From positions 1,662,001 to 1,726,000 of the forward strand of contig NZ_CP041402.1 in assembly GCF_007018905.1 (NCBI RefSeq): a DNA stretch of 64,000 nt, read 5' to 3'. Both the position numbers and the translations under genes were made by a program. The notes under the pieces are model-generated. The model was not told where the DNA came from. It was given only the letters and a program-made list of their open reading frames with translations, and ran no database searches. Origin of the DNA: Tardiphaga sp. vice304 (lineage in GTDB: Bacteria > Pseudomonadota > Alphaproteobacteria > Rhizobiales > Xanthobacteraceae). The first letter of the stretch is position 1. Each line of letters opens with the position of its first letter. This document shows positions 1 to 64,000 of the stretch, piece by piece.

Positions 1-987
1 GCCCGCATTGTCATGAGCGAGCGCCGTGTCGCCGATGACGAAAACGTCGTCCATGCCGGGCGGCCGCAAATCGGTTCCGACCAACACACGGCCAACGCGA
101 TCACCCTCCACGGCGAGCCAGGCGGCAACCGGCGAGGCGGCGATCCCCGCCGCCCAGATCACCGTGCCCGCGGACACGTTCTGGTCGCCCAGCGTGACCC
201 CGGTCGCACTGCAACGCTTGACCGCCTGTTTCAGGCGGACATCCACGCCGAGGCGCCGAAGCACCTGCTCAGCATAGCGCGACAGCGGTTCCGGAAAGCT
301 TGGCAGTAACCGTGGTCCGGCCTCAACCAGCAGCACGCGCGTCTGCCGTGGATCGATGGCGCGGAAGTCGGCCGCGAGCGCCTTGCGCGCCAGCTCGACG
401 ACGGCGCCGGCCATCTCGACTCCGGTCGGCCCGCCGCCGACGATGACGATCGTCAGGAACCGTTCGCGCTCGCGCGCATCGGCTTCCATCTCCGCACGCT
501 CGAAGGCGAGCAGCAGACGGCGGCGGATCTCCGTGGCGTCGTCGATCGCCTTCAGGCCGGGCGCGTGGGCGGCCCAGCTATCATTGCCGAAATAGCCATG
601 CGTCGCCCCGGTCGCGAGCACCAGAACGTCATAGCTAATGTTGCGATCTGCCATGATTACGCGTTTGCGCACACGATCGACCCCGGTGACCGCGCCCAGC
701 AGCACGCTTGTGTTGCGCTGGTCTCGGACCAGACCTCGAATAGGCCAGGCGATGTCGGCCGGCGACAGTCCGGCCGTCGCCACCTGGTATAGCAGCGGCT
801 GAAAGAGGTGGTGGTTCTCGCGGTCGATCAGAGTGACCTCGACGGCTGCCTTGGCGAGCCGTTTCGCGGCGGTCAGGCCGCCGAACCCGGCGCCAACAAT
901 GACCACGTGCGGCCGGCCGCCCGCGCTGCCGCGCGACACGAGCCTCAACCGGGTCGAATCCGATGCCTGATCCGAGTGAAGGCCCAT
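1..987 (-). CDS. ndh: Type II NADH dehydrogenase (NDH-2), C-terminus beyond window
   Basis: This is a single-subunit flavoprotein that would oxidise NADH and reduce membrane quinone without pumping protons. The visible 329 codons run open to the window edge, so the C-terminal membrane-anchoring part is missing here. An FAD-binding GAGFGG lies at residues 32-37, ATGATH at about 125-130, and the NAD-binding GGGPTG at 184-189, all in the usual NDH-2 order. The start is the ATG at 985-987, which gives a lead of about 25 residues before the Rossmann fold; a GTG further in is possible. It is the last visible gene of a minus-strand operon, 6 bases after the preceding stop. A related disulfide-reductase-fold protein cannot be fully excluded. 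Confidence 0.85.
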   Translation of the reverse strand, partial: MGLHSDQASDSTRLRLVSRGSAGGRPHVVIVGAGFGGLTAAKRLAKAAVEVTLIDRENHHLFQPLLYQVATAGLSPADIAWPIRGLVRDQRNTSVLLGAVTGVDRVRKRVIMADRNISYDVLVLATGATHGYFGNDSWAAHAPGLKAIDDATEIRRRLLLAFERAEMEADARERERFLTIVIVGGGPTGVEMAGAVVELARKALAADFRAIDPRQTRVLLVEAGPRLLPSFPEPLSRYAEQVLRRLGVDVRLKQAVKRCSATGVTLGDQNVSAGTVIWAAGIAASPVAAWLAVEGDRVGRVLVGTDLRPPGMDDVFVIGDTALAHDNAG

Positions 988-993
988 GCCTCT

Positions 994-1416
994 TTACCCG
1001 CTCTTGCCAGTGGTTGCCGTTGCCGCCCAGAACGCGACCGCGGCGGCGAACTCCCGCGCATGGAAGGCCCACGCCTCGAGTCCTGCTTCATCGCCGTCGA
1101 AGCGTCCGAGCCGCGCCGCGCAGTCGAAGAACCCTGGGGCCGGCAGGCCGCCCCGCGCCTTGCTGATGGCGATGGCCGCGATGAAGGGGCGGGCGGTCGC
1201 CGCATCCTCTGCCATGAGATGCTCCAACGCCTCCGCCACCTGATGAATGGTGTTCGGGGGCGTCAGCCCCAGTGCCTTGGCAAGCTCCTGATAGGTGATC
1301 GGAACCCGCCGCTCGGCAATCTTTTGAAGGTGCTTCCGAAGCCGTGAAGCGATCGTCTGAAGGCGGTTCCCATCGGTGTTCGTCGTTACAGCGAGGTCTT
1401 CTGGTATAAATGTCAT
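994..1416 (-). CDS. Conserved hypothetical protein, possible helix-turn-helix
   Basis: A 140-residue protein I cannot assign to a named function. The central part (residues about 35-75) reads like a winged or helix-turn-helix unit: a run with YQELAKALGL followed by a second helix. It continues into a KARGGLPAPGFFD stretch that looks like a conserved motif, and the C-terminus is rich in alanine and aromatics. It has no signal peptide or membrane segment. It lies in the minus-strand operon between sufE (63 bases upstream) and the NADH dehydrogenase (6 bases downstream). A role linked to iron-sulfur or redox metabolism is inferred from that context only. Confidence 0.6.
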   Translation of the reverse strand: MTFIPEDLAVTTNTDGNRLQTIASRLRKHLQKIAERRVPITYQELAKALGLTPPNTIHQVAEALEHLMAEDAATARPFIAAIAISKARGGLPAPGFFDCAARLGRFDGDEAGLEAWAFHAREFAAAVAFWAATATTGKSG

Positions 1417-1479
1417 GACGCCTTCCTCACAAGATTGAACAGACTCACTTGATCGTTATTTGTTGGTGCGGTGCGCGGC

Positions 1480-1921
1480 TCAAGCCGTCCTCGCCTCTCC
1501 GCTCATGGCGCGGCGGGCGTCGGTGCAGATGCGCTCGACCATCGAGGCGAATCCATTCGAGCGCTGCGGCGTCAAGTGCTCGGCCAACCCGAGACGCCGG
1601 AACACGCCCTGCACATCGACCCGAACAATTTCATCCGCGCAACGGCCCGAGTAGATCGCAAAGAGCATGGCAATGAGGCCCCGCACGATATGGGCGTCAC
1701 TGTCGCCCCTGAGGATGAGGCACGACGCGGCCGCGGCGGGGGCGCCATTGACCTCGGTCGCGAGCCAGACCTGACTGGCGCAGCCGCGAACTTTGTTTGC
1801 CACCGTTCGCGCCGATTCCGGCAGCGGGGACAGGGTTGCGGCCGAGCTCAATAACGTAGCGATAGCGGTCCTCCCAGTCATCCAGCAGCTGGAAGTCCGC
1901 GAGGATGTTCTCGAGCGTCAT
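1480..1921 (-). pseudogene. sufE: SufE-type sulfur acceptor, frameshifted
   Basis: SufE accepts sulfane sulfur from the cysteine desulfurase SufS and passes it to the SufBCD scaffold. The N-terminus starting at 1921 is typical (DWEDRYRYVIELG). The rest, including the GCASQVW motif with the acceptor cysteine, continues in another frame from about position 1837. An extra A in the codons after ELGR (read as CGC-A-ACC-CTG on the minus strand) explains the shift; removing it restores the expected ELGRTLSPLPES. The start overlaps the ferredoxin stop by 4 bases (ATGA). The gene is either inactivated, read by slippage, or affected by a base-call error in an A/C run. The family assignment is firm; the inactivation is not proven. 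Confidence 0.8.
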
Positions 1922-2325
1922 GGGTTTTCCATCTCATCTGCGACAGGGGATATCACGTCGGCAGCCCCGGCCTCTGCGCCAGTCCCGATGTCGCTGTCGC
2001 CGGGCTTGGGCGAAAAGTATTTTTCATACTTGCCCGGCACGCTTTCCCACTCCTTTGCATCTGGCGGCGGCTCCCGCTTTGCGATGATGTTCGGCCAAAC
2101 CCGAGCAAATTCGGCATTGATGACGAGCCATTTTTCGAGTCCGGGCGCGGTGTCGGGTTTGATCGCCTCAACTGGGCATTCCGGCTCGCAAACACCGCAA
2201 TCGATGCATTCGTCCGGGTGGATGACGAGCATGTTCTCGCCCTCGTAGAAGCAGTCCACAGGACACACCTCGACGCAGTCCATGTACTTGCACTTGATGC
2301 ATTCTTCGTTGACGATGTAGGTCAA
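1918..2325 (-). CDS. fdxA: Seven-iron ferredoxin (3Fe-4S/4Fe-4S)
   Basis: A small cytoplasmic electron carrier of 135 residues. The cysteine spacing matches Azotobacter-type ferredoxin I shifted by one residue: C9, C17 and C50 would hold the 3Fe-4S cluster, and C21, C40, C43 and C46 the 4Fe-4S cluster. The C-terminal half has the acidic, non-cluster extension typical of the family (WPNI and KYFSP segments) and is a little longer than the usual 106-112 residues. It follows the MarR-type gene by 34 bases and overlaps sufE by 4 bases, so these are probably co-transcribed. The partner reductase is not evident; the NADH dehydrogenase at the operon end is not a known ferredoxin partner. Confidence 0.92.
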
Positions 2326-2359
2326 TCAGGCCTCCTTCCAGCAGATTGCAGAGGTCAAC

Positions 2360-2962
2360 TCATTCACCATATGCGCCATCGTGGTGCTCGCTCGTTGGCT
2401 GAAAATGGACGCATAGAAGACCGGCGTCCTCGGGCTCGATCGGAACGCCGAACAGTAGACATTTGAGGGACGAGAGGGTCGCGTTCGTTGAGTCGCAGCA
2501 GGTTTCTCCACCGAGGCACGCGCAGTCCTGGCAAACACCGAAGCGCCGATGCGCCCCACTCGCAGCTACAGTGGTCAGCACTTGGTGCAGGGGGTGGTGC
2601 ATCGCAGTTTGCTCTTCCGCGTCGAGCGAATTCACGGCGCGCACCAGAACTTCGAACGGATCGCGCGCAACCGCTTTATTACCTTTGCCCGTCAATCGGA
2701 GATTGACGCTTCGCCCATCCGCCGCGGATCGGCGTCGGACCAAGTACCCACCTGCCTCAAGTGCCTTGATGGTTTGCGATGCGGTGCCACGGGTGGTCGC
2801 TTGAAACTCCGCGAGTGCCGATGGGTTCCGGGAGAACTTGTTCGCGCGGGCGAAGTAGCGGAGCGTCATCCATTGGGCGGGACTGAGTTCGCCGTCATAA
2901 CCCTCGGCTTGCACGCGCCGTCCCATCAGCAGCAGGAGTTCCGCCGTTTCGCGCACTGACAT
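2360..2962 (-). CDS. MarR-family regulator with cysteine-rich C-terminal tail
   Basis: A 200-residue regulator. Residues about 5-130 form a MarR winged-helix domain (ATTRGTASQTIKALEAGGYLVRR resembles the recognition helix and wing). After it comes an unusual tail with seven cysteines: C144, C147, C149, C155, C156, C168 and C184. The spacing suggests a metal- or FeS-binding or thiol-redox sensing unit; that is inference. It is the first gene of the ferredoxin-sufE-NADH dehydrogenase operon and is divergent from rpoH, with four TTCGAA palindromes in the shared upstream region. It is probably autoregulatory and controls the FeS operon in response to redox or iron status. Confidence 0.8.
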   Translation of the reverse strand: MSVRETAELLLLMGRRVQAEGYDGELSPAQWMTLRYFARANKFSRNPSALAEFQATTRGTASQTIKALEAGGYLVRRRSAADGRSVNLRLTGKGNKAVARDPFEVLVRAVNSLDAEEQTAMHHPLHQVLTTVAASGAHRRFGVCQDCACLGGETCCDSTNATLSSLKCLLFGVPIEPEDAGLLCVHFQPTSEHHDGAYGE

Positions 2963-2971
2963 GATTGCCTC

Positions 2972-3053
2972 TTCGAAGAATCGCCTTTTCGAACATAGTA
3001 GTGTTTCGAAATCAACTTGACAACCGATTAGATATTGATAGTTTTGTTTCGAA
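2972..3053. promoter_or_regulatory. Four TTCGAA palindromes, candidate MarR operator array
   Basis: TTCGAA occurs at 2972-2977, 2988-2993, 3005-3010 and 3048-3053, the first three spaced 16-17 bases apart, between the divergent marR-type gene and rpoH. Such a density of a 6-base palindrome is unlikely by chance, and the spacing places sites on roughly one face of the helix every 1.5 turns. The adjacent MarR protein is the natural candidate ligand; no binding data are available. Confidence 0.5.
3017..3044 (+). promoter_or_regulatory. Candidate rpoH promoter
   Basis: A perfect TTGACA at 3017-3022 is followed after 16 bases by TAGTTT (3039-3044), a weak -10. The TTCGAA copies at 3005 and 3048 flank it, which would suit repression or modulation by the divergent MarR protein. 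Confidence 0.4.
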
Positions 3054-3073
3054 CCTATCGGAGGGTGCTAATT

Positions 3074-3973
3074 ATGGTCCACACCGCGGCCGTGCCGATC
3101 CTTACGACTGAACGCGGCCTCACCCATTATCTTGAGGAAATCCGGCGGTTCCCGATGTTGGGGCGCCAGGAAGAATATACGCACGCCAAGCGTTGGCGCG
3201 AGCATGACGATCGCGACGGGGCGCACCACCTTGTCACCAGCCATCTGCGACTCGTGGCCAAGATCGCCATGGGCTATCGCGGCTATGGTCTGCCGATTTC
3301 CGAAGTTGTCTCCGAGGGCAATGTCGGCCTGATGCAGGCGGTGAAGCGGTTCGAGCCCGAGAAGTGCTTCCGTCTCACCACCTACGCGATGTGGTGGATC
3401 AAGGCGTCGATCCAGGAATACATCCTGCGTTCGTGGTCGCTCGTGAAAATGGGCACTACCGCGAACCAGAAGAAGCTATTCTTCAACCTGCGCAAGGCCA
3501 AGAGCAAGATCTCCGCGCTTGAAGAGGGTGATATGCACCCCGATCATGTGAAGGCCATTGCGACCCGGCTCGGCGTCACCGAGCAGGACGTTGTTGATAT
3601 GAACCGGCGTCTCGGCGGCGACGCATCGCTCAACGCGCCGATCCGCGACGACGGCGAACCCGGCGAATGGCAGGACTGGCTGGTCGATCATTCGCCCAAC
3701 CAGGAAGCCATCCTCGCCGAGCACGAGGAGTTCGATCACCGCCGCAACGCGCTCAACGGCGCAATGGGCGTGCTCAACGACCGCGAGCGCCGCATCTTCG
3801 AGGCGCGACGTCTCTCCGACGAGCCGATGACGCTGGCAGATCTCGCCCCCGAATTCGGCGTGTCGCGCGAACGCGTGCGGCAGATCGAGATTCGCGCGTT
3901 TGAGAAAGTGCAGAAGGCGGTCAAGAACCGCATCGCGGCGATGGAAAGCCTAGCGGCGCTGCCGGTGCATTAG
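3074..3973 (+). CDS. rpoH: Heat-shock sigma factor RpoH (sigma-32)
   Basis: A 299-residue group-3 sigma-70 protein directing RNA polymerase to stress promoters. Region 2 is classic (YAMWWIKASIQEYILRSWSL at about 104-123). The RpoH box QKKLFFNLR at 132-140 distinguishes it from RpoD, and a region 4 helix-turn-helix lies at about 255-290 (FGVSRERVRQIE). The start at 3074 is chosen because GGAGGG sits 8 bases upstream and the protein then begins as RpoH homologues do; an in-frame start at 3035 would add 13 unusual residues. Alphaproteobacteria often carry two rpoH genes, one tied to photo-oxidative stress, so this may be the second copy. It is divergent from the MarR/FeS operon. Confidence 0.93.
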   Translation: MVHTAAVPILTTERGLTHYLEEIRRFPMLGRQEEYTHAKRWREHDDRDGAHHLVTSHLRLVAKIAMGYRGYGLPISEVVSEGNVGLMQAVKRFEPEKCFRLTTYAMWWIKASIQEYILRSWSLVKMGTTANQKKLFFNLRKAKSKISALEEGDMHPDHVKAIATRLGVTEQDVVDMNRRLGGDASLNAPIRDDGEPGEWQDWLVDHSPNQEAILAEHEEFDHRRNALNGAMGVLNDRERRIFEARRLSDEPMTLADLAPEFGVSRERVRQIEIRAFEKVQKAVKNRIAAMESLAALPVH

Positions 3974-3982
3974 CTTCCGACC

Positions 3983-3999
3983 TCTCCCGTGATGGGAGA
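3983..3999 (+). terminator. Weak hairpin after rpoH
   Basis: TCTCCC (3983-3988) pairs with GGGAGA (3994-3999) across a 5-base loop, 10 bases after the rpoH stop. There is no clear T run, so intrinsic termination is uncertain. Between here and 4181 no gene is seen. Confidence 0.3.
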
Positions 4000-4181
4000 A
4001 ACTGCCGATGGACATGTCGCTTTGGGTGCGTTTTACGGACATTGTCACGTTAACGGGATTTGCTTCCAAGCTCCACCAGTTTCGTTCCATGGCGCAATAG
4101 CACTTTCAATCACTTAGCAGGCTCCGTCAAAACCCGAAAACGCCTTTACCGGGGGAATACATAGATAGGAGGAAAAGATCG

Positions 4182-4471
4182 ATGGCTGACTTTGTGAAGG
4201 CAGCGAGGACAACTGAGATCTAGCCGGGTCAGGCGCCTCTGGTCGAGGTAATGGGCAAGCAGATTGCCCTGTTCAACGACAGCCAGTTCTTCGCGCTCGA
4301 CAACACCTACACTCACCGCGGCGAGCCTCGCGCTGATGGAGAAGTGACCTGTCCTGGCACGGCGCCACATTCGACGTTCAGACCGGCGAAGTCGTAGGTC
4401 CGCCGGCCCAGCGAGCCGTTGTGCGATACGGCGTTCGCGTGACGAGAACCGACATCGAGGTCGAGGCGTAG
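4182..4471 (+). pseudogene. Rieske 2Fe-2S ferredoxin remnant
   Basis: A decayed gene for a small Rieske ferredoxin of the dioxygenase-electron-carrier type. The start is MADFVKAARTTEI with an AGGAGG ribosome-binding site at about 4168. Then a TAG stop interrupts codon 14, in-frame sequence resumes (LVEVMGKQIALF), and the first cluster motif reads TYTHRG instead of CTHRG, so one cysteine ligand is lost. One base is missing in TGTCC-TGGCAC, where CPWHGATFDVQTGEVVGPPA should continue. The last frame runs to TAG at 4469-4471. Stop, lost ligand and frameshift together make it non-functional. Its place between rpoH and mrp suggests it once belonged to the same iron-sulfur cluster. Confidence 0.8.
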
Positions 4472-4513
4472 GAGCAGCCACCGAGCACGGTGAGAAAAGA
4501 AAGGAACTGAGGA

Positions 4514-5770
4514 ATGCAGACGACCGACCCGCACGACGACGACCAGCACGCGCCTGGCGCGTCGTCCCAAGCATCCGCCAGCCCAGAGAAGCTACCTGGG
4601 ATCCGCCACGTCATCGCGGTCGGCAGCGGCAAGGGCGGCGTGGGCAAGTCCACGGTCAGCGTGAATCTCGCGTTCGCGCTCCAACAGATCGGGGGCAGGA
4701 TCGGGCTCGTAGATGCGGACATCCTCGGCCCGAGCATCCCTGGCATGCTGGGGCTTCCGGTCGGTCAGCCGCCCACGACCACCCCGGACGGCAAGATCGT
4801 CCCCGCCGATCGCCACAACCTGAAAGTAATGTCGATGGGCATGCTGACGGGGGACGACAGCCCGGTCATCTTGCGCGGACCGATGGTGGGCAAGTACCTG
4901 AAGATGTTCATCGGTACCGTGCAGTGGGGACGCCTAGACTACTTGATTCTCGACCTCCCGCCCGGGACCGGTGACACCCAGCTGACGCTGGCGCAGAGCT
5001 ACCCTTTGTCAGGTGCGATCATCGTGACAACGCCGCAGGACGTGAGCTTGAAGATCGCCCGTCGCGGTTTGCGGATGTTCGAGACCGTTCATGTCCCCAT
5101 ACTCGGCATCATTGAGAACATGAGCACCTTCACGTGTCCTCACTGCGGAAAGGGCACAGACGTGTTCCGCAGTGGCGGCGGTGAGCGGATGAGCAGGGAG
5201 CTCGGCGTGCCGTTCCTGGGCGCAATCCCCTTGGACGCAGACATCGTCATGGGCGGCGATAACGGCCGCCCGATTGTCCTGGAAAAGCCGAACTCAGTGG
5301 CTGCTATGGCTTACCAGGCAATCGCCACGGAATTGGCCGGCCACCTCCAGGGACTTCCAACCACGGGGCTGAAGCCGTTCGCGTGGACCTGGGAAACCGG
5401 CAAGGACGAGCCTCGCTGGGTCGAGAGTGCGATCCGACCATCGGGCTCGCGAACGACGGCGATTGGCTTCCGCCTGCGCGACACTCGCACGCTGTCCGTG
5501 CTCTGGGAAGACGGCCAGCGGAACGACTTCGACGTCCGGGACCTCCGATTGGCGTGCCGATGCGCCGTCTGTGTCGAAGAGATGAGCGGGCGCCCTCTCC
5601 TGGATCCAAAGAGCGTGCGACCGGACGTAACCCCCCGCACGATCACCAGCGTGGGCAACTACGCCATCACCATCAGCTGGAACGACGGTCACAGCACGGG
5701 GATCTACTCGTTCGAGCACCTGCGGGCCTTCGGTGAACGCGGTGCAGCCAGGGTTGTGGAAGATGTCTGA
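4514..5770 (+). CDS. mrp: Mrp/ApbC-type FeS carrier ATPase fused to DUF971
   Basis: A 418-residue P-loop protein that would carry and transfer 4Fe-4S clusters in the cytoplasm. The deviant Walker A GKGGVGKS is at 39-46, the switch DLPPGTGDTQLT at about 147-158, and the dimer-interface CPHC at 208-211 that bridges the cluster. Residues about 318-405 form a second domain matching DUF971, a zinc-binding-like unit also found at the N-terminus of gamma-butyrobetaine hydroxylases, with its C-R-C-A-V-C stretch at 348-353. The canonical N-terminal DUF59 region of Mrp is absent and replaced by a short polar lead. The gene overlaps nfu by 8 bases, so translational coupling is likely. Confidence 0.9.
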   Translation: MQTTDPHDDDQHAPGASSQASASPEKLPGIRHVIAVGSGKGGVGKSTVSVNLAFALQQIGGRIGLVDADILGPSIPGMLGLPVGQPPTTTPDGKIVPADRHNLKVMSMGMLTGDDSPVILRGPMVGKYLKMFIGTVQWGRLDYLILDLPPGTGDTQLTLAQSYPLSGAIIVTTPQDVSLKIARRGLRMFETVHVPILGIIENMSTFTCPHCGKGTDVFRSGGGERMSRELGVPFLGAIPLDADIVMGGDNGRPIVLEKPNSVAAMAYQAIATELAGHLQGLPTTGLKPFAWTWETGKDEPRWVESAIRPSGSRTTAIGFRLRDTRTLSVLWEDGQRNDFDVRDLRLACRCAVCVEEMSGRPLLDPKSVRPDVTPRTITSVGNYAITISWNDGHSTGIYSFEHLRAFGERGAARVVEDV

Positions 5771-6389
5771 GGTCCTATCCATAGACCCGACGACCACCGT
5801 CCGCGCCGAGACATCACAGGCCGACCCCGACACGTGCAAGTTTACGGTCAGCCGGACAGTGCATCCGGGTGGCCCGTTCTTTTTCGACAGCAAGGATCGG
5901 GCATCCGGCTCGCCCCTCGTCGAGCGACTCTTCGCCCTTCCGGGCGTTTGCCATGTGCTCGTGGCCGAGACCGTGGTGACGGTTGGAAAGGACCCGAGTG
6001 TCGCGTGGTCGGCGCTGAAATCGGCAATCGGCGCGGCCATCCGGACGCAGCTGCTCACAGGTGTGCCCGCGATCTTCGAGGCTCCTCGCACCGCAGGTGC
6101 GCGGGGCCGAACCGACGACGAGATTCGTGCGTGCGTTCAAGAACTCCTGGATCGCGAAGTGAATCGTTCGATCGCAAACCATGGCGGGAAGATCTCAATC
6201 GTCGACGTTCGGTACGGCAACCTCTTCATTGCGATGAGCGGAGGCTGCCAAGGTTGCGCTGCCTCTTCCGTCACCTTGCGACAGGGGTTCGAGGTCATGG
6301 TGCGCAGGGTGGCACCGGAGATTGTCGACATCGTGGACACGACGGACCACGCGGCCGGCGAGAAACCCTTCTACCAGCGCACGGTTTAG
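5763..6389 (+). CDS. Nfu-type iron-sulfur scaffold/carrier
   Basis: A 208-residue protein with the two-domain layout of Nfu. An Nfu_N-type domain covers about 20-105 (FTVSRTVHPGGPFFF, then an ALPGVCHVLV segment), and the NifU C-terminal-like domain about 115-200 holds the cluster-binding motif GGCQGC (C162, C165). These proteins bind a 4Fe-4S cluster between two subunits and deliver it to apo-proteins. The start at 5763 lies inside the end of mrp and is preferred over an in-frame ATG 30 bases earlier because homologues begin near here. Together with Mrp, SufE and the ferredoxins it defines an FeS maturation block. Confidence 0.87.
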   Translation: MSEVLSIDPTTTVRAETSQADPDTCKFTVSRTVHPGGPFFFDSKDRASGSPLVERLFALPGVCHVLVAETVVTVGKDPSVAWSALKSAIGAAIRTQLLTGVPAIFEAPRTAGARGRTDDEIRACVQELLDREVNRSIANHGGKISIVDVRYGNLFIAMSGGCQGCAASSVTLRQGFEVMVRRVAPEIVDIVDTTDHAAGEKPFYQRTV

Positions 6390-6459
6390 GAGACGTCGAT
6401 GGTAAAGCGAGACATGGGGACAAGAACCATGACCAATTCCGAGATGTAGGATCGGCAAC

Positions 6460-6793
6460 ATCATGTTCGAGCAGCTTGATGCGCGAGGGCCGCGTCTTGT
6501 CGCGCAGAAGGCCAATGAGACCTTCCTCGGCGAAGCGCTCTTACCAGCGCCAGACGCAGAGGCTCGATCAGCAACGGAACAATCATACCGTGGCCCGGGC
6601 CTCGGACTCGATCTCGATGGGCCTCATCTTCGACGACCGAGGCAACCGGATGACGTCAATGTATGCGGTCAAGAAAGGCGTTCGTTACCGTTACTATGTG
6701 TCATCCGCCCTGAGCGGTGGCCCGGTGGTTGCCGCGAACGCCCAAGGTGCGCCGACGACGACGATGAGGCCCTTGCCAGGGCGAGAGGACTGA
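6460..6793 (+). pseudogene. Serine recombinase C-terminal remnant
   Basis: Two short stretches in different frames match the C-terminal region of large serine recombinases. FEQLDARGPRLVAQKANET starts near 6463. Later, LIFDDRGNRMTSMYAVKKG and GVRYRYYVSSAL (to about 6715) correspond to the zinc-ribbon part that is usually followed by YYVSHAL. No catalytic serine domain is present and the frames are not joined, so this is a fragment of a former mobile element. The exact borders are uncertain. Confidence 0.55.
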
Positions 6794-6920
6794 GATGAGC
6801 GGGTCGGAGGTCGAGCGCGAAAATATCGTGACGGATGCGCTGTCGGCGGACCCCGGCCTTGAAATCGTTTGAACCCGCTTGTGAGCATCCTCGGGAGCAT
6901 ACCTGGCGCCCGCCCGCAGG

Positions 6921-9410
6921 ATGGTGCCAGCAGCGCTGCATCCGAAGCGTATTGCTCCGCCGACGATGCCCTCGACGGAGGCCTTACCGTCATCGAAGGA
7001 TCTTGAGTTCTTCAATGGACTTGATGGATTTTCTGATCAGGGACGGGAATATGTCACCATCCTTACGCCGGGCCAATCGACGCCGGCGCCCTGGATCAAT
7101 GTTATCGCCAATCCCACCTTCGGATTCCAGGTGGGAACCGAAGGTGGCGGCAGTACCTGGTCGGTCAACAGCCGGGAAAACCAGCTGACGCCGTGGTCGA
7201 ACGATCCTGTGACCGATCGGTCGGGCGAGGCGTTTTATCTTCGCGACAACGAGACCGGCGAACTCTGGAGCGCCGCTGCGTTGCCGATCCGGACCGAGAG
7301 CGTAACATATGTTGCACGTCATGGCCATGGATTCAGTCGATTCACACATACGGGCCGGGACATCGCAGTCGATCTGGTGCAATTCGTGCCGTTGGTCGAT
7401 CCGATCAAGATCTCGCGCCTCAAGCTTCACAATCAATCGGGCCGCGCGCGAGACCTCTGTGTTGCGGCCTATGTGGAATGAGTTCTTGGCCCCTCGCGCC
7501 AGGCGTCTGCGGCATTTGTCGCAACGGAGATCGATGTTGCGACCGGCGCAATGTTCGCGCGAAATCCCTGGATCGCTGCTTTCGGATCGCGGATCGCCTT
7601 CGCTGACTTGGGCGGCCGGCAGACAGGCTGGACCGGCGATCGCCACGAATTCATCGGTCGCAACGGGACGCTTGCTAATCCTGCTGGATTGCGTGTCGGA
7701 ACACCATTGTCCAAAAGCACAGGAGCCGGGCTCGATCCGTGCAGCGCGCTGACCACGACGATCAAGCTTGCCCCGGGGGAAAGTATCGAGCTCGTCGCCT
7801 TTATCGGCCAGGCGGCGAGTGCGGAGGATGCGCGAACCCTGATCGAACGTTACCGAGTGGCCGACCTGGACGCCGTGCAGTCCGAAATTGTCCAATATTG
7901 GGATGATTTCCTCGGCGCCGTTCAAGTCAAAACGCCCGATCGCTCAATGGATATCATGCTGAACGGCTGGCTTCTTTATCAAACGCTTGCCTGCCGCATC
8001 TGGGCGCGATCGGCATTCTATCAATCCAGCGGTGCTTACGGGTTTCGTGACCAGCTTCAGGATGGCACCGCGCTCGTCGCGGCACGCCCTGCGATGACGC
8101 GAGAACACTTACTACGCGCAGCCTCACGACAATTCGTTGAAGGCGACGTCCAACATTGGTGGCTGCCCCATTCCGGCCAAGGCGTGCGGACCCGCATTTC
8201 CGACGACCGTGCGTGGTTGGCTTACATCACCGCGCACTACGTCGAAGGCAGCGGCGATACCGCTGTATTGGATGCGATGGTGCCTTTCCTGGAAGGCCAG
8301 ACGCTCGCTGCACGTGAACACGACAGCTTCTTTCTGCCAACGGTCTCGGATGAGGTCGCCACTGTCTTTGAACACTGCGCCCGTGCACTCGACCAGAGCC
8401 TTGCCCTGGGTGGACATGGCCTACCGCTAATCGGAACTGGCGACTGGAACGACGGAATGAATCGCGTCGGTGAAGCAGGCAAGGGCGAGAGCGTCTGGCT
8501 GGGCTGGTTGTTGTATGCGACGTTGAATGCATTTGCTCCCTTGGCCGATGCCCGCGGTGAAACTGGCCGCGCCTCTGTCTGGCGAGCCCATGCTATGGCC
8601 CTGCAGTCATCGCTCGAACGTGAGGCATGGGACGGCGACTGGTATCGGCGCGGTTGGTTCGACGATGGCACGCCTTTGGGATCGGCAGCGAGCGATGAAT
8701 GTCAGATCGATTCGATCGCCCAGTCATGGGCAGTCATCTCGGGCGCGGCCGATTCCGAACGTGCTGCGCGAGCGATGATGGCAGTTGAGCGAGAGTTGGT
8801 CCGTGTGCGGGATGGCATCGCGCTGCTGTTCAGGCCTCCGTTTGACAAGACCTCGCTCGATCCGGGTTACATAAAGGGGTATCCGCCGGGCATTCGCGAG
8901 AATGGCGGCCAATACACACACGCGGCGCTTTGGTCCGTCATGGCTTTGGCGAAACTGGGCGAGGGCGACAAGGCGGCGAGTCTGTTTTCGCTTCTCAATC
9001 CGATCAATCACGCACGCGCCCCAGCCGCTGCGCATCGCTACAAGGTCGAGCCCTACGTTGTCGCAGCAGATGTCTACGCGGTAGAGCCGCATGTCGGGCG
9101 CGGCGGGTGGACATGGTACACCGGCTCCGCGGGATGGATGCAGCGTGCCGGTATTGAGAGCATTCTTGGCTTGCGCATCATTGGGACCTCGCTGCACTTA
9201 GATCCTTGCATTCCGAAGATCTGGCCGCGGTTTGAAATCACGCTTCGATACCGAACCGCCCGCTACGACATTTTTATTGAAAATCCGTCCGGCGTCAGCC
9301 GGGGCGTCGTCCGTGCGGAGCTTGAAGGTGCCGCCTTACAGCCGCGCCCGGAGGGGATACCTTTAGTTGACGACGGCGCGATCCATCGGCTGCGGATCGT
9401 ACTTGGATAG
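6921..9410 (+). pseudogene. ndvB: Cyclic beta-1,2-glucan synthase NdvB, C-terminal GH94 module with nonsense codon
   Basis: About 830 codons match the C-terminal glycosyltransferase-36/GH94 phosphorylase module of NdvB, which sets the ring size of periplasmic cyclic glucans. Clear motifs are TPWSNDPVTDR, GTGDWNDGMNRVG with the catalytic aspartate, GYPPGIRENGGQYTHAA and the end motif GWTWYTGSAGWM. The N-terminal glycosyltransferase-84 and membrane regions (about 2000 residues) are absent. The frame is continuous from 6921 to 9410 except for a single TGA at 7479-7481 after AAYVE, where homologues have tryptophan (TGG to TGA). The translation continues in frame as VLGPSRQAS. A downstream ATG at 7551 could start a 619-residue product. 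It is truncated and probably inactive. Confidence 0.8.
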
Positions 9411-9453
9411 GGCTGAAAATTTGCCGCTAGAGCATAAGTCATTTTCGGAGATG

Positions 9454-9628
9454 AAATTCCCTGTTATCGAATAGAAATTCCCTGTTCTTTGAAATATGTT
9501 GCCTGTTAATTTGAGTAGGGAATTGCGAGAGAATCCGCTGCGGCGCAGTGGTTTCGTGCTCCAGACTCGGCGCTTGGAGCCTCGGAACCGCAAATTTCCC
9601 TGTAAAATTCCCTGTTAGCTGGGAATTT
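9454..9628. repeat. AAATTCCCTGTT short repeat cluster
   Basis: AAATTCCCTGTT occurs exactly at 9454-9465, 9475-9486 and 9605-9616. A near copy lies at 9592-9603 (AAATTTCCCTGT), degenerate direct copies around 9492-9507, and inverted GGGAATT copies at 9518-9524 and 9621-9627. The cluster fills the gap between the ndvB remnant and the integrase gene, so it may be arm- or core-binding sites of the recombinase, or an attachment site. The rest of the 9411-9766 gap holds no gene. Confidence 0.6.
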
Positions 9629-9766
9629 CAGTGGAGACGGGTGCGATCAGTACTGCGTCGCCAGCCAGGCCGCCCTGCTGACATGAAATCATTGATGAAA
9701 TCGGCCTGGCTGGGGCGCTGATGCACAGCGCTGCGACACGTCGCTGCTGCACGGGTGTTGCGCTCA

Positions 9767-11773
9767 ATGGGTTTCCACATCTTTCGGAGGCAAGCCACCT
9801 ACTATTGGAGACGTCGGACAGCTGCCGTTCTTGTCAATTGCCTGGTTCGCCCGCATGTTTTTCTAAGCCTGAAAACCACGAGCCGCGCCACCGCCCGTCG
9901 CTTGGCGGTCCAGCTCGATCTCGTCCTGGAAGACGCCGCGATGCTCGCAGACGCCGCTGAAATTCATCTGTCACGGTCTCAAATCGACGCCATGCTCCAT
10001 GCCGTCGTCGATGCGCATCTGGTCAAATTGGAACGGGTGGCGCTGGCCGACAAAAGTGGGCCGGGGTTCGATCTGGAACGGTCGAAGCGCGACGACAAGA
10101 GGGCATTCTGGACCTACACGTTGCTGGACGCCCAGGGCGTTACCGCCGTCGTCAGAGACGAGGATCGCTTGCGGATGTCCGCGGACGGTCTCTCCGAAGC
10201 CGACATCGAGGCGGTCATTGACCATCTGGCCCTGCTGCGCATCAATGAAATGATCCCGACCAAGCACCACATCCTGCAGCGGATGCTGCAAGCCGTGGCG
10301 GCGCGGCCGACTGCGATGAACATTGATGTCGCGCAAGGGACGTACCTGCGCGGGATAGCGTTGGCATTGGCCGAGATCGATCGCCGCTACGGGGGAGTAC
10401 GGGTCGAGGATCAAGGTTTGGTGGATCGCATGATGGCGGCCCGAAACGATCCACCAAAGGCGCCTTGGGCGGCCGCAGCTCCGGTGGTGGATCGTCTCGC
10501 CGACCCTCTTTCCGAGGATCGTGCCTCGACTGTTCCTCAATTTGTTCCTTTCGGCGATTTCACGCAATTTGCGGAGAGCGTCATCGCGCAGAACTCCAAT
10601 GACAGTCATTGGGACGAAAAGACCCAGAGGCAGGCGAAAAGCATCTCGAACCTGTTCGTCAAGTTCATCGTGCAGGATCAGCGCATTCTTGACGTGAACT
10701 TGCTGCTCCAGAAGCATGTCGGTGCATTTGTCGACTTCCTGCGCCATGACATCTATGTCCATTACGGCAAGTCGGTGCGCGACGAGAGGGCGACCATTCA
10801 GGAGCTTCGCGACAAAGGAAAGTCGGTCGCAGAGGAAAAGCGCGGCATCGGGGCAGATACGCTGAACCGACATCTGACGTTCCTTGATCAAATATTCGGC
10901 CACGGTAGTGCGCGCGGCATCAAAAGCTTCGATTCGATCAATCTGAAAAAACTTCGTGGCAAAGCGCAAAAGAAGGACGCAAAACGTGCCCGCAATGCCA
11001 GAGCCAAATTGCCGATTGAGAGTGCACGAGCGATTTTTCGCACGCCACCGTTCACCAATTGCGCCGGCTGGGACGATCTCGACGCGCCGGGTGAAGCAGG
11101 CGCGAGCCAGATATTTCACTGCGCGTTGTATTTCGTTCCGATCCTGATCTACTACTTGGGTGCTCGGCGAGAGGAGCTGTGCGGCGCAATGGTGGACGAC
11201 GTTATTCTTGATCGTGAGGAATGCCGTCCGTACATCTACATCGCGGCCAACGACCAGCGACGCATCAAGAATGTCCAGTCCGAACGACACTTGCCCCTTC
11301 ATCCTGAGTTGGTCCGATTGGGCTTCCTCGATTACGTCAGGACGATCAAGGCGCTTGGCTATAAGTTGCTGTTCCCCGATTTATTTTCTCCCAGCAGCCG
11401 CTCTCCGCTGGGAAATCGTTTTTACAAGCAATTCAGACCGATCCTCACGTCAGCCGGTATCACGGAAGAGGGGTTGGGCGCTCACGCCGTGCGGCACCTC
11501 TTCAACGCTCAGCTAAAGAAGAAGATGTTGACGGAAGAGGATCGCGCAGACCTGATGGGGCACGGTGGCAACAGCGAAACGAGCGAACGCTACTGCGAAG
11601 CCCATGAGCTCGATACGCTATTCGAGTTCATCATGAAGCTTCCCGTGATCACCGATCATCTCGAGCATCAGGCCATAAATCTGATGCCGTGGATTGTGAG
11701 AAAAGAGGTTGCGCCGTTTTCGCAGCCATCACGTTCAAAGCCCCCGCACCATCTTGCTCGCGCCACACAATGA
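9767..11773 (+). CDS. Tyrosine recombinase/integrase
   Basis: A 668-residue phage-type integrase that would catalyse strand exchange between attachment sites. The N-terminal 60 residues (MGFHIFRRQATYYWRRR) match the DUF6538-like head of large island integrases, followed by a long SAM-like core-binding region. Catalytic residues are visible as R467 (GARREE), H573-x-x-R576 (HAVRH), H599 (LMGHGG) and the nucleophile Y609 (SERYCEA). An ATG at 9767 is chosen; a TTG 12 bases earlier is also possible. The gene lies right after the TTCCCTGTT repeat cluster and before a defence-gene stub and the AAA-protease module, so it is the likely mover of this island. Confidence 0.9.
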   Translation: MGFHIFRRQATYYWRRRTAAVLVNCLVRPHVFLSLKTTSRATARRLAVQLDLVLEDAAMLADAAEIHLSRSQIDAMLHAVVDAHLVKLERVALADKSGPGFDLERSKRDDKRAFWTYTLLDAQGVTAVVRDEDRLRMSADGLSEADIEAVIDHLALLRINEMIPTKHHILQRMLQAVAARPTAMNIDVAQGTYLRGIALALAEIDRRYGGVRVEDQGLVDRMMAARNDPPKAPWAAAAPVVDRLADPLSEDRASTVPQFVPFGDFTQFAESVIAQNSNDSHWDEKTQRQAKSISNLFVKFIVQDQRILDVNLLLQKHVGAFVDFLRHDIYVHYGKSVRDERATIQELRDKGKSVAEEKRGIGADTLNRHLTFLDQIFGHGSARGIKSFDSINLKKLRGKAQKKDAKRARNARAKLPIESARAIFRTPPFTNCAGWDDLDAPGEAGASQIFHCALYFVPILIYYLGARREELCGAMVDDVILDREECRPYIYIAANDQRRIKNVQSERHLPLHPELVRLGFLDYVRTIKALGYKLLFPDLFSPSSRSPLGNRFYKQFRPILTSAGITEEGLGAHAVRHLFNAQLKKKMLTEEDRADLMGHGGNSETSERYCEAHELDTLFEFIMKLPVITDHLEHQAINLMPWIVRKEVAPFSQPSRSKPPHHLARATQ

Positions 11774-11793
11774 CCAATCCATAAAATCGATTC

Positions 11794-12207
11794 GTGGGAC
11801 GGGGCGCCTTGACCGACACACTTAAACAAAAACCGGCCTCCACCGAGCTGACAGGCGGTGCGGGCTTCACCTACGAAGACACGGTCGTCGCCTATTACCT
11901 CGCGCATCTGCTTCGGCACGAGCGCGCGGCAGGCCAGCCTGGCATTGTGATCAGCGTCGCGGTTCAGCAGCAGGGCCACGGCCATCCCATGGATGATGTG
12001 ATAGTCGGTCTCGACGACGCGGGGGTAACCGCGCTCCCAGCGGATAATAGTCGGGCTGCGATTGCCGAACGGGGAGTATGCACACCTAGCGCGATGGGAC
12101 CCCAGATCAATCTTCGTCATTGTCCAGTAACGAAGCCGACAAGCCTCTATCCCACTTCGGAGCCAGCTCCACACGGTGGGAGAGCCAGCCGGTCCCGGCG
12201 TTCGTAG
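11794..12207 (+). pseudogene. N-terminal stub of a DUF4297-like (dsDNA nuclease-type) defence protein
   Basis: The first about 70 residues (TGGAGFTYEDTVVAYYLAHLL, then a QQQGHGHPMDDVIVG stretch) resemble the start of DUF4297/Cap4-like nuclease domains found on anti-phage effectors. There the MDD aspartates begin a PD-(D/E)xK fold and are followed by a beta strand with QxK. Here the similarity ends after GLDDAG, the QxK strand is missing, and the frame runs on as low-complexity sequence to 12207. The start is a GTG. This is probably the 5' end of a defence gene cut off by a recombination event near 12020. Confidence 0.5.
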
Positions 12208-12333
12208 CGACGCCGTGGTAAGCGGCCGGGCGGCTAAAATCCTGCGGCCGTCGTGACGAGGCTCATCAGCTCGTGTGCCCCTTCCATCCGAACGGCACTA
12301 GCCGGCCGCAGATCCGGTCGCACGGATACTGTC

Positions 12334-14631
12334 TCATCGCAGGCTGCTCGGCGGCAACGTCCGAGCATCACGGTCGACGGCCCGTCCATACTCCGCCAAC
12401 AGCCGCGCGACTTCTGCACCGCCGATCCTGCCTTTCACAAGGAGGACTTCCGACACCGCCTGCAGCGCGTCCTGGTGTTTCCGGAGAAGAGTGTGGCAGG
12501 CCTCCGACGCCTTTGTCAGAACCTCGTTGGCCGCGAGCCGCACCTCCGAGTATGCCAGCAGTTCCTCGGTGCGCTCGCGCGACGCCAAGTAGAGCAGGGG
12601 GCGAGACCCGGCCAATCCGAACGACCCAACCATCGCGGCGGCGGCCGATCCGGCCACTTCGAGGTCGGATCCGGGCCCGCCACCAGCGCCATGACTAGCC
12701 TGTGATAGCAGCAAGGCTTCTGCAGTTCGTCCGGCCAGAAGAACCTGCAAACGGCGGAAGTAGTCGTCGTAGGTCCCTGCCACTTCGGCACGCTCGGTCC
12801 TCGTTACCCTGCCGCCAGTACCTTGTGAGGGCGTGATGGTCGCATGAATGCCGGCAGCCCCGTTGAAGAGCACGTCGAGCAAGATGTGTCCGGCTTCGTG
12901 GACGGCAGCACGGCGGCGAAGCAGCTCCGGCCTGTCATCGGCGCCCTTGACGACGCCGCTTAGGTCGCCCAGTGAAAGCGGCCGGCCGCCGTCGTTGCGC
13001 GCCACGCGGCGGGCATCGGCCACGATGCGCTCGACGTCGGCCCCAACGCCGCCAAGTGACAGTTCACAGATCTCGGTCAGGTCGGCGTTTTCAAGATCGC
13101 CGCCGAGCCTCACGCGAAACATTTTCTCGAGGTCGGAGAGGCCGGGAAGGCCGATCTCGATCACGGGGTTCAGACGGCCGGCGCGCACCAAGGCGGGGTC
13201 GCAGCGACGGATGTCATTGCAGGCGGCGATGAAAACGAGGCCTTCCTTTTCGCCCAGACCATCGATGAGCTCGAGCATCGCATTGACCACCTCAATTTGA
13301 TAGTCCGCATGCGAGTGCGTCAACTTTCCACGATTGGGAAAAGAATCAAATTCGTCGATGAAGAGAATGCAGCCTCCGTGTGTAGCTGCAAGGTTCCTCG
13401 CTTTTTCGAAGTCCTGTCTCATAGCTCTCAGAAGGTGCCCTAAGTGTCCCTCCCCCGAGGCTTGCCAACCTGACAGGCTGGCTGTGACGATAGGCAACTT
13501 CGCCGCTTGGGAGAAGACCAGGGCGAATGTGGTCTTCCCCGTCCCGGCCGGGCCGTTCAGCGCCGCGGACGTGGTCGCCAGACTCCAGGAAATTTCGTTT
13601 CGCCTCCATGCCGCGATGTCGGCGATGGCCGCGTGCGCCCAGGTAACGGCGGCGTCCATGCCGTGCAGCTGGTCGAGCCGCAGGTCGCGCGACTTGCGCG
13701 GCGCTGTTTTTCCGGCGGCCAGATCGGTCAAGCGTAGCAGGCAGTCGGCCGGCTTGCGGTCGAAGCGGACGGCAATCGCCAGTTCGCTCAATCCGGTGTG
13801 CGCGACGGTCGCCGCGTCGGGAGTCCTTCGGCACTTCGTCGCCGTGACCACTTCGATCGTCCGGACGATCGCAGTCGCGTCAAGCGAGGGAATCGCGATC
13901 CTGTCGGTGGCGGCGAGCAGAAGCTCGGCCGGGAGATGGGCTTCGGCGCGCGGCGAGAAGGCGAACACCGGCACGGCGATGGACAGGGCGTCCAACGCCG
14001 TCCGTCGCATGTCGTCGGCATCTTTCGGCTTCGCAGGCATCTTGGCGACGACGAAAACGGCATCGTATTGACCGTGACGAAGCGTTCCGCCCCCGCTGAA
14101 CTTCGCGCAGATCGCGGCCGGCGGGAGGACTACGTCCTTCCACACCCGCTCGATTCGCCCGAGCACGTCGGGATCGGGCACGTCGATGATCACGACCGGC
14201 GCTGCGGTCCGGATGGCGCCCGCGAGCCCGTCCCGGCGATCAATCTGCCTGGCAAGGAGGAGCCGGACCGCGATGTCGACCGCCGTCACTGCTTCGATCT
14301 TGTCGTTCTTGCCGGCGTCAAAGCTGTCGTCGTCGTCCTCATGTGAACGCCGTCGCAGCGCTGCCAGCCCGTTGAATCCCTTCACCGGCGGAGCGGCGAC
14401 CGGAGCATCGAGCTGCTCGCCTCGCAGCGCCTTCGCAGTGGCCATGTTCTTGCGATAGGCCCGGGAAGCATCGACCGCGCGGCGGTGGACCTCGGCTTCG
14501 ACGGGTCCCATGACCGGGCACGTGCCGACTAAGTCCATCGCGGCGGTCTGTTCGGCCGGGGCACCACGCGACCCGCCGCCGCGCGCGGCCTTGCCCTTAT
14601 TCTTCTTCGTCTTCGGTTGCTTGTTATTCAC
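12334..14631 (-). CDS. Soluble AAA+ ATPase/M41-type metalloprotease (FtsH-like)
   Basis: A 765-residue protein pairing an unfoldase with a zinc protease, as in FtsH but without transmembrane segments. Residues 1-30 are basic (KKNKGKAARGGG), and about 110-300 form a poorly recognised N-terminal region. The AAA+ core carries Walker A GPAGTGKT at 360-367, Walker B ILFIDEFD at 422-429, sensor N472 and an arginine finger around R483/R486. The M41-like domain has HEAGH at 578-582 and a plausible third zinc ligand D656 (GPGSDLE). It is the last gene of a minus-strand module with an HNH protein and two unknowns. A role in substrate-specific proteolysis by a mobile element or in defence is inferred. 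Confidence 0.85.
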   Translation of the reverse strand: MNNKQPKTKKNKGKAARGGGSRGAPAEQTAAMDLVGTCPVMGPVEAEVHRRAVDASRAYRKNMATAKALRGEQLDAPVAAPPVKGFNGLAALRRRSHEDDDDSFDAGKNDKIEAVTAVDIAVRLLLARQIDRRDGLAGAIRTAAPVVIIDVPDPDVLGRIERVWKDVVLPPAAICAKFSGGGTLRHGQYDAVFVVAKMPAKPKDADDMRRTALDALSIAVPVFAFSPRAEAHLPAELLLAATDRIAIPSLDATAIVRTIEVVTATKCRRTPDAATVAHTGLSELAIAVRFDRKPADCLLRLTDLAAGKTAPRKSRDLRLDQLHGMDAAVTWAHAAIADIAAWRRNEISWSLATTSAALNGPAGTGKTTFALVFSQAAKLPIVTASLSGWQASGEGHLGHLLRAMRQDFEKARNLAATHGGCILFIDEFDSFPNRGKLTHSHADYQIEVVNAMLELIDGLGEKEGLVFIAACNDIRRCDPALVRAGRLNPVIEIGLPGLSDLEKMFRVRLGGDLENADLTEICELSLGGVGADVERIVADARRVARNDGGRPLSLGDLSGVVKGADDRPELLRRRAAVHEAGHILLDVLFNGAAGIHATITPSQGTGGRVTRTERAEVAGTYDDYFRRLQVLLAGRTAEALLLSQASHGAGGGPGSDLEVAGSAAAAMVGSFGLAGSRPLLYLASRERTEELLAYSEVRLAANEVLTKASEACHTLLRKHQDALQAVSEVLLVKGRIGGAEVARLLAEYGRAVDRDARTLPPSSLR

Positions 14632-14656
14632 GGGGACAGTCCTGTCTGATGGCGGT

Positions 14657-14827
14657 CGCTAGGGCGGATGCACCTGCGGATCCCGGGCTATGGCGAAGGG
14701 CTTCGTGGGTCGGGGCATCGGTCTTTCCATGGTGGTGGTGGTGGTTGTGGTAGTCATGTCGGTGGTGACGGCCCGCTAGGGTGGATGCACTTGGAACGTG
14801 AGGAGTATGGCGAGGCGGTTCGTGGGC
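14657..14827. repeat. Pair of 54-bp imperfect direct repeats upstream of the AAA/M41 gene
   Basis: 14657-14710 and 14774-14827 share CGCTAGGG-GGATGCAC at the left and TATGGCGA-G and TTCGTGGG at the right, roughly 70 percent identity by eye. They are separated by a G-T-rich stretch. No gene is recognised in 14632-14947. They could be protein-binding sites or the relic of a duplicated gene end. Confidence 0.4.
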
Positions 14828-14947
14828 TCAGTCATCGGCGATCTCCATGACGAAGGCGGGGTGGAGGCTAGTGCTATCGCGCGGGTAGCTCGGGCATGGC
14901 CGCGGTGCTGTAGAACTGGGCATGGAGACCAGACATGACCTGGACCC

Positions 14948-15437
14948 TCACGTCAGATTCTCACCGTCGCCGTGGCTGCGCCTGAGGCGCTCGTCGAGCT
15001 CCGGCCAGGCGTCGCGGAAATTGTGCGCGAGCCACGACGTGGCGAAGCGGCGGCGGTCTACGCGGTCGATCGGCATCCGCCTGATGAGATTGGAGAGTAC
15101 CAGCGCGGCGCCGGAGCTTCCGCGCAGCACGTTGTGCAGAAGCACCGTCATCGTGAGGTCGGTACGGATCGTGATCTGGTCCGGGATGTCCATGTTGAGC
15201 GCCAAATTGATGGCGCTGGCCGGGTCTCCAGCGATCGCGAGGCGCCAGATCTCCATGGTGGACGAGGTGCGGCGCATGCACTCGTTGACGGCGGCGCGGT
15301 GATCCCGATGGAAGCGGTGTGCAGGCACGGAGCGCCACAACAGATGAGCGTGTTCCCAGTCAGACGGCTTCTCGCCGAGAAAGTGCGCATCGATCGAACG
15401 CGGTTTGGACATCTCCAGAGCGCGGGCGATGCCGCGG
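14948..15437 (-). pseudogene. Unknown island protein, main part, interrupted by IS21-family element
   Basis: The C-terminal about 160 residues of a protein of unknown function (DWEHAHLLWRSVPAHRFHRD; NALNMDIPDQITIRTDL-like core). It sits between the phage-type gene and the AAA/M41 gene. The IS element at 15438-18079 separates it from its first codons at 18080-18123. Joining the two flanks and removing one CCGCGG copy gives one 528-bp frame (175 residues) starting MTMRTDEKKAKPARG and continuing IARALEMSKPRS. A secondary ATG at 15410-15412 inside this part (MSKPRSIDAHFLG) could still give a 154-residue product, so function may be partly kept. The long open frame that continues into the IS end is an artefact. 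Confidence 0.7.
15432..15437. repeat. Left target-site duplication CCGCGG
   Basis: CCGCGG directly abuts the left IS21-type end and recurs at 18080-18085. The sequence is palindromic, so identity alone is weak, but the interrupted reading frame is restored only when one copy is removed. Confidence 0.75.
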
Positions 15438-15592
15438 TGTAGCGCGACAATCAGGATGAGAATCCCGCGACAATCAGGATGAGAATGCGCCGCTGCTGGG
15501 GTGACGAAGGGAGGGCGTAGCCCGACCGGAGGCACCCCAGCAGCGGCGTGTCGGCCCGAAGGGGCCTCATTGGCGGTAACGGCGGCTGGTAA

Positions 15593-17940
<2,348 letters not shown>

Positions 17941-18079
17941 TTGTCGCTCCACGACAATCAACTCTACAGCACGCGATTATCGCTTGCGTTATCGTCAGGC
18001 CGCGACAATCATCCCCACGCCGCGACCGCTAAATTGCCATCCTGATTGTCGCGCTTCCCATCCAGATTGACGCGCTACA

Positions 18080-18123
18080 CCGCGGGCGGGTTTCGCTTTT
18101 TTCTCGTCGGTACGCATGGTCAT
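18080..18123 (-). pseudogene. First codons of the IS-interrupted island gene
   Basis: On the minus strand ATG at 18121-18123 begins MTMRTDEKKAKPAR and runs straight into the IS21-type right end. GGAG lies a few bases upstream. It is the N-terminal fragment of the gene whose remainder is at 14948-15437; see that entry for the restored frame. The first base block 18080-18085 is the second CCGCGG copy. Confidence 0.7.
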
Positions 18124-18283
18124 AGCTCTCCGTTCGCGCCGAAGGGCGCGCTGTGTCCGTTCCAGGCCGTATTGTTCAGTTTGGTTGGTGGAGGGAGCGC
18201 TTACTCAGAAGCGCTCCCCGTGCCTCGCCAAGCCGGGCCAATGCCCTGCCTCGCCGGGCCACGCCCCGCCGAGCTGCAAATTT

Positions 18284-18859
18284 CTATTCCTTGCGTTCTT
18301 CGGCGAGATATGTGCCGAAGGTCGGTCTCCAGTCCCCGAGACCTTTCGTGAAGCCCGCCGTCATGAAGGTGTCGAGAACCTCGGCGCGGTTCAGGAGCGT
18401 CGGGAGCAAGAGCACGTCGAACTCGACGGCCCAGGTATCGAAGCGGGCGCGCGTCCGAATCGTGCGGGCGCGTCCCACCCGTACCGTCGTCCGGAACACG
18501 AAGCGGTCGTCGCAGCCGAGTTCGTCGAGGTCACGCGGACCTTCGTATTCCAGGAAGGCCGGCCGTTCGATCTGGATGCCTGCCGAGGCCTCTTGCCCCT
18601 TGTTGCTGGCCCTCGCGGCCAACTGGAACGTCTTCAGGAGAGCTTCCGCCGGAATGCACGGGCGGCCTTCGTACAGCCACAAGCCGCCGTGCCATTCGAT
18701 CCGCGAAATCTCAAGATGATCGGCGGTGGTCTTGCTGCGCTTGGACGTGATCTTCGTGAGCCGCGCTCGGATCGGGTCGAGCGGATCGGCTAGGCGGGAG
18801 GAGTGCATCAGAAGCGGGCGGGTGACGGTCAGACGCATGTGGACCTTCTCGGCGTTCAT
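18284..18859 (-). CDS. Phage/mobile-element protein of unknown function
   Basis: A 191-residue protein with no known activity. It looks like a family of phage-borne proteins with a KRSKTTADHLE stretch near the N-terminus, IPAEALLKTFQLAAR in the middle, EYEGPRDLDEL, and the end motif GLGDWRPTFGTY. That pattern is from memory and not searched. The ATG at 18857-18859 overlaps the HNH stop by 1 base (TGATG), so the pair is coupled. An upstream in-frame start inside the HNH gene is not needed. The next gene on this strand is the IS-split unknown. It has no membrane or signal sequence. Confidence 0.7.
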   Translation of the reverse strand: MNAEKVHMRLTVTRPLLMHSSRLADPLDPIRARLTKITSKRSKTTADHLEISRIEWHGGLWLYEGRPCIPAEALLKTFQLAARASNKGQEASAGIQIERPAFLEYEGPRDLDELGCDDRFVFRTTVRVGRARTIRTRARFDTWAVEFDVLLLPTLLNRAEVLDTFMTAGFTKGLGDWRPTFGTYLAEERKE

Positions 18860-19185
18860 CACGCCACCTCCATGCGCGTCGGATCGACCAGCGGAGCGTC
18901 GATGCGGATCGGCCTCACATCGGCACGCAGCGGCTCGAGCAGCGCGTAGTGGCGGGCTCGCAAGAACGACGTCACTTCGCGGTGGCAGGCGGAGCACAGC
19001 GTCGTCAGGTCACCGTCACGCTCGCACCCGAGACGGTCGTAGACGCGGTGATGCGATTCCAGTGTGGCACCTTCGTCGGCCTTCGCTGGGCAGAGGCGGC
19101 ACTCGAACCGCGCAGCCTGGAATTCACGGAGCCGGGCGGGATTGGTCCGCCAAGCGTTGCTCTGGATGTACTCGCGGTAGGTCAT
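18859..19185 (-). CDS. HNH-type endonuclease-like protein
   Basis: A 108-residue protein with a zinc-ribbon HNH layout: C29-x2-C32 in the CRLCPAK stretch, LESHHRVY with H45 and H46, and C64-x2-C67-H68 (CSACH). The spacing fits a beta-beta-alpha metal nuclease that cuts or nicks DNA. It is the first gene of a minus-strand unit (HNH, phage-type protein, split unknown, AAA/M41 protease) and is divergent from an XRE regulator. Whether it acts in packaging, homing or defence cannot be told from sequence alone. Confidence 0.75.
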   Translation of the reverse strand: MTYREYIQSNAWRTNPARLREFQAARFECRLCPAKADEGATLESHHRVYDRLGCERDGDLTTLCSACHREVTSFLRARHYALLEPLRADVRPIRIDAPLVDPTRMEVA

Positions 19186-19243
19186 GTTGGTCCCTTTCGT
19201 CGAGAATCAACATGCCCTCTCGTAGGCGGGCAGTCAATTTAAT

Positions 19244-19260
19244 CTTCTCAAAATGGGAAG
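19244..19260. promoter_or_regulatory. Candidate operator between XRE gene and HNH operon
   Basis: CTTCTCA (19244-19250) and TGGGAAG (19254-19260) form an imperfect inverted repeat (6 of 7 pairs) in the 118-base divergent gap. The region is AT-rich compared with its surroundings, including TATAAT at 19261-19266 next to the palindrome. The XRE protein encoded at 19304 is the likely ligand. Confidence 0.4.
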
Positions 19261-19303
19261 TATAATTTTTGCTAACCTTAACGTTTCGCTTTAGAACGGA
19301 CAC

Positions 19304-19591
19304 ATGAACGAACCTTCGATACCGCCAGACACCTTCATTTCGGCAGCCATGATCCGCGCTGCGCGGGGGCTGTTGAACCTCTCCCAGACCGCTCTCGGCG
19401 AGTGTCTGTTGCCCAAGTTGTCCCGACGTACGATTTCCAAGATCGAAACCGATGCACCCGGACGCCCGGATGAGCGGCGGCGAAACGTACTCAAGGCAAT
19501 CCGGGAAGCGCTTGAAGGCAAGGGGATCGAGTTTCTATTCGGCGATGCCGACTTCGTCGTAGGCGTCAGGCTTCGCCGCGGGTTCAATTAA
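19304..19591 (+). CDS. Small XRE-family helix-turn-helix regulator
   Basis: A 95-residue Cro/CI-like protein. The helix-turn-helix covers about 15-50 (AARGLLNLSQTALGE, then LSRRTISKIE), and the C-terminal part ends in the GIEFLFGD motif often seen in single-domain phage repressors (helix five plus a beta strand). It is divergent from the HNH-AAA/M41 operon and probably represses it through the palindrome at 19244-19260. It marks the right-hand border of the module. Confidence 0.8.
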   Translation: MNEPSIPPDTFISAAMIRAARGLLNLSQTALGECLLPKLSRRTISKIETDAPGRPDERRRNVLKAIREALEGKGIEFLFGDADFVVGVRLRRGFN

Positions 19592-20058
19592 CGTACGCCG
19601 TCACGGGAGTGACTTCGATCTGGCGGCAGCCTAGTTACAGCCACGTCGAGGAAGTTTGACGCCGTTGCGGCCGCGCGGTCGGCTCTTTCCCGGGAACTGC
19701 CAGACCTCACGATGCAGGCCGATGTGCGTCCTTAGCGACCTATATTATCGCGGGGCGCCGTCGCGATGGTCGGGACGGTGTTCCGCCGCCGTGACCAGCG
19801 ATGCCTGCAGGATCGCCAGAGAAGGAGTCACGCTGATTACCGACGCTTCCAATGCCAGCAGGCCGGCGACGTCGTCTTTGCGACGCCGACTTATTCGGCG
19901 TCTGGTTGCCGCTGCTACGTGCGACATGCAGCATTCTTTCGCCAAATCGCCGATGAAATAATGGGCCGGTTTGATCACCGATGGCCAGCCGGTCTCCGAT
20001 CGGCCGGTTATGGCGCAAAGCGGCCGTTGCCAACTTGCAATGGTCTTACGCGGCGGCC
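19592..20058. other. Intergenic stretch, no gene recognised
   Basis: 467 bases between the XRE gene and the esterase gene. Open frames exist on both strands but none has a recognisable family, ribosome-binding site and codon pattern together. This is the likely junction between the integrase island and the catabolic island; no attachment-site copy of the TTCCCTGTT repeat was seen here. Confidence 0.5.
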
Positions 20059-21213
20059 TCACAACCAGCTTGGAGCAGGTCCACCACCGGCGGCGACCGA
20101 AACGGAGGCGCCGCGGGGGCCGATGCCCGGGCCTTCGCGCTGAAGATTGGTGCAATAGGCGAAGGACATGTTGCGGTCGCGGTCGCACCAGGCGAAAGCG
20201 CCACCGGTGCCGGTGTGGCCAAACGCTTTCGGATTAGACCCCATTGGCGCCGTCTCCGGCTCATTGTGCATGAAGCCGTACCCCATGCGCAGCCGCCGCC
20301 GCGTCATGATACAATCGTTGTCCCAGACCAGTTGCGACGCGCGCTCGACGGCCTCGGCCGAGAGCAGCCGGACGCCATCGATTTCGCCGTCGCCGGCCAG
20401 CATGGCATAGACCCGAGCGATGGCGCGTGCATTGCCGTGGCCGCCGAACGAAGGCATTTCAATCTCGCGCAGCTCGCGGATGTTTTGAAAGTAGCCTTTC
20501 GGCCCCGATCTGAACGCGCGCGACAGCGGGGTGGTGGGATCTCCGGCAATCTGGAAGAAGCCGTTCTTCGGGTTCTCGTGCATATCGGAGACGCGCGCTA
20601 TTTCGTCAGGTTGCAGGCCGATCTGATAATCAACGCCGAGTGGGCGTGTGACCTCCTCGCGCCAGAACTTGCCGATGCTTTTGCCCGTGGTGCGGCGGAC
20701 CAGCTCACCGAGCAGGAATCCGATATTGACGGAGTTATAGGCGCCGCCGGTGCCGGGCTGCCATGCCGGCTCCTGCACCTCCAGCGCCTTGACATGGGCA
20801 TTCCAGTCGAACCAGGAACCTGCGGGCGCAGCGTCGGAAAAGATCACGCCGTCGGTGTGCGACAGCACATGACGCACCAGCACGGCTTCCTTTCCAGCTT
20901 GCGCGAATTCCGGCCAGTAGTTGGCAACCGGTTCATCGAAGCCGATCACGCCCCGGTCAATCAGCATATGGACGCAAAGCGCCGACATGCTCTTCGACAC
21001 GGAGTTCATGATCACGATCGTATCCTTGTCCCACGGCAGCTGCTTCTGCCGGTCGACGTAGCCGCCCCACAGGTCGACGACCTTTTCGCCATCCTTGTAG
21101 ACGCAGACCGACGAGCCGATCTCGCCGCGGTGCTCGAAATTGTCTTCGAAGGCGCGGCGCACCGCTGCGAAGTCGGGATTGCACGTCCCTTCAATTCGAA
21201 TTTGATCAGACAT
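20059..21213 (-). CDS. Beta-lactamase-fold serine hydrolase (EstB/class C-like esterase)
   Basis: A 384-residue penicillin-binding-protein-fold hydrolase. The catalytic SxxK is SVSK at about 70-73 (NSVSKSM), the second motif Y-x-N appears as YNSVN near residue 160, and GHTGTGG near 345 stands for the KTG/HTG box. Such proteins act as esterases, amidases or D-amino-acid peptidases. No signal peptide is visible, so it is probably cytoplasmic. The last about 15 residues (SVSVAAGGGPAPSWL) are unlike the family and may reflect an altered 3' end. It follows the TctC/Bug receptor by 24 bases and is likely co-transcribed with it. Confidence 0.85.
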   Translation of the reverse strand: MSDQIRIEGTCNPDFAAVRRAFEDNFEHRGEIGSSVCVYKDGEKVVDLWGGYVDRQKQLPWDKDTIVIMNSVSKSMSALCVHMLIDRGVIGFDEPVANYWPEFAQAGKEAVLVRHVLSHTDGVIFSDAAPAGSWFDWNAHVKALEVQEPAWQPGTGGAYNSVNIGFLLGELVRRTTGKSIGKFWREEVTRPLGVDYQIGLQPDEIARVSDMHENPKNGFFQIAGDPTTPLSRAFRSGPKGYFQNIRELREIEMPSFGGHGNARAIARVYAMLAGDGEIDGVRLLSAEAVERASQLVWDNDCIMTRRRLRMGYGFMHNEPETAPMGSNPKAFGHTGTGGAFAWCDRDRNMSFAYCTNLQREGPGIGPRGASVSVAAGGGPAPSWL

Positions 21214-21237
21214 CAGGCGCCTCGCTCGTTCTGGAGA

Positions 21238-22227
21238 TCAGTTGCCGCTGGTGGCGAGCTTCTCGCTCGCGACCACGTCTTTCCAGCGGGCAAACTCGGC
21301 TTTCACCAACACATTCGCGGCCTCCGACGAAAGCTGGTCGTCGGGAAAGGCCTCCACACCGTTCTGGGTATAGATGGCCTTCACCTTCGGATCGGCCAGC
21401 GTTTCGCGCAGCGCGCGATTGAGGCGCTCAACGATCGGCTTCGGCGTGCCGGCTGGCGCGAACAATGCCTGCCAGAACTGGATTTCGAGCTTCGGATAGC
21501 CGGCTTCGCCGAAGGTCGGAACGTCCGGCTGCGGAGGATGGCGGCGCGGTGCGCCGAAGCCGAACGCCCGGATCTTGCCGGCCTCGATCAGAGGAGCCGC
21601 TGTCGACGGGGCGGCCCAGACCAGGTCGGCATGTCCGCCGACAATGTCGTTCATCGCCTGGCCGCCGCCGCGATAGCTGATGAGCGTTGCGTCGGCGCCG
21701 GCCGCCTTCGAAAACAGCACGGCCTGCAAATGCGCCACGCTGCCGATCCCCGGATGCGCGAATTTCACTGGCTTGCCCGGCCCCTTCATCCACGTCACGA
21801 GCTCGCTGACGGTCTTGGCCGGGATGTCCGGGCGGCCGACGAGGAACGAGTACGACACGTTGACCATACCGATCGCCGTGAGATCCTTCAGCACGTCGAT
21901 CGATGCGCTGGGGTTGAGCAGTGCCGATATCAACAGGCCGTTCTGGTTGATCAGCAATGTGTAGCCATCAGGTGCAGCGCGGGCGGCGCGTGTGGTTCCC
22001 GCAAGACCGCCGGCCCCTGCGACATTTTCGATGACGATGGTCTGGCCAAGCGACTGCGACAGGCGATCGCTGATCGACCGAATGGCAATGTCGCTCGGCC
22101 CGCCTGCTGCATAAGGCGAGATCACGGTGATCGGGCGCGTCGGATAATCCTGCGCCGGAGCTGATCCCGCGCCAAGCATCAGCGTAAGCCCCAACACGCC
22201 GGTCATCCAACCCGATCGTTTGCGCAT
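21238..22227 (-). CDS. Bug/TctC-type periplasmic solute-binding receptor
   Basis: A 329-residue binding protein of the tripartite tricarboxylate transporter family. The signal peptide ends near residue 25 (GAGSAPAQ-DYP). The family signatures are YPTRPITVISPYAAGG, IVIENVAGAGG and the PDGYTLL segment. These receptors usually bind dicarboxylates, aromatic acids or amidated acids. No TctA or TctB permease gene is in the window, so it is an orphan receptor like two others here. It is the first gene of a two-gene minus unit with the serine hydrolase and is divergent from an ABC importer operon. Confidence 0.92.
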   Translation of the reverse strand: MRKRSGWMTGVLGLTLMLGAGSAPAQDYPTRPITVISPYAAGGPSDIAIRSISDRLSQSLGQTIVIENVAGAGGLAGTTRAARAAPDGYTLLINQNGLLISALLNPSASIDVLKDLTAIGMVNVSYSFLVGRPDIPAKTVSELVTWMKGPGKPVKFAHPGIGSVAHLQAVLFSKAAGADATLISYRGGGQAMNDIVGGHADLVWAAPSTAAPLIEAGKIRAFGFGAPRRHPPQPDVPTFGEAGYPKLEIQFWQALFAPAGTPKPIVERLNRALRETLADPKVKAIYTQNGVEAFPDDQLSSEAANVLVKAEFARWKDVVASEKLATSGN

Positions 22228-22278
22228 TTCGTTTCCTCTCGTTTTTCAGTCGCGGCGCCAGCGCTGTTTTGTTTTCTG

Positions 22279-22326
22279 CTGCACTGCATCACGCATGTGC
22301 GAACTTGCGTTCACGCTGCAGTGCAG
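22279..22326. promoter_or_regulatory. Long-range inverted repeat CTGCACTGCA in divergent promoter
   Basis: CTGCACTGCA (22279-22288) and its perfect complement TGCAGTGCAG (22317-22326) are 28 bases apart in the 352-base gap between the receptor gene and the ABC operon. It may be a split operator or a stem-loop in the receptor leader. Confidence 0.4.
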
Positions 22327-22357
22327 TTGCACCGCTAGCATGTTTCAGATTCATTCC

Positions 22358-22380
22358 GCCGATACTTTTTTGAGATCGAT
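22358..22380. promoter_or_regulatory. LysR-type site, half-conserved copy of the 29762 box
   Basis: GCCGATAC followed by 7 bases and AGATCGAT. The left half is identical to that of the perfect LysR box at 29762-29784, the spacing is the same, and T-N11-A is kept. It lies about 200 bases upstream of the ABC importer operon. Confidence 0.45.
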
Positions 22381-22579
22381 TGCTTTCAATAATTGTATTG
22401 GATTGGCGTCGAGCCGTGCTCCTAGTGTCGAGGCAATGAGCTCACCGGCCGCCGGACTTCACGCCATGCTTCAGCGTATCGCTGTTCCATCTAAGCGGCC
22501 GATCGCGACATGCCATCGGCGCTCAAATAGTTGAAAGAAGCACGCTGTGACCCTTCATTTGCGAGCCAAAGGATCCACC

Positions 22580-23410
22580 ATGCCGACGACCGGGACCAAG
22601 CCTTCGGCCCGTCCGATGATCCGCATCGATCATGTCGACAAGGTATTCACTACGGTCGCGAACGAACGGATCACGGCGCTTAGCGATATCTCGATGGACG
22701 TTGCCGAGGGTGAGTTCATCACCATCGTAGGGCCGTCCGGCTGCGGCAAGAGCACGCTGTTGAAGATCATGGCCGGACTGCAACCGGCGACGTCAGGTGC
22801 GGTCGAAATCGACGGCTCGCCGGTCACATCGCCTCGCCGCGATATCGGCGTCATGTTCCAGAACCCCATCCTGTTTCCGTGGCGCAGTGTAATCCAGAAC
22901 GTCATGCTGCCGGCGGAAGTGCAGGGGATGGACATGACGGCCGCGCGCGTGCGGGCGAAGATGCTGCTGGAAATGGTCGGCCTGGCCGAATTCGAGAATA
23001 AATATCCCAAGGAACTGTCGGGCGGCATGCAGCAGCGCGCCGCCATTAGTCGAGCGCTGCTGAACGATCCACGCACCCTGTTGATGGACGAACCATTCGG
23101 CGCACTCGACGCGATGACGCGCGAGCAGATGAATCTCGAACTGCAGCGAATCTGGGGCGAGAGTCGCAAGACCGTCGTGCTCATCACGCATTCGATTGCG
23201 GAGGCCGTCTTCCTCGCCGATCGCGTGCTCGTGCTGAGCGCGCGTCCAGGCCGCATCGCGCGGATCATCGATGTCCACATTCCACGGCCTCGCGCCATGG
23301 CCGTTCTCAGCGATCCGGAATTCGGCCGGATCTGCGGCGACATCCGCCAACTGCTTTACGGCCTTGAAGGCGGTGTCGATCTGTCCGCCACGACGGGAGG
23401 ACTCTCATGA
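22580..23410 (+). CDS. ABC importer ATPase (SsuB/TauB/NrtD type)
   Basis: A 276-residue nucleotide-binding subunit of an NMT1/SsuA-type importer, working at the inner membrane with the permease at 23407. Walker A GPSGCGKST is at 51-59, the Q loop at Q94, the signature LSGGMQQ at 146-152 and Walker B LLMDEP at 167-172; the D-loop FGALD follows. The ATG at 22580 with AAAGGA upstream is preferred to a GTG 33 bases earlier. It overlaps the permease by 4 bases. The matching binding protein is at 26730, separated by two enzyme genes, so substrate uptake and breakdown are probably co-expressed. Confidence 0.92.
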   Translation: MPTTGTKPSARPMIRIDHVDKVFTTVANERITALSDISMDVAEGEFITIVGPSGCGKSTLLKIMAGLQPATSGAVEIDGSPVTSPRRDIGVMFQNPILFPWRSVIQNVMLPAEVQGMDMTAARVRAKMLLEMVGLAEFENKYPKELSGGMQQRAAISRALLNDPRTLLMDEPFGALDAMTREQMNLELQRIWGESRKTVVLITHSIAEAVFLADRVLVLSARPGRIARIIDVHIPRPRAMAVLSDPEFGRICGDIRQLLYGLEGGVDLSATTGGLS

Positions 23411-24273
23411 CCGCCACCGACTTGCCGACCCACGTCGTCACCCCGGTCAGGCTCGTCTCCCGCGCGAAGATGATGGCCGCCCAGCGCCCCGAATTAATCA
23501 TTGCGCCGGTATCACTGGTGCTGCTGCTGCTTGGCTGGGAGTGGAGCGTCAATGCCTTCGACGTGCCGAGCTACATTCTGCCGCCGCCAAGCCAGATCTG
23601 GACCGCGCTGGTGCGGGGCCTGAATTATGGCCTGAACGATCGCGGCGGATATTGGCTGCACGCACGGGTGACGCTGACGCAGGTGCTGCTCGGGTTCTTC
23701 TTCGGCAGCGGCGCCGGGCTGTTGCTTGGCACCATCATCAGCCAGTTCCGGTTGCTCGAGGCGACGCTGCGCGTTTATCTGATCGCGATCCAAAGCCTAC
23801 CAAAGATCGCCTTGGCGCCGATTGTGGTGATGTGGTTCGGCTTTGGCGTGACGTCGAAGGTTGTGATCATCGCCCTGCTGACTTTCTTTCCGCTACTGGT
23901 CACTAGCCTCGCCGGTTTCCGCGCCGTCGACCGCGAGCGGCTTGAGCTGATGAGGGCCCTCGGCGCCGGCTCATGGATGATTTTCTGGAAAGTTCGCGTG
24001 CCGTCCGCGCTTCCGTTTATTTTCGCCGGCCTGGAGATGGCATCGGTGTTTTCCATCGTCGGCGCCGTGGTCGGCGAGTTCGTCGGGGCTCAGCAGGGCT
24101 TGGGCACGCTGATCCTGTCGATGACGGCGCAGATGGACATGTCGGGTACCTTCTCGGTTTTCATCATTCTGTCGCTGATCGGCATCGGCATGCATGCCGG
24201 TCTGCGCGCGATCCAGAAGCGCGTGCTGTTCTGGTCGGAGACCGAAGCCACGGACGTCACGCCGGGCGCGTGA
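23407..24273 (+). CDS. ABC importer permease (SsuC/TauC type)
   Basis: A 288-residue inner-membrane permease of the binding-protein-dependent family. The first membrane segment is at about 32-50 (LIIAPVSLVLLLLGWEW), with further segments through the middle. The EAA-type loop with the conserved glycine lies near LMRALGAGSWMIFWKVRVPSALP (about 178-200), contacting the ATPase. Overlap with the ATPase gene (ATGA) and 34 bases to the hydrolase gene indicate one operon. The substrate cannot be read from the sequence; relatives carry sulfonates, nitrate, pyrimidine precursors or aromatic acids. Confidence 0.92.
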   Translation: MTATDLPTHVVTPVRLVSRAKMMAAQRPELIIAPVSLVLLLLGWEWSVNAFDVPSYILPPPSQIWTALVRGLNYGLNDRGGYWLHARVTLTQVLLGFFFGSGAGLLLGTIISQFRLLEATLRVYLIAIQSLPKIALAPIVVMWFGFGVTSKVVIIALLTFFPLLVTSLAGFRAVDRERLELMRALGAGSWMIFWKVRVPSALPFIFAGLEMASVFSIVGAVVGEFVGAQQGLGTLILSMTAQMDMSGTFSVFIILSLIGIGMHAGLRAIQKRVLFWSETEATDVTPGA

Positions 24274-24307
24274 CGTCGGGAAAATCAACAAGAAAACAAT
24301 CTAGGGA

Positions 24308-25498
24308 ATGTCCATGCTGCAAAACGATCCGGCCTTTCTGTTCTTTCCCGAGAGTTATCGGTGGTCGACCGGGCTGTTGCTCTGTCTCGGTGGCGCGCCA
24401 TGGGGTGGCGCGGAGATCAACGAAGTCCATCGCGTCGGCACGGCCCTGCGCGACAAGGTTGGCGACGACCAGGCCTGGTTCGACGAATGGACCAGGATGG
24501 GCGAGAAGGTCGAGGCGCGCGGCCGGGCGGCCATGGCGCGCGGAAAGACCGTCACAGCCATCTCTTGCCTGCTGCGTGCCAGCCATTATTACCAGACCGG
24601 CGAGCGTTTCCTGCATCCGAAGTCGGAGCGCGGCTCCAAGATTTATCATCGGTCGGTGCAGGCTTTTCGCGACGCGGCCGGCATGATGACGCGTCCACGG
24701 ATCGAATTCGTCGAGGTGCCCTATGAAGGCAAGTCGCTGCCCGCGATCCTGGTTCATCCGGATCAGGACGTGGCCCGGGGCAAGCCGGCACCGGCGATGG
24801 TGTTCTTCGACGGCTTCGACGTCACCAAGGAGTTGCAGTATTTCTTCGGCGTTGCCGATCTCGCGGCGCAAGGCGTCGGCTGTCTGATCGTCGATGGCCC
24901 CGGCAACGGCGAGAGCGTGCGTTTCCGTGACCTGCCGCTGATTGCCGAAACCGAACGTTACGGGACGGCGGCCTACGAGTATCTGGCCGCCCGGCCGGAA
25001 TTCGATGCCAAGCGGATCGGCGTGATGGCGATCAGCCTGGGTGGCTATTACGCGCCGCGCGCAGCCTCGCTGGAACCGCGCTACGCCGCGTGCATCGCCT
25101 GGGGCGCGCAGTGGGATTATCACGACACCTGGAAGCGCCGGTTCGAACTGCTCGACTCCGGCAAGCTGCCGTCGCTGTCGGTGCCGCCGGAGCATCTCGC
25201 CTGGGTGATGGGCACGCAGACGCGCGACGAGGCGATGCAGAAGCTGGAAGGCTTCAAGCTCGACGGCATCGTTCAGAAGATGCGGTGCCCATTCCTGATG
25301 CTGCACGGTGCGCACGACCAGCAAATCCCGCTCGAGCTGGCTCAGAAATGCTTCGACGCCGTGGGGTCGGAAAACAAGACCATGATGGTGTTCAAAGCCG
25401 AGGAGGGCGGCCACCATCATTGCCAGGTCGATGATCTCTCGCTGGGCGTCTACTCCATGTGGGACTGGGTCACCGACGTGCTCAGGCCGGGCACCTGA
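24308..25498 (+). CDS. DUF1100/FrsA-like alpha/beta hydrolase (C-C hydrolase-like)
   Basis: A 396-residue alpha/beta hydrolase with a long helical N-terminal part (residues 1-130), as in 2,6-dihydroxypseudo-oxynicotine hydrolase and polyketide-type C-C hydrolases. The nucleophile is S243 in AISLGG, the acid is D337 (LHGAHDQ), and the base is one of H369-H371 (EGGHHH); the oxyanion region is FFDGFD. It should act in the cytoplasm on a side chain carrying a ketone, ester or amide. It is the third gene of the ABC operon. It is a distant paralogue of the two hydrolases at 41217 and 46465, which share a different N-terminal motif. Confidence 0.85.
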   Translation: MSMLQNDPAFLFFPESYRWSTGLLLCLGGAPWGGAEINEVHRVGTALRDKVGDDQAWFDEWTRMGEKVEARGRAAMARGKTVTAISCLLRASHYYQTGERFLHPKSERGSKIYHRSVQAFRDAAGMMTRPRIEFVEVPYEGKSLPAILVHPDQDVARGKPAPAMVFFDGFDVTKELQYFFGVADLAAQGVGCLIVDGPGNGESVRFRDLPLIAETERYGTAAYEYLAARPEFDAKRIGVMAISLGGYYAPRAASLEPRYAACIAWGAQWDYHDTWKRRFELLDSGKLPSLSVPPEHLAWVMGTQTRDEAMQKLEGFKLDGIVQKMRCPFLMLHGAHDQQIPLELAQKCFDAVGSENKTMMVFKAEEGGHHHCQVDDLSLGVYSMWDWVTDVLRPGT

Positions 25499-25500
25499 AC

Positions 25501-26700
25501 ATGACCGCCGACGCGATCTTTCCGCGCTTCAGCGACGCCGAGTACCGCCGTCGCTATGCGGCGGTGCGAGCGGAGATGGCGAAGCGCGGCATCGATGCAG
25601 TGATCGCCGCGGGCGACTCGGCGTTCCGGTTTTCGAACCACGCCAACGTACAATGGCTGACCAATTGGCTCGATCCCTATGCCGCTTATGCGGTAATCAC
25701 GCTGGAGCAGGATCCCATCCTGGTGATTTCCAATCCGCTGTACCTGCACACGGCGCGGCGGGCCTCGGTCGCGACGGAGATCCACGGCGTCTATACGCCC
25801 GGCAAGACGATGGGCGAGCGCCTGACTGAACTTGGTCTCGGGAGCGGTACGATTGGCCTAGCCGGCGTCCGTAACGTTGGACGAGCGTCGATGGCATTCG
25901 AGCATCAACGCGATCTGACGGCTGCGATGCCGAACGCCCTCTTCGTCGACGCGCTGGACGTCATGCAGGAGGCGCGGCGGATCAAGAGCGCGGAGGAGAT
26001 CGGCTGGTTCGAGAAAGGTGCGGAGTATACCGATCGAGCAGTAATGGCCATTGACGGCAGCCTGCGCGAGGACATGCCGGAGTTCGAGCTCTCGGCGCGC
26101 ATCCAGGAATCGTTCCTCGACGATGGCGGCTCGCTGATGTTTCATTTTCTCGGCGCAACGCCGATGACGGCGCCCGAGCTGATCTTTCCCTGGCAGTACC
26201 CCTCGACGCGCCGGACCCGCGCCGGCGATGTTCTCCTGACCGAGATCAGCGTCGGCCATTGGGGATATGCCGGGCAGGTGCAGCGCGCCTATACCGTGAA
26301 CGCGGCCCCGACTGCCGCCTTCCAGCGCCTGCATGACACCGCCGTCGAGTGCTATCAGCGCATATTCGAGGCTTTGAAGCCGGGAGCATCGGAACGCGAC
26401 ATTCTGGACGCGGCGCGCTTCGTTGAGCGACAGGGCTACAAGACGCTCGACGTCCTGATCCACGGCTGGGGTATCACCATTGAGCCGCCGCGCGCTGATC
26501 TGTCCTGCGCCATGATCAAGCGCGAGTGCCTGCCGTTCACCGTCGAGGAAGGCATGCTGTTCGTCATCCAGCCGCATATCGTCTCAGGTGACGAGACCTG
26601 CGGCGTCCAGGTCGGCAATCTCGTTTGCGTCGACGGCGACGGAGCGCGGTCGCTGCAGAAGGCGCCCATGGATTTTTTCAGATCGCGAAGCGCATCCTAG
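25501..26700 (+). CDS. M24 family (creatinase/Xaa-Pro peptidase-like) protein with altered metal site
   Basis: A 399-residue pita-bread-fold protein: a creatinase N-domain over about 15-150, then an M24 domain. In metal-dependent M24 enzymes the ligands are D, D, H, E, E. Here the first region reads TEISVGHWGYAGQVQRAY, without the usual aspartate pair. The histidine (IHGWGIT) and one glutamate (FTVEEGM) remain, and the last ligand is glutamine (CGVQVGN). This pattern fits metal-free members such as creatinase, so hydrolysis of an amidine or amide is more likely than dipeptide cleavage; that is inference. The ATG follows the hydrolase stop by 2 bases. Confidence 0.85.
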   Translation: MTADAIFPRFSDAEYRRRYAAVRAEMAKRGIDAVIAAGDSAFRFSNHANVQWLTNWLDPYAAYAVITLEQDPILVISNPLYLHTARRASVATEIHGVYTPGKTMGERLTELGLGSGTIGLAGVRNVGRASMAFEHQRDLTAAMPNALFVDALDVMQEARRIKSAEEIGWFEKGAEYTDRAVMAIDGSLREDMPEFELSARIQESFLDDGGSLMFHFLGATPMTAPELIFPWQYPSTRRTRAGDVLLTEISVGHWGYAGQVQRAYTVNAAPTAAFQRLHDTAVECYQRIFEALKPGASERDILDAARFVERQGYKTLDVLIHGWGITIEPPRADLSCAMIKRECLPFTVEEGMLFVIQPHIVSGDETCGVQVGNLVCVDGDGARSLQKAPMDFFRSRSAS

Positions 26701-26729
26701 AAGAAACACAAAAGCTGCCGGAGGATTCC

Positions 26730-27815
26730 ATGCTGACGAGACGTGCTTTTACCGCTTCACTGGCTTCGGTCGGTGTTACCATGTTGTCGGTTCATCAGAG
26801 CCGCGGTCAGAGTCTGCCGACCATCCGCCTCGGCAATGCCGCCGGAATCGTCGACCCCCAGCTCATCTTCATGACGATGGGCCAGCACCCCAAGATCGAC
26901 TATTACAAACAGGAAGGCTGCGCGCTCGACATCATCAACATGAGCGGCTCGGGCCAGACCATGCAGGCGATCATCGCTGGCCATGTGGAGACCTCGTCGC
27001 TCGCTCCGATCGCTTATCTTCCGGTTTTTGCCAAAAATCCCAATGTGGACGTGGTCTACGTCTATGCCTGGCTGCGTTCGCCGCATTGGGGCGTTGCCGT
27101 CAAGCCGGACAGTGCGATCAAATCTCTGCAGGACCTCAAGGGCAAGAATATCGGTATCCGCAACAAGGGCGATACCGGCTATTTCGGCGCCGTCGGCATG
27201 CTGAAGGAAATCGGCATCGACCCCGACAAGGACGTCGAGTGGATCTCGGTCGATCAGGGCGGCCCGGCCGGCGATGCGCTGTATCGCGGTCGCGTCGACG
27301 CCATGGCGTTCTGGGACGGCGGTTTCGCGCGCATGGAGACCGCGGGCTTCAAGCTCCGTTATCTGCCGAACTCGCCGGGAATGCAGCAGTTGTTCGGGCA
27401 GGCCTATTGCGTCCGCCGCTCGGACTTCAAGAAGAATCGTGACGTCTATGTTCGCTTCTTTCGCGCCATGGCGAAGTCGACGGTGTTCGCTTATGCCGAC
27501 ACCGATCTGGCCATCAAGCTGCACTGGGACCTCTATCCGGAGACCAAGCCCAAGGGTAAGACCGACCAGGAAGCGATGGCCGAGGCACGTGTGGTGGTGA
27601 ACAGCCGCCGCGAAAAGTGGATGCCGGCGCCGTGGCAGGCCGACAAACGCTTCGGAGCGATGAATGCCGACGAGTGGCGAGCCCAACTCAAGTTTCTCGG
27701 ACTCGAAGGCACGGTCCCCAGCGTCGATCCGATCTTCACCGCCGACATCCTCGACGACGTCAACAATTTCGACCGCGACAAGGTGCTGGCGCTGGTCAAG
27801 ACGCTGAGCAGTTGA
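26730..27815 (+). CDS. ABC substrate-binding protein (NMT1/SsuA type), Tat-type leader
   Basis: A 361-residue periplasmic receptor. The N-terminus MLTRRAFTASLASVG with an arginine pair resembles a twin-arginine signal ending near GQS. The body has the NMT1/THI5-like layout: a GSGQTMQAIIAGHVE segment, and LQDLKGKNIGIRNKGDTG for the ligand-binding loop. The ATG at 26730 has GGAG 8 bases upstream and lies 29 bases after the M24 gene. It should deliver substrate to the permease/ATPase pair at 22580-24273. It overlaps the next gene by 1 base. Confidence 0.9.
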   Translation: MLTRRAFTASLASVGVTMLSVHQSRGQSLPTIRLGNAAGIVDPQLIFMTMGQHPKIDYYKQEGCALDIINMSGSGQTMQAIIAGHVETSSLAPIAYLPVFAKNPNVDVVYVYAWLRSPHWGVAVKPDSAIKSLQDLKGKNIGIRNKGDTGYFGAVGMLKEIGIDPDKDVEWISVDQGGPAGDALYRGRVDAMAFWDGGFARMETAGFKLRYLPNSPGMQQLFGQAYCVRRSDFKKNRDVYVRFFRAMAKSTVFAYADTDLAIKLHWDLYPETKPKGKTDQEAMAEARVVVNSRREKWMPAPWQADKRFGAMNADEWRAQLKFLGLEGTVPSVDPIFTADILDDVNNFDRDKVLALVKTLSS

Positions 27816-28786
27816 TGACAATGCCGCTGTTTCTCGACGAGGCTGCCATCGCGCCATTGATCGACATGGCCGACGCCGTCGATTGTCTGGAACAGGCGTT
27901 CAAACGCTGGCGCGATCCGGGGGTCGTCAACATGGTCCGGTCCCGCGCGCGGCCGCCGCACGGCGTGCTCAATCTGATGGGCGCAGTCGACGGGCCTGCG
28001 GGGGTGTACGGCTACAAGTCGTATTTCGCCGCGGCGGCATCGGTGCGCTTCCACATCGCGCTGCATTCCGTGGCGGACGGCCGCCTGCTCGTCCTGATGG
28101 AATCCTCGCTGTTCAGCCAGGTTCGCACCGGCGCCGCCAGTGGACTCGCGACAAAACTCCTTGCGCGCCCGAACGCTTCCACGCTTGCACTGATCGGGAC
28201 AGGACGTCAGGCGACGGCGCAGGCGGAAGCCGTCTGCGCCGTGCGGCCGATCAAAAGGGTCAACGTCAGTGGCCGCGATCCGGCGCGTGCTGCCGCCTTC
28301 GCCGAACGTCTTCGGCGACTGTTGCAGATCGACGTGGTCGTTGCCTCCGATGCACGCGCCGCCGTGGAAGATGCAGACGTTGTCGGCACGATCACTCGTT
28401 CCTCGACGCCGGTGATCGCGGCATCGTGGCTGAAGCCGGGTGCTCACGTGAACGCGGCCGGCGCCAACACGTCCGATCGTCGCGAGATCGATCCGGCGAC
28501 GCTCAAGCGGGCGGCCGTCCTGGTGACCGACGATCGCGCGCAAGCCCGCGTTGAGGCTGCCGAACTGATGGATCTGCATGCAGCCGGCGAGATGTCCTGG
28601 AATGATGTGGTCGAGCTTGGCGACCTGCTGAGCAGCCCGGTTTGCTGGACACGCCGCTCCGCCGATGACGTCACCGTCTTCAAATCACTCGGCATCGCCT
28701 TCGAGGATGTCGCTTATGCCAACCACCTGTATCTGCGCGGCCTGGCTGCGGGCCTGTGGCGGGCGGAGGACTTCCGCACCACCTGA
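27815..28786 (+). CDS. Ornithine cyclodeaminase/mu-crystallin family protein
   Basis: A 323-residue NAD(P)-binding protein. Members either cyclise ornithine, reduce ketimines or cyclic imino acids, or form amino acids from keto acids. Residues near the start fit the dimer and substrate domain (VRSRARPPHG; YGYKSYF), and the Rossmann motif is LIGTGRQA at about 127-134. The canonical ornithine-binding lysine/aspartate set cannot be confirmed by eye, so imine reductase or dehydrogenase activity is equally possible. The start (TGATG) overlaps the binding-protein stop. It is the last gene of the six-gene operon and ends 10 bases from the convergent LysR gene. Confidence 0.85.
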   Translation: MTMPLFLDEAAIAPLIDMADAVDCLEQAFKRWRDPGVVNMVRSRARPPHGVLNLMGAVDGPAGVYGYKSYFAAAASVRFHIALHSVADGRLLVLMESSLFSQVRTGAASGLATKLLARPNASTLALIGTGRQATAQAEAVCAVRPIKRVNVSGRDPARAAAFAERLRRLLQIDVVVASDARAAVEDADVVGTITRSSTPVIAASWLKPGAHVNAAGANTSDRREIDPATLKRAAVLVTDDRAQARVEAAELMDLHAAGEMSWNDVVELGDLLSSPVCWTRRSADDVTVFKSLGIAFEDVAYANHLYLRGLAAGLWRAEDFRTT

Positions 28787-28795
28787 CGGCGTTCG

Positions 28796-29728
28796 TCACG
28801 ACGCGCGCCGGACGTGATGGTCGGCGCCGAACGCGCCCGACGCCAGCAGCTTGCGCATCTCCTGCTCGGTCAGGTCTATCATGCAGCGTACCGCCGGCGT
28901 GAGCGGCCGATCGTTTCGCCATGCCAGAACGCGGGTGAGACTCCACCCGTCGACCTGGCACAGCGAAACCGTATTCGTCACATGGCTCGGCGATACCGCA
29001 CTGTAGGGAAGCAACGCATAGCCGAGTCCGGCCTGAACGAAGCTGTGCTGCAGCCGCATGCTTTCCGTCTCGGCCACGATCCTGAGCTGTCCGCCGTGCT
29101 GGTCGACGAAATTGTCGAGCCAGCCGCGCACCGTACTCGGCGGCGTGGTCAGCACCAGCGGCCGTCTGACCACGTCCTCCACGCTGCAGCTTGATCCCTC
29201 GGCGAACTCGCCCGGCGGGCCGACAAGATAGACCGCTTCGCCAACGAAGCTGTGCAGGTCGAAGTTGCGCACATCTGCCAGGCGCCCGTTCGGAAGGACG
29301 GCAAGGTCGATCTCGTTGCTGTTGAGCCAGTCGGCAAGATGGCCGACGCCTTCGTAGAAGCGTAGCCGCACGTCGGGATAAAGCGAAAGATAGAGTTTCG
29401 ACAACCGGCAGAACAGCACGCTGGCAATCGACGGCGGTGCGCCGAAGGCGACTGTGCCGCGTGGGATCGTTCCCTCCGCCATCACGTCGGCGCGGGCCTG
29501 TTCGGTCTGCCGAAGAATGAAGCGCGCGCGTTCTAGCAGCAGGGCTCCGGCCGCAGTCGGCGTGATTCCGTCGCTGTGCCGATGGAATAACTCCACGCCG
29601 AGTTCGGTCTCCAGCATCTTGATTTGGCGGGTCAGCGCCGGCTGGGCGATCCGCAGGCAATCGGAGGCGCGACGATAGCTGCCGAGTTCGGCAATCTTCG
29701 AAAAATATTCGAGCTGCTTACTGTTCAC
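28796..29728 (-). CDS. LysR-family regulator
   Basis: A 310-residue regulator. The winged helix-turn-helix is at 3-60 (QLEYFSKIAELGSYRRASDCL, then QPALTRQIKMLE), and the periplasmic-binding-like effector domain covers about 90-300. It lies between two operons of the catabolic island and is divergent from the CocE-type hydrolases. A perfect LysR-type site (29762-29784) is in the 195-base gap and a partial copy is upstream of the ABC operon at 22358. It therefore probably activates both in response to a pathway compound, as LysR proteins often do. Confidence 0.93.
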   Translation of the reverse strand: MNSKQLEYFSKIAELGSYRRASDCLRIAQPALTRQIKMLETELGVELFHRHSDGITPTAAGALLLERARFILRQTEQARADVMAEGTIPRGTVAFGAPPSIASVLFCRLSKLYLSLYPDVRLRFYEGVGHLADWLNSNEIDLAVLPNGRLADVRNFDLHSFVGEAVYLVGPPGEFAEGSSCSVEDVVRRPLVLTTPPSTVRGWLDNFVDQHGGQLRIVAETESMRLQHSFVQAGLGYALLPYSAVSPSHVTNTVSLCQVDGWSLTRVLAWRNDRPLTPAVRCMIDLTEQEMRKLLASGAFGADHHVRRAS

Positions 29729-29761
29729 GCGAGCATTTCCCCTGCGTGGCGAGTTGGTCCC

Positions 29762-29784
29762 GCCGATACCGTTTTTGTATCGGC
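29762..29784. promoter_or_regulatory. LysR box, perfect inverted repeat with T-N11-A
   Basis: GCCGATAC (29762-29769) and GTATCGGC (29777-29784) form a perfect 8-bp inverted repeat with a 7-base spacer, giving ATAC-N7-GTAT and the T-N11-A signature of LysR regulators. It lies 33 bases upstream of the lysR start and 140 bases upstream of the hydrolase operon. Confidence 0.75.
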
Positions 29785-29923
29785 TGCATCTAATAATGAT
29801 ATTTGAAGATGATCAAGTGGCCTTGTAGCGTTTGGCTGTCGTCAGTCGGGCGAACCTGCGGCACCACGCCGCGACCGCTGTACGTCGCGCAGTAAGATTT
29901 CCTCACAAATTACTGGGGCCACG

Positions 29924-31672
29924 ATGTCCAACAAAAATGAGATCCGCGACGGCATGCGGATCGATTGGGATGTTCCGATCACGATGGAAGACGGCGTCGT
30001 CCTGCGTGCCGACATCTTCCGCCCGCTGAATGATGCGCCATGCCCCGCGCTCGTCACCTACGGTCCATACGGCAAAGGTCTGGCGTTTCAGCAGGGCTAC
30101 AAGACGGCCTGGGAAATCATGGAGCGCGACTATAACGACGCGCTCGAGGGCACGTCGAACAGATACCAGAACTGGGAAGTTCCGGATCCCGAGAAGTGGG
30201 TCCCGGATGGCTACGCCTGCGTACGTATCGACAGCCGCGGCGCCGGACGGTCGGAAGGGTTTCTCGCGGTGCATGGCCCGCAGGAAACCCGGGATTTTGC
30301 GGCGTGTATCGAGTGGATCGGGTCGCAGCCGTGGTGCAGCGGCAAAGTAGGCCTCAACGGCATCTCCTACTATGCCGCTAACCAGTGGCGGGTCGCCTCG
30401 TTGCGGCCGAAGCATCTGGCTGCCTTGTGCATCTGGGAAGGCTTTGCAGACAACTACCGCGATGCAACGCATCACGGCGGCATCCTCTCAGTGTTCCGCA
30501 AGAACTGGCAGGACATGCAGGTGAAAACCGTGCAGCACGGCGTCGGCGAGCGAGGCGCGCGCAGTGTCGTTACTGGCGAACTCGTCTGCGGGCCGGAGAC
30601 GCTGTCCGAGGAAGTTCTGGCCGCTAACCGCGCCGATATGCCGCGCGAATTGCTGACCCATCATCTTGATGGAGATTATTACTGGTCGCAGGCCGGCGAT
30701 ATGGCGAAGATCGAGGTGCCCTTGCTCAGCGCCGGCAACTGGGGCGGCCAGGGTCTGCATTTGCGCGGCAACGTCGAAGGTTTCGTCAACGCGGCGTCGA
30801 CGCAGAAGTGGCTCGAGATGCATGGCGGCGCGCACTGGGCCGAATTTTATACCGATTACGGGTTGGCGCTGCAGAAGTGCTTTTTCGGTCATTTCCTGAA
30901 GGGCGAGGCGACCGGCTGGGAGCAGCAGCCGAAGGTGCAGTTGCAGATCCGGCGGCCGGGCCTGACCAAGTTTCCGGTGCGCGCGGAAAACGAGTGGCCG
31001 CTCGCGCGCACGCAGTGGACGAAGTTCTACTTCGATCCGGACACACGCGCGCTGACCACCGACGTCCCCACATCCAGCACGACGCTCGCCTATGACGCGA
31101 TGGGCGACGGTCTCACTTTCATGTCCGCACCGCTCGAGCAGGAGATGGAAATCACCGGCCCGTCCGCCGCAAAGCTGTTCCTCAGTTCGGCAACCGCGGA
31201 CGCCGACGTGTTCCTGGTGCTGCAGGTGTTCGATCCCGAGGGCACGGAAGTCGTGTTCTACGGAGCGCTCGATCCACATACGCCGATCGGGCAGGGCTGG
31301 CTGCGCGCGTCGCATCGCAAGCTCGATTCGTCGCGCAGCAAGCCCTATCGTCCCTACCACGCCCACGATGAGCTTCAACCGCTGACGCCCGGCGTCAGCA
31401 CCGAACTCGACGTGGAGATCTGGCCGACCTGTATCGTGATCCCGCGCGGTTACCGCTTCGGCCTCTGCGTGCGAGGCAAGGATTATGTCTGGGCGGGCGC
31501 GGCGACGAGCCTGTCGAACATGAAGCGGCCGATGACCGGCTGCGGGCCGTTCGTGCATGACGATCCCGAAGATCGCCCGGCCGAGGTCTTCGGCGGCGAG
31601 AACACGTTGCATTTCGCACCGGACAACGCACCCTTCGTTCTGTTGCCGGTAATCCCGCAGACACAGAGCTGA
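29924..31672 (+). CDS. CocE/NonD family hydrolase 1 (X-Pro dipeptidyl-peptidase S15 type)
   Basis: A 582-residue serine hydrolase of the cocaine esterase/glutaryl-acylase family. An alpha/beta core covers about 15-330 with the nucleophile S148 in GISYY, and a jelly-roll domain about 350-575 (GWLRASHRKLD, then TELDVEIWPT, is the family end block). The RIDSRGAGRSEG segment precedes the nucleophile, as in CocE. Members cleave esters, beta-lactam side-chain amides or Xaa-Pro peptides. No signal peptide is seen. It is the first of three tandem paralogues spaced 63 and 52 bases apart; the first two are close copies, suggesting local duplication followed by divergence of specificity. Confidence 0.92.
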   Translation: MSNKNEIRDGMRIDWDVPITMEDGVVLRADIFRPLNDAPCPALVTYGPYGKGLAFQQGYKTAWEIMERDYNDALEGTSNRYQNWEVPDPEKWVPDGYACVRIDSRGAGRSEGFLAVHGPQETRDFAACIEWIGSQPWCSGKVGLNGISYYAANQWRVASLRPKHLAALCIWEGFADNYRDATHHGGILSVFRKNWQDMQVKTVQHGVGERGARSVVTGELVCGPETLSEEVLAANRADMPRELLTHHLDGDYYWSQAGDMAKIEVPLLSAGNWGGQGLHLRGNVEGFVNAASTQKWLEMHGGAHWAEFYTDYGLALQKCFFGHFLKGEATGWEQQPKVQLQIRRPGLTKFPVRAENEWPLARTQWTKFYFDPDTRALTTDVPTSSTTLAYDAMGDGLTFMSAPLEQEMEITGPSAAKLFLSSATADADVFLVLQVFDPEGTEVVFYGALDPHTPIGQGWLRASHRKLDSSRSKPYRPYHAHDELQPLTPGVSTELDVEIWPTCIVIPRGYRFGLCVRGKDYVWAGAATSLSNMKRPMTGCGPFVHDDPEDRPAEVFGGENTLHFAPDNAPFVLLPVIPQTQS

Positions 31673-31735
31673 GACGACGGCGATCGAAGTGGCGCGAAGG
31701 TTCTCCATAGAAGAACCGCGCAGGGGAGAAGACGA

Positions 31736-33493
31736 ATGGACAAGGGCGATGCCGGCGTTCGGCTGACGCAGGACAACATGCTCATCGAGATCGACGTTCC
31801 GATTGCGATGGATGACGGTGTGGTGTTGCGGGCCGACATCTTCCGGCCCGTCGAGGCCGGCAATTATCCTGTCATCATCAGTTACGGCCCTTACGGCAAG
31901 GGCCTGCCGTTCCAGACCGGCTACAAGACGGCCTGGGACATCATGGCGTGCGAGCACCCGGACGCCGTGGCGGGGACCTCCAGCAAGTACGCCAATTGGG
32001 AAGTGGTCGATCCCGAGAAGTGGGTGCCCGATGGTTACGCGGTGGTGCGCGTCGACAGTCGCGGTGCCGGCCGGTCGCCGGGCTATCTGGACCATCATTC
32101 GCGGCGCGAGACCCAGGACTTCTACGATTGCATCGAATGGGCAGGCGCGCAGCCGTGGTCGAACGGTAAGGTCGGCCTCAATGGCATTTCCTATTACGCC
32201 ACCAATCAATGGCGCGTGGCCGGCCTGGCCCCGCCGCATCTTGCTGCGATCTGCGTCTGGGAAGGCTATGCCGACCGCTACCGCGACGCCACGCATCACG
32301 GCGGCATCGCCTGCACCTTCCAGAAGAACTGGCAGGAAATGCAGGTCAAATCGGTGCAGCACGGACGCGGCGACAACGGTCCGCGCTCGCCGTTGACCGG
32401 CGACACCGTCTGCGGTCCGTCGACGCTGTCCGAGCAGGAGATGGAGCACAACCGCTCGAAGCTGTGGCCGGAGATCATCGATAACGCGTTCGACGGCGAC
32501 TTCTATCGGGTGCGCTCCGCCGACTGGGCAAAGGTCAAGGTGCCGCTGCTGTCCTGCGGCAATTGGGGCGGTCAGGGCCTGCATCTGCGCGGCAATATCG
32601 AGGGCTTCGTCCATGCAGCCTCGGAGCAGAAATGGCTCGAGATGCATGGCGGCTCGCACTGGGCACTGTTCTACACCGATTACGGCGTTGATCTGCAGAA
32701 GCGTTTCTTCGATCGCTTCCTCAAGGGAAAACAGAACGGGTGGGAAAAGCAGCCCCCCGTGCAACTGCAGATCCGCTATCCCGGCGAGAAATTTGTGCTC
32801 CGCCATGAAGGCGAGTGGCCGATCGCCCGTACCAACTGGAGCAGGGCCTATCTGTACGGCGAGACGCTGGTCGCTGAGGCTCCGCAAGGTGGCGCGGCGC
32901 AGGTGACGTTCGACGCGACCGGCGAGGGTGTGACCTTCCGCGCGCCGCCGCTCAAGGAATCGCTCGAGATAACCGGTCCGCTCGCCGCAAAGCTGTACGT
33001 GTCGTCGTCCACCGTGGACGCGGACGTGTTCCTGATCTTTCGGGTGTTTGACCGGGCGGGCGACGAGGTCGTGTTCCAGGGCGCTCTGGACCCTCATACG
33101 CCGGTGGCGCAGGGCTGGCTCCGCGCCTCGCACCGCGAACTCGATCCTGTCCGGTCCCTGCCGTACCGGCCGTGGCATGCCCATGCCAGCGCGCAACCGC
33201 TGGTGCCGGGCGACATCTATGAACTCGACATCGAAATCTGGCCGACATCGATCGTGATCCCCGCCGGCTACAGCTATGGGCTGACCGTCCGCGGCACCGA
33301 CTACGAATACGCCGGACCGGCGGCGACGCTGTCGAACATGAAGAACCCGATGAAGGGCTGCGGCCCGTTCGTCCACGACGATCCGGAGGATCGTCCTAGT
33401 GACATCTTCGGCGGCAAGACCACGCTGCATATCGGCGGCCGGCACGCGCCGTATGTGCTGCTTCCAATCGTTCCGCCGAAGCAGGAATCCTGA
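31736..33493 (+). CDS. CocE/NonD family hydrolase 2
   Basis: A 585-residue paralogue of the preceding gene, matching it over the whole length with the same blocks: YGPYGKGL, GYKTAW, EKWVPDGYA, the nucleophile S152 in GISYYA, THHGG, GNWGGQGLHLRGN and SLSNMK-type endings. An alpha/beta hydrolase domain is followed by a C-terminal jelly roll. The start ATG at 31736 has AGGGGAGAAG upstream. Retention of both catalytic domains in all three copies argues that each is functional, perhaps on chemically related substrates or at different steps. Confidence 0.92.
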   Translation: MDKGDAGVRLTQDNMLIEIDVPIAMDDGVVLRADIFRPVEAGNYPVIISYGPYGKGLPFQTGYKTAWDIMACEHPDAVAGTSSKYANWEVVDPEKWVPDGYAVVRVDSRGAGRSPGYLDHHSRRETQDFYDCIEWAGAQPWSNGKVGLNGISYYATNQWRVAGLAPPHLAAICVWEGYADRYRDATHHGGIACTFQKNWQEMQVKSVQHGRGDNGPRSPLTGDTVCGPSTLSEQEMEHNRSKLWPEIIDNAFDGDFYRVRSADWAKVKVPLLSCGNWGGQGLHLRGNIEGFVHAASEQKWLEMHGGSHWALFYTDYGVDLQKRFFDRFLKGKQNGWEKQPPVQLQIRYPGEKFVLRHEGEWPIARTNWSRAYLYGETLVAEAPQGGAAQVTFDATGEGVTFRAPPLKESLEITGPLAAKLYVSSSTVDADVFLIFRVFDRAGDEVVFQGALDPHTPVAQGWLRASHRELDPVRSLPYRPWHAHASAQPLVPGDIYELDIEIWPTSIVIPAGYSYGLTVRGTDYEYAGPAATLSNMKNPMKGCGPFVHDDPEDRPSDIFGGKTTLHIGGRHAPYVLLPIVPPKQES

Positions 33494-33545
33494 AAGACAC
33501 TTACGAGCGAATTCGGAAACAAGTGACGAGGAAGCGGGGACGCAA

Positions 33546-35252
33546 ATGGGCGAAGGCATTGGGATGATTTTCGAGAAGGACGTCCTCATCGAGATGGACG
33601 ACGGCCTGCACCTTCGCGGCAACGTGTTCCGTCCTAAGGCCGAAGGTCGCTATCCTGTGATCATGGCGCAGGGCGTCTACGGAAAGGACGCCCATTTCGA
33701 GGACGCCTTTTCCGTGCAATGGGGCAAGCTGCTCGCGATCTATCCCGACCTTTGCGAAAACGGTTCGACGGGACGCTATCTGCGCTGGGAGACCGTCGAT
33801 CCCGAACGCTGGGTGCCGTTCGGCTACGTGGTCGTTCAGGTCGATGCGCGCGGTACCGGCAAATCGCCGGGCTATCTCGATCCCCGCTCGCCGCGCGAGA
33901 TCCAGGACTACTGCTGTTCGATCGAATGGGCGGGAACGCAACCCTGGTCGAACGGCAAGGTGGGCCTTGCCGGAATTTCCTATTACGCCTTCACGCAGTG
34001 GGCCGTCGCCGCGCTGAAACCGCCGCATCTCGTCGCCATAATGCCCTGGGAAGGCTACGTGGACTACTACCGCGACGGCAGCCATCACGGCGGCATCTAT
34101 GCCAATGCTTTTACCTCGGCCTGGTGGCCGCGCCAGGTGCTGGTCAACCAGCACGGCAACGGCGACACCACCTATTTCGACCGCGACACCAACCAGCCAA
34201 GCACCGGACCCGCGCTGCGCCCTGACCAGCTCGAGGCCAACCGGACCGATTATCCGGCGGACCTGCTGCGCCACAGATTGGATGACGCCTGGTATCAGGA
34301 ACGCACGCCCGATCTCAGCCGGATCTCGATCCCGGTGCTGTCCGCGGGCAACTGGGGTGGCCCCGGCGTTCACATGCGCGGCAATGTCGAAGGCTTCTTG
34401 AACGTCGCCTCGACGGACAAGTGGCTGTCGATGCACATCGGCACCCATTGGGACAGCTTCTATCTGCCGGAATACGTTGCAATCCAGCGCCGTTTCTTCA
34501 ATCGTTTTCTCAAGGGCGAGAATAACGGCTGGGATCAGGAGCCGCGCGTGCAACTCGCAATCCGTCGGCCCGAGAGCACCATTCGCGGACCGAACACCGC
34601 GGCGTTCCGCATGGAGAACGAATTTCCGCTCGCGCGAACGCAGTGGACGAGGTTTTACCTCGATGCACAGTCTTCCGCAGTGTCGACGGTGAAACCCGAT
34701 CACGCAAGCGCGCTGGAGTACGAAGCGTGGGGCGAGGGCGTCACGCTGCTGTCGCCGCCTTTTGCTGAAGAGACCGAGTTCACCGGTTTCGTCACCGCGC
34801 ACCTTTTCCTATCGTCGTCCACCGATGACATGGACATTTTTGCCACCATCCGCATCTTTGATCCGCGGAGTCAGGAAGTTGTTTTCACGGGCGCTCATGA
34901 GCCAACTCCCGTAACCCGCGGCTGGCTGCGTGCGTCGCATCGTAAACTCGATCCCAAACGCACGCTCCCTTATCGGGCGTTTCATGCCCATGACGAAATT
35001 CAGAAGCTCGATCCCCGCCGGATCTACGAGGTCGACGTTGAACTCTGGCCGACCTGCATCGTCTTCCCCAAAGGATATCGCCTTGCCCTGACACTGATGG
35101 GGAAAGATTTCGAATTTCCCGGAACGCCCGGGCGACTGCTGCATAACCACCCCGTCGACCGGCCTGCCGGCGTGGCCAGCACGAATACGATCTGCACCGG
35201 CGGCGACCAGGCGTCGTATTTGCTGATGCCACTGATTCCGAGCGCATCGTGA
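33546..35252 (+). CDS. CocE/NonD family hydrolase 3
   Basis: A 568-residue, more divergent member of the tandem. The nucleophile is S145 in AGISYYA. The shared blocks DARGTGKSPGYLD, GNWGGPGVHMRGNVEGFL and GWLRASHRKLDPKRTLPYR are present. The ATG at 33546 with a GGAAGCGGGGA lead is chosen because an in-frame start 147 bases earlier would lie inside gene 2. It ends 98 bases before the next gene, a TctC/Bug receptor. Its lower similarity to copies 1 and 2 suggests an older duplication or a different substrate. Confidence 0.92.
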   Translation: MGEGIGMIFEKDVLIEMDDGLHLRGNVFRPKAEGRYPVIMAQGVYGKDAHFEDAFSVQWGKLLAIYPDLCENGSTGRYLRWETVDPERWVPFGYVVVQVDARGTGKSPGYLDPRSPREIQDYCCSIEWAGTQPWSNGKVGLAGISYYAFTQWAVAALKPPHLVAIMPWEGYVDYYRDGSHHGGIYANAFTSAWWPRQVLVNQHGNGDTTYFDRDTNQPSTGPALRPDQLEANRTDYPADLLRHRLDDAWYQERTPDLSRISIPVLSAGNWGGPGVHMRGNVEGFLNVASTDKWLSMHIGTHWDSFYLPEYVAIQRRFFNRFLKGENNGWDQEPRVQLAIRRPESTIRGPNTAAFRMENEFPLARTQWTRFYLDAQSSAVSTVKPDHASALEYEAWGEGVTLLSPPFAEETEFTGFVTAHLFLSSSTDDMDIFATIRIFDPRSQEVVFTGAHEPTPVTRGWLRASHRKLDPKRTLPYRAFHAHDEIQKLDPRRIYEVDVELWPTCIVFPKGYRLALTLMGKDFEFPGTPGRLLHNHPVDRPAGVASTNTICTGGDQASYLLMPLIPSAS

Positions 35253-35350
35253 CGCCGCGCAGCAGTCAGTTGACCGAAGCGCCGGATGCTCGCGCCCGCA
35301 CGCGAAAGTCAGCGAACCCGCCTACGACGGCCAGCCAGTGGAGAACGATC

Positions 35351-36340
35351 ATGGTTTTTTTCGGCGCGCGCTATCGCAACTGCTTGTCTCGAACCCTGTT
35401 GACGATCTGTGCGTCGTTGACCGTGGGCGCATCGGCGGCCTCGGCCGAAGATTATCCTGACCGTTCGCTCAAAATCGTGCAGCCTTTTGCCGCCGGAGGC
35501 TCGACCGACGTCCTCGCCCGTGGCCTGGCGCAGAAGCTCAGCGAGTATCTGCGCCAGCCGGTGATCGTCGAGGCGCGGCCCGGTGCCAATGGCATCATTG
35601 CCACGCAAGCCGTCGCAAAATCTCCGCCGGACGGCTACACGATCCTGCTCACGACCGGCTCCTTCACTGCGAATCCGCAGGTCGCGAGCAAACCGCCATA
35701 CGATGTCTTCAAGGAGTTCAAGCCGATCACGCAACTGGCCGGTTCCTATGGACTGGCTCTGCTCACTAACCTGCCGGCGAATTCGGTGGCGGAACTCGTC
35801 TCTGATGCGAAGAAGGCGGCAAAGCCGCTCTCCTATGCGACGTCCGGCGCCGGCAACCTGACCCATATCGCGGGCCGGCTGTTCGAGTTGCGAACCGGGC
35901 TCGACCTCACGGCGGTACCCTACAACACGCCCGCCATGCTTTCCGACGTCATGACCGGCACCGTCAGCATGACCTTCAACTCGCTGTTCACGGCTGTTCC
36001 GATGGTAGGGCAGAAGCAGATCAAGGCGCTGGCCATCACTGGCGACCGCCGGTCGCCGGCGCTTCCCGATACGCCGACCATGGCGGAAGCGGGCATGAAG
36101 GACTACAATCTGACGGGATATTTCGGCATTCTGTTCCCGGCCGGCGTCCCGGCCGACCGGGTCGAGCGTATCTACCGGGAAACAATGAGAGCGCTCGAGA
36201 CGCCTGAAGTCAGGAAGCTGATCGAAGAGAATGGTCTTTACGTGGTTGGCTCATCCCCCGACGAGTTTGCTGCCTATATCAAGCAGGACTTCGACTATCA
36301 GAAAAAACTGATGGATGAGGTCGGACTCCGGCCTAACTGA
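35351..36340 (+). CDS. Bug/TctC-type periplasmic receptor 2
   Basis: A 329-residue orphan receptor. The signal peptide ends at SAASA-EDYP; signatures are YPDRSLKIVQPFAAGGSTD, VIVEARPGANG, the PDGYTILL segment and the second-domain loop SYATSGAGN. The ATG at 35351 is preferred; an in-frame GTG at 35249 overlapping gene 3 would add 34 residues before a normal leader. It is probably the last gene of the LysR-controlled hydrolase operon. The ligand is unknown; no TctAB permease is nearby, so it may signal or share a permease encoded elsewhere. Confidence 0.9.
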   Translation: MVFFGARYRNCLSRTLLTICASLTVGASAASAEDYPDRSLKIVQPFAAGGSTDVLARGLAQKLSEYLRQPVIVEARPGANGIIATQAVAKSPPDGYTILLTTGSFTANPQVASKPPYDVFKEFKPITQLAGSYGLALLTNLPANSVAELVSDAKKAAKPLSYATSGAGNLTHIAGRLFELRTGLDLTAVPYNTPAMLSDVMTGTVSMTFNSLFTAVPMVGQKQIKALAITGDRRSPALPDTPTMAEAGMKDYNLTGYFGILFPAGVPADRVERIYRETMRALETPEVRKLIEENGLYVVGSSPDEFAAYIKQDFDYQKKLMDEVGLRPN

Positions 36341-36419
36341 CGGCGTCCAAGAACGCATCGCGCTCGATTTATCGGGCGTCCGCGACGGGTGACGATGGCC
36401 CGCGTCATCCGCAAACCCG

Positions 36420-37397
36420 TCAAGCGATATTGAGAACCAGGTTGCCCAGCAAGGTGCCGCCCTCGACCATCTCGTGCGCCTCGACAATTCGATCCAGGGG
36501 CATTTGGTAAGCGACGGTGTGAACGAGGCTGTTCTCGGTGAGCAGCCGACCGATCTCGGCAAGCCCACTGGCCCGGTCGGATACGGTCAACTCATAGATA
36601 AAGGCAAACGAAAGGCGGATGTTCAAACTCATCAACGCAAGGCTGGGAAGCGTGCTCTGCTGAGCTGACATGCCGTAGACGGCGCAGGTGGCATGTGGCT
36701 TCAGTATGTCGGGATAGTACACGGCGTTCCGCGACAAATCCATTTCGATGATGGAATCGACACCGGACGGCGCCAGTTGCCGCACCTTCCGAGCGACGTC
36801 CTCCGTGAGATAATTGATCACCTCGTCTGCGCCGGCAGACAAAGCATGCGCGGCCTTCTTGTCGCCACTGACGGTCGTCATCACGCGCGCGCCACGCCGC
36901 TTCGCCAGCTGGATCGCGTAATGTCCCACCGATCCGGCGCCGCCGGCGATCAGAATCGTGTCGCCAGGACGTGGATCTGCCAGATGAACGGCATGGATGG
37001 CGGTGAAGAGCGGAATTCCGAGGCAGGCGCCGATGTCGAAGCCGATGTTGTCCGGCAGGAGCACGGCCTGCTCGGAGGGCAGGGATATGTATTCAGCGGC
37101 CGTCCCGAAGGCCCGCTTCCACTGGCCGTTCCAAATCCAGACGCGCTCGCCGATCCGACTCGGCGCGACGCCGTCACCGACGGCATCAATGATGCCGGCT
37201 CCGTCGCTATGAGGCACCACGAGCGATGCCGGCATGGGGCGGAACCCGCCAATTCGCGCTTTCCAGTCGGACGGGTTGACGCCGCTCGTCATCAGCCTGA
37301 CGCGGACTTCTCCGGGCCCCGGCACGGGGGTCTCGAGTTCGCCAAGTTCGAGGACGTCGCTCGCGCGTCCCTGGCTTCGATAGAAGGCTGCACGCAT
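36420..37397 (-). CDS. Zinc-independent MDR family quinone oxidoreductase-like protein
   Basis: A 325-residue NADPH-dependent medium-chain reductase. A GroES-like domain covers about 1-125 (PGPGEVRVRLMTSGVNPSDWK), followed by a Rossmann fold with GGAGSVGHYA at about 150-160. It lacks the structural zinc cysteines, as in QOR/zeta-crystallin. Typical reactions are reduction of quinones or of the C=C bond of enones, so it could process an unsaturated intermediate. It is the last gene of a minus unit: Bug receptor, LVIVD protein, then this gene, 175 bases after the LVIVD stop. Confidence 0.88.
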   Translation of the reverse strand: MRAAFYRSQGRASDVLELGELETPVPGPGEVRVRLMTSGVNPSDWKARIGGFRPMPASLVVPHSDGAGIIDAVGDGVAPSRIGERVWIWNGQWKRAFGTAAEYISLPSEQAVLLPDNIGFDIGACLGIPLFTAIHAVHLADPRPGDTILIAGGAGSVGHYAIQLAKRRGARVMTTVSGDKKAAHALSAGADEVINYLTEDVARKVRQLAPSGVDSIIEMDLSRNAVYYPDILKPHATCAVYGMSAQQSTLPSLALMSLNIRLSFAFIYELTVSDRASGLAEIGRLLTENSLVHTVAYQMPLDRIVEAHEMVEGGTLLGNLVLNIA

Positions 37398-37572
37398 CTG
37401 CTATTCCACTCCAAGTGCCGAAATCTCGATCGAAAGGGTTCCGGCCGAAACGCGGTTCGCCCTGCAACCTCGGCAAGGCGACAGGCCGTCTTGCCGCTGA
37501 TTGCGTAGCAGAATTCGCCCTCGACGTCTGTCATGGTGCAGACGACGATGATGCAGCTTGAGCCACTCGACC

Positions 37573-39099
37573 TTAGTCTTCACATCCCGCGTTCACATGC
37601 GGCACCGACCATTCGGTAACCGCCATCGCCTCCAGCTTGGGCGGACCGAGAAAGGGAGCCGACAGGCAATAGAGCCCTGCATGGGTCGAGACCCAGATCA
37701 GGTTGCGGTCCCACTCGATGAAGACAGCTTCGGTCGTCCCGCGGCGCCAGCTCATGTAATCGTCGATCTCGCCGTCGCGCGGCGGGACGAAGTAGGCGAC
37801 TTCCTTCGGTTCGGTGGGGTCCGATATGTCGAAGAGGCGGATGCCCGCGTTCAGATACGACAAGGCGACGACGTCCGGACGTGCCTTTCCTGGCGCGATC
37901 CAGTGTTGCATCACGCGCGAGCTGAAGCGGCCTCGCGCCATCGCGAAATCCTTGTAGGGCGCGTCCGGGTGCGGCATCGGCCGGGGAAACAGGCCGATGA
38001 TGCGGGGACGCGCCGGGTCTTTGACGTCGATCACGTAGCTCGTGTGCCAGGGTTCGCGCGCATCGGCTTCGAGCGACTCCGGGATGCCGATTACGAGGTT
38101 CTGCAACTGCGGAAACCGGGCAGGCTCGGCGTTGACAGGAACGACGTGGTGAAAGGGAATGCCGCCGATCGCCTCGAGCGGGTGGGAGACCTTGCCGTAG
38201 ACTTTCGGATTCCGGATGTCGCTCAGGTCGTGCACGTACAACCCGAAATGGCCCCAGCCGCCATAGCCGACCGTGCCGCCGTCTTCGACGCGGACCGGGA
38301 CGATGCAAGGAGTCCGGGTGCTGGTCCACGAGGATTGATCGCCGGCAAACGGGTAGGTCGTGCGATACAATTCCTCCTCGTCGAGCCGCTGGCCCGGTAC
38401 CCACCATCGCGACACCTCCTTGACGTTGGCAGGATCGGTCATGTCAACGATCATCAGGCCGTTGCTGTAAACGCGCTCGGTGCTCTCCATACGGAGCTGG
38501 TCGTCCCAGCCGCAGGCTAGGTAGGCGTATTGACCGCCGTCGTAGAACGGTAAATGCACGCCGTGGCCGGAGGCGCCGGTATTGAACTCGCTCAGCAGTT
38601 CGGGCTTTTCCGGGTTGGTGACATCGTACGTCTTGATGCCGCGGAAGCCGGGATCGCTCAGTGCCTTCTTGGCATACTCAAGATGATGTTTCCCTCGCGG
38701 ATACTGCGGGGTGCCCGGCGTCAGCGGCATTTGATGCGCGACCACGCGTATCCATTTTCGAAGCGTCTTGTTATAAACGCAGCTGGCGAACACACCTGAC
38801 GTCGTGTCTGCGAGCACCTGTGCCTTCAAAGGTTCAGTCACATCGACCCATCCGCCCTTGAAGGCAATCAGGCGTCGCTTGTTTTTCGCCCATAGGCACG
38901 AGTGCTCGTCTCCGAAGATCATGATGTCGATCTCGGGGTAATGCGCGATGACCTCCATATTGGATATATACTGTTTCCGGTCGAGGTAGGTGAGCGCCCC
39001 GGCCGGCATGCGGAAGGGAACCGTTCCACCACCTTCCATGACGCCGTTCGTTGCTACATCAACACTCGCGATCGTCGATTGCCTGCTGGTTTCGGCCAT
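37573..39099 (-). CDS. LVIVD-repeat (beta-propeller-like) protein
   Basis: A 508-residue protein with repeats of the LVIVD type: GLMIVDMTDPANVKEVSRWW, TSYVIDVKDPARPRIIG, GIRLFDISDPTEPKEVAYF and GIKTYDVTNPEKPELLS. Each is a strand ending in D-x-(T/S/K)-D/N-P-x-x-P. They should form a beta propeller that binds ligand, protein or surface. There is no clear signal peptide or catalytic motif. Such proteins occur beside esterases and Bug receptors in catabolic clusters, but their function is not established. It sits 48 bases after the receptor gene and is probably co-transcribed with it. Confidence 0.8.
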   Translation of the reverse strand: MAETSRQSTIASVDVATNGVMEGGGTVPFRMPAGALTYLDRKQYISNMEVIAHYPEIDIMIFGDEHSCLWAKNKRRLIAFKGGWVDVTEPLKAQVLADTTSGVFASCVYNKTLRKWIRVVAHQMPLTPGTPQYPRGKHHLEYAKKALSDPGFRGIKTYDVTNPEKPELLSEFNTGASGHGVHLPFYDGGQYAYLACGWDDQLRMESTERVYSNGLMIVDMTDPANVKEVSRWWVPGQRLDEEELYRTTYPFAGDQSSWTSTRTPCIVPVRVEDGGTVGYGGWGHFGLYVHDLSDIRNPKVYGKVSHPLEAIGGIPFHHVVPVNAEPARFPQLQNLVIGIPESLEADAREPWHTSYVIDVKDPARPRIIGLFPRPMPHPDAPYKDFAMARGRFSSRVMQHWIAPGKARPDVVALSYLNAGIRLFDISDPTEPKEVAYFVPPRDGEIDDYMSWRRGTTEAVFIEWDRNLIWVSTHAGLYCLSAPFLGPPKLEAMAVTEWSVPHVNAGCED

Positions 39100-39147
39100 T
39101 GCGTTTCCTCGTCGAGATGCGTCGGCTTTCGGCTTGGCAAAGCCGGA

Positions 39148-40131
39148 CTATTGAGCGGCGATACCGAGTTCGTTGATCAGGCCGGTAAATCGGCTGTAGT
39201 CGCTTTGCCAGAGGCGGCCGAGATCTGCGGGCGTGCCGGGAGAAGGGTCGATATGCAGACTCTTGACGTGCTTCTGCGTGTCCGGATCCGCAATGGCGCG
39301 GTTCACTGCGGCATTGATGCGTTCGATCATGGCAGGCGGAGTTCCCTTCGGCGCGAAGAAGCCGAACCAGCCCAGCATCGTGAAGTCGGGAACGGTTTCG
39401 CTGATGGTCGGCATATCCGGCGCCGCCGGGTTGCGGGTCCGGGCGCTGACGGCAAGTGCCCGCAACGAACCGTCGGTGGTATAGCTCAGGCTGTTGGCAA
39501 AGCTGAGCGAGCCGGCCTCGATCCGTCCGGAGACCAAGTCGGGAACGATCTGCACGCCGCCCCTGTAGGGGACGTGAACGTAGTCGAGCCCCGCTTGCTT
39601 GCGCAGCATCTCGAACATCAGATGCGGGAAGCTACCAAGCCCGACCGTTGCAATCTTCACGGTTCCAGGATTTGCCCTGGAGTAGTCGATAAGTCCTCGC
39701 AGGGAGGTAACCGGAAGGGCAGGCGTCGTGAGTATCGCAATGTAATTCACATAGGTAAGCGCCACCGGTTCGAGACTTGCTCGCACGTCGAACTGCCATT
39801 TGTTCATGATGGGCGTGATCACCATGCTTCCGAGCTGGCCGACCGTCAGGGTATGGCCATCCGGCTGGGCAGTTGCGGTCGCCTGCAGTCCGGTGAGTCC
39901 GGACCCGCCGGGCCGGTTCTCGATGACGAGTGGCTGCCCAAGACTTTTCGCCATACCGTCGGCGAGAAGTCGCGCGATGATGTCGACAAGATCTCCCGCA
40001 GGAAAGGGAACGATGACTTTGATTGGCCGGGTGTGCTGCGCTTGCGCCCGGGCGCCGTTCACCCAAGGCAAGGCTAATGTCACAGCAAGCAGCCAAGCCC
40101 ATCTGACATCCAGCATCCTTCGGCCGATCAT
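39148..40131 (-). CDS. Bug/TctC-type periplasmic receptor 3
   Basis: A 327-residue receptor with leader WAWLLAVTLALPWVNGARA followed by QAQHTRPIKVIVPFPAG. The usual glycine run after PFPAG is replaced by DLVDIIARLL, a notable change at the ligand mouth. Other signatures are PLVIENRPGGSGLTG, an AQPDGHTLTV segment and the VPYRGGVQIVPDLVSG loop. It is the first gene of the LVIVD/quinone-reductase unit, with a 17-bp palindrome (40303-40319) about 170 bases upstream, likely bound by the XRE-cupin regulator next door. Confidence 0.9.
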   Translation of the reverse strand: MIGRRMLDVRWAWLLAVTLALPWVNGARAQAQHTRPIKVIVPFPAGDLVDIIARLLADGMAKSLGQPLVIENRPGGSGLTGLQATATAQPDGHTLTVGQLGSMVITPIMNKWQFDVRASLEPVALTYVNYIAILTTPALPVTSLRGLIDYSRANPGTVKIATVGLGSFPHLMFEMLRKQAGLDYVHVPYRGGVQIVPDLVSGRIEAGSLSFANSLSYTTDGSLRALAVSARTRNPAAPDMPTISETVPDFTMLGWFGFFAPKGTPPAMIERINAAVNRAIADPDTQKHVKSLHIDPSPGTPADLGRLWQSDYSRFTGLINELGIAAQ

Positions 40132-40302
40132 AAAGCTCTCCCTGCGGAGATATGGTTGGACCCCGTTCCAGAAATGTCGTTCGCGAAGGCAGCCCGCCGG
40201 AAGTTTGACGGGACCTGTCCGCCGTTCGCGGTGCGACGGATTTTACATGTACTTAGACCGTCGTGCCTCTGCATGGCTTGGCTCCCGGGATCGGGCACCA
40301 GT

Positions 40303-40319
40303 ATTCAAGCAACTTGAAT
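40303..40319. promoter_or_regulatory. 17-bp palindrome, candidate XRE-cupin operator, copy 1
   Basis: ATTCAAGCAACTTGAAT: two 7-bp arms around a 3-base centre, upstream of the Bug/LVIVD/quinone-reductase unit. It matches the copy at 41119-41135 outside the centre at 13 of 14 positions. Confidence 0.65.
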
Positions 40320-40334
40320 GGATGTCAAACAACC

Positions 40335-40955
40335 TCAGAAGCTCGGCGGTGTGTTCACGACGATGAACTTTGCCGGCTTGCCGCTCGAATTCTTGTAGCC
40401 GTGCGGAATCTCGGAGCGATAGCAGATCGAATCACCGGTGTTGAGCAGGTACTTGGCGTCACCGATGATCAGTTCGACCTGCCCTTCGATGATATAGGCG
40501 ACTTCCTCGCCCTCGTGCGTCACCAGCCCTCCGCCGCTGCCGCCGGGGGCGAGGTTGTGGATGCTGCCCTGCAACAGGCGGGCCTTGTCGTAAGGGATCA
40601 AACGCTCCAGCGTCAGCCCCGGTCCGCTGCGCAGCGGATCCGTCTTGACGATCGGCCGCTCGCCGGCCCTCGACAGAAGCCCGTCGGGCTCGGACGGTTT
40701 TTCGAATAGCTGGCCCACCGTCAGTTCCAGTACCTCGGCGATCCGGTAAAGCGCGTTGAGCGACGGCACAGCGCGGCCGTTCTCGATCTTGGAGATCATG
40801 CTTTCCGAACAATCGGCGGCCTCGGCGACGTCCTTGAGGCGCAACCCCTTGGTCATCCGGCCGTGGCGCAGACGCACCCCCAGATATTCGTTGTTTCCAG
40901 CGGGCACGGCGGCCGGCTTCTGCTTCGAGGAGGGCCGCTTCTTCGTCTTCAACAT
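40335..40955 (-). CDS. XRE-cupin regulator (HipB/PuuR-like)
   Basis: A 206-residue regulator. The helix-turn-helix covers about 26-80 (LRLKDVAEAADCSESMISKIENG), and the cupin domain about 130-206 (THEGEEVAYIIEGQVELIIG, then GDSICYRSEIPHGYKN). PuuR and similar proteins use the cupin to sense a small catabolite. It is divergent from the hydrolase-BtrH-ABC operon, and copies of one palindrome flank the gene on both sides: at 41119 (own and operon promoter) and 40303 (Bug/LVIVD unit). It is probably the repressor of this half of the island. Confidence 0.92.
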   Translation of the reverse strand: MLKTKKRPSSKQKPAAVPAGNNEYLGVRLRHGRMTKGLRLKDVAEAADCSESMISKIENGRAVPSLNALYRIAEVLELTVGQLFEKPSEPDGLLSRAGERPIVKTDPLRSGPGLTLERLIPYDKARLLQGSIHNLAPGGSGGGLVTHEGEEVAYIIEGQVELIIGDAKYLLNTGDSICYRSEIPHGYKNSSGKPAKFIVVNTPPSF

Positions 40956-41118
40956 CTAAAATCCAAATCGTGAGCCAAGCGAGCGCCTACGTTCCATCAC
41001 TGAAACTTTGACGACAACTGCGATCATATCGCAACCCCGAACACCCGCCGCGCTTCATGGCACACACGTGCTCAGAAAGTAATCGGGCTTGCTCAATGAG
41101 AAAGCAAAAAGGAACTGA

Positions 41119-41135
41119 ATTCAAATGACTTGAAT
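41119..41135. promoter_or_regulatory. 17-bp palindrome, candidate XRE-cupin operator, copy 2
   Basis: ATTCAAATGACTTGAAT in the 261-base gap between the XRE-cupin gene and the hydrolase operon; its left and right neighbours extend the symmetry by one base. It is shared with copy 1 except for the centre. Confidence 0.65.
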
Positions 41136-41216
41136 TAAAAATTTCACGCTGTTAGCTTTTCCGGATCAGCTCCCGGAGCGGAGCATTGCTGCAAGCCGTA
41201 CTTGGGAAGGAAGCGG

Positions 41217-42443
41217 ATGTCCGAAGAGTTCCTCATCGATCAGGTCACCAACGAAACGCACGGTGTGTATCAGCCCTATGGCTGGCACCACTGGCCGCAG
41301 TTTCCCTGGATGAGCTATCAGTTCCGGCGCGCCCTCGGCGAGACGCAGGAGGGCGGTGGCGCGGTGTCGGAGTGCTTCCTGGCCGCCAGCCGGATGATCC
41401 CGGGCGACGAGGAGAGCTGGCACCGCGAGTGGAAGCGGATTGCCGACTTCAACCAGGAGCGCGGTGATTCCGAGTTCGGCAAAGGCCATGTGCGCACGGC
41501 GATGAATTGCTGGCTGCGCGCGGCCAATTATTATCGTCACACCGAGTTCTGGCTCAAATACACCGATCCGCGCCGAATCGAAGCCTTCACCGACATGGAG
41601 GAGTGTTCTCGAAAATTCATTTCGAACCTCAATCCCGCGGGCGAAGTCCTGCAGATACCCTACGAGAACGACAAAACCCTGTTTGCGTATTTTGTCCGTG
41701 CGCCGTTCGATACCGGCAAGCAGCCGGCTCTGATCTGCATGGGGGGCCTTGACTCGATCAAAGACGAAATGTGGTTCATGCAGGCGCACGGCGCCCTGCA
41801 GCGCGGCATCTCGGTGCTGATGATCGACGGCCCGGGGCAGGGCGGCACGTTACGCCGGCACGGCTTGCCGACCCGCGTCGACTACGAAGTCCCGATCGGC
41901 AAGTGCATCGATTACCTGCTAACCCGCGACGACGTCGACCCGGCGCGCATCGCGGTGTGCGGTTCGTCGCTCGGCGGCTTCTACGCGGCGCGCGCCGGAT
42001 CCTACGAACATCGCCTGGCGGCAGCGATTTCGCACGGCGCGATCTGGTCGATCTCGGAGTTGTGGGCCAATGCGACCGAGACGCATGGCCTTGCTGATCA
42101 CATCAAGACCGTGTTCGGCGCGTCTTCGATGAAGGAGGCGCTGGAAAAGGCCCGGCCGTTCACGCTCGAAGGCCACCTCGAGAATATGAAATGCCCATAC
42201 CTGATCGTTCACGGCGGCCATGACGTGCTCGGCGTGGCGCAGGCTTCGCGGGTCTACGATTATGCCAGGGCCAAGGGCGTCAATGCGACCTTGCGTCTGG
42301 TGACCGAAGAGGAAACCGGTGCCGACCACTGCCAGCACGACAACCCGACCATCGGGCAGGAACTGATGGCCGACTGGCTCGCCGGTGTGTTCGGTATCGA
42401 CGAACGCGAATTGCGCAAGAAAGCCACCAATCCCTTGATTTGA
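41217..42443 (+). CDS. DUF1100-type alpha/beta hydrolase 2
   Basis: A 408-residue hydrolase with a helical N-terminal half carrying YGWHHWPQFPW and FRRALGETQEGGG, then an alpha/beta core. The nucleophile is S251 (CGSSLGG), the acid D336 (HGGHDVLG) and the base H371 (GADHCQHD). It closely matches the gene at 46465, less so that at 24308. Relatives cleave C-C bonds next to a ketone or hydrolyse amides. The ATG at 41217 is preferred over a TTG 15 bases upstream because AAGGAAG is then correctly placed. It is the first gene of a six-gene operon: hydrolase, BtrH-like, binding protein, ATPase, permease, hydrolase. Confidence 0.88.
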   Translation: MSEEFLIDQVTNETHGVYQPYGWHHWPQFPWMSYQFRRALGETQEGGGAVSECFLAASRMIPGDEESWHREWKRIADFNQERGDSEFGKGHVRTAMNCWLRAANYYRHTEFWLKYTDPRRIEAFTDMEECSRKFISNLNPAGEVLQIPYENDKTLFAYFVRAPFDTGKQPALICMGGLDSIKDEMWFMQAHGALQRGISVLMIDGPGQGGTLRRHGLPTRVDYEVPIGKCIDYLLTRDDVDPARIAVCGSSLGGFYAARAGSYEHRLAAAISHGAIWSISELWANATETHGLADHIKTVFGASSMKEALEKARPFTLEGHLENMKCPYLIVHGGHDVLGVAQASRVYDYARAKGVNATLRLVTEEETGADHCQHDNPTIGQELMADWLAGVFGIDERELRKKATNPLI

Positions 42444-42470
42444 TCCAAACCGCCTCGAAAGGAGATCGCG

Positions 42471-43715
42471 ATGTCCGAAGTGAAGTCCTATGGCGACGCC
42501 TACTACTCGATGACCTGGATGGGACCGAAAGGGTATCCCGAAGGCGGCAATTCGGGCCGCTGTTATTTCACCGGCATGTTGGGAATGCTCCGGCTGCACG
42601 GCGAGAGCGACGTGCTGTTTGCGGACGGCACGTCGGGCGACGGCTTTTCGTTTCGCTGGAGCCCGGTATGGGGCGCGCCTGCGTTCAACGGCGGCGCAGG
42701 GGCCTTCCATGAAATCTGGGAATATACGCCGAAGGCGCTCGGCTACGTCGGGCACTGGGAGCAGGACCATGAGGGGGGCTTCGACGAGGCCTTCACCAAG
42801 CTCTGTGGTCTGGTCGATCGCGGCATTCCGGTCCAGGTCGGGCTGCATTATTCGCTGATGCTGCCTTATGGCGCCAAGACGTCGCCGCGGCTTAAATTCC
42901 AGCATGAGACGATGGGCAAGACCGGGTTTGGTCACCACGTCGTGGTCGCCGGTTACGATTTGCAACGTGGCACGGTCACGATCTTCGAACCCAACGATAT
43001 CTTACCGCACTCGCGCTACGAAGCGCCGATCGACGTGTTTCGCGCCGCATGGGAGCAGTCGATGCAGCGCGGGCCGAAGGGCTACGAGCCCTGGGAACAT
43101 CACCACCCGTTCGGCGGCGAGTGGAGTTTGCATGACGGCTATGGCCCATACCTGATGGTCTGGGTCGAGCCCGAGCGTGATCCGCACTGGGACATCACGC
43201 AATCGATCCGGCATTCGTTCCGGCGTAACCTCAAGATCCTGTCCGGGGAGTATCCGAAGCCCTATGCGCTGTTTGGCAACCAGTGGCAGATCCCGCGCTT
43301 CGAGACCGGCGCGCCTGGCATGGCGGCCTTCGCGGCCCTGGTCGTCAGCGGCGCGGTGAAGGATACCAATGGGCCCAATGGCGCAACGATCCCGCTGTTC
43401 GTGCGCGGCAACATTCCGAACCACGGCGTGCTTGGCCGGGCAGGCGCTGCCGGCTATCTCCGGCGTGTCGCCGCAGAACTGGGCGTGCGCGGCCTGGCGA
43501 ATGCCGACGTGCTTGCTGCGGCACAGGAAATGCAAGCATCTTCGGAGTTGTTCAAGACGCTTCGCTACGAGGCAGACCTCGCCAAGGCCGGTGAAGTGCT
43601 GTCACGGATCGCAGCGCATGAGGTGGCCGCGCTGGCATCCATGACCAAAGCATGGCCGGTGGTGCAGACGATTACGGAACATGCGCCGTCGCGACAGGAC
43701 GTTGCGGCGGAGTAG
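42471..43715 (+). CDS. BtrH-like protein (butirosin acyltransferase N-domain family)
   Basis: A 414-residue protein. The first 200 residues resemble the BtrH_N fold, a cysteine-protease-like acyltransferase: C31 in SGRCYFTGMLGML, then LFADGTSGDGFSFRW, GFGHHVVVAGYD with candidate histidines, and the acidic EPND end of the catalytic strand. The C-terminal half (about 240-410) resembles the DUF4872 partner domain. BtrH moves an acyl group to an aminoglycoside; in this catabolic setting the reverse reaction, deacylation or transamidation, is conceivable. The assignment rests on motif pattern only, so the fold is moderately sure and the reaction unknown. It lies 27 bases after the hydrolase. Confidence 0.6.
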   Translation: MSEVKSYGDAYYSMTWMGPKGYPEGGNSGRCYFTGMLGMLRLHGESDVLFADGTSGDGFSFRWSPVWGAPAFNGGAGAFHEIWEYTPKALGYVGHWEQDHEGGFDEAFTKLCGLVDRGIPVQVGLHYSLMLPYGAKTSPRLKFQHETMGKTGFGHHVVVAGYDLQRGTVTIFEPNDILPHSRYEAPIDVFRAAWEQSMQRGPKGYEPWEHHHPFGGEWSLHDGYGPYLMVWVEPERDPHWDITQSIRHSFRRNLKILSGEYPKPYALFGNQWQIPRFETGAPGMAAFAALVVSGAVKDTNGPNGATIPLFVRGNIPNHGVLGRAGAAGYLRRVAAELGVRGLANADVLAAAQEMQASSELFKTLRYEADLAKAGEVLSRIAAHEVAALASMTKAWPVVQTITEHAPSRQDVAAE

Positions 43716-43783
43716 CCGGGCGGCTGCTTCGCAAGGATTTAGTAATTCGCTCGGTGAGCGTCAATGCATATTGCCAGGGGATC

Positions 43784-44776
43784 ATGACGATGACGTTGAA
43801 GAGTGTATTACTCGGCTTCTGCGCCTGCATCGCGTTGGCCGGCAGCGCCGCGGCGCAGCAGGACAATTACAAGGTCCGCGTCGTTGCCGGGGCCCCGGGA
43901 TACGACCACATCCAGCCGTTCATCGCGGAACACCTCAAGCTGTGGGATAAGTACGGCGTCAAGGTCGAGTTCATGGGCGGGAATTATCAGCGTTCCAACC
44001 AGCAGATGTCGATCGGTGATTTCGACGTCGGTTATAACCAGTACGCATCCTCGATCCGCTATCTTTCCGCCGGCATCGATAGCGTCATCGTCGCCGCGTC
44101 ATCCGCCAATTGCGCGATGATGATTGCCGGACCGAACGTCAAATCGTGGGCCGACGTCAAGGGCAAGCGCGTCGGCATCGTCACCAAGTTCGACGTGCAG
44201 GCGCTGACCCTGACCAAGCAGATCCTGCCGCGTTTCGGGCTCTCCGAAAAAGATGTGCAACTGGCGCTCGTTCCGGTACCGGAGGTCGCATCTGCTTTGC
44301 TTACCGGCGACATTGCCGCCGCGTTCCCGTTCGAGCCCTACGGCACCGACGCGCTCGGGAAGGGTGCCAAGCTGCTTCTGGCGCCGAACGACCTGATCGA
44401 CAAGACCAAGCTGGATTCGGACATGCTGCGAAACGGCATGATCATGACCCGCAAGTTTATCAAGGAGCATCCTGAACTCGCCAAACGCCTTGTGTGGGCG
44501 CATCTCGACGCCGTGCACTTGATGAAGACCGACAAGAAGACGGGTCTCGAGGTCCTGAAGCATTACACGCCGAACATCGACATCTCGCTCCTCGACAAGT
44601 CGTATGACAGTTGCGGCTGGCAATATAACGAGCCGCCGAAAGCCTGGATCGAAGCGTTGATCGGCTGGATGAAAGAGGACGGCCTGCTGCAGAAGCCCGT
44701 CACCTACCAGGACGCCGTCGATATGTCGCTGGCCGAGAAATATCCGGGTTATCCCGGCTACGAAAAGCTCAAGTGA
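43784..44776 (+). CDS. ABC substrate-binding protein (NMT1/SsuA type) 2
   Basis: A 330-residue periplasmic receptor with leader LLGFCACIALAGSAAA-QQ. The mature part has the expected order: VVAGAPGYDHIQPF, the DFDVGYNQYASSI ligand loop and WADVKGKRVGIVTKFD. The ATG at 43784 is chosen so that the leader is complete. The stop overlaps the ATPase GTG start by 3 bases. It differs clearly from the receptor at 26730 (non-Tat leader, different loops), so the two importers probably bind different, perhaps related, compounds. Confidence 0.9.
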   Translation: MTMTLKSVLLGFCACIALAGSAAAQQDNYKVRVVAGAPGYDHIQPFIAEHLKLWDKYGVKVEFMGGNYQRSNQQMSIGDFDVGYNQYASSIRYLSAGIDSVIVAASSANCAMMIAGPNVKSWADVKGKRVGIVTKFDVQALTLTKQILPRFGLSEKDVQLALVPVPEVASALLTGDIAAAFPFEPYGTDALGKGAKLLLAPNDLIDKTKLDSDMLRNGMIMTRKFIKEHPELAKRLVWAHLDAVHLMKTDKKTGLEVLKHYTPNIDISLLDKSYDSCGWQYNEPPKAWIEALIGWMKEDGLLQKPVTYQDAVDMSLAEKYPGYPGYEKLK

Positions 44777-45585
44777 GCCGCTCGGACATGGTGATCATCA
44801 AATCGCTGAGCAAGAAGTACACGTCGCAGGGTGCGGACATGGCCGCGCTGATCGACATCAATCTGGAGATCCAGGAAGGCGAGTTCGTCTGCCTTCTCGG
44901 TCCCTCCGGCTGCGGCAAGTCGACCTTGCTAAAGATCGTCGCCGGCCTCATTCCCGCAACATCCGGGGAGGTGGCCATCAATGGCCAGGCGATCGACGGC
45001 CCCGGTCCCGAGCGGGCCGTCGTGTTTCAGGACTACGCGCTGTTTCCCTGGATGAGCGTCCGCGACAACATCGAATTCGGGCTGGAAGCGCGCCGGATGG
45101 CGGCGGCCGAACGAAGAAAGATTTCCGACAAATTGCTGCGGGTTGTGGGCCTTGCCGATTTCGCAGATCGATATCCACACCATCTGTCGGGCGGCATGAA
45201 ACAGCGGGTCTCGATCGCGCGCGCGCTCGCCGTTGATCCGTCGCTGTTGCTGATGGACGAGCCGTTCGGCGCGCTCGACGCTCAGACGCGCCAGACGCTG
45301 CAGGACGAACTGCTGCGCATCTGGCGCGAATACCGCAAGACCGTGATCTTCGTGACCCATTCTATCGAAGAGGCGATCTACTTGTCCGACCGTATCGTGG
45401 TCATGACGGCACGGCCGGGGCGCATCAAGGAAGTCATCGCGATCAGTGAACCGCGGCCGCGCGACATGACCGGCACGGCGATGAACGAGCGGCAGCGCGA
45501 GGTCCGCGCCGTGCTCAACGAGGAAATCGAGCGCGCGGCTGTCCTCGAGCAACGGGACATGATGGTCGGAGCATCCCATGGCTGA
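44773..45585 (+). CDS. ABC importer ATPase 2 (SsuB/TauB type)
   Basis: A 270-residue ATPase. Walker A GPSGCGKST is at 43-51, the signature LSGGMKQR about 138-145 and Walker B LLLMDEP about 159-165, followed by FGALDAQTR. It starts at a GTG overlapping the binding-protein stop (GTGA); an ATG 15 bases later is possible. It overlaps the permease by 8 bases. Full motifs indicate an active importer subunit. Confidence 0.92.
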   Translation: MSRSDMVIIKSLSKKYTSQGADMAALIDINLEIQEGEFVCLLGPSGCGKSTLLKIVAGLIPATSGEVAINGQAIDGPGPERAVVFQDYALFPWMSVRDNIEFGLEARRMAAAERRKISDKLLRVVGLADFADRYPHHLSGGMKQRVSIARALAVDPSLLLMDEPFGALDAQTRQTLQDELLRIWREYRKTVIFVTHSIEEAIYLSDRIVVMTARPGRIKEVIAISEPRPRDMTGTAMNERQREVRAVLNEEIERAAVLEQRDMMVGASHG

Positions 45586-46417
45586 TTTATCGTACAACAA
45601 AGCCAGCGAGGCCGGTGCCACTCTTGCCGCGTCTAGGATTCTGGGCCGGATGGTGCCGGGCCGCGACCGGCTGCTGGGTATCTCCACCATGGTCGTCTTC
45701 ATCGCCGGATGGGAGATTGTCTACCGGCTCGGTCTGATGCCGGTGTGGGCGTTCCCATCGCCCTGGAAGGTCGTTCTCGCGTTTCAGGAATTGATCGCCA
45801 ACGGCAAGCTGCTGACCAACACCGCGGCCAGCGTCGGCCGGCAGGTCACTGGCGTCTTGCTGGCCGCGCTGGTCGGCATTCCCGCCGGCCTGGCGCTGGG
45901 CGCATCACCGACCGCGCGCGCGGCGTTTCTTCCGCTGTGCCGGCTGCTTTATCCGATCCCGGGTATCGCCTGGATTCCGCTCTCCATCCTCTGGTTCGGG
46001 GTCGGCTTCAAATCTACGGTTTTCGTTATCTTCTTCTCCGGCGTCTGGTCGATCATGTTCAACACCATGACCGGGGTGCAAACGCTGAGCGGCCAGTACA
46101 CCGACGTCGCCCGCGTCTATCTGGCGTCGCGCAGGTTATATACCTGGCGCATCCTCATTCCGGGATCGCTGCCCTACATCATCACCGGCATGCGGCTCAC
46201 CTACGGCGTAGGCTGGCGCGTCATCGTCGGCGCGGAAATGATCTCGTCCATCACCGGGCTCGGCTTCCTGATCGACGACGCGCGCTGGCAGCTGCGGCCG
46301 GACATCATGATCACCGGCATGATCACCATCGCGATGATCGGCTGGGTCTCGGAGAACTGGTTCTTCGACTGGGTCGAGCGCCGGACGATCGAGAAGTGGG
46401 GCATGAAGACGACCTAG
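45578..46417 (+). CDS. ABC importer permease 2
   Basis: A 279-residue inner-membrane permease with about six membrane segments, the first near 35-55 (STMVVFIAGWEIVYRLGLM). The EAA-like loop is degenerate: YLASRRLYTWRILIPGSLPYIITGMRL at about 180-208. It pairs with the ATPase at 44773 and the receptor at 43784. It is followed 47 bases later by a DUF1100-type hydrolase, keeping transport and hydrolysis in one operon as in the first importer operon. Confidence 0.92.
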   Translation: MADLSYNKASEAGATLAASRILGRMVPGRDRLLGISTMVVFIAGWEIVYRLGLMPVWAFPSPWKVVLAFQELIANGKLLTNTAASVGRQVTGVLLAALVGIPAGLALGASPTARAAFLPLCRLLYPIPGIAWIPLSILWFGVGFKSTVFVIFFSGVWSIMFNTMTGVQTLSGQYTDVARVYLASRRLYTWRILIPGSLPYIITGMRLTYGVGWRVIVGAEMISSITGLGFLIDDARWQLRPDIMITGMITIAMIGWVSENWFFDWVERRTIEKWGMKTT

Positions 46418-46464
46418 CCTCGAAGTTTCACCTTTCATTGCCATCCAACGATTCGAGCATCTGC

Positions 46465-47688
46465 ATGACCAGCGCCAGCGCCGCCGAGAAGAAACTGATC
46501 GACTCCGAAGTGGTGGACGAACACGCCCATTACGAGCCTTATGGCTGGCACCACTGGCCGAAATATCCCTGGCCGTCCTATCAGTTCCGGCGTTCGCTGG
46601 GCGAGACGCAGGAGGGCGGTGGAACGGTTTCGGAGAGTTTTCTGGCGGCGAGCCGGATGATCCCTGGCAACTACGATAGCTGGCACAATGAATGGATGAT
46701 CGTGGCCAACGCCAGCATGGCGCGTGGCGAACAGGCCGAGGCCTATGGCCATATTCAGACCGCGATGAACTGCTATCTGCGCGCGGCCGATATGTATCGT
46801 TCGGCCGAATTCTGGCTCGATCCCGCCGATCCCCGCCGACTACCGACGTTCGATAAGTGTGAGGCCGCCACTCATCGCTTCATGAACTGGACGGTGCCAA
46901 AGGGCGAGATCGTCGAGATTCCCTACGAGCCCGGCATGCCGATGACGGGCTATTTCTTTCGTTCGCCGTTCGGTGACGGCAAGCAGCCGGTGCTGATTTC
47001 GTTCGGCGGCCTCGACTCCTTTAAGGATGAGCTGTGGTTCATGACCGGCCGCGGTGCCCTGCAGCGCGGTATCTCGGTGTTGCTGATGGACGGGCCGGGG
47101 CAGGGCGCAACCCTGCGCCGCTACGGGCTGGTCACGCGTTACGACTACGAGGTGCCGGTCGGCAAATGTATCGACTGGCTGGAGCTGCGGGACGACGTCG
47201 ATCCCGGCCGCATCGCAGTCTCCGGGTCGTCGTTCGGTGGCTATCACGCCGCACGGGCCGGCTGCATGGAGCCCCGCCTGGCGGCGGCGATTTCGCACGG
47301 CGGCGTGCTCAGCCTCTATGATCGCTACAAGGACCGCGCCGAGGATCACGGCCTCGCTGGTCACATGAAGTGGGTGTTCGGCGCCGACACGATGAAAGGC
47401 GTTGCGGAGAAGACCCGCAATTTTGACCTGCGCGGCGCGTTCGAAAACATGAAGTGTCCTTATCTGATCCTGCACGGTGGACACGACGTGCTGGGCGTCG
47501 AAGCCGCCAAGGAGGGGTATCAATACGCCAAATCTGTCGGCGTCGATGTGACCTTCATTCTGGTGGAGGCGGATACGACCGGCGCCGAGCACTGCCAGCA
47601 CGACAATCCGACACTGGGCCAGGAACTCATGCTGGACTGGCTGGCCGACAAATTCGGCATAGATCAGCACGGCCTCATCAAGACCTGA
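46465..47688 (+). CDS. DUF1100-type alpha/beta hydrolase 3
   Basis: A 407-residue paralogue of the gene at 41217, with the shared N-terminal YEPYGWHHWPKYPW and FRRSLGETQEGGG, nucleophile S256 (SGSSFGG), acid in HGGHDVLG and base in GAEHCQHD. The open frame extends far upstream into the permease gene, but the ATG at 46465 gives the family-like N-terminus. It closes the six-gene operon. Two near-identical hydrolases bracketing one importer suggest stepwise cleavage of a repetitive or two-sided substrate, which is inference. Confidence 0.88.
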   Translation: MTSASAAEKKLIDSEVVDEHAHYEPYGWHHWPKYPWPSYQFRRSLGETQEGGGTVSESFLAASRMIPGNYDSWHNEWMIVANASMARGEQAEAYGHIQTAMNCYLRAADMYRSAEFWLDPADPRRLPTFDKCEAATHRFMNWTVPKGEIVEIPYEPGMPMTGYFFRSPFGDGKQPVLISFGGLDSFKDELWFMTGRGALQRGISVLLMDGPGQGATLRRYGLVTRYDYEVPVGKCIDWLELRDDVDPGRIAVSGSSFGGYHAARAGCMEPRLAAAISHGGVLSLYDRYKDRAEDHGLAGHMKWVFGADTMKGVAEKTRNFDLRGAFENMKCPYLILHGGHDVLGVEAAKEGYQYAKSVGVDVTFILVEADTTGAEHCQHDNPTLGQELMLDWLADKFGIDQHGLIKT

Positions 47689-47769
47689 TAGACGATCTTC
47701 AAGTCGTCCTAGGGAAGCCGCCGATACCAGTGCAGAGTGCTGCGCGTCCCCGGCTGTTAATCGGCACGC

Positions 47770-47796
47770 CACTCAGCTTCTTTTTCAGTCAGCCTC
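47770..47796 (-). repeat. Solitary 27-bp end of the IS5-family element
   Basis: The 27 bases are the exact reverse complement of 61862-61888, the left end of the complete IS5-type element at 61862-62796. The outward neighbour is TCA, the same trinucleotide duplicated at the complete copy. No transposase lies next to it. This is a scar of a deleted or partially copied element, 77 bases from the IS3-family insertion. Confidence 0.7.
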
Positions 47797-47919
47797 TCAT
47801 GCCTCTACTTTTGAATCCTGACCTGCCCCGCCGATTTCCTTAAGTTGAAGTTAGAGTCCGATTTTCTGTGCTCTGAGACCGAAGTTTGGACCACCGGCAA
47901 TTAGAGTTTTCCGGCTTTG

Positions 47920-48759
47920 TCATGATGGCGGGCTGGTTGCGCCGTCACGATTGAGCAACGAAATCGGGGTCTTCTGCCCGATTGCCCCATGGGGGCGTTC
48001 TTCGTTGTAGTATCTGCGCCAATCCTCCAATTTTGTCCGGGCGTCGTCAAGGGTAAGGAACCAATGAGTGTTCAGACACTCTGCGCGGAAGCGCCCGTTG
48101 AAGGCTTCGATGAACGCGTTGTCGGTCGGCTTGCCAGGCCGGCTGACGTCCAGCGTGACGCCATTGACGTAGGCCCACAGATCGAGGTCACGGGAGATAA
48201 ACTCCGAGCCCTGGTCGCAACGGATGGTCTTTGGATAGCCGGCCACTGAGCAGATTTCCTGCAGCTTCTGAACGACGTTCTCGGCCCGGTAACTGAAGCG
48301 CGGATCAAGGGCCGGCACATAGCGCGAGAAAAGATCGACGATCGTCAGCACACGAATTTTATTGCCGGTGGCCAGCTGATCATGAACAAAATCCATCGCC
48401 CAGGTTTCGTTCGGCTGGGTGGCAGCTTTGCGATCGTCCCGCAGCTTGGCCTTGATCCCTCGTTTCGGCGTTTTGTTGCGCAATTGCAGGCCTAATTCGC
48501 GATAGATGCGCCGTGTCTTGTTCTGGCCGAGTTGCCATCCCTCACGCCGCAGCAGCACATGAACACGCCGGTAGCCGAAGCGTACCCGGGTCTGGCAGAT
48601 CTCTCGGATTCTCGCCTCGAGACTGGCCTGTTCGGGTCGCCGCGATTTGTAGTGATAGGTTGAGGTGTCGACCTCGAATACCCGGCAGGCGCGCCGGATC
48701 GAGATGCCCCATTCACCACAGATCCCGTCGACGAGCTTGCGCTGACGAACAGGCCTCAA
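47920..48759 (-). CDS. IS3-family transposase OrfB (DDE integrase domain)
   Basis: A 279-residue catalytic part. An HTH_21-like segment (residues about 45-95) is followed by an rve domain with DDE residues in TWAMDFVHDQL, IRCDQGSEFIS and FIEAFNGRFRAECLN; the end WRRYYNEERPHGAIG is typical of the group. It is read in the -1 frame relative to OrfA, starting at a TTG overlapping the OrfA end. An A-rich run just before (GAAAAATTT) is a likely slippage site giving the OrfAB fusion transposase. Confidence 0.92.
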   Translation of the reverse strand: MRPVRQRKLVDGICGEWGISIRRACRVFEVDTSTYHYKSRRPEQASLEARIREICQTRVRFGYRRVHVLLRREGWQLGQNKTRRIYRELGLQLRNKTPKRGIKAKLRDDRKAATQPNETWAMDFVHDQLATGNKIRVLTIVDLFSRYVPALDPRFSYRAENVVQKLQEICSVAGYPKTIRCDQGSEFISRDLDLWAYVNGVTLDVSRPGKPTDNAFIEAFNGRFRAECLNTHWFLTLDDARTKLEDWRRYYNEERPHGAIGQKTPISLLNRDGATSPPS

Positions 48760-49022
48760 ATTTTTCGGCGGATGACGTCCTGCAGCATCTCCTTGTCCAG
48801 CGAAAGGTCGGCCACAATCCGCTTCAGCTTGGCGTTCTCGTCCTCGAGTTGCTTCAACCGCCGCATCTCGGTCGGCAGCAAGCCGTCGTATTTCTTCTTC
48901 CAGTTGAAATAGGTCGCCGCGCTGATCCCCGCCTTCCGGCAGATGTCCGCCACCGGCATGCCATCAGCGCCTTGCTTCAAAATGAACGACTTCTGGGCCT
49001 CCGAAAACTTCGATGCCTTCAT
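48756..49022 (-). CDS. IS3-family transposase OrfA
   Basis: An 88-residue DNA-binding protein. A helix-turn-helix of the HTH_8/IS3 kind (ADICRKAGISAATYFNWKKKY) is at about 25-45, then a leucine-zipper-like coil (LKQLEDENAKLKRIVADLSL) for multimerisation. It overlaps OrfB by 4 bases with a -1 slippage run at its end. Confidence 0.92.
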   Translation of the reverse strand: MKASKFSEAQKSFILKQGADGMPVADICRKAGISAATYFNWKKKYDGLLPTEMRRLKQLEDENAKLKRIVADLSLDKEMLQDVIRRKI

Positions 49023-49220
49023 TGTTCTCCGCTCCTTCCAGCCCGGGAAGTCTAGCGGAAAACTCTAGCCATAAGTGGTCCAGTTTGGCGGCCTCAGATC
49101 ATCTGAAGGACGGAGATGAAGCGAGCCAGGTTTACGGAAGAGCAGATTAGTGTTTGCTAATAACGCCGAGCCGAATTTAATCCAATACTTTCCGCAGAAA
49201 TCGAAAAATTCGATCGATCT

Positions 49221-49622
49221 TTAGGCTAGTCCACCGACAAAACGCGCCAGTACAACGCCGGCGAGCGCGATATGAGCCAGTGTGATCGCCACTGACAGTC
49301 CGTGCAGCGCATTGAATCGTGCCCGCGCCCCTGTGTCCGTAGCCCGGTTAATTGCAGGCATCAGAATCTGACGGACGGGCAGCGTAGTTACTGCGATGGT
49401 CGTCAGCAGCACGGCCGACAGAGGATCAAAAGGCCAGACCAGCGCTGTCGCTACCGCAGCCGTACCCATGACGAAAAGGTAGAACAGCGGAAACGCGCGG
49501 CGTATCGTTGGCCCCGCCACATCAGGAGGTAAGGCGCTGAAGAGGAAGGCCGCAAAGCCGAACGAATAAAGCGTTATTCCTCCGAAAAGGAGCGCCGTGA
49601 TCAGAAGTGCGGCGGTTAGCAT
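49221..49622 (-). CDS. Small integral membrane protein (TMEM205/DUF4149-like)
   Basis: A 133-residue protein with about four membrane segments: LLITALLFGGITLYSFGFAAFLF, FPLFYLFVMGTAAVATALVW, LLTTIAVTTLPVRQILMPAI and HIALAGVVLARFV. The NRATDTGARARFNALHGLSV loop before the last segment resembles DUF4149/TMEM205 proteins. The start at 49622 overlaps the methyltransferase stop by 7 bases; the longer open frame upstream is only overlap. Function is unknown. It is the last gene of the photolyase-led operon, so a role in the photo-oxidative response is inferred. Confidence 0.7.
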   Translation of the reverse strand: MLTAALLITALLFGGITLYSFGFAAFLFSALPPDVAGPTIRRAFPLFYLFVMGTAAVATALVWPFDPLSAVLLTTIAVTTLPVRQILMPAINRATDTGARARFNALHGLSVAITLAHIALAGVVLARFVGGLA

Positions 49623-50326
49623 CTGTAGGTCTCCGGTTTGCGTGCGATCCCCATGTAGAGAATTGCAGTCACTGGCAGCGGCCCAAATTTCAGGTCCAGC
49701 CGCCGGTTCACGCCGCACGGGCCAAGCCCTGTGATGGGGCCGGGCACCAGGCCCGCACCCTGTATCGCGTGGTGCAACTCACGCGGCTTGATGAAGAGTG
49801 CTGGATCATGTGTGCCTTTCGGCAACAGGCGCAGTACGTCCTCGGCCACGGTGATCGTAACAAGGCGCGCGATCGGATTGCGGTTGATCGTGTCGAATAG
49901 GAGCACCCCGCCAGGGCGCAACACGCGTGCAATCTCGGCCAGCACGCGGCTTAGATTGGCCACATGCTCCAGTACGTCGACGCAGACTACCGCATCGAAG
50001 TTCGCGGCGGCATAGGGCAGTGCCTCGCCAGCGCCCACGTCATAGTGGATTGTCAGGCCCATGGCGCTTGAATGGCAGCGGGCCGCCGCCACCGCCTCAG
50101 CCGCCGGGTCGATACCGGTCACGCGGGCCCCCCGCTCTGCCATCGCCTCGGCCATGAAGCCACCGGCACATCCCAGATCGAGCACGTCCTTTCCTGACCA
50201 CTCGAAATGTCGGTCGAACCATTTCAGTCGCCCTGGCACGAGGTTCTTCAGTGTGCGTACCCACCGCACCTCGTCCGACCACCACTGGTCAGCCACCCGA
50301 TCGTAGATCGTCTGATCATTGCGCAT
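49616..50326 (-). CDS. SAM-dependent methyltransferase (UbiG-like)
   Basis: A 236-residue class I methyltransferase. Motif I is VLDLGCAGGFMAEAMA at about 50-65, the acidic loop is GIDPAAEAV, and motif II is DAVVCVDVLEHV. The N-terminal YDRVADQWWSDEVRWV resembles UbiG-type O-methyltransferases. The start at 50326 overlaps the upstream gene by 11 bases. It lacks clear hydroxyquinone specificity markers, so the product could be a lipid or quinone methylation; the main chromosomal ubiG would lie elsewhere. Confidence 0.8.
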   Translation of the reverse strand: MRNDQTIYDRVADQWWSDEVRWVRTLKNLVPGRLKWFDRHFEWSGKDVLDLGCAGGFMAEAMAERGARVTGIDPAAEAVAAARCHSSAMGLTIHYDVGAGEALPYAAANFDAVVCVDVLEHVANLSRVLAEIARVLRPGGVLLFDTINRNPIARLVTITVAEDVLRLLPKGTHDPALFIKPRELHHAIQGAGLVPGPITGLGPCGVNRRLDLKFGPLPVTAILYMGIARKPETYRC

Positions 50327-51137
50327 GGGGACGGTCCTTGGCTCGCGACCGGCGGGCCACGGCGTAGGGAATAGTGTCGCGGTAGCGTTGGAACCGGTCA
50401 CCATAGCGCGCGGCAAAGCGGCGTTCTTTCAGTCGGGGCGCCAGCAGGCAATAGGCGGTGTAGCAGACAGCCAGCGCTAACTGGTCCGGCGTCCAAACCG
50501 GCACCGTCCAGAGCGTCAGCGCAAAAGCCACGTAGATCGGCTGACGGATCACCCGGAAAAGACCATCGGTCGGCATGTCGGGGAACACAGGGCGGATCCG
50601 CGCCATCAAAGACATCCATCCGAGTGCGCCCGACTGAACCTCAGCACCCGCGTCGAAGCTAGCTTTCAATAGTAGCAGCCAGCTTGCAGCATAGACAGCG
50701 CAAATAGCCCAGAACGCCGTGCCCTCAGCCCGCCACCAGACGATGCCCGATGGCGTCCAAAGCGCGAATAGCGCCAAAAGCTGCGCCGATGCAATAATTG
50801 CGTAGGTGGTGGTGGCGAGCGTCGCGCCATGCGGGCCTGGGATCACGCGGGCGAGCCACCGCCCACCGGGGCCGGTCAAGAGCAGCGAGTGGGCAAGCGG
50901 AAACTGCAGGATCAACGCCAGGTTCGCCAACAGTGCCCAGGGCCAGGGCACGCGGCCAAGGCTCTCGCTCAGGCCGAATAGCATGGCGGCGATCATGGCA
51001 AGCACGGCCGCGGCGAAGACCGCATGGCAGACCAGCCCAAGCGCTATTGCTAGTGCGATCCTTCCTGCCCCTGGCGGCGGGCTCCAGGCCGCGCGGATCA
51101 GGGCGATCAGGCGGGCGATACGGGGGTCGGCGGTCAT
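50316..51137 (-). CDS. NnrU/isoprenylcysteine methyltransferase-like membrane protein
   Basis: A 273-residue protein with about six membrane segments (IALAIALGLVCHAVFAAAVLA; WALLANLALILQFPLAHSLLL; others). The C-terminal part carries the membrane methyltransferase-like motif RVIRQPIYVAFALTLW and the LKERRFAARYGDRFQRYRD end, as in NnrU and ICMT-like proteins. The ATG at 51135-51137 overlaps the upstream stop by 4 bases. The reaction is unknown; a lipid or quinone head group is possible. It is third in the photolyase-led operon. Confidence 0.75.
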   Translation of the reverse strand: MTADPRIARLIALIRAAWSPPPGAGRIALAIALGLVCHAVFAAAVLAMIAAMLFGLSESLGRVPWPWALLANLALILQFPLAHSLLLTGPGGRWLARVIPGPHGATLATTTYAIIASAQLLALFALWTPSGIVWWRAEGTAFWAICAVYAASWLLLLKASFDAGAEVQSGALGWMSLMARIRPVFPDMPTDGLFRVIRQPIYVAFALTLWTVPVWTPDQLALAVCYTAYCLLAPRLKERRFAARYGDRFQRYRDTIPYAVARRSRAKDRPHAQ

Positions 51138-52081
51138 GACATCTGCGCCACTAGATCGTTGGCGATGGCCGTACCGCTTGTCCAGGCAGCTTCGACGCGT
51201 GGACCGATGCACCAGTCACCGCCAAGGTAGAGCGACCCGCCGGCATCGCGCAGAAACGGCTTGCCGAGTGGAGCCGTCACGCGCGCGTATCGCCAGCGGT
51301 GCGCAGCGGCGTGGCTCACACGGTCAATCGTCACGCCAAGCCGGTCGCAAAGCATCGGCAGCATGAGCGCGGCGATTGTAGCTGGGTCATCCTCCAGATG
51401 TGCGGAGCTGAATGTCGGACTAGCCTGCGCCACCCAGGCCACAGCGCCGTTCGAAACACTGATCGCAGGTTGCCCCGGCTTCGCGCTGTTTTGCGCGATC
51501 CACGCAAGCGGTTCATCCGGAGACTCGCGGGTCACGAAGGGCGGGCGCGCCAGGATACCAGCCATCAGCGTCAAGCAAGGATCCATCCGCACCTCGCCGA
51601 TCATTGCCACCAGTGAATGGTTCGCGCTCAGAAGACCCTCCACTTGCGGTGCAGGAACGGTGACGACGACGCGAGCGGCAGGGTAACACGAATCCCCCGC
51701 CAATACCTGCCAACCGCCTTTGCTAGGTCTAATAGTGTTGATCTGCACTCCCTGGCGGATGTCCAGCCCTGCCGCCAACGCCTTTCCTATTGTCGCCATA
51801 CCTGGCATGCCCACCACGCGGGCGCGTCCCGACCCATCGGGCCATGGAATAGCAGAGCCCGCGGCAACGAGCTTCCGCAATACCGCGGCAAAATCTACGC
51901 CCTTCGCGGTCACGTATTGCGCGCCATGGTCGAATTGCAGCCCGTCTGCCCGGCGGGTCGCCACCCGCCCGCCGATCCCGCGCCCCTTTTCAAATAGGAC
52001 CGTGCGCACACCGGCCTGCATCAGCCGCTGCGCGCAAGCCAGCCCCGCGATGCCCGCGCCCACGATCACGACAGGGATCAT
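51134..52081 (-). CDS. FAD-dependent amine-oxidase-like (renalase-like) oxidoreductase
   Basis: A 315-residue flavoprotein: GAGIAGLACAQRL (8-20) is the dinucleotide fold, GRGIGGRVATRR (33-44) the second FAD motif, DHGAQYV follows, and SLYLGGDWCIGPRVEAAWTSG (about 284-304) is the C-terminal FAD-closing motif. Such proteins are commonly paired with photolyase-type genes in alphaproteobacteria, where they are thought to oxidise a small NAD(P)-like or amine substrate. It overlaps its neighbours on both sides by 4 bases, so the operon is tightly coupled. Confidence 0.85.
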   Translation of the reverse strand: MIPVVIVGAGIAGLACAQRLMQAGVRTVLFEKGRGIGGRVATRRADGLQFDHGAQYVTAKGVDFAAVLRKLVAAGSAIPWPDGSGRARVVGMPGMATIGKALAAGLDIRQGVQINTIRPSKGGWQVLAGDSCYPAARVVVTVPAPQVEGLLSANHSLVAMIGEVRMDPCLTLMAGILARPPFVTRESPDEPLAWIAQNSAKPGQPAISVSNGAVAWVAQASPTFSSAHLEDDPATIAALMLPMLCDRLGVTIDRVSHAAAHRWRYARVTAPLGKPFLRDAGGSLYLGGDWCIGPRVEAAWTSGTAIANDLVAQMS

Positions 52082-53295
52082 GCCAACCCCATCTCATGCA
52101 AGATGCGTGGGATTTGCTGTTTGACTTTGAAGAACCCGGCCGTCGCGTCGGGCCAGATCGCACTGTCCCAGTCGCGCCGCCATTCCGCGAGCACGATCCC
52201 CCGCGCGGCCAGCACCGGCACAGCTTCGGTTAACCAGTCATACAGAGGTCCGCGTGGAACATAAGGCGTGACGATCTGCGTCACATCCGCGCCTTCCGCC
52301 CAACGCGCCAGCACTTCGGAATGATCAGCTCGCAGGGCGGCCCCAGGAATCTTCGTGCGCGAAACGGTATCGGCAAGCGCCACATTTTCAAATTGCGCGA
52401 CCGCATCCGCTACTGGGAGCGGCGACCTCAGGTGACTGGCCGCCAGCGTGGCAGCCGCTCGAATGTCCAGGCTATCGTGCGCAAAGTCCTCGATCCCACA
52501 GTCTTCTTCCGTGATGAGGAGGCCAGTCGGTCTGCAACGCTGCGGCGTCGTGACGGCCCGCAACGGCAGCAAAGGGGGTAGCCCATCGGGCTCGTACGCC
52601 TCCAGCCCTGCCACGACCTCAGCAAGGTTGCTGTCGCTTGGGGTAAATCTCTGCCCGGTAAAGGTGGCGATGTTCCATGCCTGCGCGCGATAGGGTTTGC
52701 CGCGCGTGTGCAAGCCCGCAACCCACCGCCAGCCCAACGTGTTCGACGCCGGATCGCCATCGATGAGGTGGCGATAGAAGAAATCTGCACCCAGACGCCA
52801 CGGCAGGCCCAGCGTGAAGATCCATATCGATGCAAACCACATGCGCGCATGATTGTGCAGATAGCCGGTTTCGACCAATTCCCGCGACCAAGAGTCGAAA
52901 CAGTCCAAGCCCGTCTCGCCAGCTTCGGCGCAGGACAAGTTAAGGCGCAATCGGCTGTCACGTCCAAGTTTAGCCAAATCGTCGAGGAGCCCGTTGCGGT
53001 AGCTGTCCCAGACTTGCGGGCGGCGCTCCATCCAACCCTTGAAATAACTACGCCAAATAACCTCTTCGATGAATTTGCCAGCCGTCGTCAGCCCGTGCGC
53101 CGCCAGCGCCGCGGCTATGACCTCGCTCTCGGTCACCAGACGGCGGCGGATCCAGGGCGACAGCACAGACACCGCCTCGCGATTCCTGGGCCCGATGTCA
53201 TAGCTGCGCCCATTCGCATATTGCTGCCCCATAGCCGGCGTGAAGGCCTTCATCCGGATCAATCCGTGCTCACGAGTGGCAGTAAGATCTAGCAT
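52078..53295 (-). CDS. Photolyase/cryptochrome FAD-domain protein without antenna domain
   Basis: A 405-residue protein. It starts directly in the FAD-binding region (YANGRSYDIGPRN; AVSVLSPWIRRRL; KFIEEVIWRSYFKGW; TGYLHNHARMWFASIW; PASNTLGWRWVAG), where ordinary photolyases first have a 130-200-residue antenna domain. The tail of about 170 residues (ending IPRILHEMGLA) is unlike photolyase. The family is known beside RpoE-ChrR systems; repair activity is not assured because the antenna cofactor site is missing. It is first in a five-gene minus operon; no strong promoter was recognised upstream. Confidence 0.82.
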   Translation of the reverse strand: MLDLTATREHGLIRMKAFTPAMGQQYANGRSYDIGPRNREAVSVLSPWIRRRLVTESEVIAAALAAHGLTTAGKFIEEVIWRSYFKGWMERRPQVWDSYRNGLLDDLAKLGRDSRLRLNLSCAEAGETGLDCFDSWSRELVETGYLHNHARMWFASIWIFTLGLPWRLGADFFYRHLIDGDPASNTLGWRWVAGLHTRGKPYRAQAWNIATFTGQRFTPSDSNLAEVVAGLEAYEPDGLPPLLPLRAVTTPQRCRPTGLLITEEDCGIEDFAHDSLDIRAAATLAASHLRSPLPVADAVAQFENVALADTVSRTKIPGAALRADHSEVLARWAEGADVTQIVTPYVPRGPLYDWLTEAVPVLAARGIVLAEWRRDWDSAIWPDATAGFFKVKQQIPRILHEMGLA

Positions 53296-53789
53296 TTATC
53301 TGTCACGGCCTGATAGGTTATAGCTTGCGAGATGTAGTCTAAAGATTCACAGTATCCAGAAGAAAACGCATATCTTCTGTCAATCGGCATTGGACTGGCC
53401 CATTGTCAGCATAAAAAGAGGCTTTGACGCACTTTTGGTGCAGGCGCATCATGGTGCGTTGATTTGTCTTGCTTAAAGCAAGTTGAGCTTGGAGCATCCA
53501 TTGTTATTACAGGGCTGACCGCGCAATTATCCCAAGTAACACCGTTAGCGAAGATCGCGGACAGAAAGCAGATTAAACAGAGATGTTGTCCGGTAGAGTC
53601 CGCAATGCGCTCTATAAAGTTGCGGCGATAAAATCAAAAAGTGCGAGGCTCGAGACAACCGAATGCTTGTTTGTAGTCCTTGCGGCGACCCTGACCCGAT
53701 CGGAAGACAATAGGGTTTGCCGCAGCCATCGTGCAAGTCGCAAGCGCGATCTCGACCGCGGTACTCTCGCTCTCGGGCGGGGCTGAGCC
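53296..53789. other. Intergenic, no gene recognised
   Basis: About 490 bases upstream of the photolyase-like gene. AT content is higher than around it. No convincing open frame or RNA gene was seen; it must hold the promoter of the five-gene operon, but I could not place a -35/-10 pair of the RpoE type by eye. Confidence 0.5.
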
Positions 53790-53818
53790 AGACGGCATCC
53801 GGCTGGCGGATGCCGTCT
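53790..53818 (-). terminator. Strong hairpin downstream of the fasciclin gene
   Basis: AGACGGCATCCG (53790-53801) pairs perfectly with CGGATGCCGTCT (53807-53818) across a 5-base loop, 17 bases beyond the fasciclin stop on the minus strand. There is no long T run, but the 12-bp stem is convincing. Confidence 0.7.
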
Positions 53819-53834
53819 AGACCACTGGGTGTGC

Positions 53835-54248
53835 TTAGTGCTTCGGCATGATGACTTGATCGATCGCGTGGATCACGCCATTAGAGGCGGCAACGTCGGC
53901 AATCACGACGGTCGCGCCATCTACCTTTACACCCGAGGTGGCGTCGACGGCAACTTCGCTGCCTTCGACGGTCTTGACGTGCATTGTCTTGCCGGCGATG
54001 TCAGCGGCCATCACCTTCCCTGGAAGCACATGGTAGGTCAGGATCTTAACCAGCTTTGCCTTGTTCTCGGGCTTGAGAAGGTCATCGACGGTGCCAGCCG
54101 GAAGCTTTGCGAAGGCGTCATCGGTGGGCGCGAATACGGTGAACGGGCCTGCGCTCTTCAGTGTCTCCACAAGGCCGGCGGCCTTGACTGCAGCCACGAG
54201 TGTTCCGAATTTGCCAGCGGCAACCGCAGTATCGACGATATCGTGCAT
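53835..54248 (-). CDS. Fasciclin (FAS1) domain protein
   Basis: A 137-residue single FAS1 domain. The H1 box is [12 protein letters not shown] (about 39-50), the YH motif TYHVLPGKV (about 71-79), and the H2 box [13 protein letters not shown] ends the protein. No signal peptide is predicted from this start ([12 protein letters not shown]), so it may be cytoplasmic or the leader may be non-classical. FAS1 proteins mediate adhesion or bind small molecules. In several alphaproteobacteria fasciclin genes belong to the RpoE-ChrR regulon, consistent with the genes to its right. A strong hairpin follows it. Confidence 0.9.
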
Positions 54249-54729
54249 GAGTTTTAACTCCTGTTGGATTAATTAATCGAACCACTGATAATACCGATAC
54301 CAGGAGACGCTTTCTTGGCGCACCCTGGTCCGGGTAGATCACGACAGATCAATTGTCAGCTGAGCTGTAGCACAGGTGCTCGATCTCGCGAGCGATGGTT
54401 TCGATACGTAAATAGTCTGTGCCTGAGGTTCTACGCGCCAGGTAACGAATTGGATCAGTCATATCGGCAAGCAGAACGATATTTTTATCTCCACTGTAAG
54501 ACTTAATTGCGTCATACTTCCATCTTCGCGCGCCGGATTAGTTGCCAGCGCACGCGATTGTCGGATATCACTGCGATTATCGCTCCTAGAACCAACCTTA
54601 CAGCTGCGGGAGACCCGGTCATTGGTGTGTTGCGGTGACGCAGTCCGCGGGCTCGCTCCGCCGATCGGCGTCGATAGGCACGCCGAGGTGGTTCTACACA
54701 AATTCGAAAGCATAGCAGTCCAGCATAGA
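54249..54729. other. Intergenic, promoter region of the fasciclin gene
   Basis: About 480 bases without a recognised gene. A TTAATTAAT-rich lead precedes the fasciclin ATG and a CAGGAG ribosome-binding site is visible. No known non-coding RNA was recognised. Confidence 0.45.
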
Positions 54730-54810
54730 ATTTCCGTTTTCACCATTGGCCATTCCACGCGCCCCGTCGGTCAATTTATCGATATGCTCACTGCTTCGGA
54801 GGCACGATGA
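54730..54810 (+). pseudogene. DUF488 N-terminal fragment
   Basis: About 26 codons reading ISVFTIGHSTRPVGQFIDML match the start of DUF488 proteins (usually xxFTIGHSTRSxEEFIxLL), then stop at TGA (54808-54810). The rest of the family, about 100-150 residues, is absent. It is a small remnant of a lost gene in the otherwise empty 54249-54994 gap. Confidence 0.5.
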
Positions 54811-54994
54811 TCATTATGCGCTCATTCGTAGTTTTATTGGGCAACAAGGCGCATAGCCAGAGTAGAAGTACACCGAGACTGCCAAGCAACGCTGCACGTG
54901 ATTGATTTAGGGAGATAGACGGTGATCGGGACATCTGATTACCAGAGTGAGCTAAATTTCTATTTTGATCTGCGCTGCCGCATTTGGAAAAAGT

Positions 54995-56230
54995 CTACTC
55001 GCTGCTATCGCCGCCTGACGTACCCTTGAGAAACTTTGCTATCGTCGACAAATCCTTGTCGCCCCGCCCGCAGAGATTTACCACCATCAGGTGATCTTCT
55101 GGATTGGAGGGGGCGAGCTCGATTGCCTTAGCAATCGCATGCGCTGGCTCAAGAGCTGGGATGATGCCCTCAAGTCTGGAACACAGGCTCAAAGCGAACA
55201 GCGCCTCCTGGTCGGTTGCGGTGCTATAGATCACCCGGCCAACAGAATTCAACCACGCATGTTCCGGACCGATCCCGGGATAGTCTAGCCCGGCCGATAT
55301 TGAGTGCCCTTCGGCGATTTGTCCGTCATCATCCATCAGAAGATAGGTGCGATTTCCATGCAGTACGCCGGGCCTCCCTCTGTTGATTGAAGCTGCATGC
55401 GAGGCGGTGTCCAAACCATGCCCGGCTGCTTCCACTGCATGCATGCTAACATTCATGTCGTCCAGGAATGGATGAAAAAGACCGATGGAGTTAGAGCCGC
55501 CGCCGACACATGCGATCAACGAGTCGGGTAACCGGCCTTCTGCCAGAAGCATTTGCGCCCGAGTTTCCCTGCCGATGACGCACTGAAAATCACGCACCAT
55601 GACAGGATATGGATGCGGCCCCGCGACGGTGCCGATGCAGTAGAACGTATCGCCAACATTCGTCACCCAGTCGCGCAACGCCTCGTTCATTGCATCTTTC
55701 AGCGTCCCGGACCCCGACGCAACAGGCCGCACTTCTGCGCCAAGGATACGCATCCGAAGGACGTTCGCACTTTGCCGTTCCACATCGACGCATCCCATGT
55801 AAACGACGCATTTGAGGCCGAGGCGCGCGCACAAGGTCGCCGTCGCCACGCCGTGCATGCCAGCGCCTGTTTCAGCAATGATGCGCTGTTTTCCCATGCG
55901 AACCGCGATCAGAAGTTGCCCCAGGACATTGTTAATCTTGTGCGCGCCGGTGTGATTCAATTCGTCGCGCTTAAAGTAGATCTTGGCGCCGCCGAGATGC
56001 CGCGTTAGTCGCTCGGCGAAATAGAGAGGGCTCGGCCGTCCGACATAGTCTTTCATGTAGCTGTCGATCTCACCCCGAAAGACAGGGTCCTTCCTCGCGC
56101 TATCATAAGCAATCTCGAGGTCGAGGATGAGCGGCATCAAGGTTTCAGGAACGAAACGTCCGCCGAACGGACCAAAATGTCCCGTCGCATCAGGACTGGA
56201 GCCAACTAATTTCACGTCTTCAGCAATCAT
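54995..56230 (-). CDS. trpB: Tryptophan synthase beta-chain paralogue, no trpA nearby
   Basis: A 411-residue PLP enzyme that would join indole and serine. [12 protein letters not shown] opens the protein, the PLP lysine is in HTGAHKINN, the catalytic glutamate in AETGAG, and the phosphate loop is GGGSNSIG; the ends [10 protein letters not shown] and GRGDKDL are standard. One notable change is [10 protein letters not shown], where TrpB has GAGQHGVA. The start at 56230 matches the family length (about 400); an in-frame GTG at 56323 would add 31 residues. No trpA is present, so it may be an indole-scavenging or specialised copy. Confidence 0.88.
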
Positions 56231-56450
56231 CCTGATTCCAAAATAAGTACGGCCGGGCAGCGGGCCAGCTCGGTGCATCCAGTCTGCAACAGTTCTTACG
56301 TCGTTAAGACGGCGTTGGATCACTGCGAGCCAACAAATTTATGGACGGGATACGTCTAGGTCTTAATGCAGCGCGATTGCAACGGATTACCGGTGGGTTG
56401 GTGAAGCGGCACGGTGCGCGTGGTAGTCGTTGAGGTTCGCCAGGAGCTGT

Positions 56451-56925
56451 TCATTCCGGGGCGCGATCTAGCTCGAGCAGGGCCTTGCGAAGCAAGGCCT
56501 TCACCGCCTCGACCGAAAGACCGAAACGCTGCGACAGCTGTTTGCGGGTTTCTTCGTGAAGATAGGCTGTCGCGAGGACAAGGCGCCCATGTGGCTCGGG
56601 CTCGCCACGCAGGCATACGCAATACTGTGCAGGTTGCTGGATAGCCAGCCATTCCGGATGCGTAAGACTATCACCTTGCGAAATAAGGCCGATATCGGCT
56701 TTGCGCAGATGGCCGATTGCGAGGTTGCGAACAATCGCAATCATCTAGTCGATTGGCAGATCTAGCGAGCCGTCGAAGCGCGCCGCATCTCTCCAGATCC
56801 TGACGTAGGTTAGTTGCACGGTCTCTTCGGCAAGGTCGCGGCTTTTCAGAATCAACAGAGCGACGTTGAAGAGCTTTCCGCCAGTCAGGCGATAGAGCTC
56901 GGCCAACGCAGCGGGTCCTCGCTGG
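56451..56925 (-). pseudogene. ECF sigma factor, decayed second copy
   Basis: On the minus strand a region-2 stretch (LAELYRLTGGKLFNVALLIL; then AEETVQLTYVRIWRDAARF) is followed after LPID by TAG (56745-56747), where ECF sigma factors have tryptophan (TGG). It then continues in frame as MIAIVRNLAIGHLRKADIG to a region-4 helix-turn-helix (EETRKQLSQRFGLSVEAVKALLRKALLEL), ending at 56451. The N-terminus before LAELY is out of frame with an upstream start. Nonsense plus missing start make it inactive. It is different from the intact rpoE at 58154. Confidence 0.75.
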
Positions 56926-57062
56926 CAACCCTTATTAAGAGGGCTGATTTCGCCGGTCTCGTGTTTCGAGGCGACGATCGATGGATCGCCAAGTGCGGCC
57001 TGCGATGGCTCCGGCGCCTGACGCCGCGGTTCGTTTCAGCGGCTGTTGCTGGGTCATGTTCT

Positions 57063-57463
57063 TCAAAGCCCCGCAAGTTGCAAGACAATGAAGCCGGAAA
57101 GTCCCGATAAGGCGGTGACAAACGATCTCCATGCCATATCGATCAGACTCATCTGGAGGGACCACCGTCTAAGCGTCGCAAGATTGGTCATGTCGGAAGT
57201 CGCGAAGGCCAATAATCCAAAGAGGGCGCCAGAAAGCATGACAGACGTCCAAGATCCGGCTGGATGAGCCGGAGCGATGACAAAGTAGACGATGCCCACG
57301 ATATACATCAGGTAGAACGATATAGCCGCTTTCCAACCCGGCGTTTCTAGCATTATCTCGCCGATCGCGCTCCGGTAGAGACCGATAGTTCTGCTCAGCC
57401 AGACAAGATGGCGATCATAAAAACTCTCGCTGTTGCCAGATAGGCCGTCAAATATTTTACCAT
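57063..57463 (-). pseudogene. DUF2177 membrane protein, one-base frameshift
   Basis: A family of about 133-residue membrane proteins often linked to RpoE-ChrR regulons. The N-terminus MVKYLTAYLATARVFMIA is in one frame. After IA, one G is missing (GCC-ATC for GCC-GAT-C, near 57408), and LVWLSRTIGLYRSAIG continues in the next frame through IAPAHPAGSWTSVMLSG to LATLRRWSLQ and the end at 57063. Total length 401 bases is one short of 134 codons, as expected for a single deletion. It is either an inactivated gene or a base-call error. Confidence 0.75.
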
Positions 57464-57503
57464 GTGACGTCCTGATGACCGCGCGAGTTCGTGTGGGTTT
57501 GCT

Positions 57504-58157
57504 TCAGATTCCAAAGAATGGCTGAAGCAATCGGGCAAAGATACTTTTGAACCTCAACGGCGCATCGGTAACTGCCAGACAGATGCAGTCGTCGCCGGTT
57601 CCAGCGTATGGCTGATGCTCGGTTCGTTCATCGGTCTCGGCGACGTCACCACGATACAAGATGATGTCGCGATCACAAAGGCTGCCACTCAGGACGAGCG
57701 TCAGCTCGCGACCGTTGTGGCCGTGCGAAGGAACCGTCATCCCGCTCCCAAACCGTAATAGGCGCGCCATTGAGCGAGTATCATCTGTTTGGATTACGAC
57801 CTGGTGAACCTTTGGTGCGAGCCGCTTCCAGCGCAACTGGCTCACGTCTCCCCCGACGTACTCGCCAAGCGGTGCGGGCAGGAGAGGATGCGAAGACTGA
57901 CTCGGTCGGTGCGGAGAAGGATCCACTGACTTCGGCGTTTGCGCATGCAACATCACATCAGCCATCATTGTCGGGGATACCGCTGTCTCTTCAAGAGAAT
58001 CGAGCAGGTCGCCACCAAGCATGTCCGCCCCCGTCGCGCGTGACCGACAATGCGAACAAAGCGTCAGATGGGATGCGACCAGAAGGCTTGAGGCTTCATC
58101 CAGGCCGCCGGCCGCATAGCTGGTCAGAATGTCGTCACTGATGTGAAACTTTATCAT
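57504..58157 (-). CDS. chrR: ChrR-family zinc anti-sigma factor
   Basis: A 217-residue anti-sigma factor that binds RpoE and releases it on singlet oxygen. All expected zinc ligands are there one residue earlier than in Rhodobacter: H5, H30, C34 and C37 (SHLTLCSHC) in the sigma-binding domain, and H145, H147, E151 and H181 in the cupin domain. The C191-x-C193 pair (DDCICLAV), also present in the Rhodobacter protein, is kept. It overlaps rpoE by 4 bases. It is therefore probably a functional sensor of singlet oxygen or organic peroxide. Confidence 0.93.
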   Translation of the reverse strand: MIKFHISDDILTSYAAGGLDEASSLLVASHLTLCSHCRSRATGADMLGGDLLDSLEETAVSPTMMADVMLHAQTPKSVDPSPHRPSQSSHPLLPAPLGEYVGGDVSQLRWKRLAPKVHQVVIQTDDTRSMARLLRFGSGMTVPSHGHNGRELTLVLSGSLCDRDIILYRGDVAETDERTEHQPYAGTGDDCICLAVTDAPLRFKSIFARLLQPFFGI

Positions 58158-58753
58158 TGGCCGCCAGACCCCTCGTTCGTTTTGATGGCCGAACGAATCT
58201 TTCCGAACGCGAGCCGTATGCGGGATTTGACGGTCCCCAAAGGTACGTTCAACTGCTTTGCAATCATGCCGTGCGAGAAATGTTGATAAAAAGAGAGCAT
58301 GAGAACGTCCCGTTCGCTTGGCGAAAGGTCTTTCAGAATTTCCTGAACGCGATCGTTCATCTCATCCCGCTCAAGAAGATCGTACGGTCCTAGGGGATCG
58401 TCGGGTACAAAGGCGGGGTCACGAGGGTCAAATTGCGGCCGGCTACTTTTTCGGAACCGGTCGATGCTCAGATTTCTTGCAATCGTAAAGATCCATGTTG
58501 AAACGTTTGCCTTTGCTAGATCAAACTGATTGGCATTTGACCAAACCGAAACCATCGTCTCCTGAGTGATCTCTTCGGCAAGAGACGCGTCAGCTCCAAG
58601 CTTCATACAGTAGGTTTTGACGCGCGGCGCAAAATGCCGGAACACGTTCTCAAAGGCGGCGCGATCACGGGTCAGCGCAACACGGGTCATCGATTCTGCA
58701 AAGAGAACCCGCGCTGCATTTGTTTCGCTCGCCACTGGTGACTTTACGATCAT
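58154..58753 (-). CDS. rpoE: ECF sigma factor RpoE (ChrR-controlled, ECF11-like)
   Basis: A 199-residue extracytoplasmic-function sigma factor. Region 2 is at about 30-95 (AEEITQETMVSVWSNANQFD, then STWIFTIARNLSIDRFRK), and region 4 about 135-190 (LSPSERDVLMLSFYQHFSHGMIAKQL, then PLGTVKSRIRLAFGKIRS). The ATG at 58751-58753 gives the family length; the longer frame upstream runs into folE. It is coupled to chrR by a 4-base overlap and follows folE by 173 bases. It probably drives the photolyase-like operon, fasciclin and folE, although promoter copies were not resolved by eye. Confidence 0.93.
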   Translation of the reverse strand: MIVKSPVASETNAARVLFAESMTRVALTRDRAAFENVFRHFAPRVKTYCMKLGADASLAEEITQETMVSVWSNANQFDLAKANVSTWIFTIARNLSIDRFRKSSRPQFDPRDPAFVPDDPLGPYDLLERDEMNDRVQEILKDLSPSERDVLMLSFYQHFSHGMIAKQLNVPLGTVKSRIRLAFGKIRSAIKTNEGSGGQ

Positions 58754-58926
58754 TCCCGTCTCGGGTTGTCTCCGGTCGCTGCGGTGATTGGAGATTGTCT
58801 TCGAGGTCGACTGGCGACGACCATTGCACAAAATCGCCGAAATCCAACCATGCTTCAATGCGGCGCAAGAGACCGTTGTCCCGCCGCTCCGCGCCGCGGG
58901 CGCGAATGCAAGGACGGCATAAATCA

Positions 58927-59535
58927 TCATGGTTGGTTCGCGATCGCGAGAAATTCCTGACGGGTTGAAGGATTGTCGCGAAAGCAGCCCAACATGCAGC
59001 TTGTCACCATTTCAGCACCTGTCTTGTGAACCTCGCGACTGGACATGCAGTGGTGTGTCGCTTTGAGAACGACGCCTACCCCTTGCGGCTGTAACGACTG
59101 CTGGACGGCTGAAGCTATCTCAGACGTCAGTCGCTCCTGAATCTGCAACCGCTTTGCATAGGCGTCAACAACGCGCGCCAGCTTTAAAAGACAAACAACG
59201 CGGCCATTTGGAACATAGGCAACCCATGCCTGGCCGACGATCGGCGTAAGATGGTGCTCGCAATGACTCTCCAATGCGATACCGCGAAGAATGACCATTT
59301 CCTCATAGCCGCCGGTCTCACCGAAGGTTTTGTTCAGTATCTCGATTGGATCCTGATTGTATCCGGCAAAGTATTCCTTGAACGCACGGGCGGCCCTGCT
59401 AGGCGTTTCGATAAGATCTTTGCGAAGCGGATCATCGCCTGACCATCGTATAATTGCCCGGAAAGCCGCTTCGACTTCTTCAAGCGAGGGCTTCTTTTGT
59501 TTGTCCGCCGCGAAGCGGCTGCCTTGTACGGTCAC
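58927..59535 (-). CDS. folE: GTP cyclohydrolase I
   Basis: A 202-residue FolE, which opens the GTP ring to make dihydroneopterin triphosphate for folate or pterin cofactors. The zinc and active-site motifs are ESHCEHHLTPIVG (about 96-108), FEPT-region equivalent YVPNGRV, and ATHHCMSSREV (about 158-168), where the usual MxxRGV reads SSREV. A folate-type gene beside rpoE-chrR fits reports that pterin/folate cofactors for photolyase are part of the response. Whether this is the only folE of the genome is unknown. Confidence 0.92.
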   Translation of the reverse strand: MTVQGSRFAADKQKKPSLEEVEAAFRAIIRWSGDDPLRKDLIETPSRAARAFKEYFAGYNQDPIEILNKTFGETGGYEEMVILRGIALESHCEHHLTPIVGQAWVAYVPNGRVVCLLKLARVVDAYAKRLQIQERLTSEIASAVQQSLQPQGVGVVLKATHHCMSSREVHKTGAEMVTSCMLGCFRDNPSTRQEFLAIANQP

Positions 59536-59598
59536 GGTACTGTCCTATTTACCAGTCGGCCGGAAGCTGGCGTTTTGATCCTGATCGATAAAGAAGTG

Positions 59599-59628
59599 GT
59601 GCCCGGTCGCGGGGCAACGACCGGGCAC
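59599..59628 (-). terminator. Hairpin between small gene and folE
   Basis: GTGCCCGGTCG (59599-59609) pairs with CGACCGGGCAC (59618-59628) over an 8-base loop, a perfect 11-bp stem ten bases after the stop at 59639 on the minus strand. It likely ends transcription of the small gene upstream and protects folE from read-through. Confidence 0.6.
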
Positions 59629-59638
59629 AATGCGGTCA

Positions 59639-59872
59639 TCAGTAGCGGGGGCACTGCCTGATAACCGTATTAATGCTCTTACGGCTGGCGCGCGAATTTG
59701 GATCACACGATAGCAAATTCTTTTCGGCCAAGATGAGGCAAAGTCCGCCCTGGTTGCTTGGAATGATAATTGTGGCCGACCGCACCCGAACTCTGACCGG
59801 GCTCACGAAACCGTGATCGAAGGGGGCGATCGAACGAAGATTGAACCCGGTACAATCTTCATGATGAAGCAA
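59639..59872 (-). CDS. Small hypothetical protein
   Basis: A 77-residue open frame ending with GLCLILAEKNLLSCDPNSRASRK and IRQCPRY. The C-terminal half has a cysteine pattern that looks conserved rather than random, while the N-terminal 30 residues do not, so the start may be further in. No function can be given. The strong hairpin directly after its stop is the main support for expression. Confidence 0.3.
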   Translation of the reverse strand: MLHHEDCTGFNLRSIAPFDHGFVSPVRVRVRSATIIIPSNQGGLCLILAEKNLLSCDPNSRASRKSINTVIRQCPRY

Positions 59873-60146
59873 ATCGAAACCATCGCCGGCTCAGAAAGAA
59901 ACAGCGGCACTGAACGCTCACGCCGGCCGTAGGCACCGCCTCGTCCTTTTATCGGGAGTGGAAGCAGCAGGCAGCAGGAGCGCTCCTAGGGGGTTGCCGG
60001 GCTTGGCACTTAGACCGGAAAGGCCTCGCGCATAGCCGACCTTTTTATCTGGCAGCTGCGTTAGAGCGTAAGCGTCGTCCGACCCCACCTTTCGGTAGAT
60101 GTCCTGACCTGCGACCTTTCGGTCCTCTCGAACCGCTAGGCTTAGA
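59873..60146. other. Intergenic, no gene recognised
   Basis: 274 bases between the small gene and the IS66 fragment with nothing supported. Confidence 0.4.
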
Positions 60147-60695
60147 ATGGACACAGTGGATAGTGCTATCACCAAGCCGGTTCGCCGGCTGCAAGTGTTT
60201 ACCGGTGCAGGTCGCAGGCGGACGTGGAGCGACGAGGACAAGGCGCGCATAGTCGCCGAGATCGAGCGCCGCGGCGACTCTGTTTCCAGCGTTGCGCGCC
60301 AGCATGGATTGTCGCCCGAGCAATTGTTCGGCTGGCGCCGGCGGGTTCGGGAAGCGGATGCGGCCGCGTCCGGGGATGACCTGCGGTTCGTTCCAGCTGT
60401 CGTCGATGCGGCGCCGTGCGACACAGCGGCACCGCGGCAATCCAAGACGCGGGCACATCGTCGGGACGGCCCCTTTTCCGGAACGATTGATGTTGCGATC
60501 GATGGCGTGACAGTGCGAACCAACGATATGCCCGGATGTTCCATCGAACAGGCCGTCAACGCTACCTTGAAGGACGTTTTTGACGATGCTGAGCGACTGC
60601 TGTTGAAGAGGCTCGCAGGAGTGACGCTCGGCGAAATCGCCAGAAGCTTTCCGCCTGTCGGCAAAACTCGCGGGGCGCGACGTCGCGCTTCGTGA
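60147..60695 (+). pseudogene. IS66-family TnpA fragment with foreign tail
   Basis: Residues 1-130 match the IS66 accessory protein TnpA: helix-turn-helix RTWSDEDKARIVAEIERRGDSVSSVARQHGLSPEQLFGWRRRVRE, the FVPAVV block and the IDGVTVR end. TnpA normally finishes about 15 residues after VTVR with an alpha-helical tail; here about 55 unrelated residues follow (SIEQAVNATLKDVFDD, AERLLLKRLAG). No tnpB or tnpC is next to it. It is a broken element whose end was fused to other sequence. Confidence 0.6.
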
Positions 60696-60900
60696 ATCAT
60701 GAGGTTGATGATGCCGCTTCCATGAGCTGGTCTATTTCAAGTTGGCTCACCGTGGGGCGGGATCATCAAAATTCTCGCCTGCGAACGCGCTCTTGAAGCT
60801 TGAGAGGTATGTCAGCTTCTGGCGGATTTTGTTGAAAAAGTCGCCGTCGCAACTGTTCGCGACGTTTCTGTGAGCAAGGCGCGCGTCAGTTCGTCTCGGC

Positions 60901-61861
60901 TTAGGCAGGCATTGGGGCGGGCGACGGGACCAGCTTTGCCAGTCTTCGGAGGTTCTGGGCGGTAGCGGCGAGCAGGAACTCGTCGTGAGCGCCGTAAGGT
61001 CCTCTCAGCCGGAGCCGGTCGAGGCGCAGAATGCGCTTCAGGTGCGCGAACAGCATCTCGATCTTCTTGCGCTCACGTCGCGACGTCACATAGGCCTCGG
61101 TCCTGGCGATGCCGCGCGCCACATCTCTTGCGCTCTCGTAGACGGAACGCGGCACCTTCCGGGAAGGCATCTTCGGACAGCACCGTGGCTTGAGCTTGCA
61201 GATATCGCAGTCATACTTGCTCGCACGATAGAGAAGTGTCGCTCCGTCATTGACCAAGGTCCCGGTAGAAGCCAGCACTTTGCCTGCCGGGCAGCGATAG
61301 ATGTCGGTCTCTGCATCGTAGGCGAAGTCGTCCCGCGCGAACGTCCCATCGTTACGGGCTGACTTGTCAAACACCGGAATGTGCGGCTCGATAGCGCGCT
61401 CGTCGACCAGCCAACCCAGCATCTCGGCTGATCCATAAGCGCTATCGGCAGCCAGACGCTCGGGGCGCAGTCCGAGGCGTTCTTCCGTGCGGTCGATCAT
61501 CGTGCGTGCTGCGCCGACCTCGGCTTGTCGGATCGCGCGGGTCGCTTCGACGTCGACGATAATCGCAACCTTCAGATCGATTAGGTAGTTGTCGGCATAG
61601 GCGAAGAAGGCATGGCCCTTGTGAGCGCCGGTCCATTGCGCGGCCGGATCCGATCTTGAGACGAACTTCGGCACCGTCTCACTTGCTGTGCCCCAGGCCG
61701 CTTCATCAAGCGTTTCGAGATATTCCCTGACCGACCGGCGGGTTCTGGCAAGGCCCTCCCAGTCCTGCTGATCGGCGCTCGCAGCCGAGCGTTGCTTGTT
61801 GGCGTCGGCGGCGATCAGACTGGCGTCGACCGCAAAGGCGGTACCGTCGACCAATCCCTCA
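60901..61861 (-). pseudogene. IS1182 transposase, C-terminal piece
   Basis: The catalytic half of the transposase: VDGTAFAVDASLIAADANKQ with the first acidic residue, RPERLAADSAYGSAEMLGWL with the second, a cysteine-rich insert (CDICKLKPRCCP), and RRERKKIEMLFAHLKRIL with the last. It continues from the N-terminal piece at 62797-63200 once the IS5 element and one TCA are removed (RRCMSEGLVDG). The apparent open frame that extends into the inner IS is chimeric and should not be called as a gene. Confidence 0.88.
61859..61861. repeat. TCA target duplication of the inner IS (left; right copy 62797-62799)
   Basis: TCA lies at both borders of the 61862-62796 element, within a CTCAG context in the restored target, as expected for IS5-type elements using CTNAG sites. 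Joining the flanks restores the transposase reading frame. Confidence 0.85.
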
Positions 61862-62796
61862 GAGGCTGACTGAAAAAGAAGCTGAGTGATTTCAGCCAGT
61901 TGTGATTCCTTCGGATTTGCGAAGATTCGAGGGAGAGCACGATGGTCTGGACTGAAATCACCCGCCGACACTATAGGCGGGCGAGCTTGCGATATGAAAG
62001 CGATACGACGGATGCCGAGTGGTTTGTGATGGAGCCGCTTCTGCCGCCTGCTTCGGCGCTCGGTCGCCCGCGTGCGACAGATATGCGAACGGTGATGGAT
62101 GCGATCCTGTATATTGCGTCGACCGGCTGCCAATGGCGGCAGTTGCCCAAGGATTTCCCGCCCTACTCGACGGTGCAGGGCTATTTCTACGCGTGGTCGC
62201 GCGGCGGACTGTTTGCGTCGCTGAACTACACGCTCGTGATGGCCTCGCGCGAGGCGGCTGGCCGAGAGGCGAGCCCAACGGCCGGAGTGATTGACAGCCA
62301 GTCGGTGAAAACCACGGAAAGCGGCGGCCCCCGGGGCTATGATGCAGGTAAGAAAATCAAGGGCCGCAAGCGCCACATCGTCACCGACACGCAAGGAAAC
62401 TTGGTCGGGCTGGTCGTGCACGAAGCCAGCATTCAGGACCGTGATGGTGCCCCGTGCGTTCTTGCTTCGATACGTTATCGCTATCCGTGGCTGCGCCATA
62501 TTTTTGCCGATGGTGGCTATGCCGGAGATAAGCTGCGTCAAGCTTTGAAGCGCATCGGCAATTGGACGATAGAAATCATAAAACGATCCGACAGGGAGCA
62601 GGGCTTCGAAATCCTACCGCGCCGATGGGTCGTCGAACGAACGTTCGGATGGCTCGGTCGCTGCCGCAGATTGGCAAAGGACTTCGAGACCACAATCGCC
62701 AGCGCCGTTGCCTGGGCGTTCGTCGCTCACATTCGCGTCCTTATAAGACGGCTTGCAAAAGCCTGAAATCAAACGAATTCATTATGAGTCAGACTC
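61862..62796 (+). mobile_element. IS5-family (IS1031-group-like) insertion sequence, complete
   Basis: A 935-bp element with imperfect inverted ends: GAGGCTGACT at the left and GAGTCTGACT at the right on the other strand, both followed by a shared TGATTTCAG further in. A 3-bp TCA duplication flanks it. One intact transposase gene. It sits inside the IS1182 transposase gene. A 27-bp piece of its left end is found alone at 47770-47796. Confidence 0.9.
61942..62766 (+). CDS. IS5-family transposase
   Basis: A 274-residue DDE transposase. The DUF4096-like N-terminus (TDAEWFVMEPLLPP; DAILYIASTGCQWRQLPKDFPP) binds ends. The catalytic residues are in GVIDSQSVKTTE, IFADGGYAGDKL and RRWVVERTFGWLGRCRRL. 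It is full length and without stops, so this copy may be mobile. The ATG at 61942 follows a GGGAGAG ribosome-binding site. Confidence 0.93.
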   Translation: MVWTEITRRHYRRASLRYESDTTDAEWFVMEPLLPPASALGRPRATDMRTVMDAILYIASTGCQWRQLPKDFPPYSTVQGYFYAWSRGGLFASLNYTLVMASREAAGREASPTAGVIDSQSVKTTESGGPRGYDAGKKIKGRKRHIVTDTQGNLVGLVVHEASIQDRDGAPCVLASIRYRYPWLRHIFADGGYAGDKLRQALKRIGNWTIEIIKRSDREQGFEILPRRWVVERTFGWLGRCRRLAKDFETTIASAVAWAFVAHIRVLIRRLAKA

Positions 62797-63200
62797 TCAG
62801 ACATACAGCGACGAACGACAGTCTCGAACAGCTTGCGCAGCAAGTCGCAATCGCGGAAGCGACCATGCCTGTTCTTGGAGAAAGTCGAATGATCCGGCAC
62901 TTCGCCATCGAGGCCGAGCCGGCAGAACCAGCGATAAGCGAGGTTTAGGTGAACCTCTTCACACAACCGCCGCTCGGAACGAATGCCATAGCAGTAGCCG
63001 ACCAGCAGCATCCGCACGAGCAGTTCAGGATCGATCGAAGGCCGGCCTGTCGAGCTGTAGAAAGGCGCCAACTCGCTCCGAATACCCGACAGATCGACGA
63101 AGCGGTCGATAGACCTCAGAAGATGAGAGGCCGGCACATGCCGCTCAAGCGAGAACTCGTAGAACAGAGCCGCCTGATCAATCTGCTGGGGACCCATCAT
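62797..63200 (-). pseudogene. IS1182 transposase, N-terminal piece
   Basis: Begins MMGPQQIDQAALFYEFSLER and includes the DUF772-type region typical of the family (SIDPELLVRMLLVGYCYGIRSERRLCEEVHLNLAYRWFCRL, then PDHSTFSKNR) up to RRCMSE, where the IS5 element enters. Upstream of the ATG at 63198-63200 the open frame extends a further 18 codons, but homologues begin here. It is non-functional without the C-terminal piece. Confidence 0.85.
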
Positions 63201-63270
63201 CGATTCAGCCTCCGTCAATACCGTTAGTGAATCAGCGATCGCGTTCGGCTTCAACCAGGGTTTTTCAACA

Positions 63271-63435
63271 CAATCGGCGCAAAGCGGTCAATGGAACTGC
63301 ATCTTTCTGTTGCCAAGGCAACTATTCTGTGAGAACTTTTCCAATGAGTGCAGAGCGATTAATCGCCGCGCCTGAGGGAGAGAAACGATGGTGGACCACG
63401 CCTGTGGTGCAGCAATCGCACGTGCGCGCGAACTT
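63271..63435. other. Short intergenic gap, no gene recognised
   Basis: 165 bases between the IS1182 right end and the marR stop. No hairpin or gene was recognised. Confidence 0.4.
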
Positions 63436-63963
63436 CTATTCGGAGGGCTCGCTGACGGCGTCGAGATTGCGGTGAATGCGGCGCAACAGGTCGATCAGCA
63501 CTTCACGCTCCCGTTCGTCGAGGCAGGACAACAGCTTCCGTTCGCGTTCCAGCGCAGCGCCGATCACGGTGTCATGCTTGTCGCGCCCCTTCGCCGTCAA
63601 CGCGATCGAATGGCTGCGGCCATCCAATCGATCGGTTTCGATCTTGATCAATCCACGTCCCTGCAGCGCTGCAAGCGTGCGGCTGACCGGGCCCTTGTCG
63701 AAGCCGATGACGTGGCAAATGCGCGACGCCGGGATGCCGGGCTCGATCGCCAGCAGCGACATGATCCGCCACTCGGTGACATTGACGCCGAAACGCTTTT
63801 GGTAAAACGCCGTCGCGCTGCGCGACAGCTTATTGGCAATGAATGTCACGAAGGCCGGGACGTAGCGCTCGAGATCCAGCAATTGTCGGGCATGCTCCGC
63901 AGCAGCCCCGGTTTTGGCGGACTTCCGGCCGGCCTTGCTCGTCCCGTTCATGCCCATGCCCAT
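63436..63963 (-). CDS. MarR-family regulator
   Basis: A 175-residue regulator with a short basic lead (MGMGMNGTSKAGRKSAKTG) and a MarR winged helix over about 30-165: LARYVPAFVTFIANKLSRSA-like helix 1, NVTEWRIMSLLAIEPGIPAS, DKGPVSRTLAALQGRGLI (recognition helix) and DRLDGRSHSIALTAKG (wing). The start could be at 63963 or at the ATG 12 bases further in. Its target is outside the window (37 bases remain upstream). It is separated from the IS block by 165 bases and has no visible partner here. Confidence 0.9.
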   Translation of the reverse strand: MGMGMNGTSKAGRKSAKTGAAAEHARQLLDLERYVPAFVTFIANKLSRSATAFYQKRFGVNVTEWRIMSLLAIEPGIPASRICHVIGFDKGPVSRTLAALQGRGLIKIETDRLDGRSHSIALTAKGRDKHDTVIGAALERERKLLSCLDEREREVLIDLLRRIHRNLDAVSEPSE

Positions 63964-64000
63964 GCAATCCGACTCTCTCTGCCGCCAGGCCGGTGCGGCC

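Follow-up and report, generated by a model that had tools for sequence, protein, structure and literature searches.

Two adjoining gene modules for the putative import and hydrolysis of small compounds in Tardiphaga sp. vice304, one of them pairing a phosphotriesterase-like propeller with a BtrH-like cysteine enzyme

Results

Two modules occupy a densely coding region between insertion sequences

We analyzed a stretch of 64,000 nucleotides from the genome of Tardiphaga sp. vice304 (contig NZ_CP041402.1, positions 1,662,001 to 1,726,000; hereafter the window, in whose coordinates all positions are given). Our main finding is that two candidate catabolic modules adjoin in it, module A at 20059-36340 and module B at 37573-47688, each of which would import and hydrolyze a small compound. 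We put the probability of this reading at a little under 0.6. Pfam, NCBIfam and PDB sequence searches bore out the gene content and coordinates proposed in a first-pass annotation of the region. All nine hydrolase-type enzymes were present (three CocE/NonD enzymes, three FrsA-type enzymes, one beta-lactamase-fold enzyme, one M24 protein and a BtrH-like protein), together with an ornithine-cyclodeaminase (OCD)-type protein, a quinone reductase, an LVIVD protein, two ABC importers, three Bug receptors and two regulators. This content supports the theme of import and hydrolysis. Each of the 23 genes called in 20059-47688 had a Pfam match at an E value of 0.001 or better, the match of the BtrH-like protein lying under its curated cut-off.

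The first-pass annotation had also contrasted a region free of pseudogenes with flanks full of them. Called genes, with their starts moved inward and some of them rounded, cover 94% of 20059-47688; Pfam-matching ORFs, a chosen subset of the flank ORFs, cover 56% on the left and 58% on the right. The flanks are therefore less densely coding, and to this extent the contrast stands; it is one of coding cover, the pseudogenes of the flanks being putative. The region is bracketed by an IS21-type element with istA and istB to the left of module A (15626..17940, plus strand; PF22483, PF01695) and an IS3-type transposase orfB to the right of module B (47920..48759, minus strand; PF13683, PF00665, PF13276). 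A search for inverted repeats returned the likely ends of the IS21 element and otherwise gave no decisive result. Searches of the stretch for tRNA genes and for RNA families at gathering score found none. Between 40000 and 48000 there were 5 promoter-like sites (2.3 in shuffled sequences) and 10 terminator-like sites (5.3 in shuffled sequences). The same-genus genome G012 carries a 95% relative of Mrp in a different setting. Comparison with 80 kb of that genome, using matches of more than 150 aligned bases, revealed no insertion point, since only 4164-6389 of the window matched at this length. Between the modules lies a gene for a zinc-type quinone oxidoreductase (36420..37397, minus strand; PF00107/PF08240), which we assigned to neither; relatives above 38% identity were sought in the compared loci of relatives, and none was found.

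Module A combines an importer with putative ester- and amide-type hydrolases

The first gene of module A encodes a beta-lactamase-fold carboxylesterase (20059..21213, minus strand; PF00144, E 2e-61). An SxxK motif (SVSK at residue 71) and similarity to solved carboxylesterases (PDB 5gkv, E 4e-71; 7y3z, E 2e-67) place the protein in this class, and its score of 203 bits against the LipL equivalog did not reach the cut-off of 650. The neighboring gene encodes Bug (TctC) receptor 1 (21238..22227, minus strand; PF03401, E 1e-56); its 64% relative in Aquabacter spiritensis (locus L099) likewise adjoins the esterase gene. The plus strand then carries genes for an ABC importer ATPase (22580..23410; PF00005) and permease (23407..24273; PF00528), a DHPON-hydrolase/FrsA-like serine hydrolase (frs1, 24308..25498; PF06500; PDB 2jbw, E 1e-28), an M24 creatinase-like protein (25501..26700; PF00557, E 3e-20; PF01321), an NMT1/SsuA-type substrate-binding protein (26730..27815; PF09084, E 1e-21) and an OCD/mu-crystallin-type protein (27815..28786; PF02423, E 1e-60). 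The pairing of M24 and OCD proteins recalls ectoine utilization (DoeA/EutD with EutC). We rejected that pathway on scores of 57.3 bits against a cut-off of 575 for DoeA and 142 bits against 471.65 for EutC.

A LysR regulator gene (28796..29728, minus strand; PF03466/PF00126) precedes three CocE/NonD hydrolase genes and the gene for Bug (TctC) receptor 2 (35351..36340; PF03401, E 5e-51), all on the plus strand. Hydrolase 1 (29924..31672; PF02129, PF08530) has a 76% relative in L099, hydrolase 2 (31736..33493) is 64% identical to hydrolase 1, and hydrolase 3 (33546..35252) is 48% identical to both. With S15 and PepX_C domains and TIGR00976 scores of 225, 244 and 243 bits, respectively (curated cut-off, 66.3), they share both domains of known CocE/NonD hydrolases (PDB 3ib3, 1ju3) but differ from them in substrate and setting, and many genomes carry relatives without the rest of the module. 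We moved inward the starts of the module A genes for the ATPase, the M24 protein, the substrate-binding protein, the OCD protein, CocE/NonD hydrolase 3 and Bug receptor 2.

As a block, module A was found in one other genome, that of A. spiritensis, where eight relatives (48-78%) stand in one row without frs1 and the M24 gene. Its LysR regulator, at E 1e-60, occurred in our own genome and A. spiritensis among 150 genomes (own included); at the same threshold, CocE relatives occurred in 31 of the 150, again counting our own. Eight loci with relatives of frs1 (61-73%) mostly lack the other module A genes: importer and OCD genes adjoin the frs1 relative in one, and a CocE gene does so in one.

Module B is a rare package that recurs in other genomes

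Module B consists of an Xre-cupin regulator, two DHPON-hydrolase-like enzymes, a BtrH-like enzyme, an ABC importer, the LVIVD protein and one Bug receptor. The gene for Bug receptor 3 (39148..40131, minus strand; PF03401) has a 71% relative (L144) in Bradyrhizobium lablabi, in the same gene row as LVIVD. The Xre-cupin (PuuR-like) regulator (40335..40955, minus strand; PF07883, PF13560) is divergent from a plus-strand operon. Besides the BtrH-like gene, this operon holds frs2 (41217..42443; 2jbw, E 1.7e-27; 86-89% in relatives whose copy is complete) and genes for an NMT1/SsuA-type substrate-binding protein (43784..44776; PF09084; TIGR01728 below its cut-off), an ATPase (44788..45585; PF00005, E 6e-35) and a permease (45578..46417; PF00528), followed by frs3 (46465..47688; PF06500), whose product is 61% identical to that of frs2. 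The listed ORF of frs3 runs from 45709, and the gene starts at about 46465; the starts of frs2 and of the substrate-binding protein and ATPase genes were adjusted as well.

Two of the three FrsA-type enzymes, frs1 and frs2, were searched further and lie nearer to 2,6-dihydroxy-pseudo-oxynicotine (DHPON) hydrolase (2jbw), their best solved relative, than to FrsA. Most of the chain aligns, with similarity spanning residues 48-395 of frs1, as seen in the alignment, and 67-397 of frs2. This assigns both to a DHPON-hydrolase-like class, in which Ser, Asp and His presumably have the catalytic roles. FrsA esterase proper (PRK05077) was rejected for two of the three enzymes, at 40.7 and 36.5 bits against a curated cut-off of 477. 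DHPON hydrolase belongs to nicotine breakdown; here, unlike that setting, no other nicotine gene was noticed in the scanned ORFs of the window.

Relatives of the BtrH-like gene were present in 4 of 149 other genomes (77-86% identity), and relatives of the LVIVD gene were present in the same four (80-84%). Two further genomes, reached via the BtrH-like gene, both carry LVIVD (82-83%). A close LVIVD gene was thus found in all seven genomes with a close BtrH-like gene, located elsewhere in three of them. Both genes are absent from 17 same-genus genomes; samples of other genomes yielded no LVIVD (0 of 396, order sample) and no member of the BtrH-like family (0 of 397, phylum sample). None of 72,556 plasmid records matched the BtrH-like protein, and no match was confirmed among viral contigs. 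The full gene order was seen in B. lablabi, A. spiritensis and two further Aquabacter genomes, and across two contigs in the MAG G021; the MAG L018 holds a partial version (regulator, frs2 and BtrH-like gene). The regulator adjoins frs2, at 54-72% identity, in B. lablabi, two MAGs and three Aquabacter genomes, and the other genes range from 67 to 89%. The first-pass annotation had proposed to check whether homologues are ever co-located elsewhere; this was run, and they are. Among the titles and abstract openings consulted, which cover part of the matches, we found no published account matching the module.

LVIVD is linked to module B in our own genome, G021 and L018. In A. spiritensis, 0.9 kb separate the end of LVIVD from that of contig C1, and contig C8 begins with module B; both lie on the minus strand, in the order of G021. 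These contig ends could adjoin, and they share no sequence overlap. Plain linkage thus explains the pairing in the first three genomes and may do so in A. spiritensis. The three unlinked cases, two of them from one genus, are G076, where about 310 kb separate the genes, and G035 and B. lablabi, where they lie on separate contigs, tens of kilobases from contig ends. Because of the linkage in several genomes and the small number of unlinked cases, the naive chance of 5e-8 (four of four) is far too small. LVIVD and the third Bug receptor had been listed as bystanders. Of all the genes, however, LVIVD shows the closest coupling to the BtrH-like one, and in B. lablabi the Bug relative accompanies LVIVD, as does a 78% relative, lying beside it, of the MFS gene that, in L018, takes the place of the ABC importer genes and is followed by LVIVD. 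Relatives add to the set this MFS carrier, a PuuE-like deacetylase and an amidohydrolase. The last (64-65% in G035 and G076) is not a fixed part of the set, as the best match in our own genome is 36%.

These distributions bear on the proposal that modules A and B form one functional island degrading the same compound in sequence. The modules adjoin here, and A. spiritensis, the sole relative among 149 with the module A LysR at E 1e-60, also has module B and LVIVD. However, three of the four module-B relatives (G021, G035 and G076) lack that LysR at this threshold, and A. spiritensis has module A at 212-222 kb of the 386-kb contig C3, apart from module B on C8. The probability of one co-occurrence of this kind arising by chance is about 4 in 149. 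We consider one island for one compound unlikely.

The LVIVD protein is homologous to Sb-PTE

The LVIVD gene (37573..39099, minus strand) encodes a seven-bladed propeller. Profile, fold and alignment comparisons identified it as a homologue of Sb-PTE, the propeller phosphotriesterase (haloalkylphosphorus hydrolase) of Sphingobium sp. TCM1 (PDB 5HRM, 5IOJ). The top two Foldseek matches were to Sb-PTE (E 5e-16 and 2e-15; next match, 7.5e-8), with a sequence profile E value of 2e-8 and an hhalign probability of 98.5%. Both proteins have seven blades, and His389 and Glu407 of Sb-PTE match the invariant His317 and Glu341 of LVIVD (30 of 30 rows each). In contrast, identity in the fold alignment is 15-16%, the gene company differs, and the position of His475 is Arg in 10 of 10 rows of the clade and His in 20 of 20 other rows. 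We take the metal ligands of Sb-PTE to be E201, H258, H389, E407 and H475. The full set is not conserved in the LVIVD clade, the positions of E201 and H258 being not securely placed, and the Arg at the His475 position means that metal binding may be altered or lost. The pore is remodeled in this clade, with E65, H318 and mostly H66 gained and His replaced by Arg at 395. The protein is probably a metal-using enzyme and possibly a tenth hydrolase of the region.

Patchy occurrence, absence from the same-genus genomes and the flanking insertion sequences would fit horizontal spread. The LVIVD relatives on plasmids were all below 60% identity (105 records); of three such loci inspected, one (L133) has an ABC importer and a GntR gene, not module B, nearby, and the other two bear no annotation.

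The BtrH-like enzyme resembles biosynthetic acyltransferases

In Pfam, the product of the BtrH-like gene (42471..43715, plus strand) matched C39_2 alone, under the curated cut-off. BtrH_N (PF14399) did not match the window protein and was given for at least four relatives (P0022, P0066, P0105 and P0117, among 120 listed); in NCBI, the A. spiritensis relative carries the name BtrH N-terminal domain protein. The 15 best Foldseek matches of the predicted fold were AziU2/U3, CtaG and CcbD (E 1.9e-8 to 2.8e-3; TM 0.30-0.49 by query length; 9-15% identity). The model, of moderate quality (pLDDT 76.7; four other models, 59-67), thus points to a BtrH-like acyltransferase fold. C31, H155, H156, E173, N175 and D176 were invariant in 18 of 18 rows; as in those acyltransferases, Cys31 and His155/156 have acidic residues after them.

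The solved relatives of this fold are biosynthetic, handling amides or thioesters in natural-product pathways, so the enzyme may build rather than break a bond. Module B might then be biosynthetic or modifying, with the BtrH-like enzyme acylating a small molecule taken up from outside, which the hydrolases would tailor. We consider this improbable. Unlike those acyltransferases, the window gene is accompanied by importer and hydrolase-type genes, and the Pfam-scanned ORFs of the window contain no carrier protein, NRPS, PKS or adenylation domain.

The whole genome has 41 TctC (Bug) genes, which makes three within 27 kb less striking. Together with the flanking IS elements and the frequency of CocE relatives, this might suggest that common accessory genes with no shared function accumulated by chance in an IS-rich, variable part of the chromosome, but that is very improbable, given that module B blocks are conserved in six other genomes (one partial, one split over contigs) and module A in one, and that the LVIVD/BtrH-like pairing, which holds where unlinked, already disfavors chance for module B.

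Discussion

We favor two adjoining catabolic modules. In module A, the NMT1-type ABC importer and two Bug receptors would take up a small compound, whose esters or amides would be cut by the CocE/NonD enzymes, the carboxylesterase and the DHPON-hydrolase-like enzyme. A nitrogen-bearing part would be handled by the M24 and OCD proteins, with LysR as the putative controller. The substrates first suggested, a large non-ribosomal peptide, a polyketide or a drug-like ester, fit poorly with receptors of small-molecule types (NMT1/SsuA and TctC).

In module B, the Xre-cupin protein would sense the compound or a product and control the divergent operon. The compound would enter via the ABC importer, or via the MFS carrier in relatives. 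In a putative order of steps, the two DHPON-hydrolase-like serine hydrolases would cleave a ketone C-C or an ester bond, the BtrH-like cysteine enzyme would cleave or transfer an acyl-amide bond, and the LVIVD propeller would act as a cytoplasmic metal-dependent hydrolase. More tentatively, the LVIVD clade may constitute a new family of cytoplasmic metallo-hydrolases, derived from a phosphotriesterase-type propeller by remodeling of the pore. It would always work together with a BtrH-fold cysteine enzyme, which breakdown would have taken over from biosynthesis, and with two C-C hydrolases. The catabolic pathway so formed would be undescribed, and horizontal transfer would probably have spread it.

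Sb-PTE acts on organophosphate flame retardants, which are synthetic compounds of recent origin (PMC11656708). Our analysis connects an Sb-PTE-like family with a particular group of genes for import and hydrolysis; in three genomes, the connection holds although the genes are not physically linked. If our reading holds, the LVIVD clade would offer a handle for testing what Sb-PTE-like propellers do in nature. If breakdown is indeed the function of module B, the system would also show whether BtrH-type enzymes can serve in breakdown.

Gene content and flanks

The window spans bases 1,662,001-1,726,000 of the host genome, a single contig of 5.79 Mb. We scanned all 23 genes between positions 20059 and 47688 of the window with Pfam, and 19 of the 23 also with NCBIfam or PDB; together with an ORF listing, these searches bore out the gene list of the first-pass annotation. 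Re-examination of its start placed frs3, one of three FrsA-type serine hydrolases (frs1 to frs3), near 46465 and not at 45709. The starts of the OCD (ornithine-cyclodeaminase-like) gene and of the two NMT1-type receptor genes were shifted inward, to 27815 and to 26730 and 43784, respectively. Called genes cover 94% of this stretch, with some starts rounded, while Pfam-matching ORFs cover 56% and 58% of the two flanks when counted among the tested ORFs only. IS21 genes (15626-17940) and an IS3-type transposase gene (47920-48759) flank the island, and the window also holds an integrase-like ORF (9755-11773) and a DDE transposase gene (60901-62541). The lower flank cover and these genes fit a variable stretch of the chromosome.

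Several other features were noted in the flanks. Inverted repeats of 36 nt (86%) surround the IS21 genes (15432-18085) and may be the ends of an IS21 element. Positions 4514-5770 encode a second ATPase of the Mrp/NUBPL type, which carries a GBBH-like domain. A 95% identical counterpart occurs only in G012, with relatives at 47-49% in others of the 17 other same-genus genomes; the gene may be mobile. The profile match of a GH94-type ORF (7551-9410) starts at supersandwich position 168, so this ORF is probably the remnant of a longer gene. Two kinds of ORF at 51134-53295, amine-oxidase-type and photolyase-like, show partial domains in overlapping frames and are possibly decayed genes. To the right of the island, a ChrR-like cupin protein adjoins a sigma-70-type factor (57504-58930), forming a complete-looking sigma/anti-sigma pair.

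A rare module B

The BtrH-like protein (42471-43715) of module B (37573-47688) was found in the window's own genome and, at 77-86% identity, in 4 of 149 relatives. No weaker matches at E 1e-10 or better occurred among these relatives, the gene was absent from all 17 same-genus genomes, and the own genome was the only carrier of the BtrH-like family among 398 genomes of a phylum sample. The window's rare genes have named relatives in Bradyrhizobium lablabi, Aquabacter and two MAGs. The order Xre-cupin regulator / frs2, BtrH-like gene, receptor, ATPase, permease and frs3 is kept in A. spiritensis, in two further Aquabacter (where the permease match is absorbed by a long frs3 frame) and in B. lablabi. 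It is spread over two contigs in the MAG G021, and the MAG locus L018 retains the regulator, frs2 and the BtrH-like gene.

The predicted BtrH-like model (pLDDT 76.7) had AziU2/U3, CtaG and CcbD as its 15 best fold matches, with low TM-scores. Cys31, His155, His156, Glu173, Asn175 and Asp176 are invariant in 18/18 aligned rows. A PDB sequence search returned DHPON hydrolase as the best match of both frs1 and frs2, and frs3 is 61% identical to frs2.

The LVIVD protein accompanies the BtrH-like gene

The LVIVD propeller protein (37573-39099) was found at 80-84% identity in the own genome and in the same four relatives that carry the BtrH-like gene; G025 and G068 have LVIVD relatives at 37-42% only. 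Two genomes found only through the BtrH-like gene, that of B. lablabi and an alphaproteobacterial MAG, encode it at 82-83%. It was thus present in all seven genomes in which a close BtrH-like gene was met, and at E 1e-100 the own genome was the only carrier among 397 genomes of an order sample. The own genome, L018 and G021 have the LVIVD gene linked to module B; in G021 it adjoins frs3 and the importer (L114). Linkage is possible in A. spiritensis, where the gene stops 0.9 kb short of the end of contig C1 and module B begins at the start of C8, in the same order as in G021; these contig ends share no overlapping sequence. Three genomes have it unlinked: G076 (about 310 kb from the BtrH-like gene) and, on other contigs, G035 (51 kb from that contig's end) and B. 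lablabi (20 kb from the end). The pairing therefore goes beyond linkage in three genomes of two genera, against a background of 0/396. The naive chance of four matches out of four, 5e-8, ignores linkage and kinship and is hence unusable. For two single proteins, BtrH-like P0014 and LVIVD P0136, the longest contig given is 25109 bases in each case, so the two may share one metagenome contig.

The predicted LVIVD model (pLDDT 86.8) is all-beta. Of its fold matches, the phosphotriesterase of Sphingobium TCM1, Sb-PTE, was the best (E 5e-16; next other match, 7.5e-8). A profile comparison confirmed the relationship (E 2e-8), and hhalign gave 98.5% in one comparison with plasmid-derived Sb-PTE relatives. 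The Sb-PTE structure paper, going by its title, describes a binuclear metal centre in a seven-bladed propeller (reference list of PMC11656708).

Thirty LVIVD rows were aligned, 10 of which form the window's clade at 73% identity or more. We take the Sb-PTE metal ligands to be E201, H258, H389, E407 and H475, and L135, an Sb-PTE relative, carries these letters at those positions. The LVIVD counterparts of Sb-PTE His389 and Glu407 are His317 and Glu341, which are invariant in 30/30 rows. Unlike in Sb-PTE, the His475 position is Arg in all 10 window-clade rows, whereas it is His in the 20 others. Also present in the window's clade are Glu65, His318 and, in 9/10 rows, His66. An [ST]RRx[FL] word is a trait of twin-arginine signals; by motif search, it lies within the first 60 residues in 16 of the 20 rows outside the window's clade, while no RR occurs in that stretch in any of the 10 rows within it.

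Gene company of module B and LVIVD

L018 has an MFS gene in the position of the importer; LVIVD, an Amidohydro_2 protein and a PuuE-like deacetylase come next, the PuuE score of the last being below the cut-off. The B. lablabi LVIVD row comprises a Bug receptor, a deacetylase, an MFS carrier (78% identical to that of L018) and LVIVD, and the deacetylase also adjoins the regulator in L016 and L017. Since one slot holds an ABC importer in some genomes and an MFS carrier in another, the gene order argues for an uptake role. The third Bug receptor (39148-40131), previously called an orphan, seems to go with LVIVD, as the B. lablabi Bug is 71% identical to it; it was not found beside LVIVD in the stretches from two Aquabacter, A. 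spiritensis and G021. In G021 a Rieske-domain protein adjoins LVIVD (contig C296, L083 11-1255); an oxygenase step may precede or follow those of the hydrolases.

Module A in other genomes

At E 1e-60, the LysR regulator of module A (20059-36340) was found in the own genome and in 1 of 149 relatives, A. spiritensis. The row there holds lysR, the importer genes abcA1, abcP1 and nmtS1, OCD, coc1 (the first CocE/NonD gene), bug1 and the beta-lactamase-fold esterase, at 48-78% identity; the M24 gene and frs1 were not found in it. Compared by eye with the M24 motif, the window's M24 protein lacks several metal ligands, as does creatinase. Beside the A. spiritensis row (L099 1158-7409), ORF N-termini resemble, by eye, hydantoinase/oxoprolinase A and B and a class II aldolase.

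Relatives of CocE (31/150 genomes at E 1e-60, own counted) and of frs1 (47/150 at E 1e-30, own counted) are common. We compared 20 regions of relatives, 16 of them centred on CocE- or frs1-type matches. Among these 16, the module A block occurred once (L099), importer, frs1 and OCD together once (L104), frs1, CocE and Bugs once (L105), and an frs1-type gene, esterase and CocE once (L113). In the remaining 12, the relative of the query stood with no more than weak matches (27-47%) to Bug, ABC, LysR or quinone reductase. Judged from these regions, module A is a genuine cluster but loosely put together.

Discussion

The first-pass annotation read the stretch as one island for one large compound. 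This is not supported by the distribution: the module A LysR is found in 1 of 149 relatives and the BtrH-like gene in 4 of 149. Its idea of uptake and hydrolysis stands, and these are the functions that we infer for the modules. The strongest new point, drawn from sequence comparison and a predicted structure, is the rare module B and its partner, a probable propeller hydrolase.
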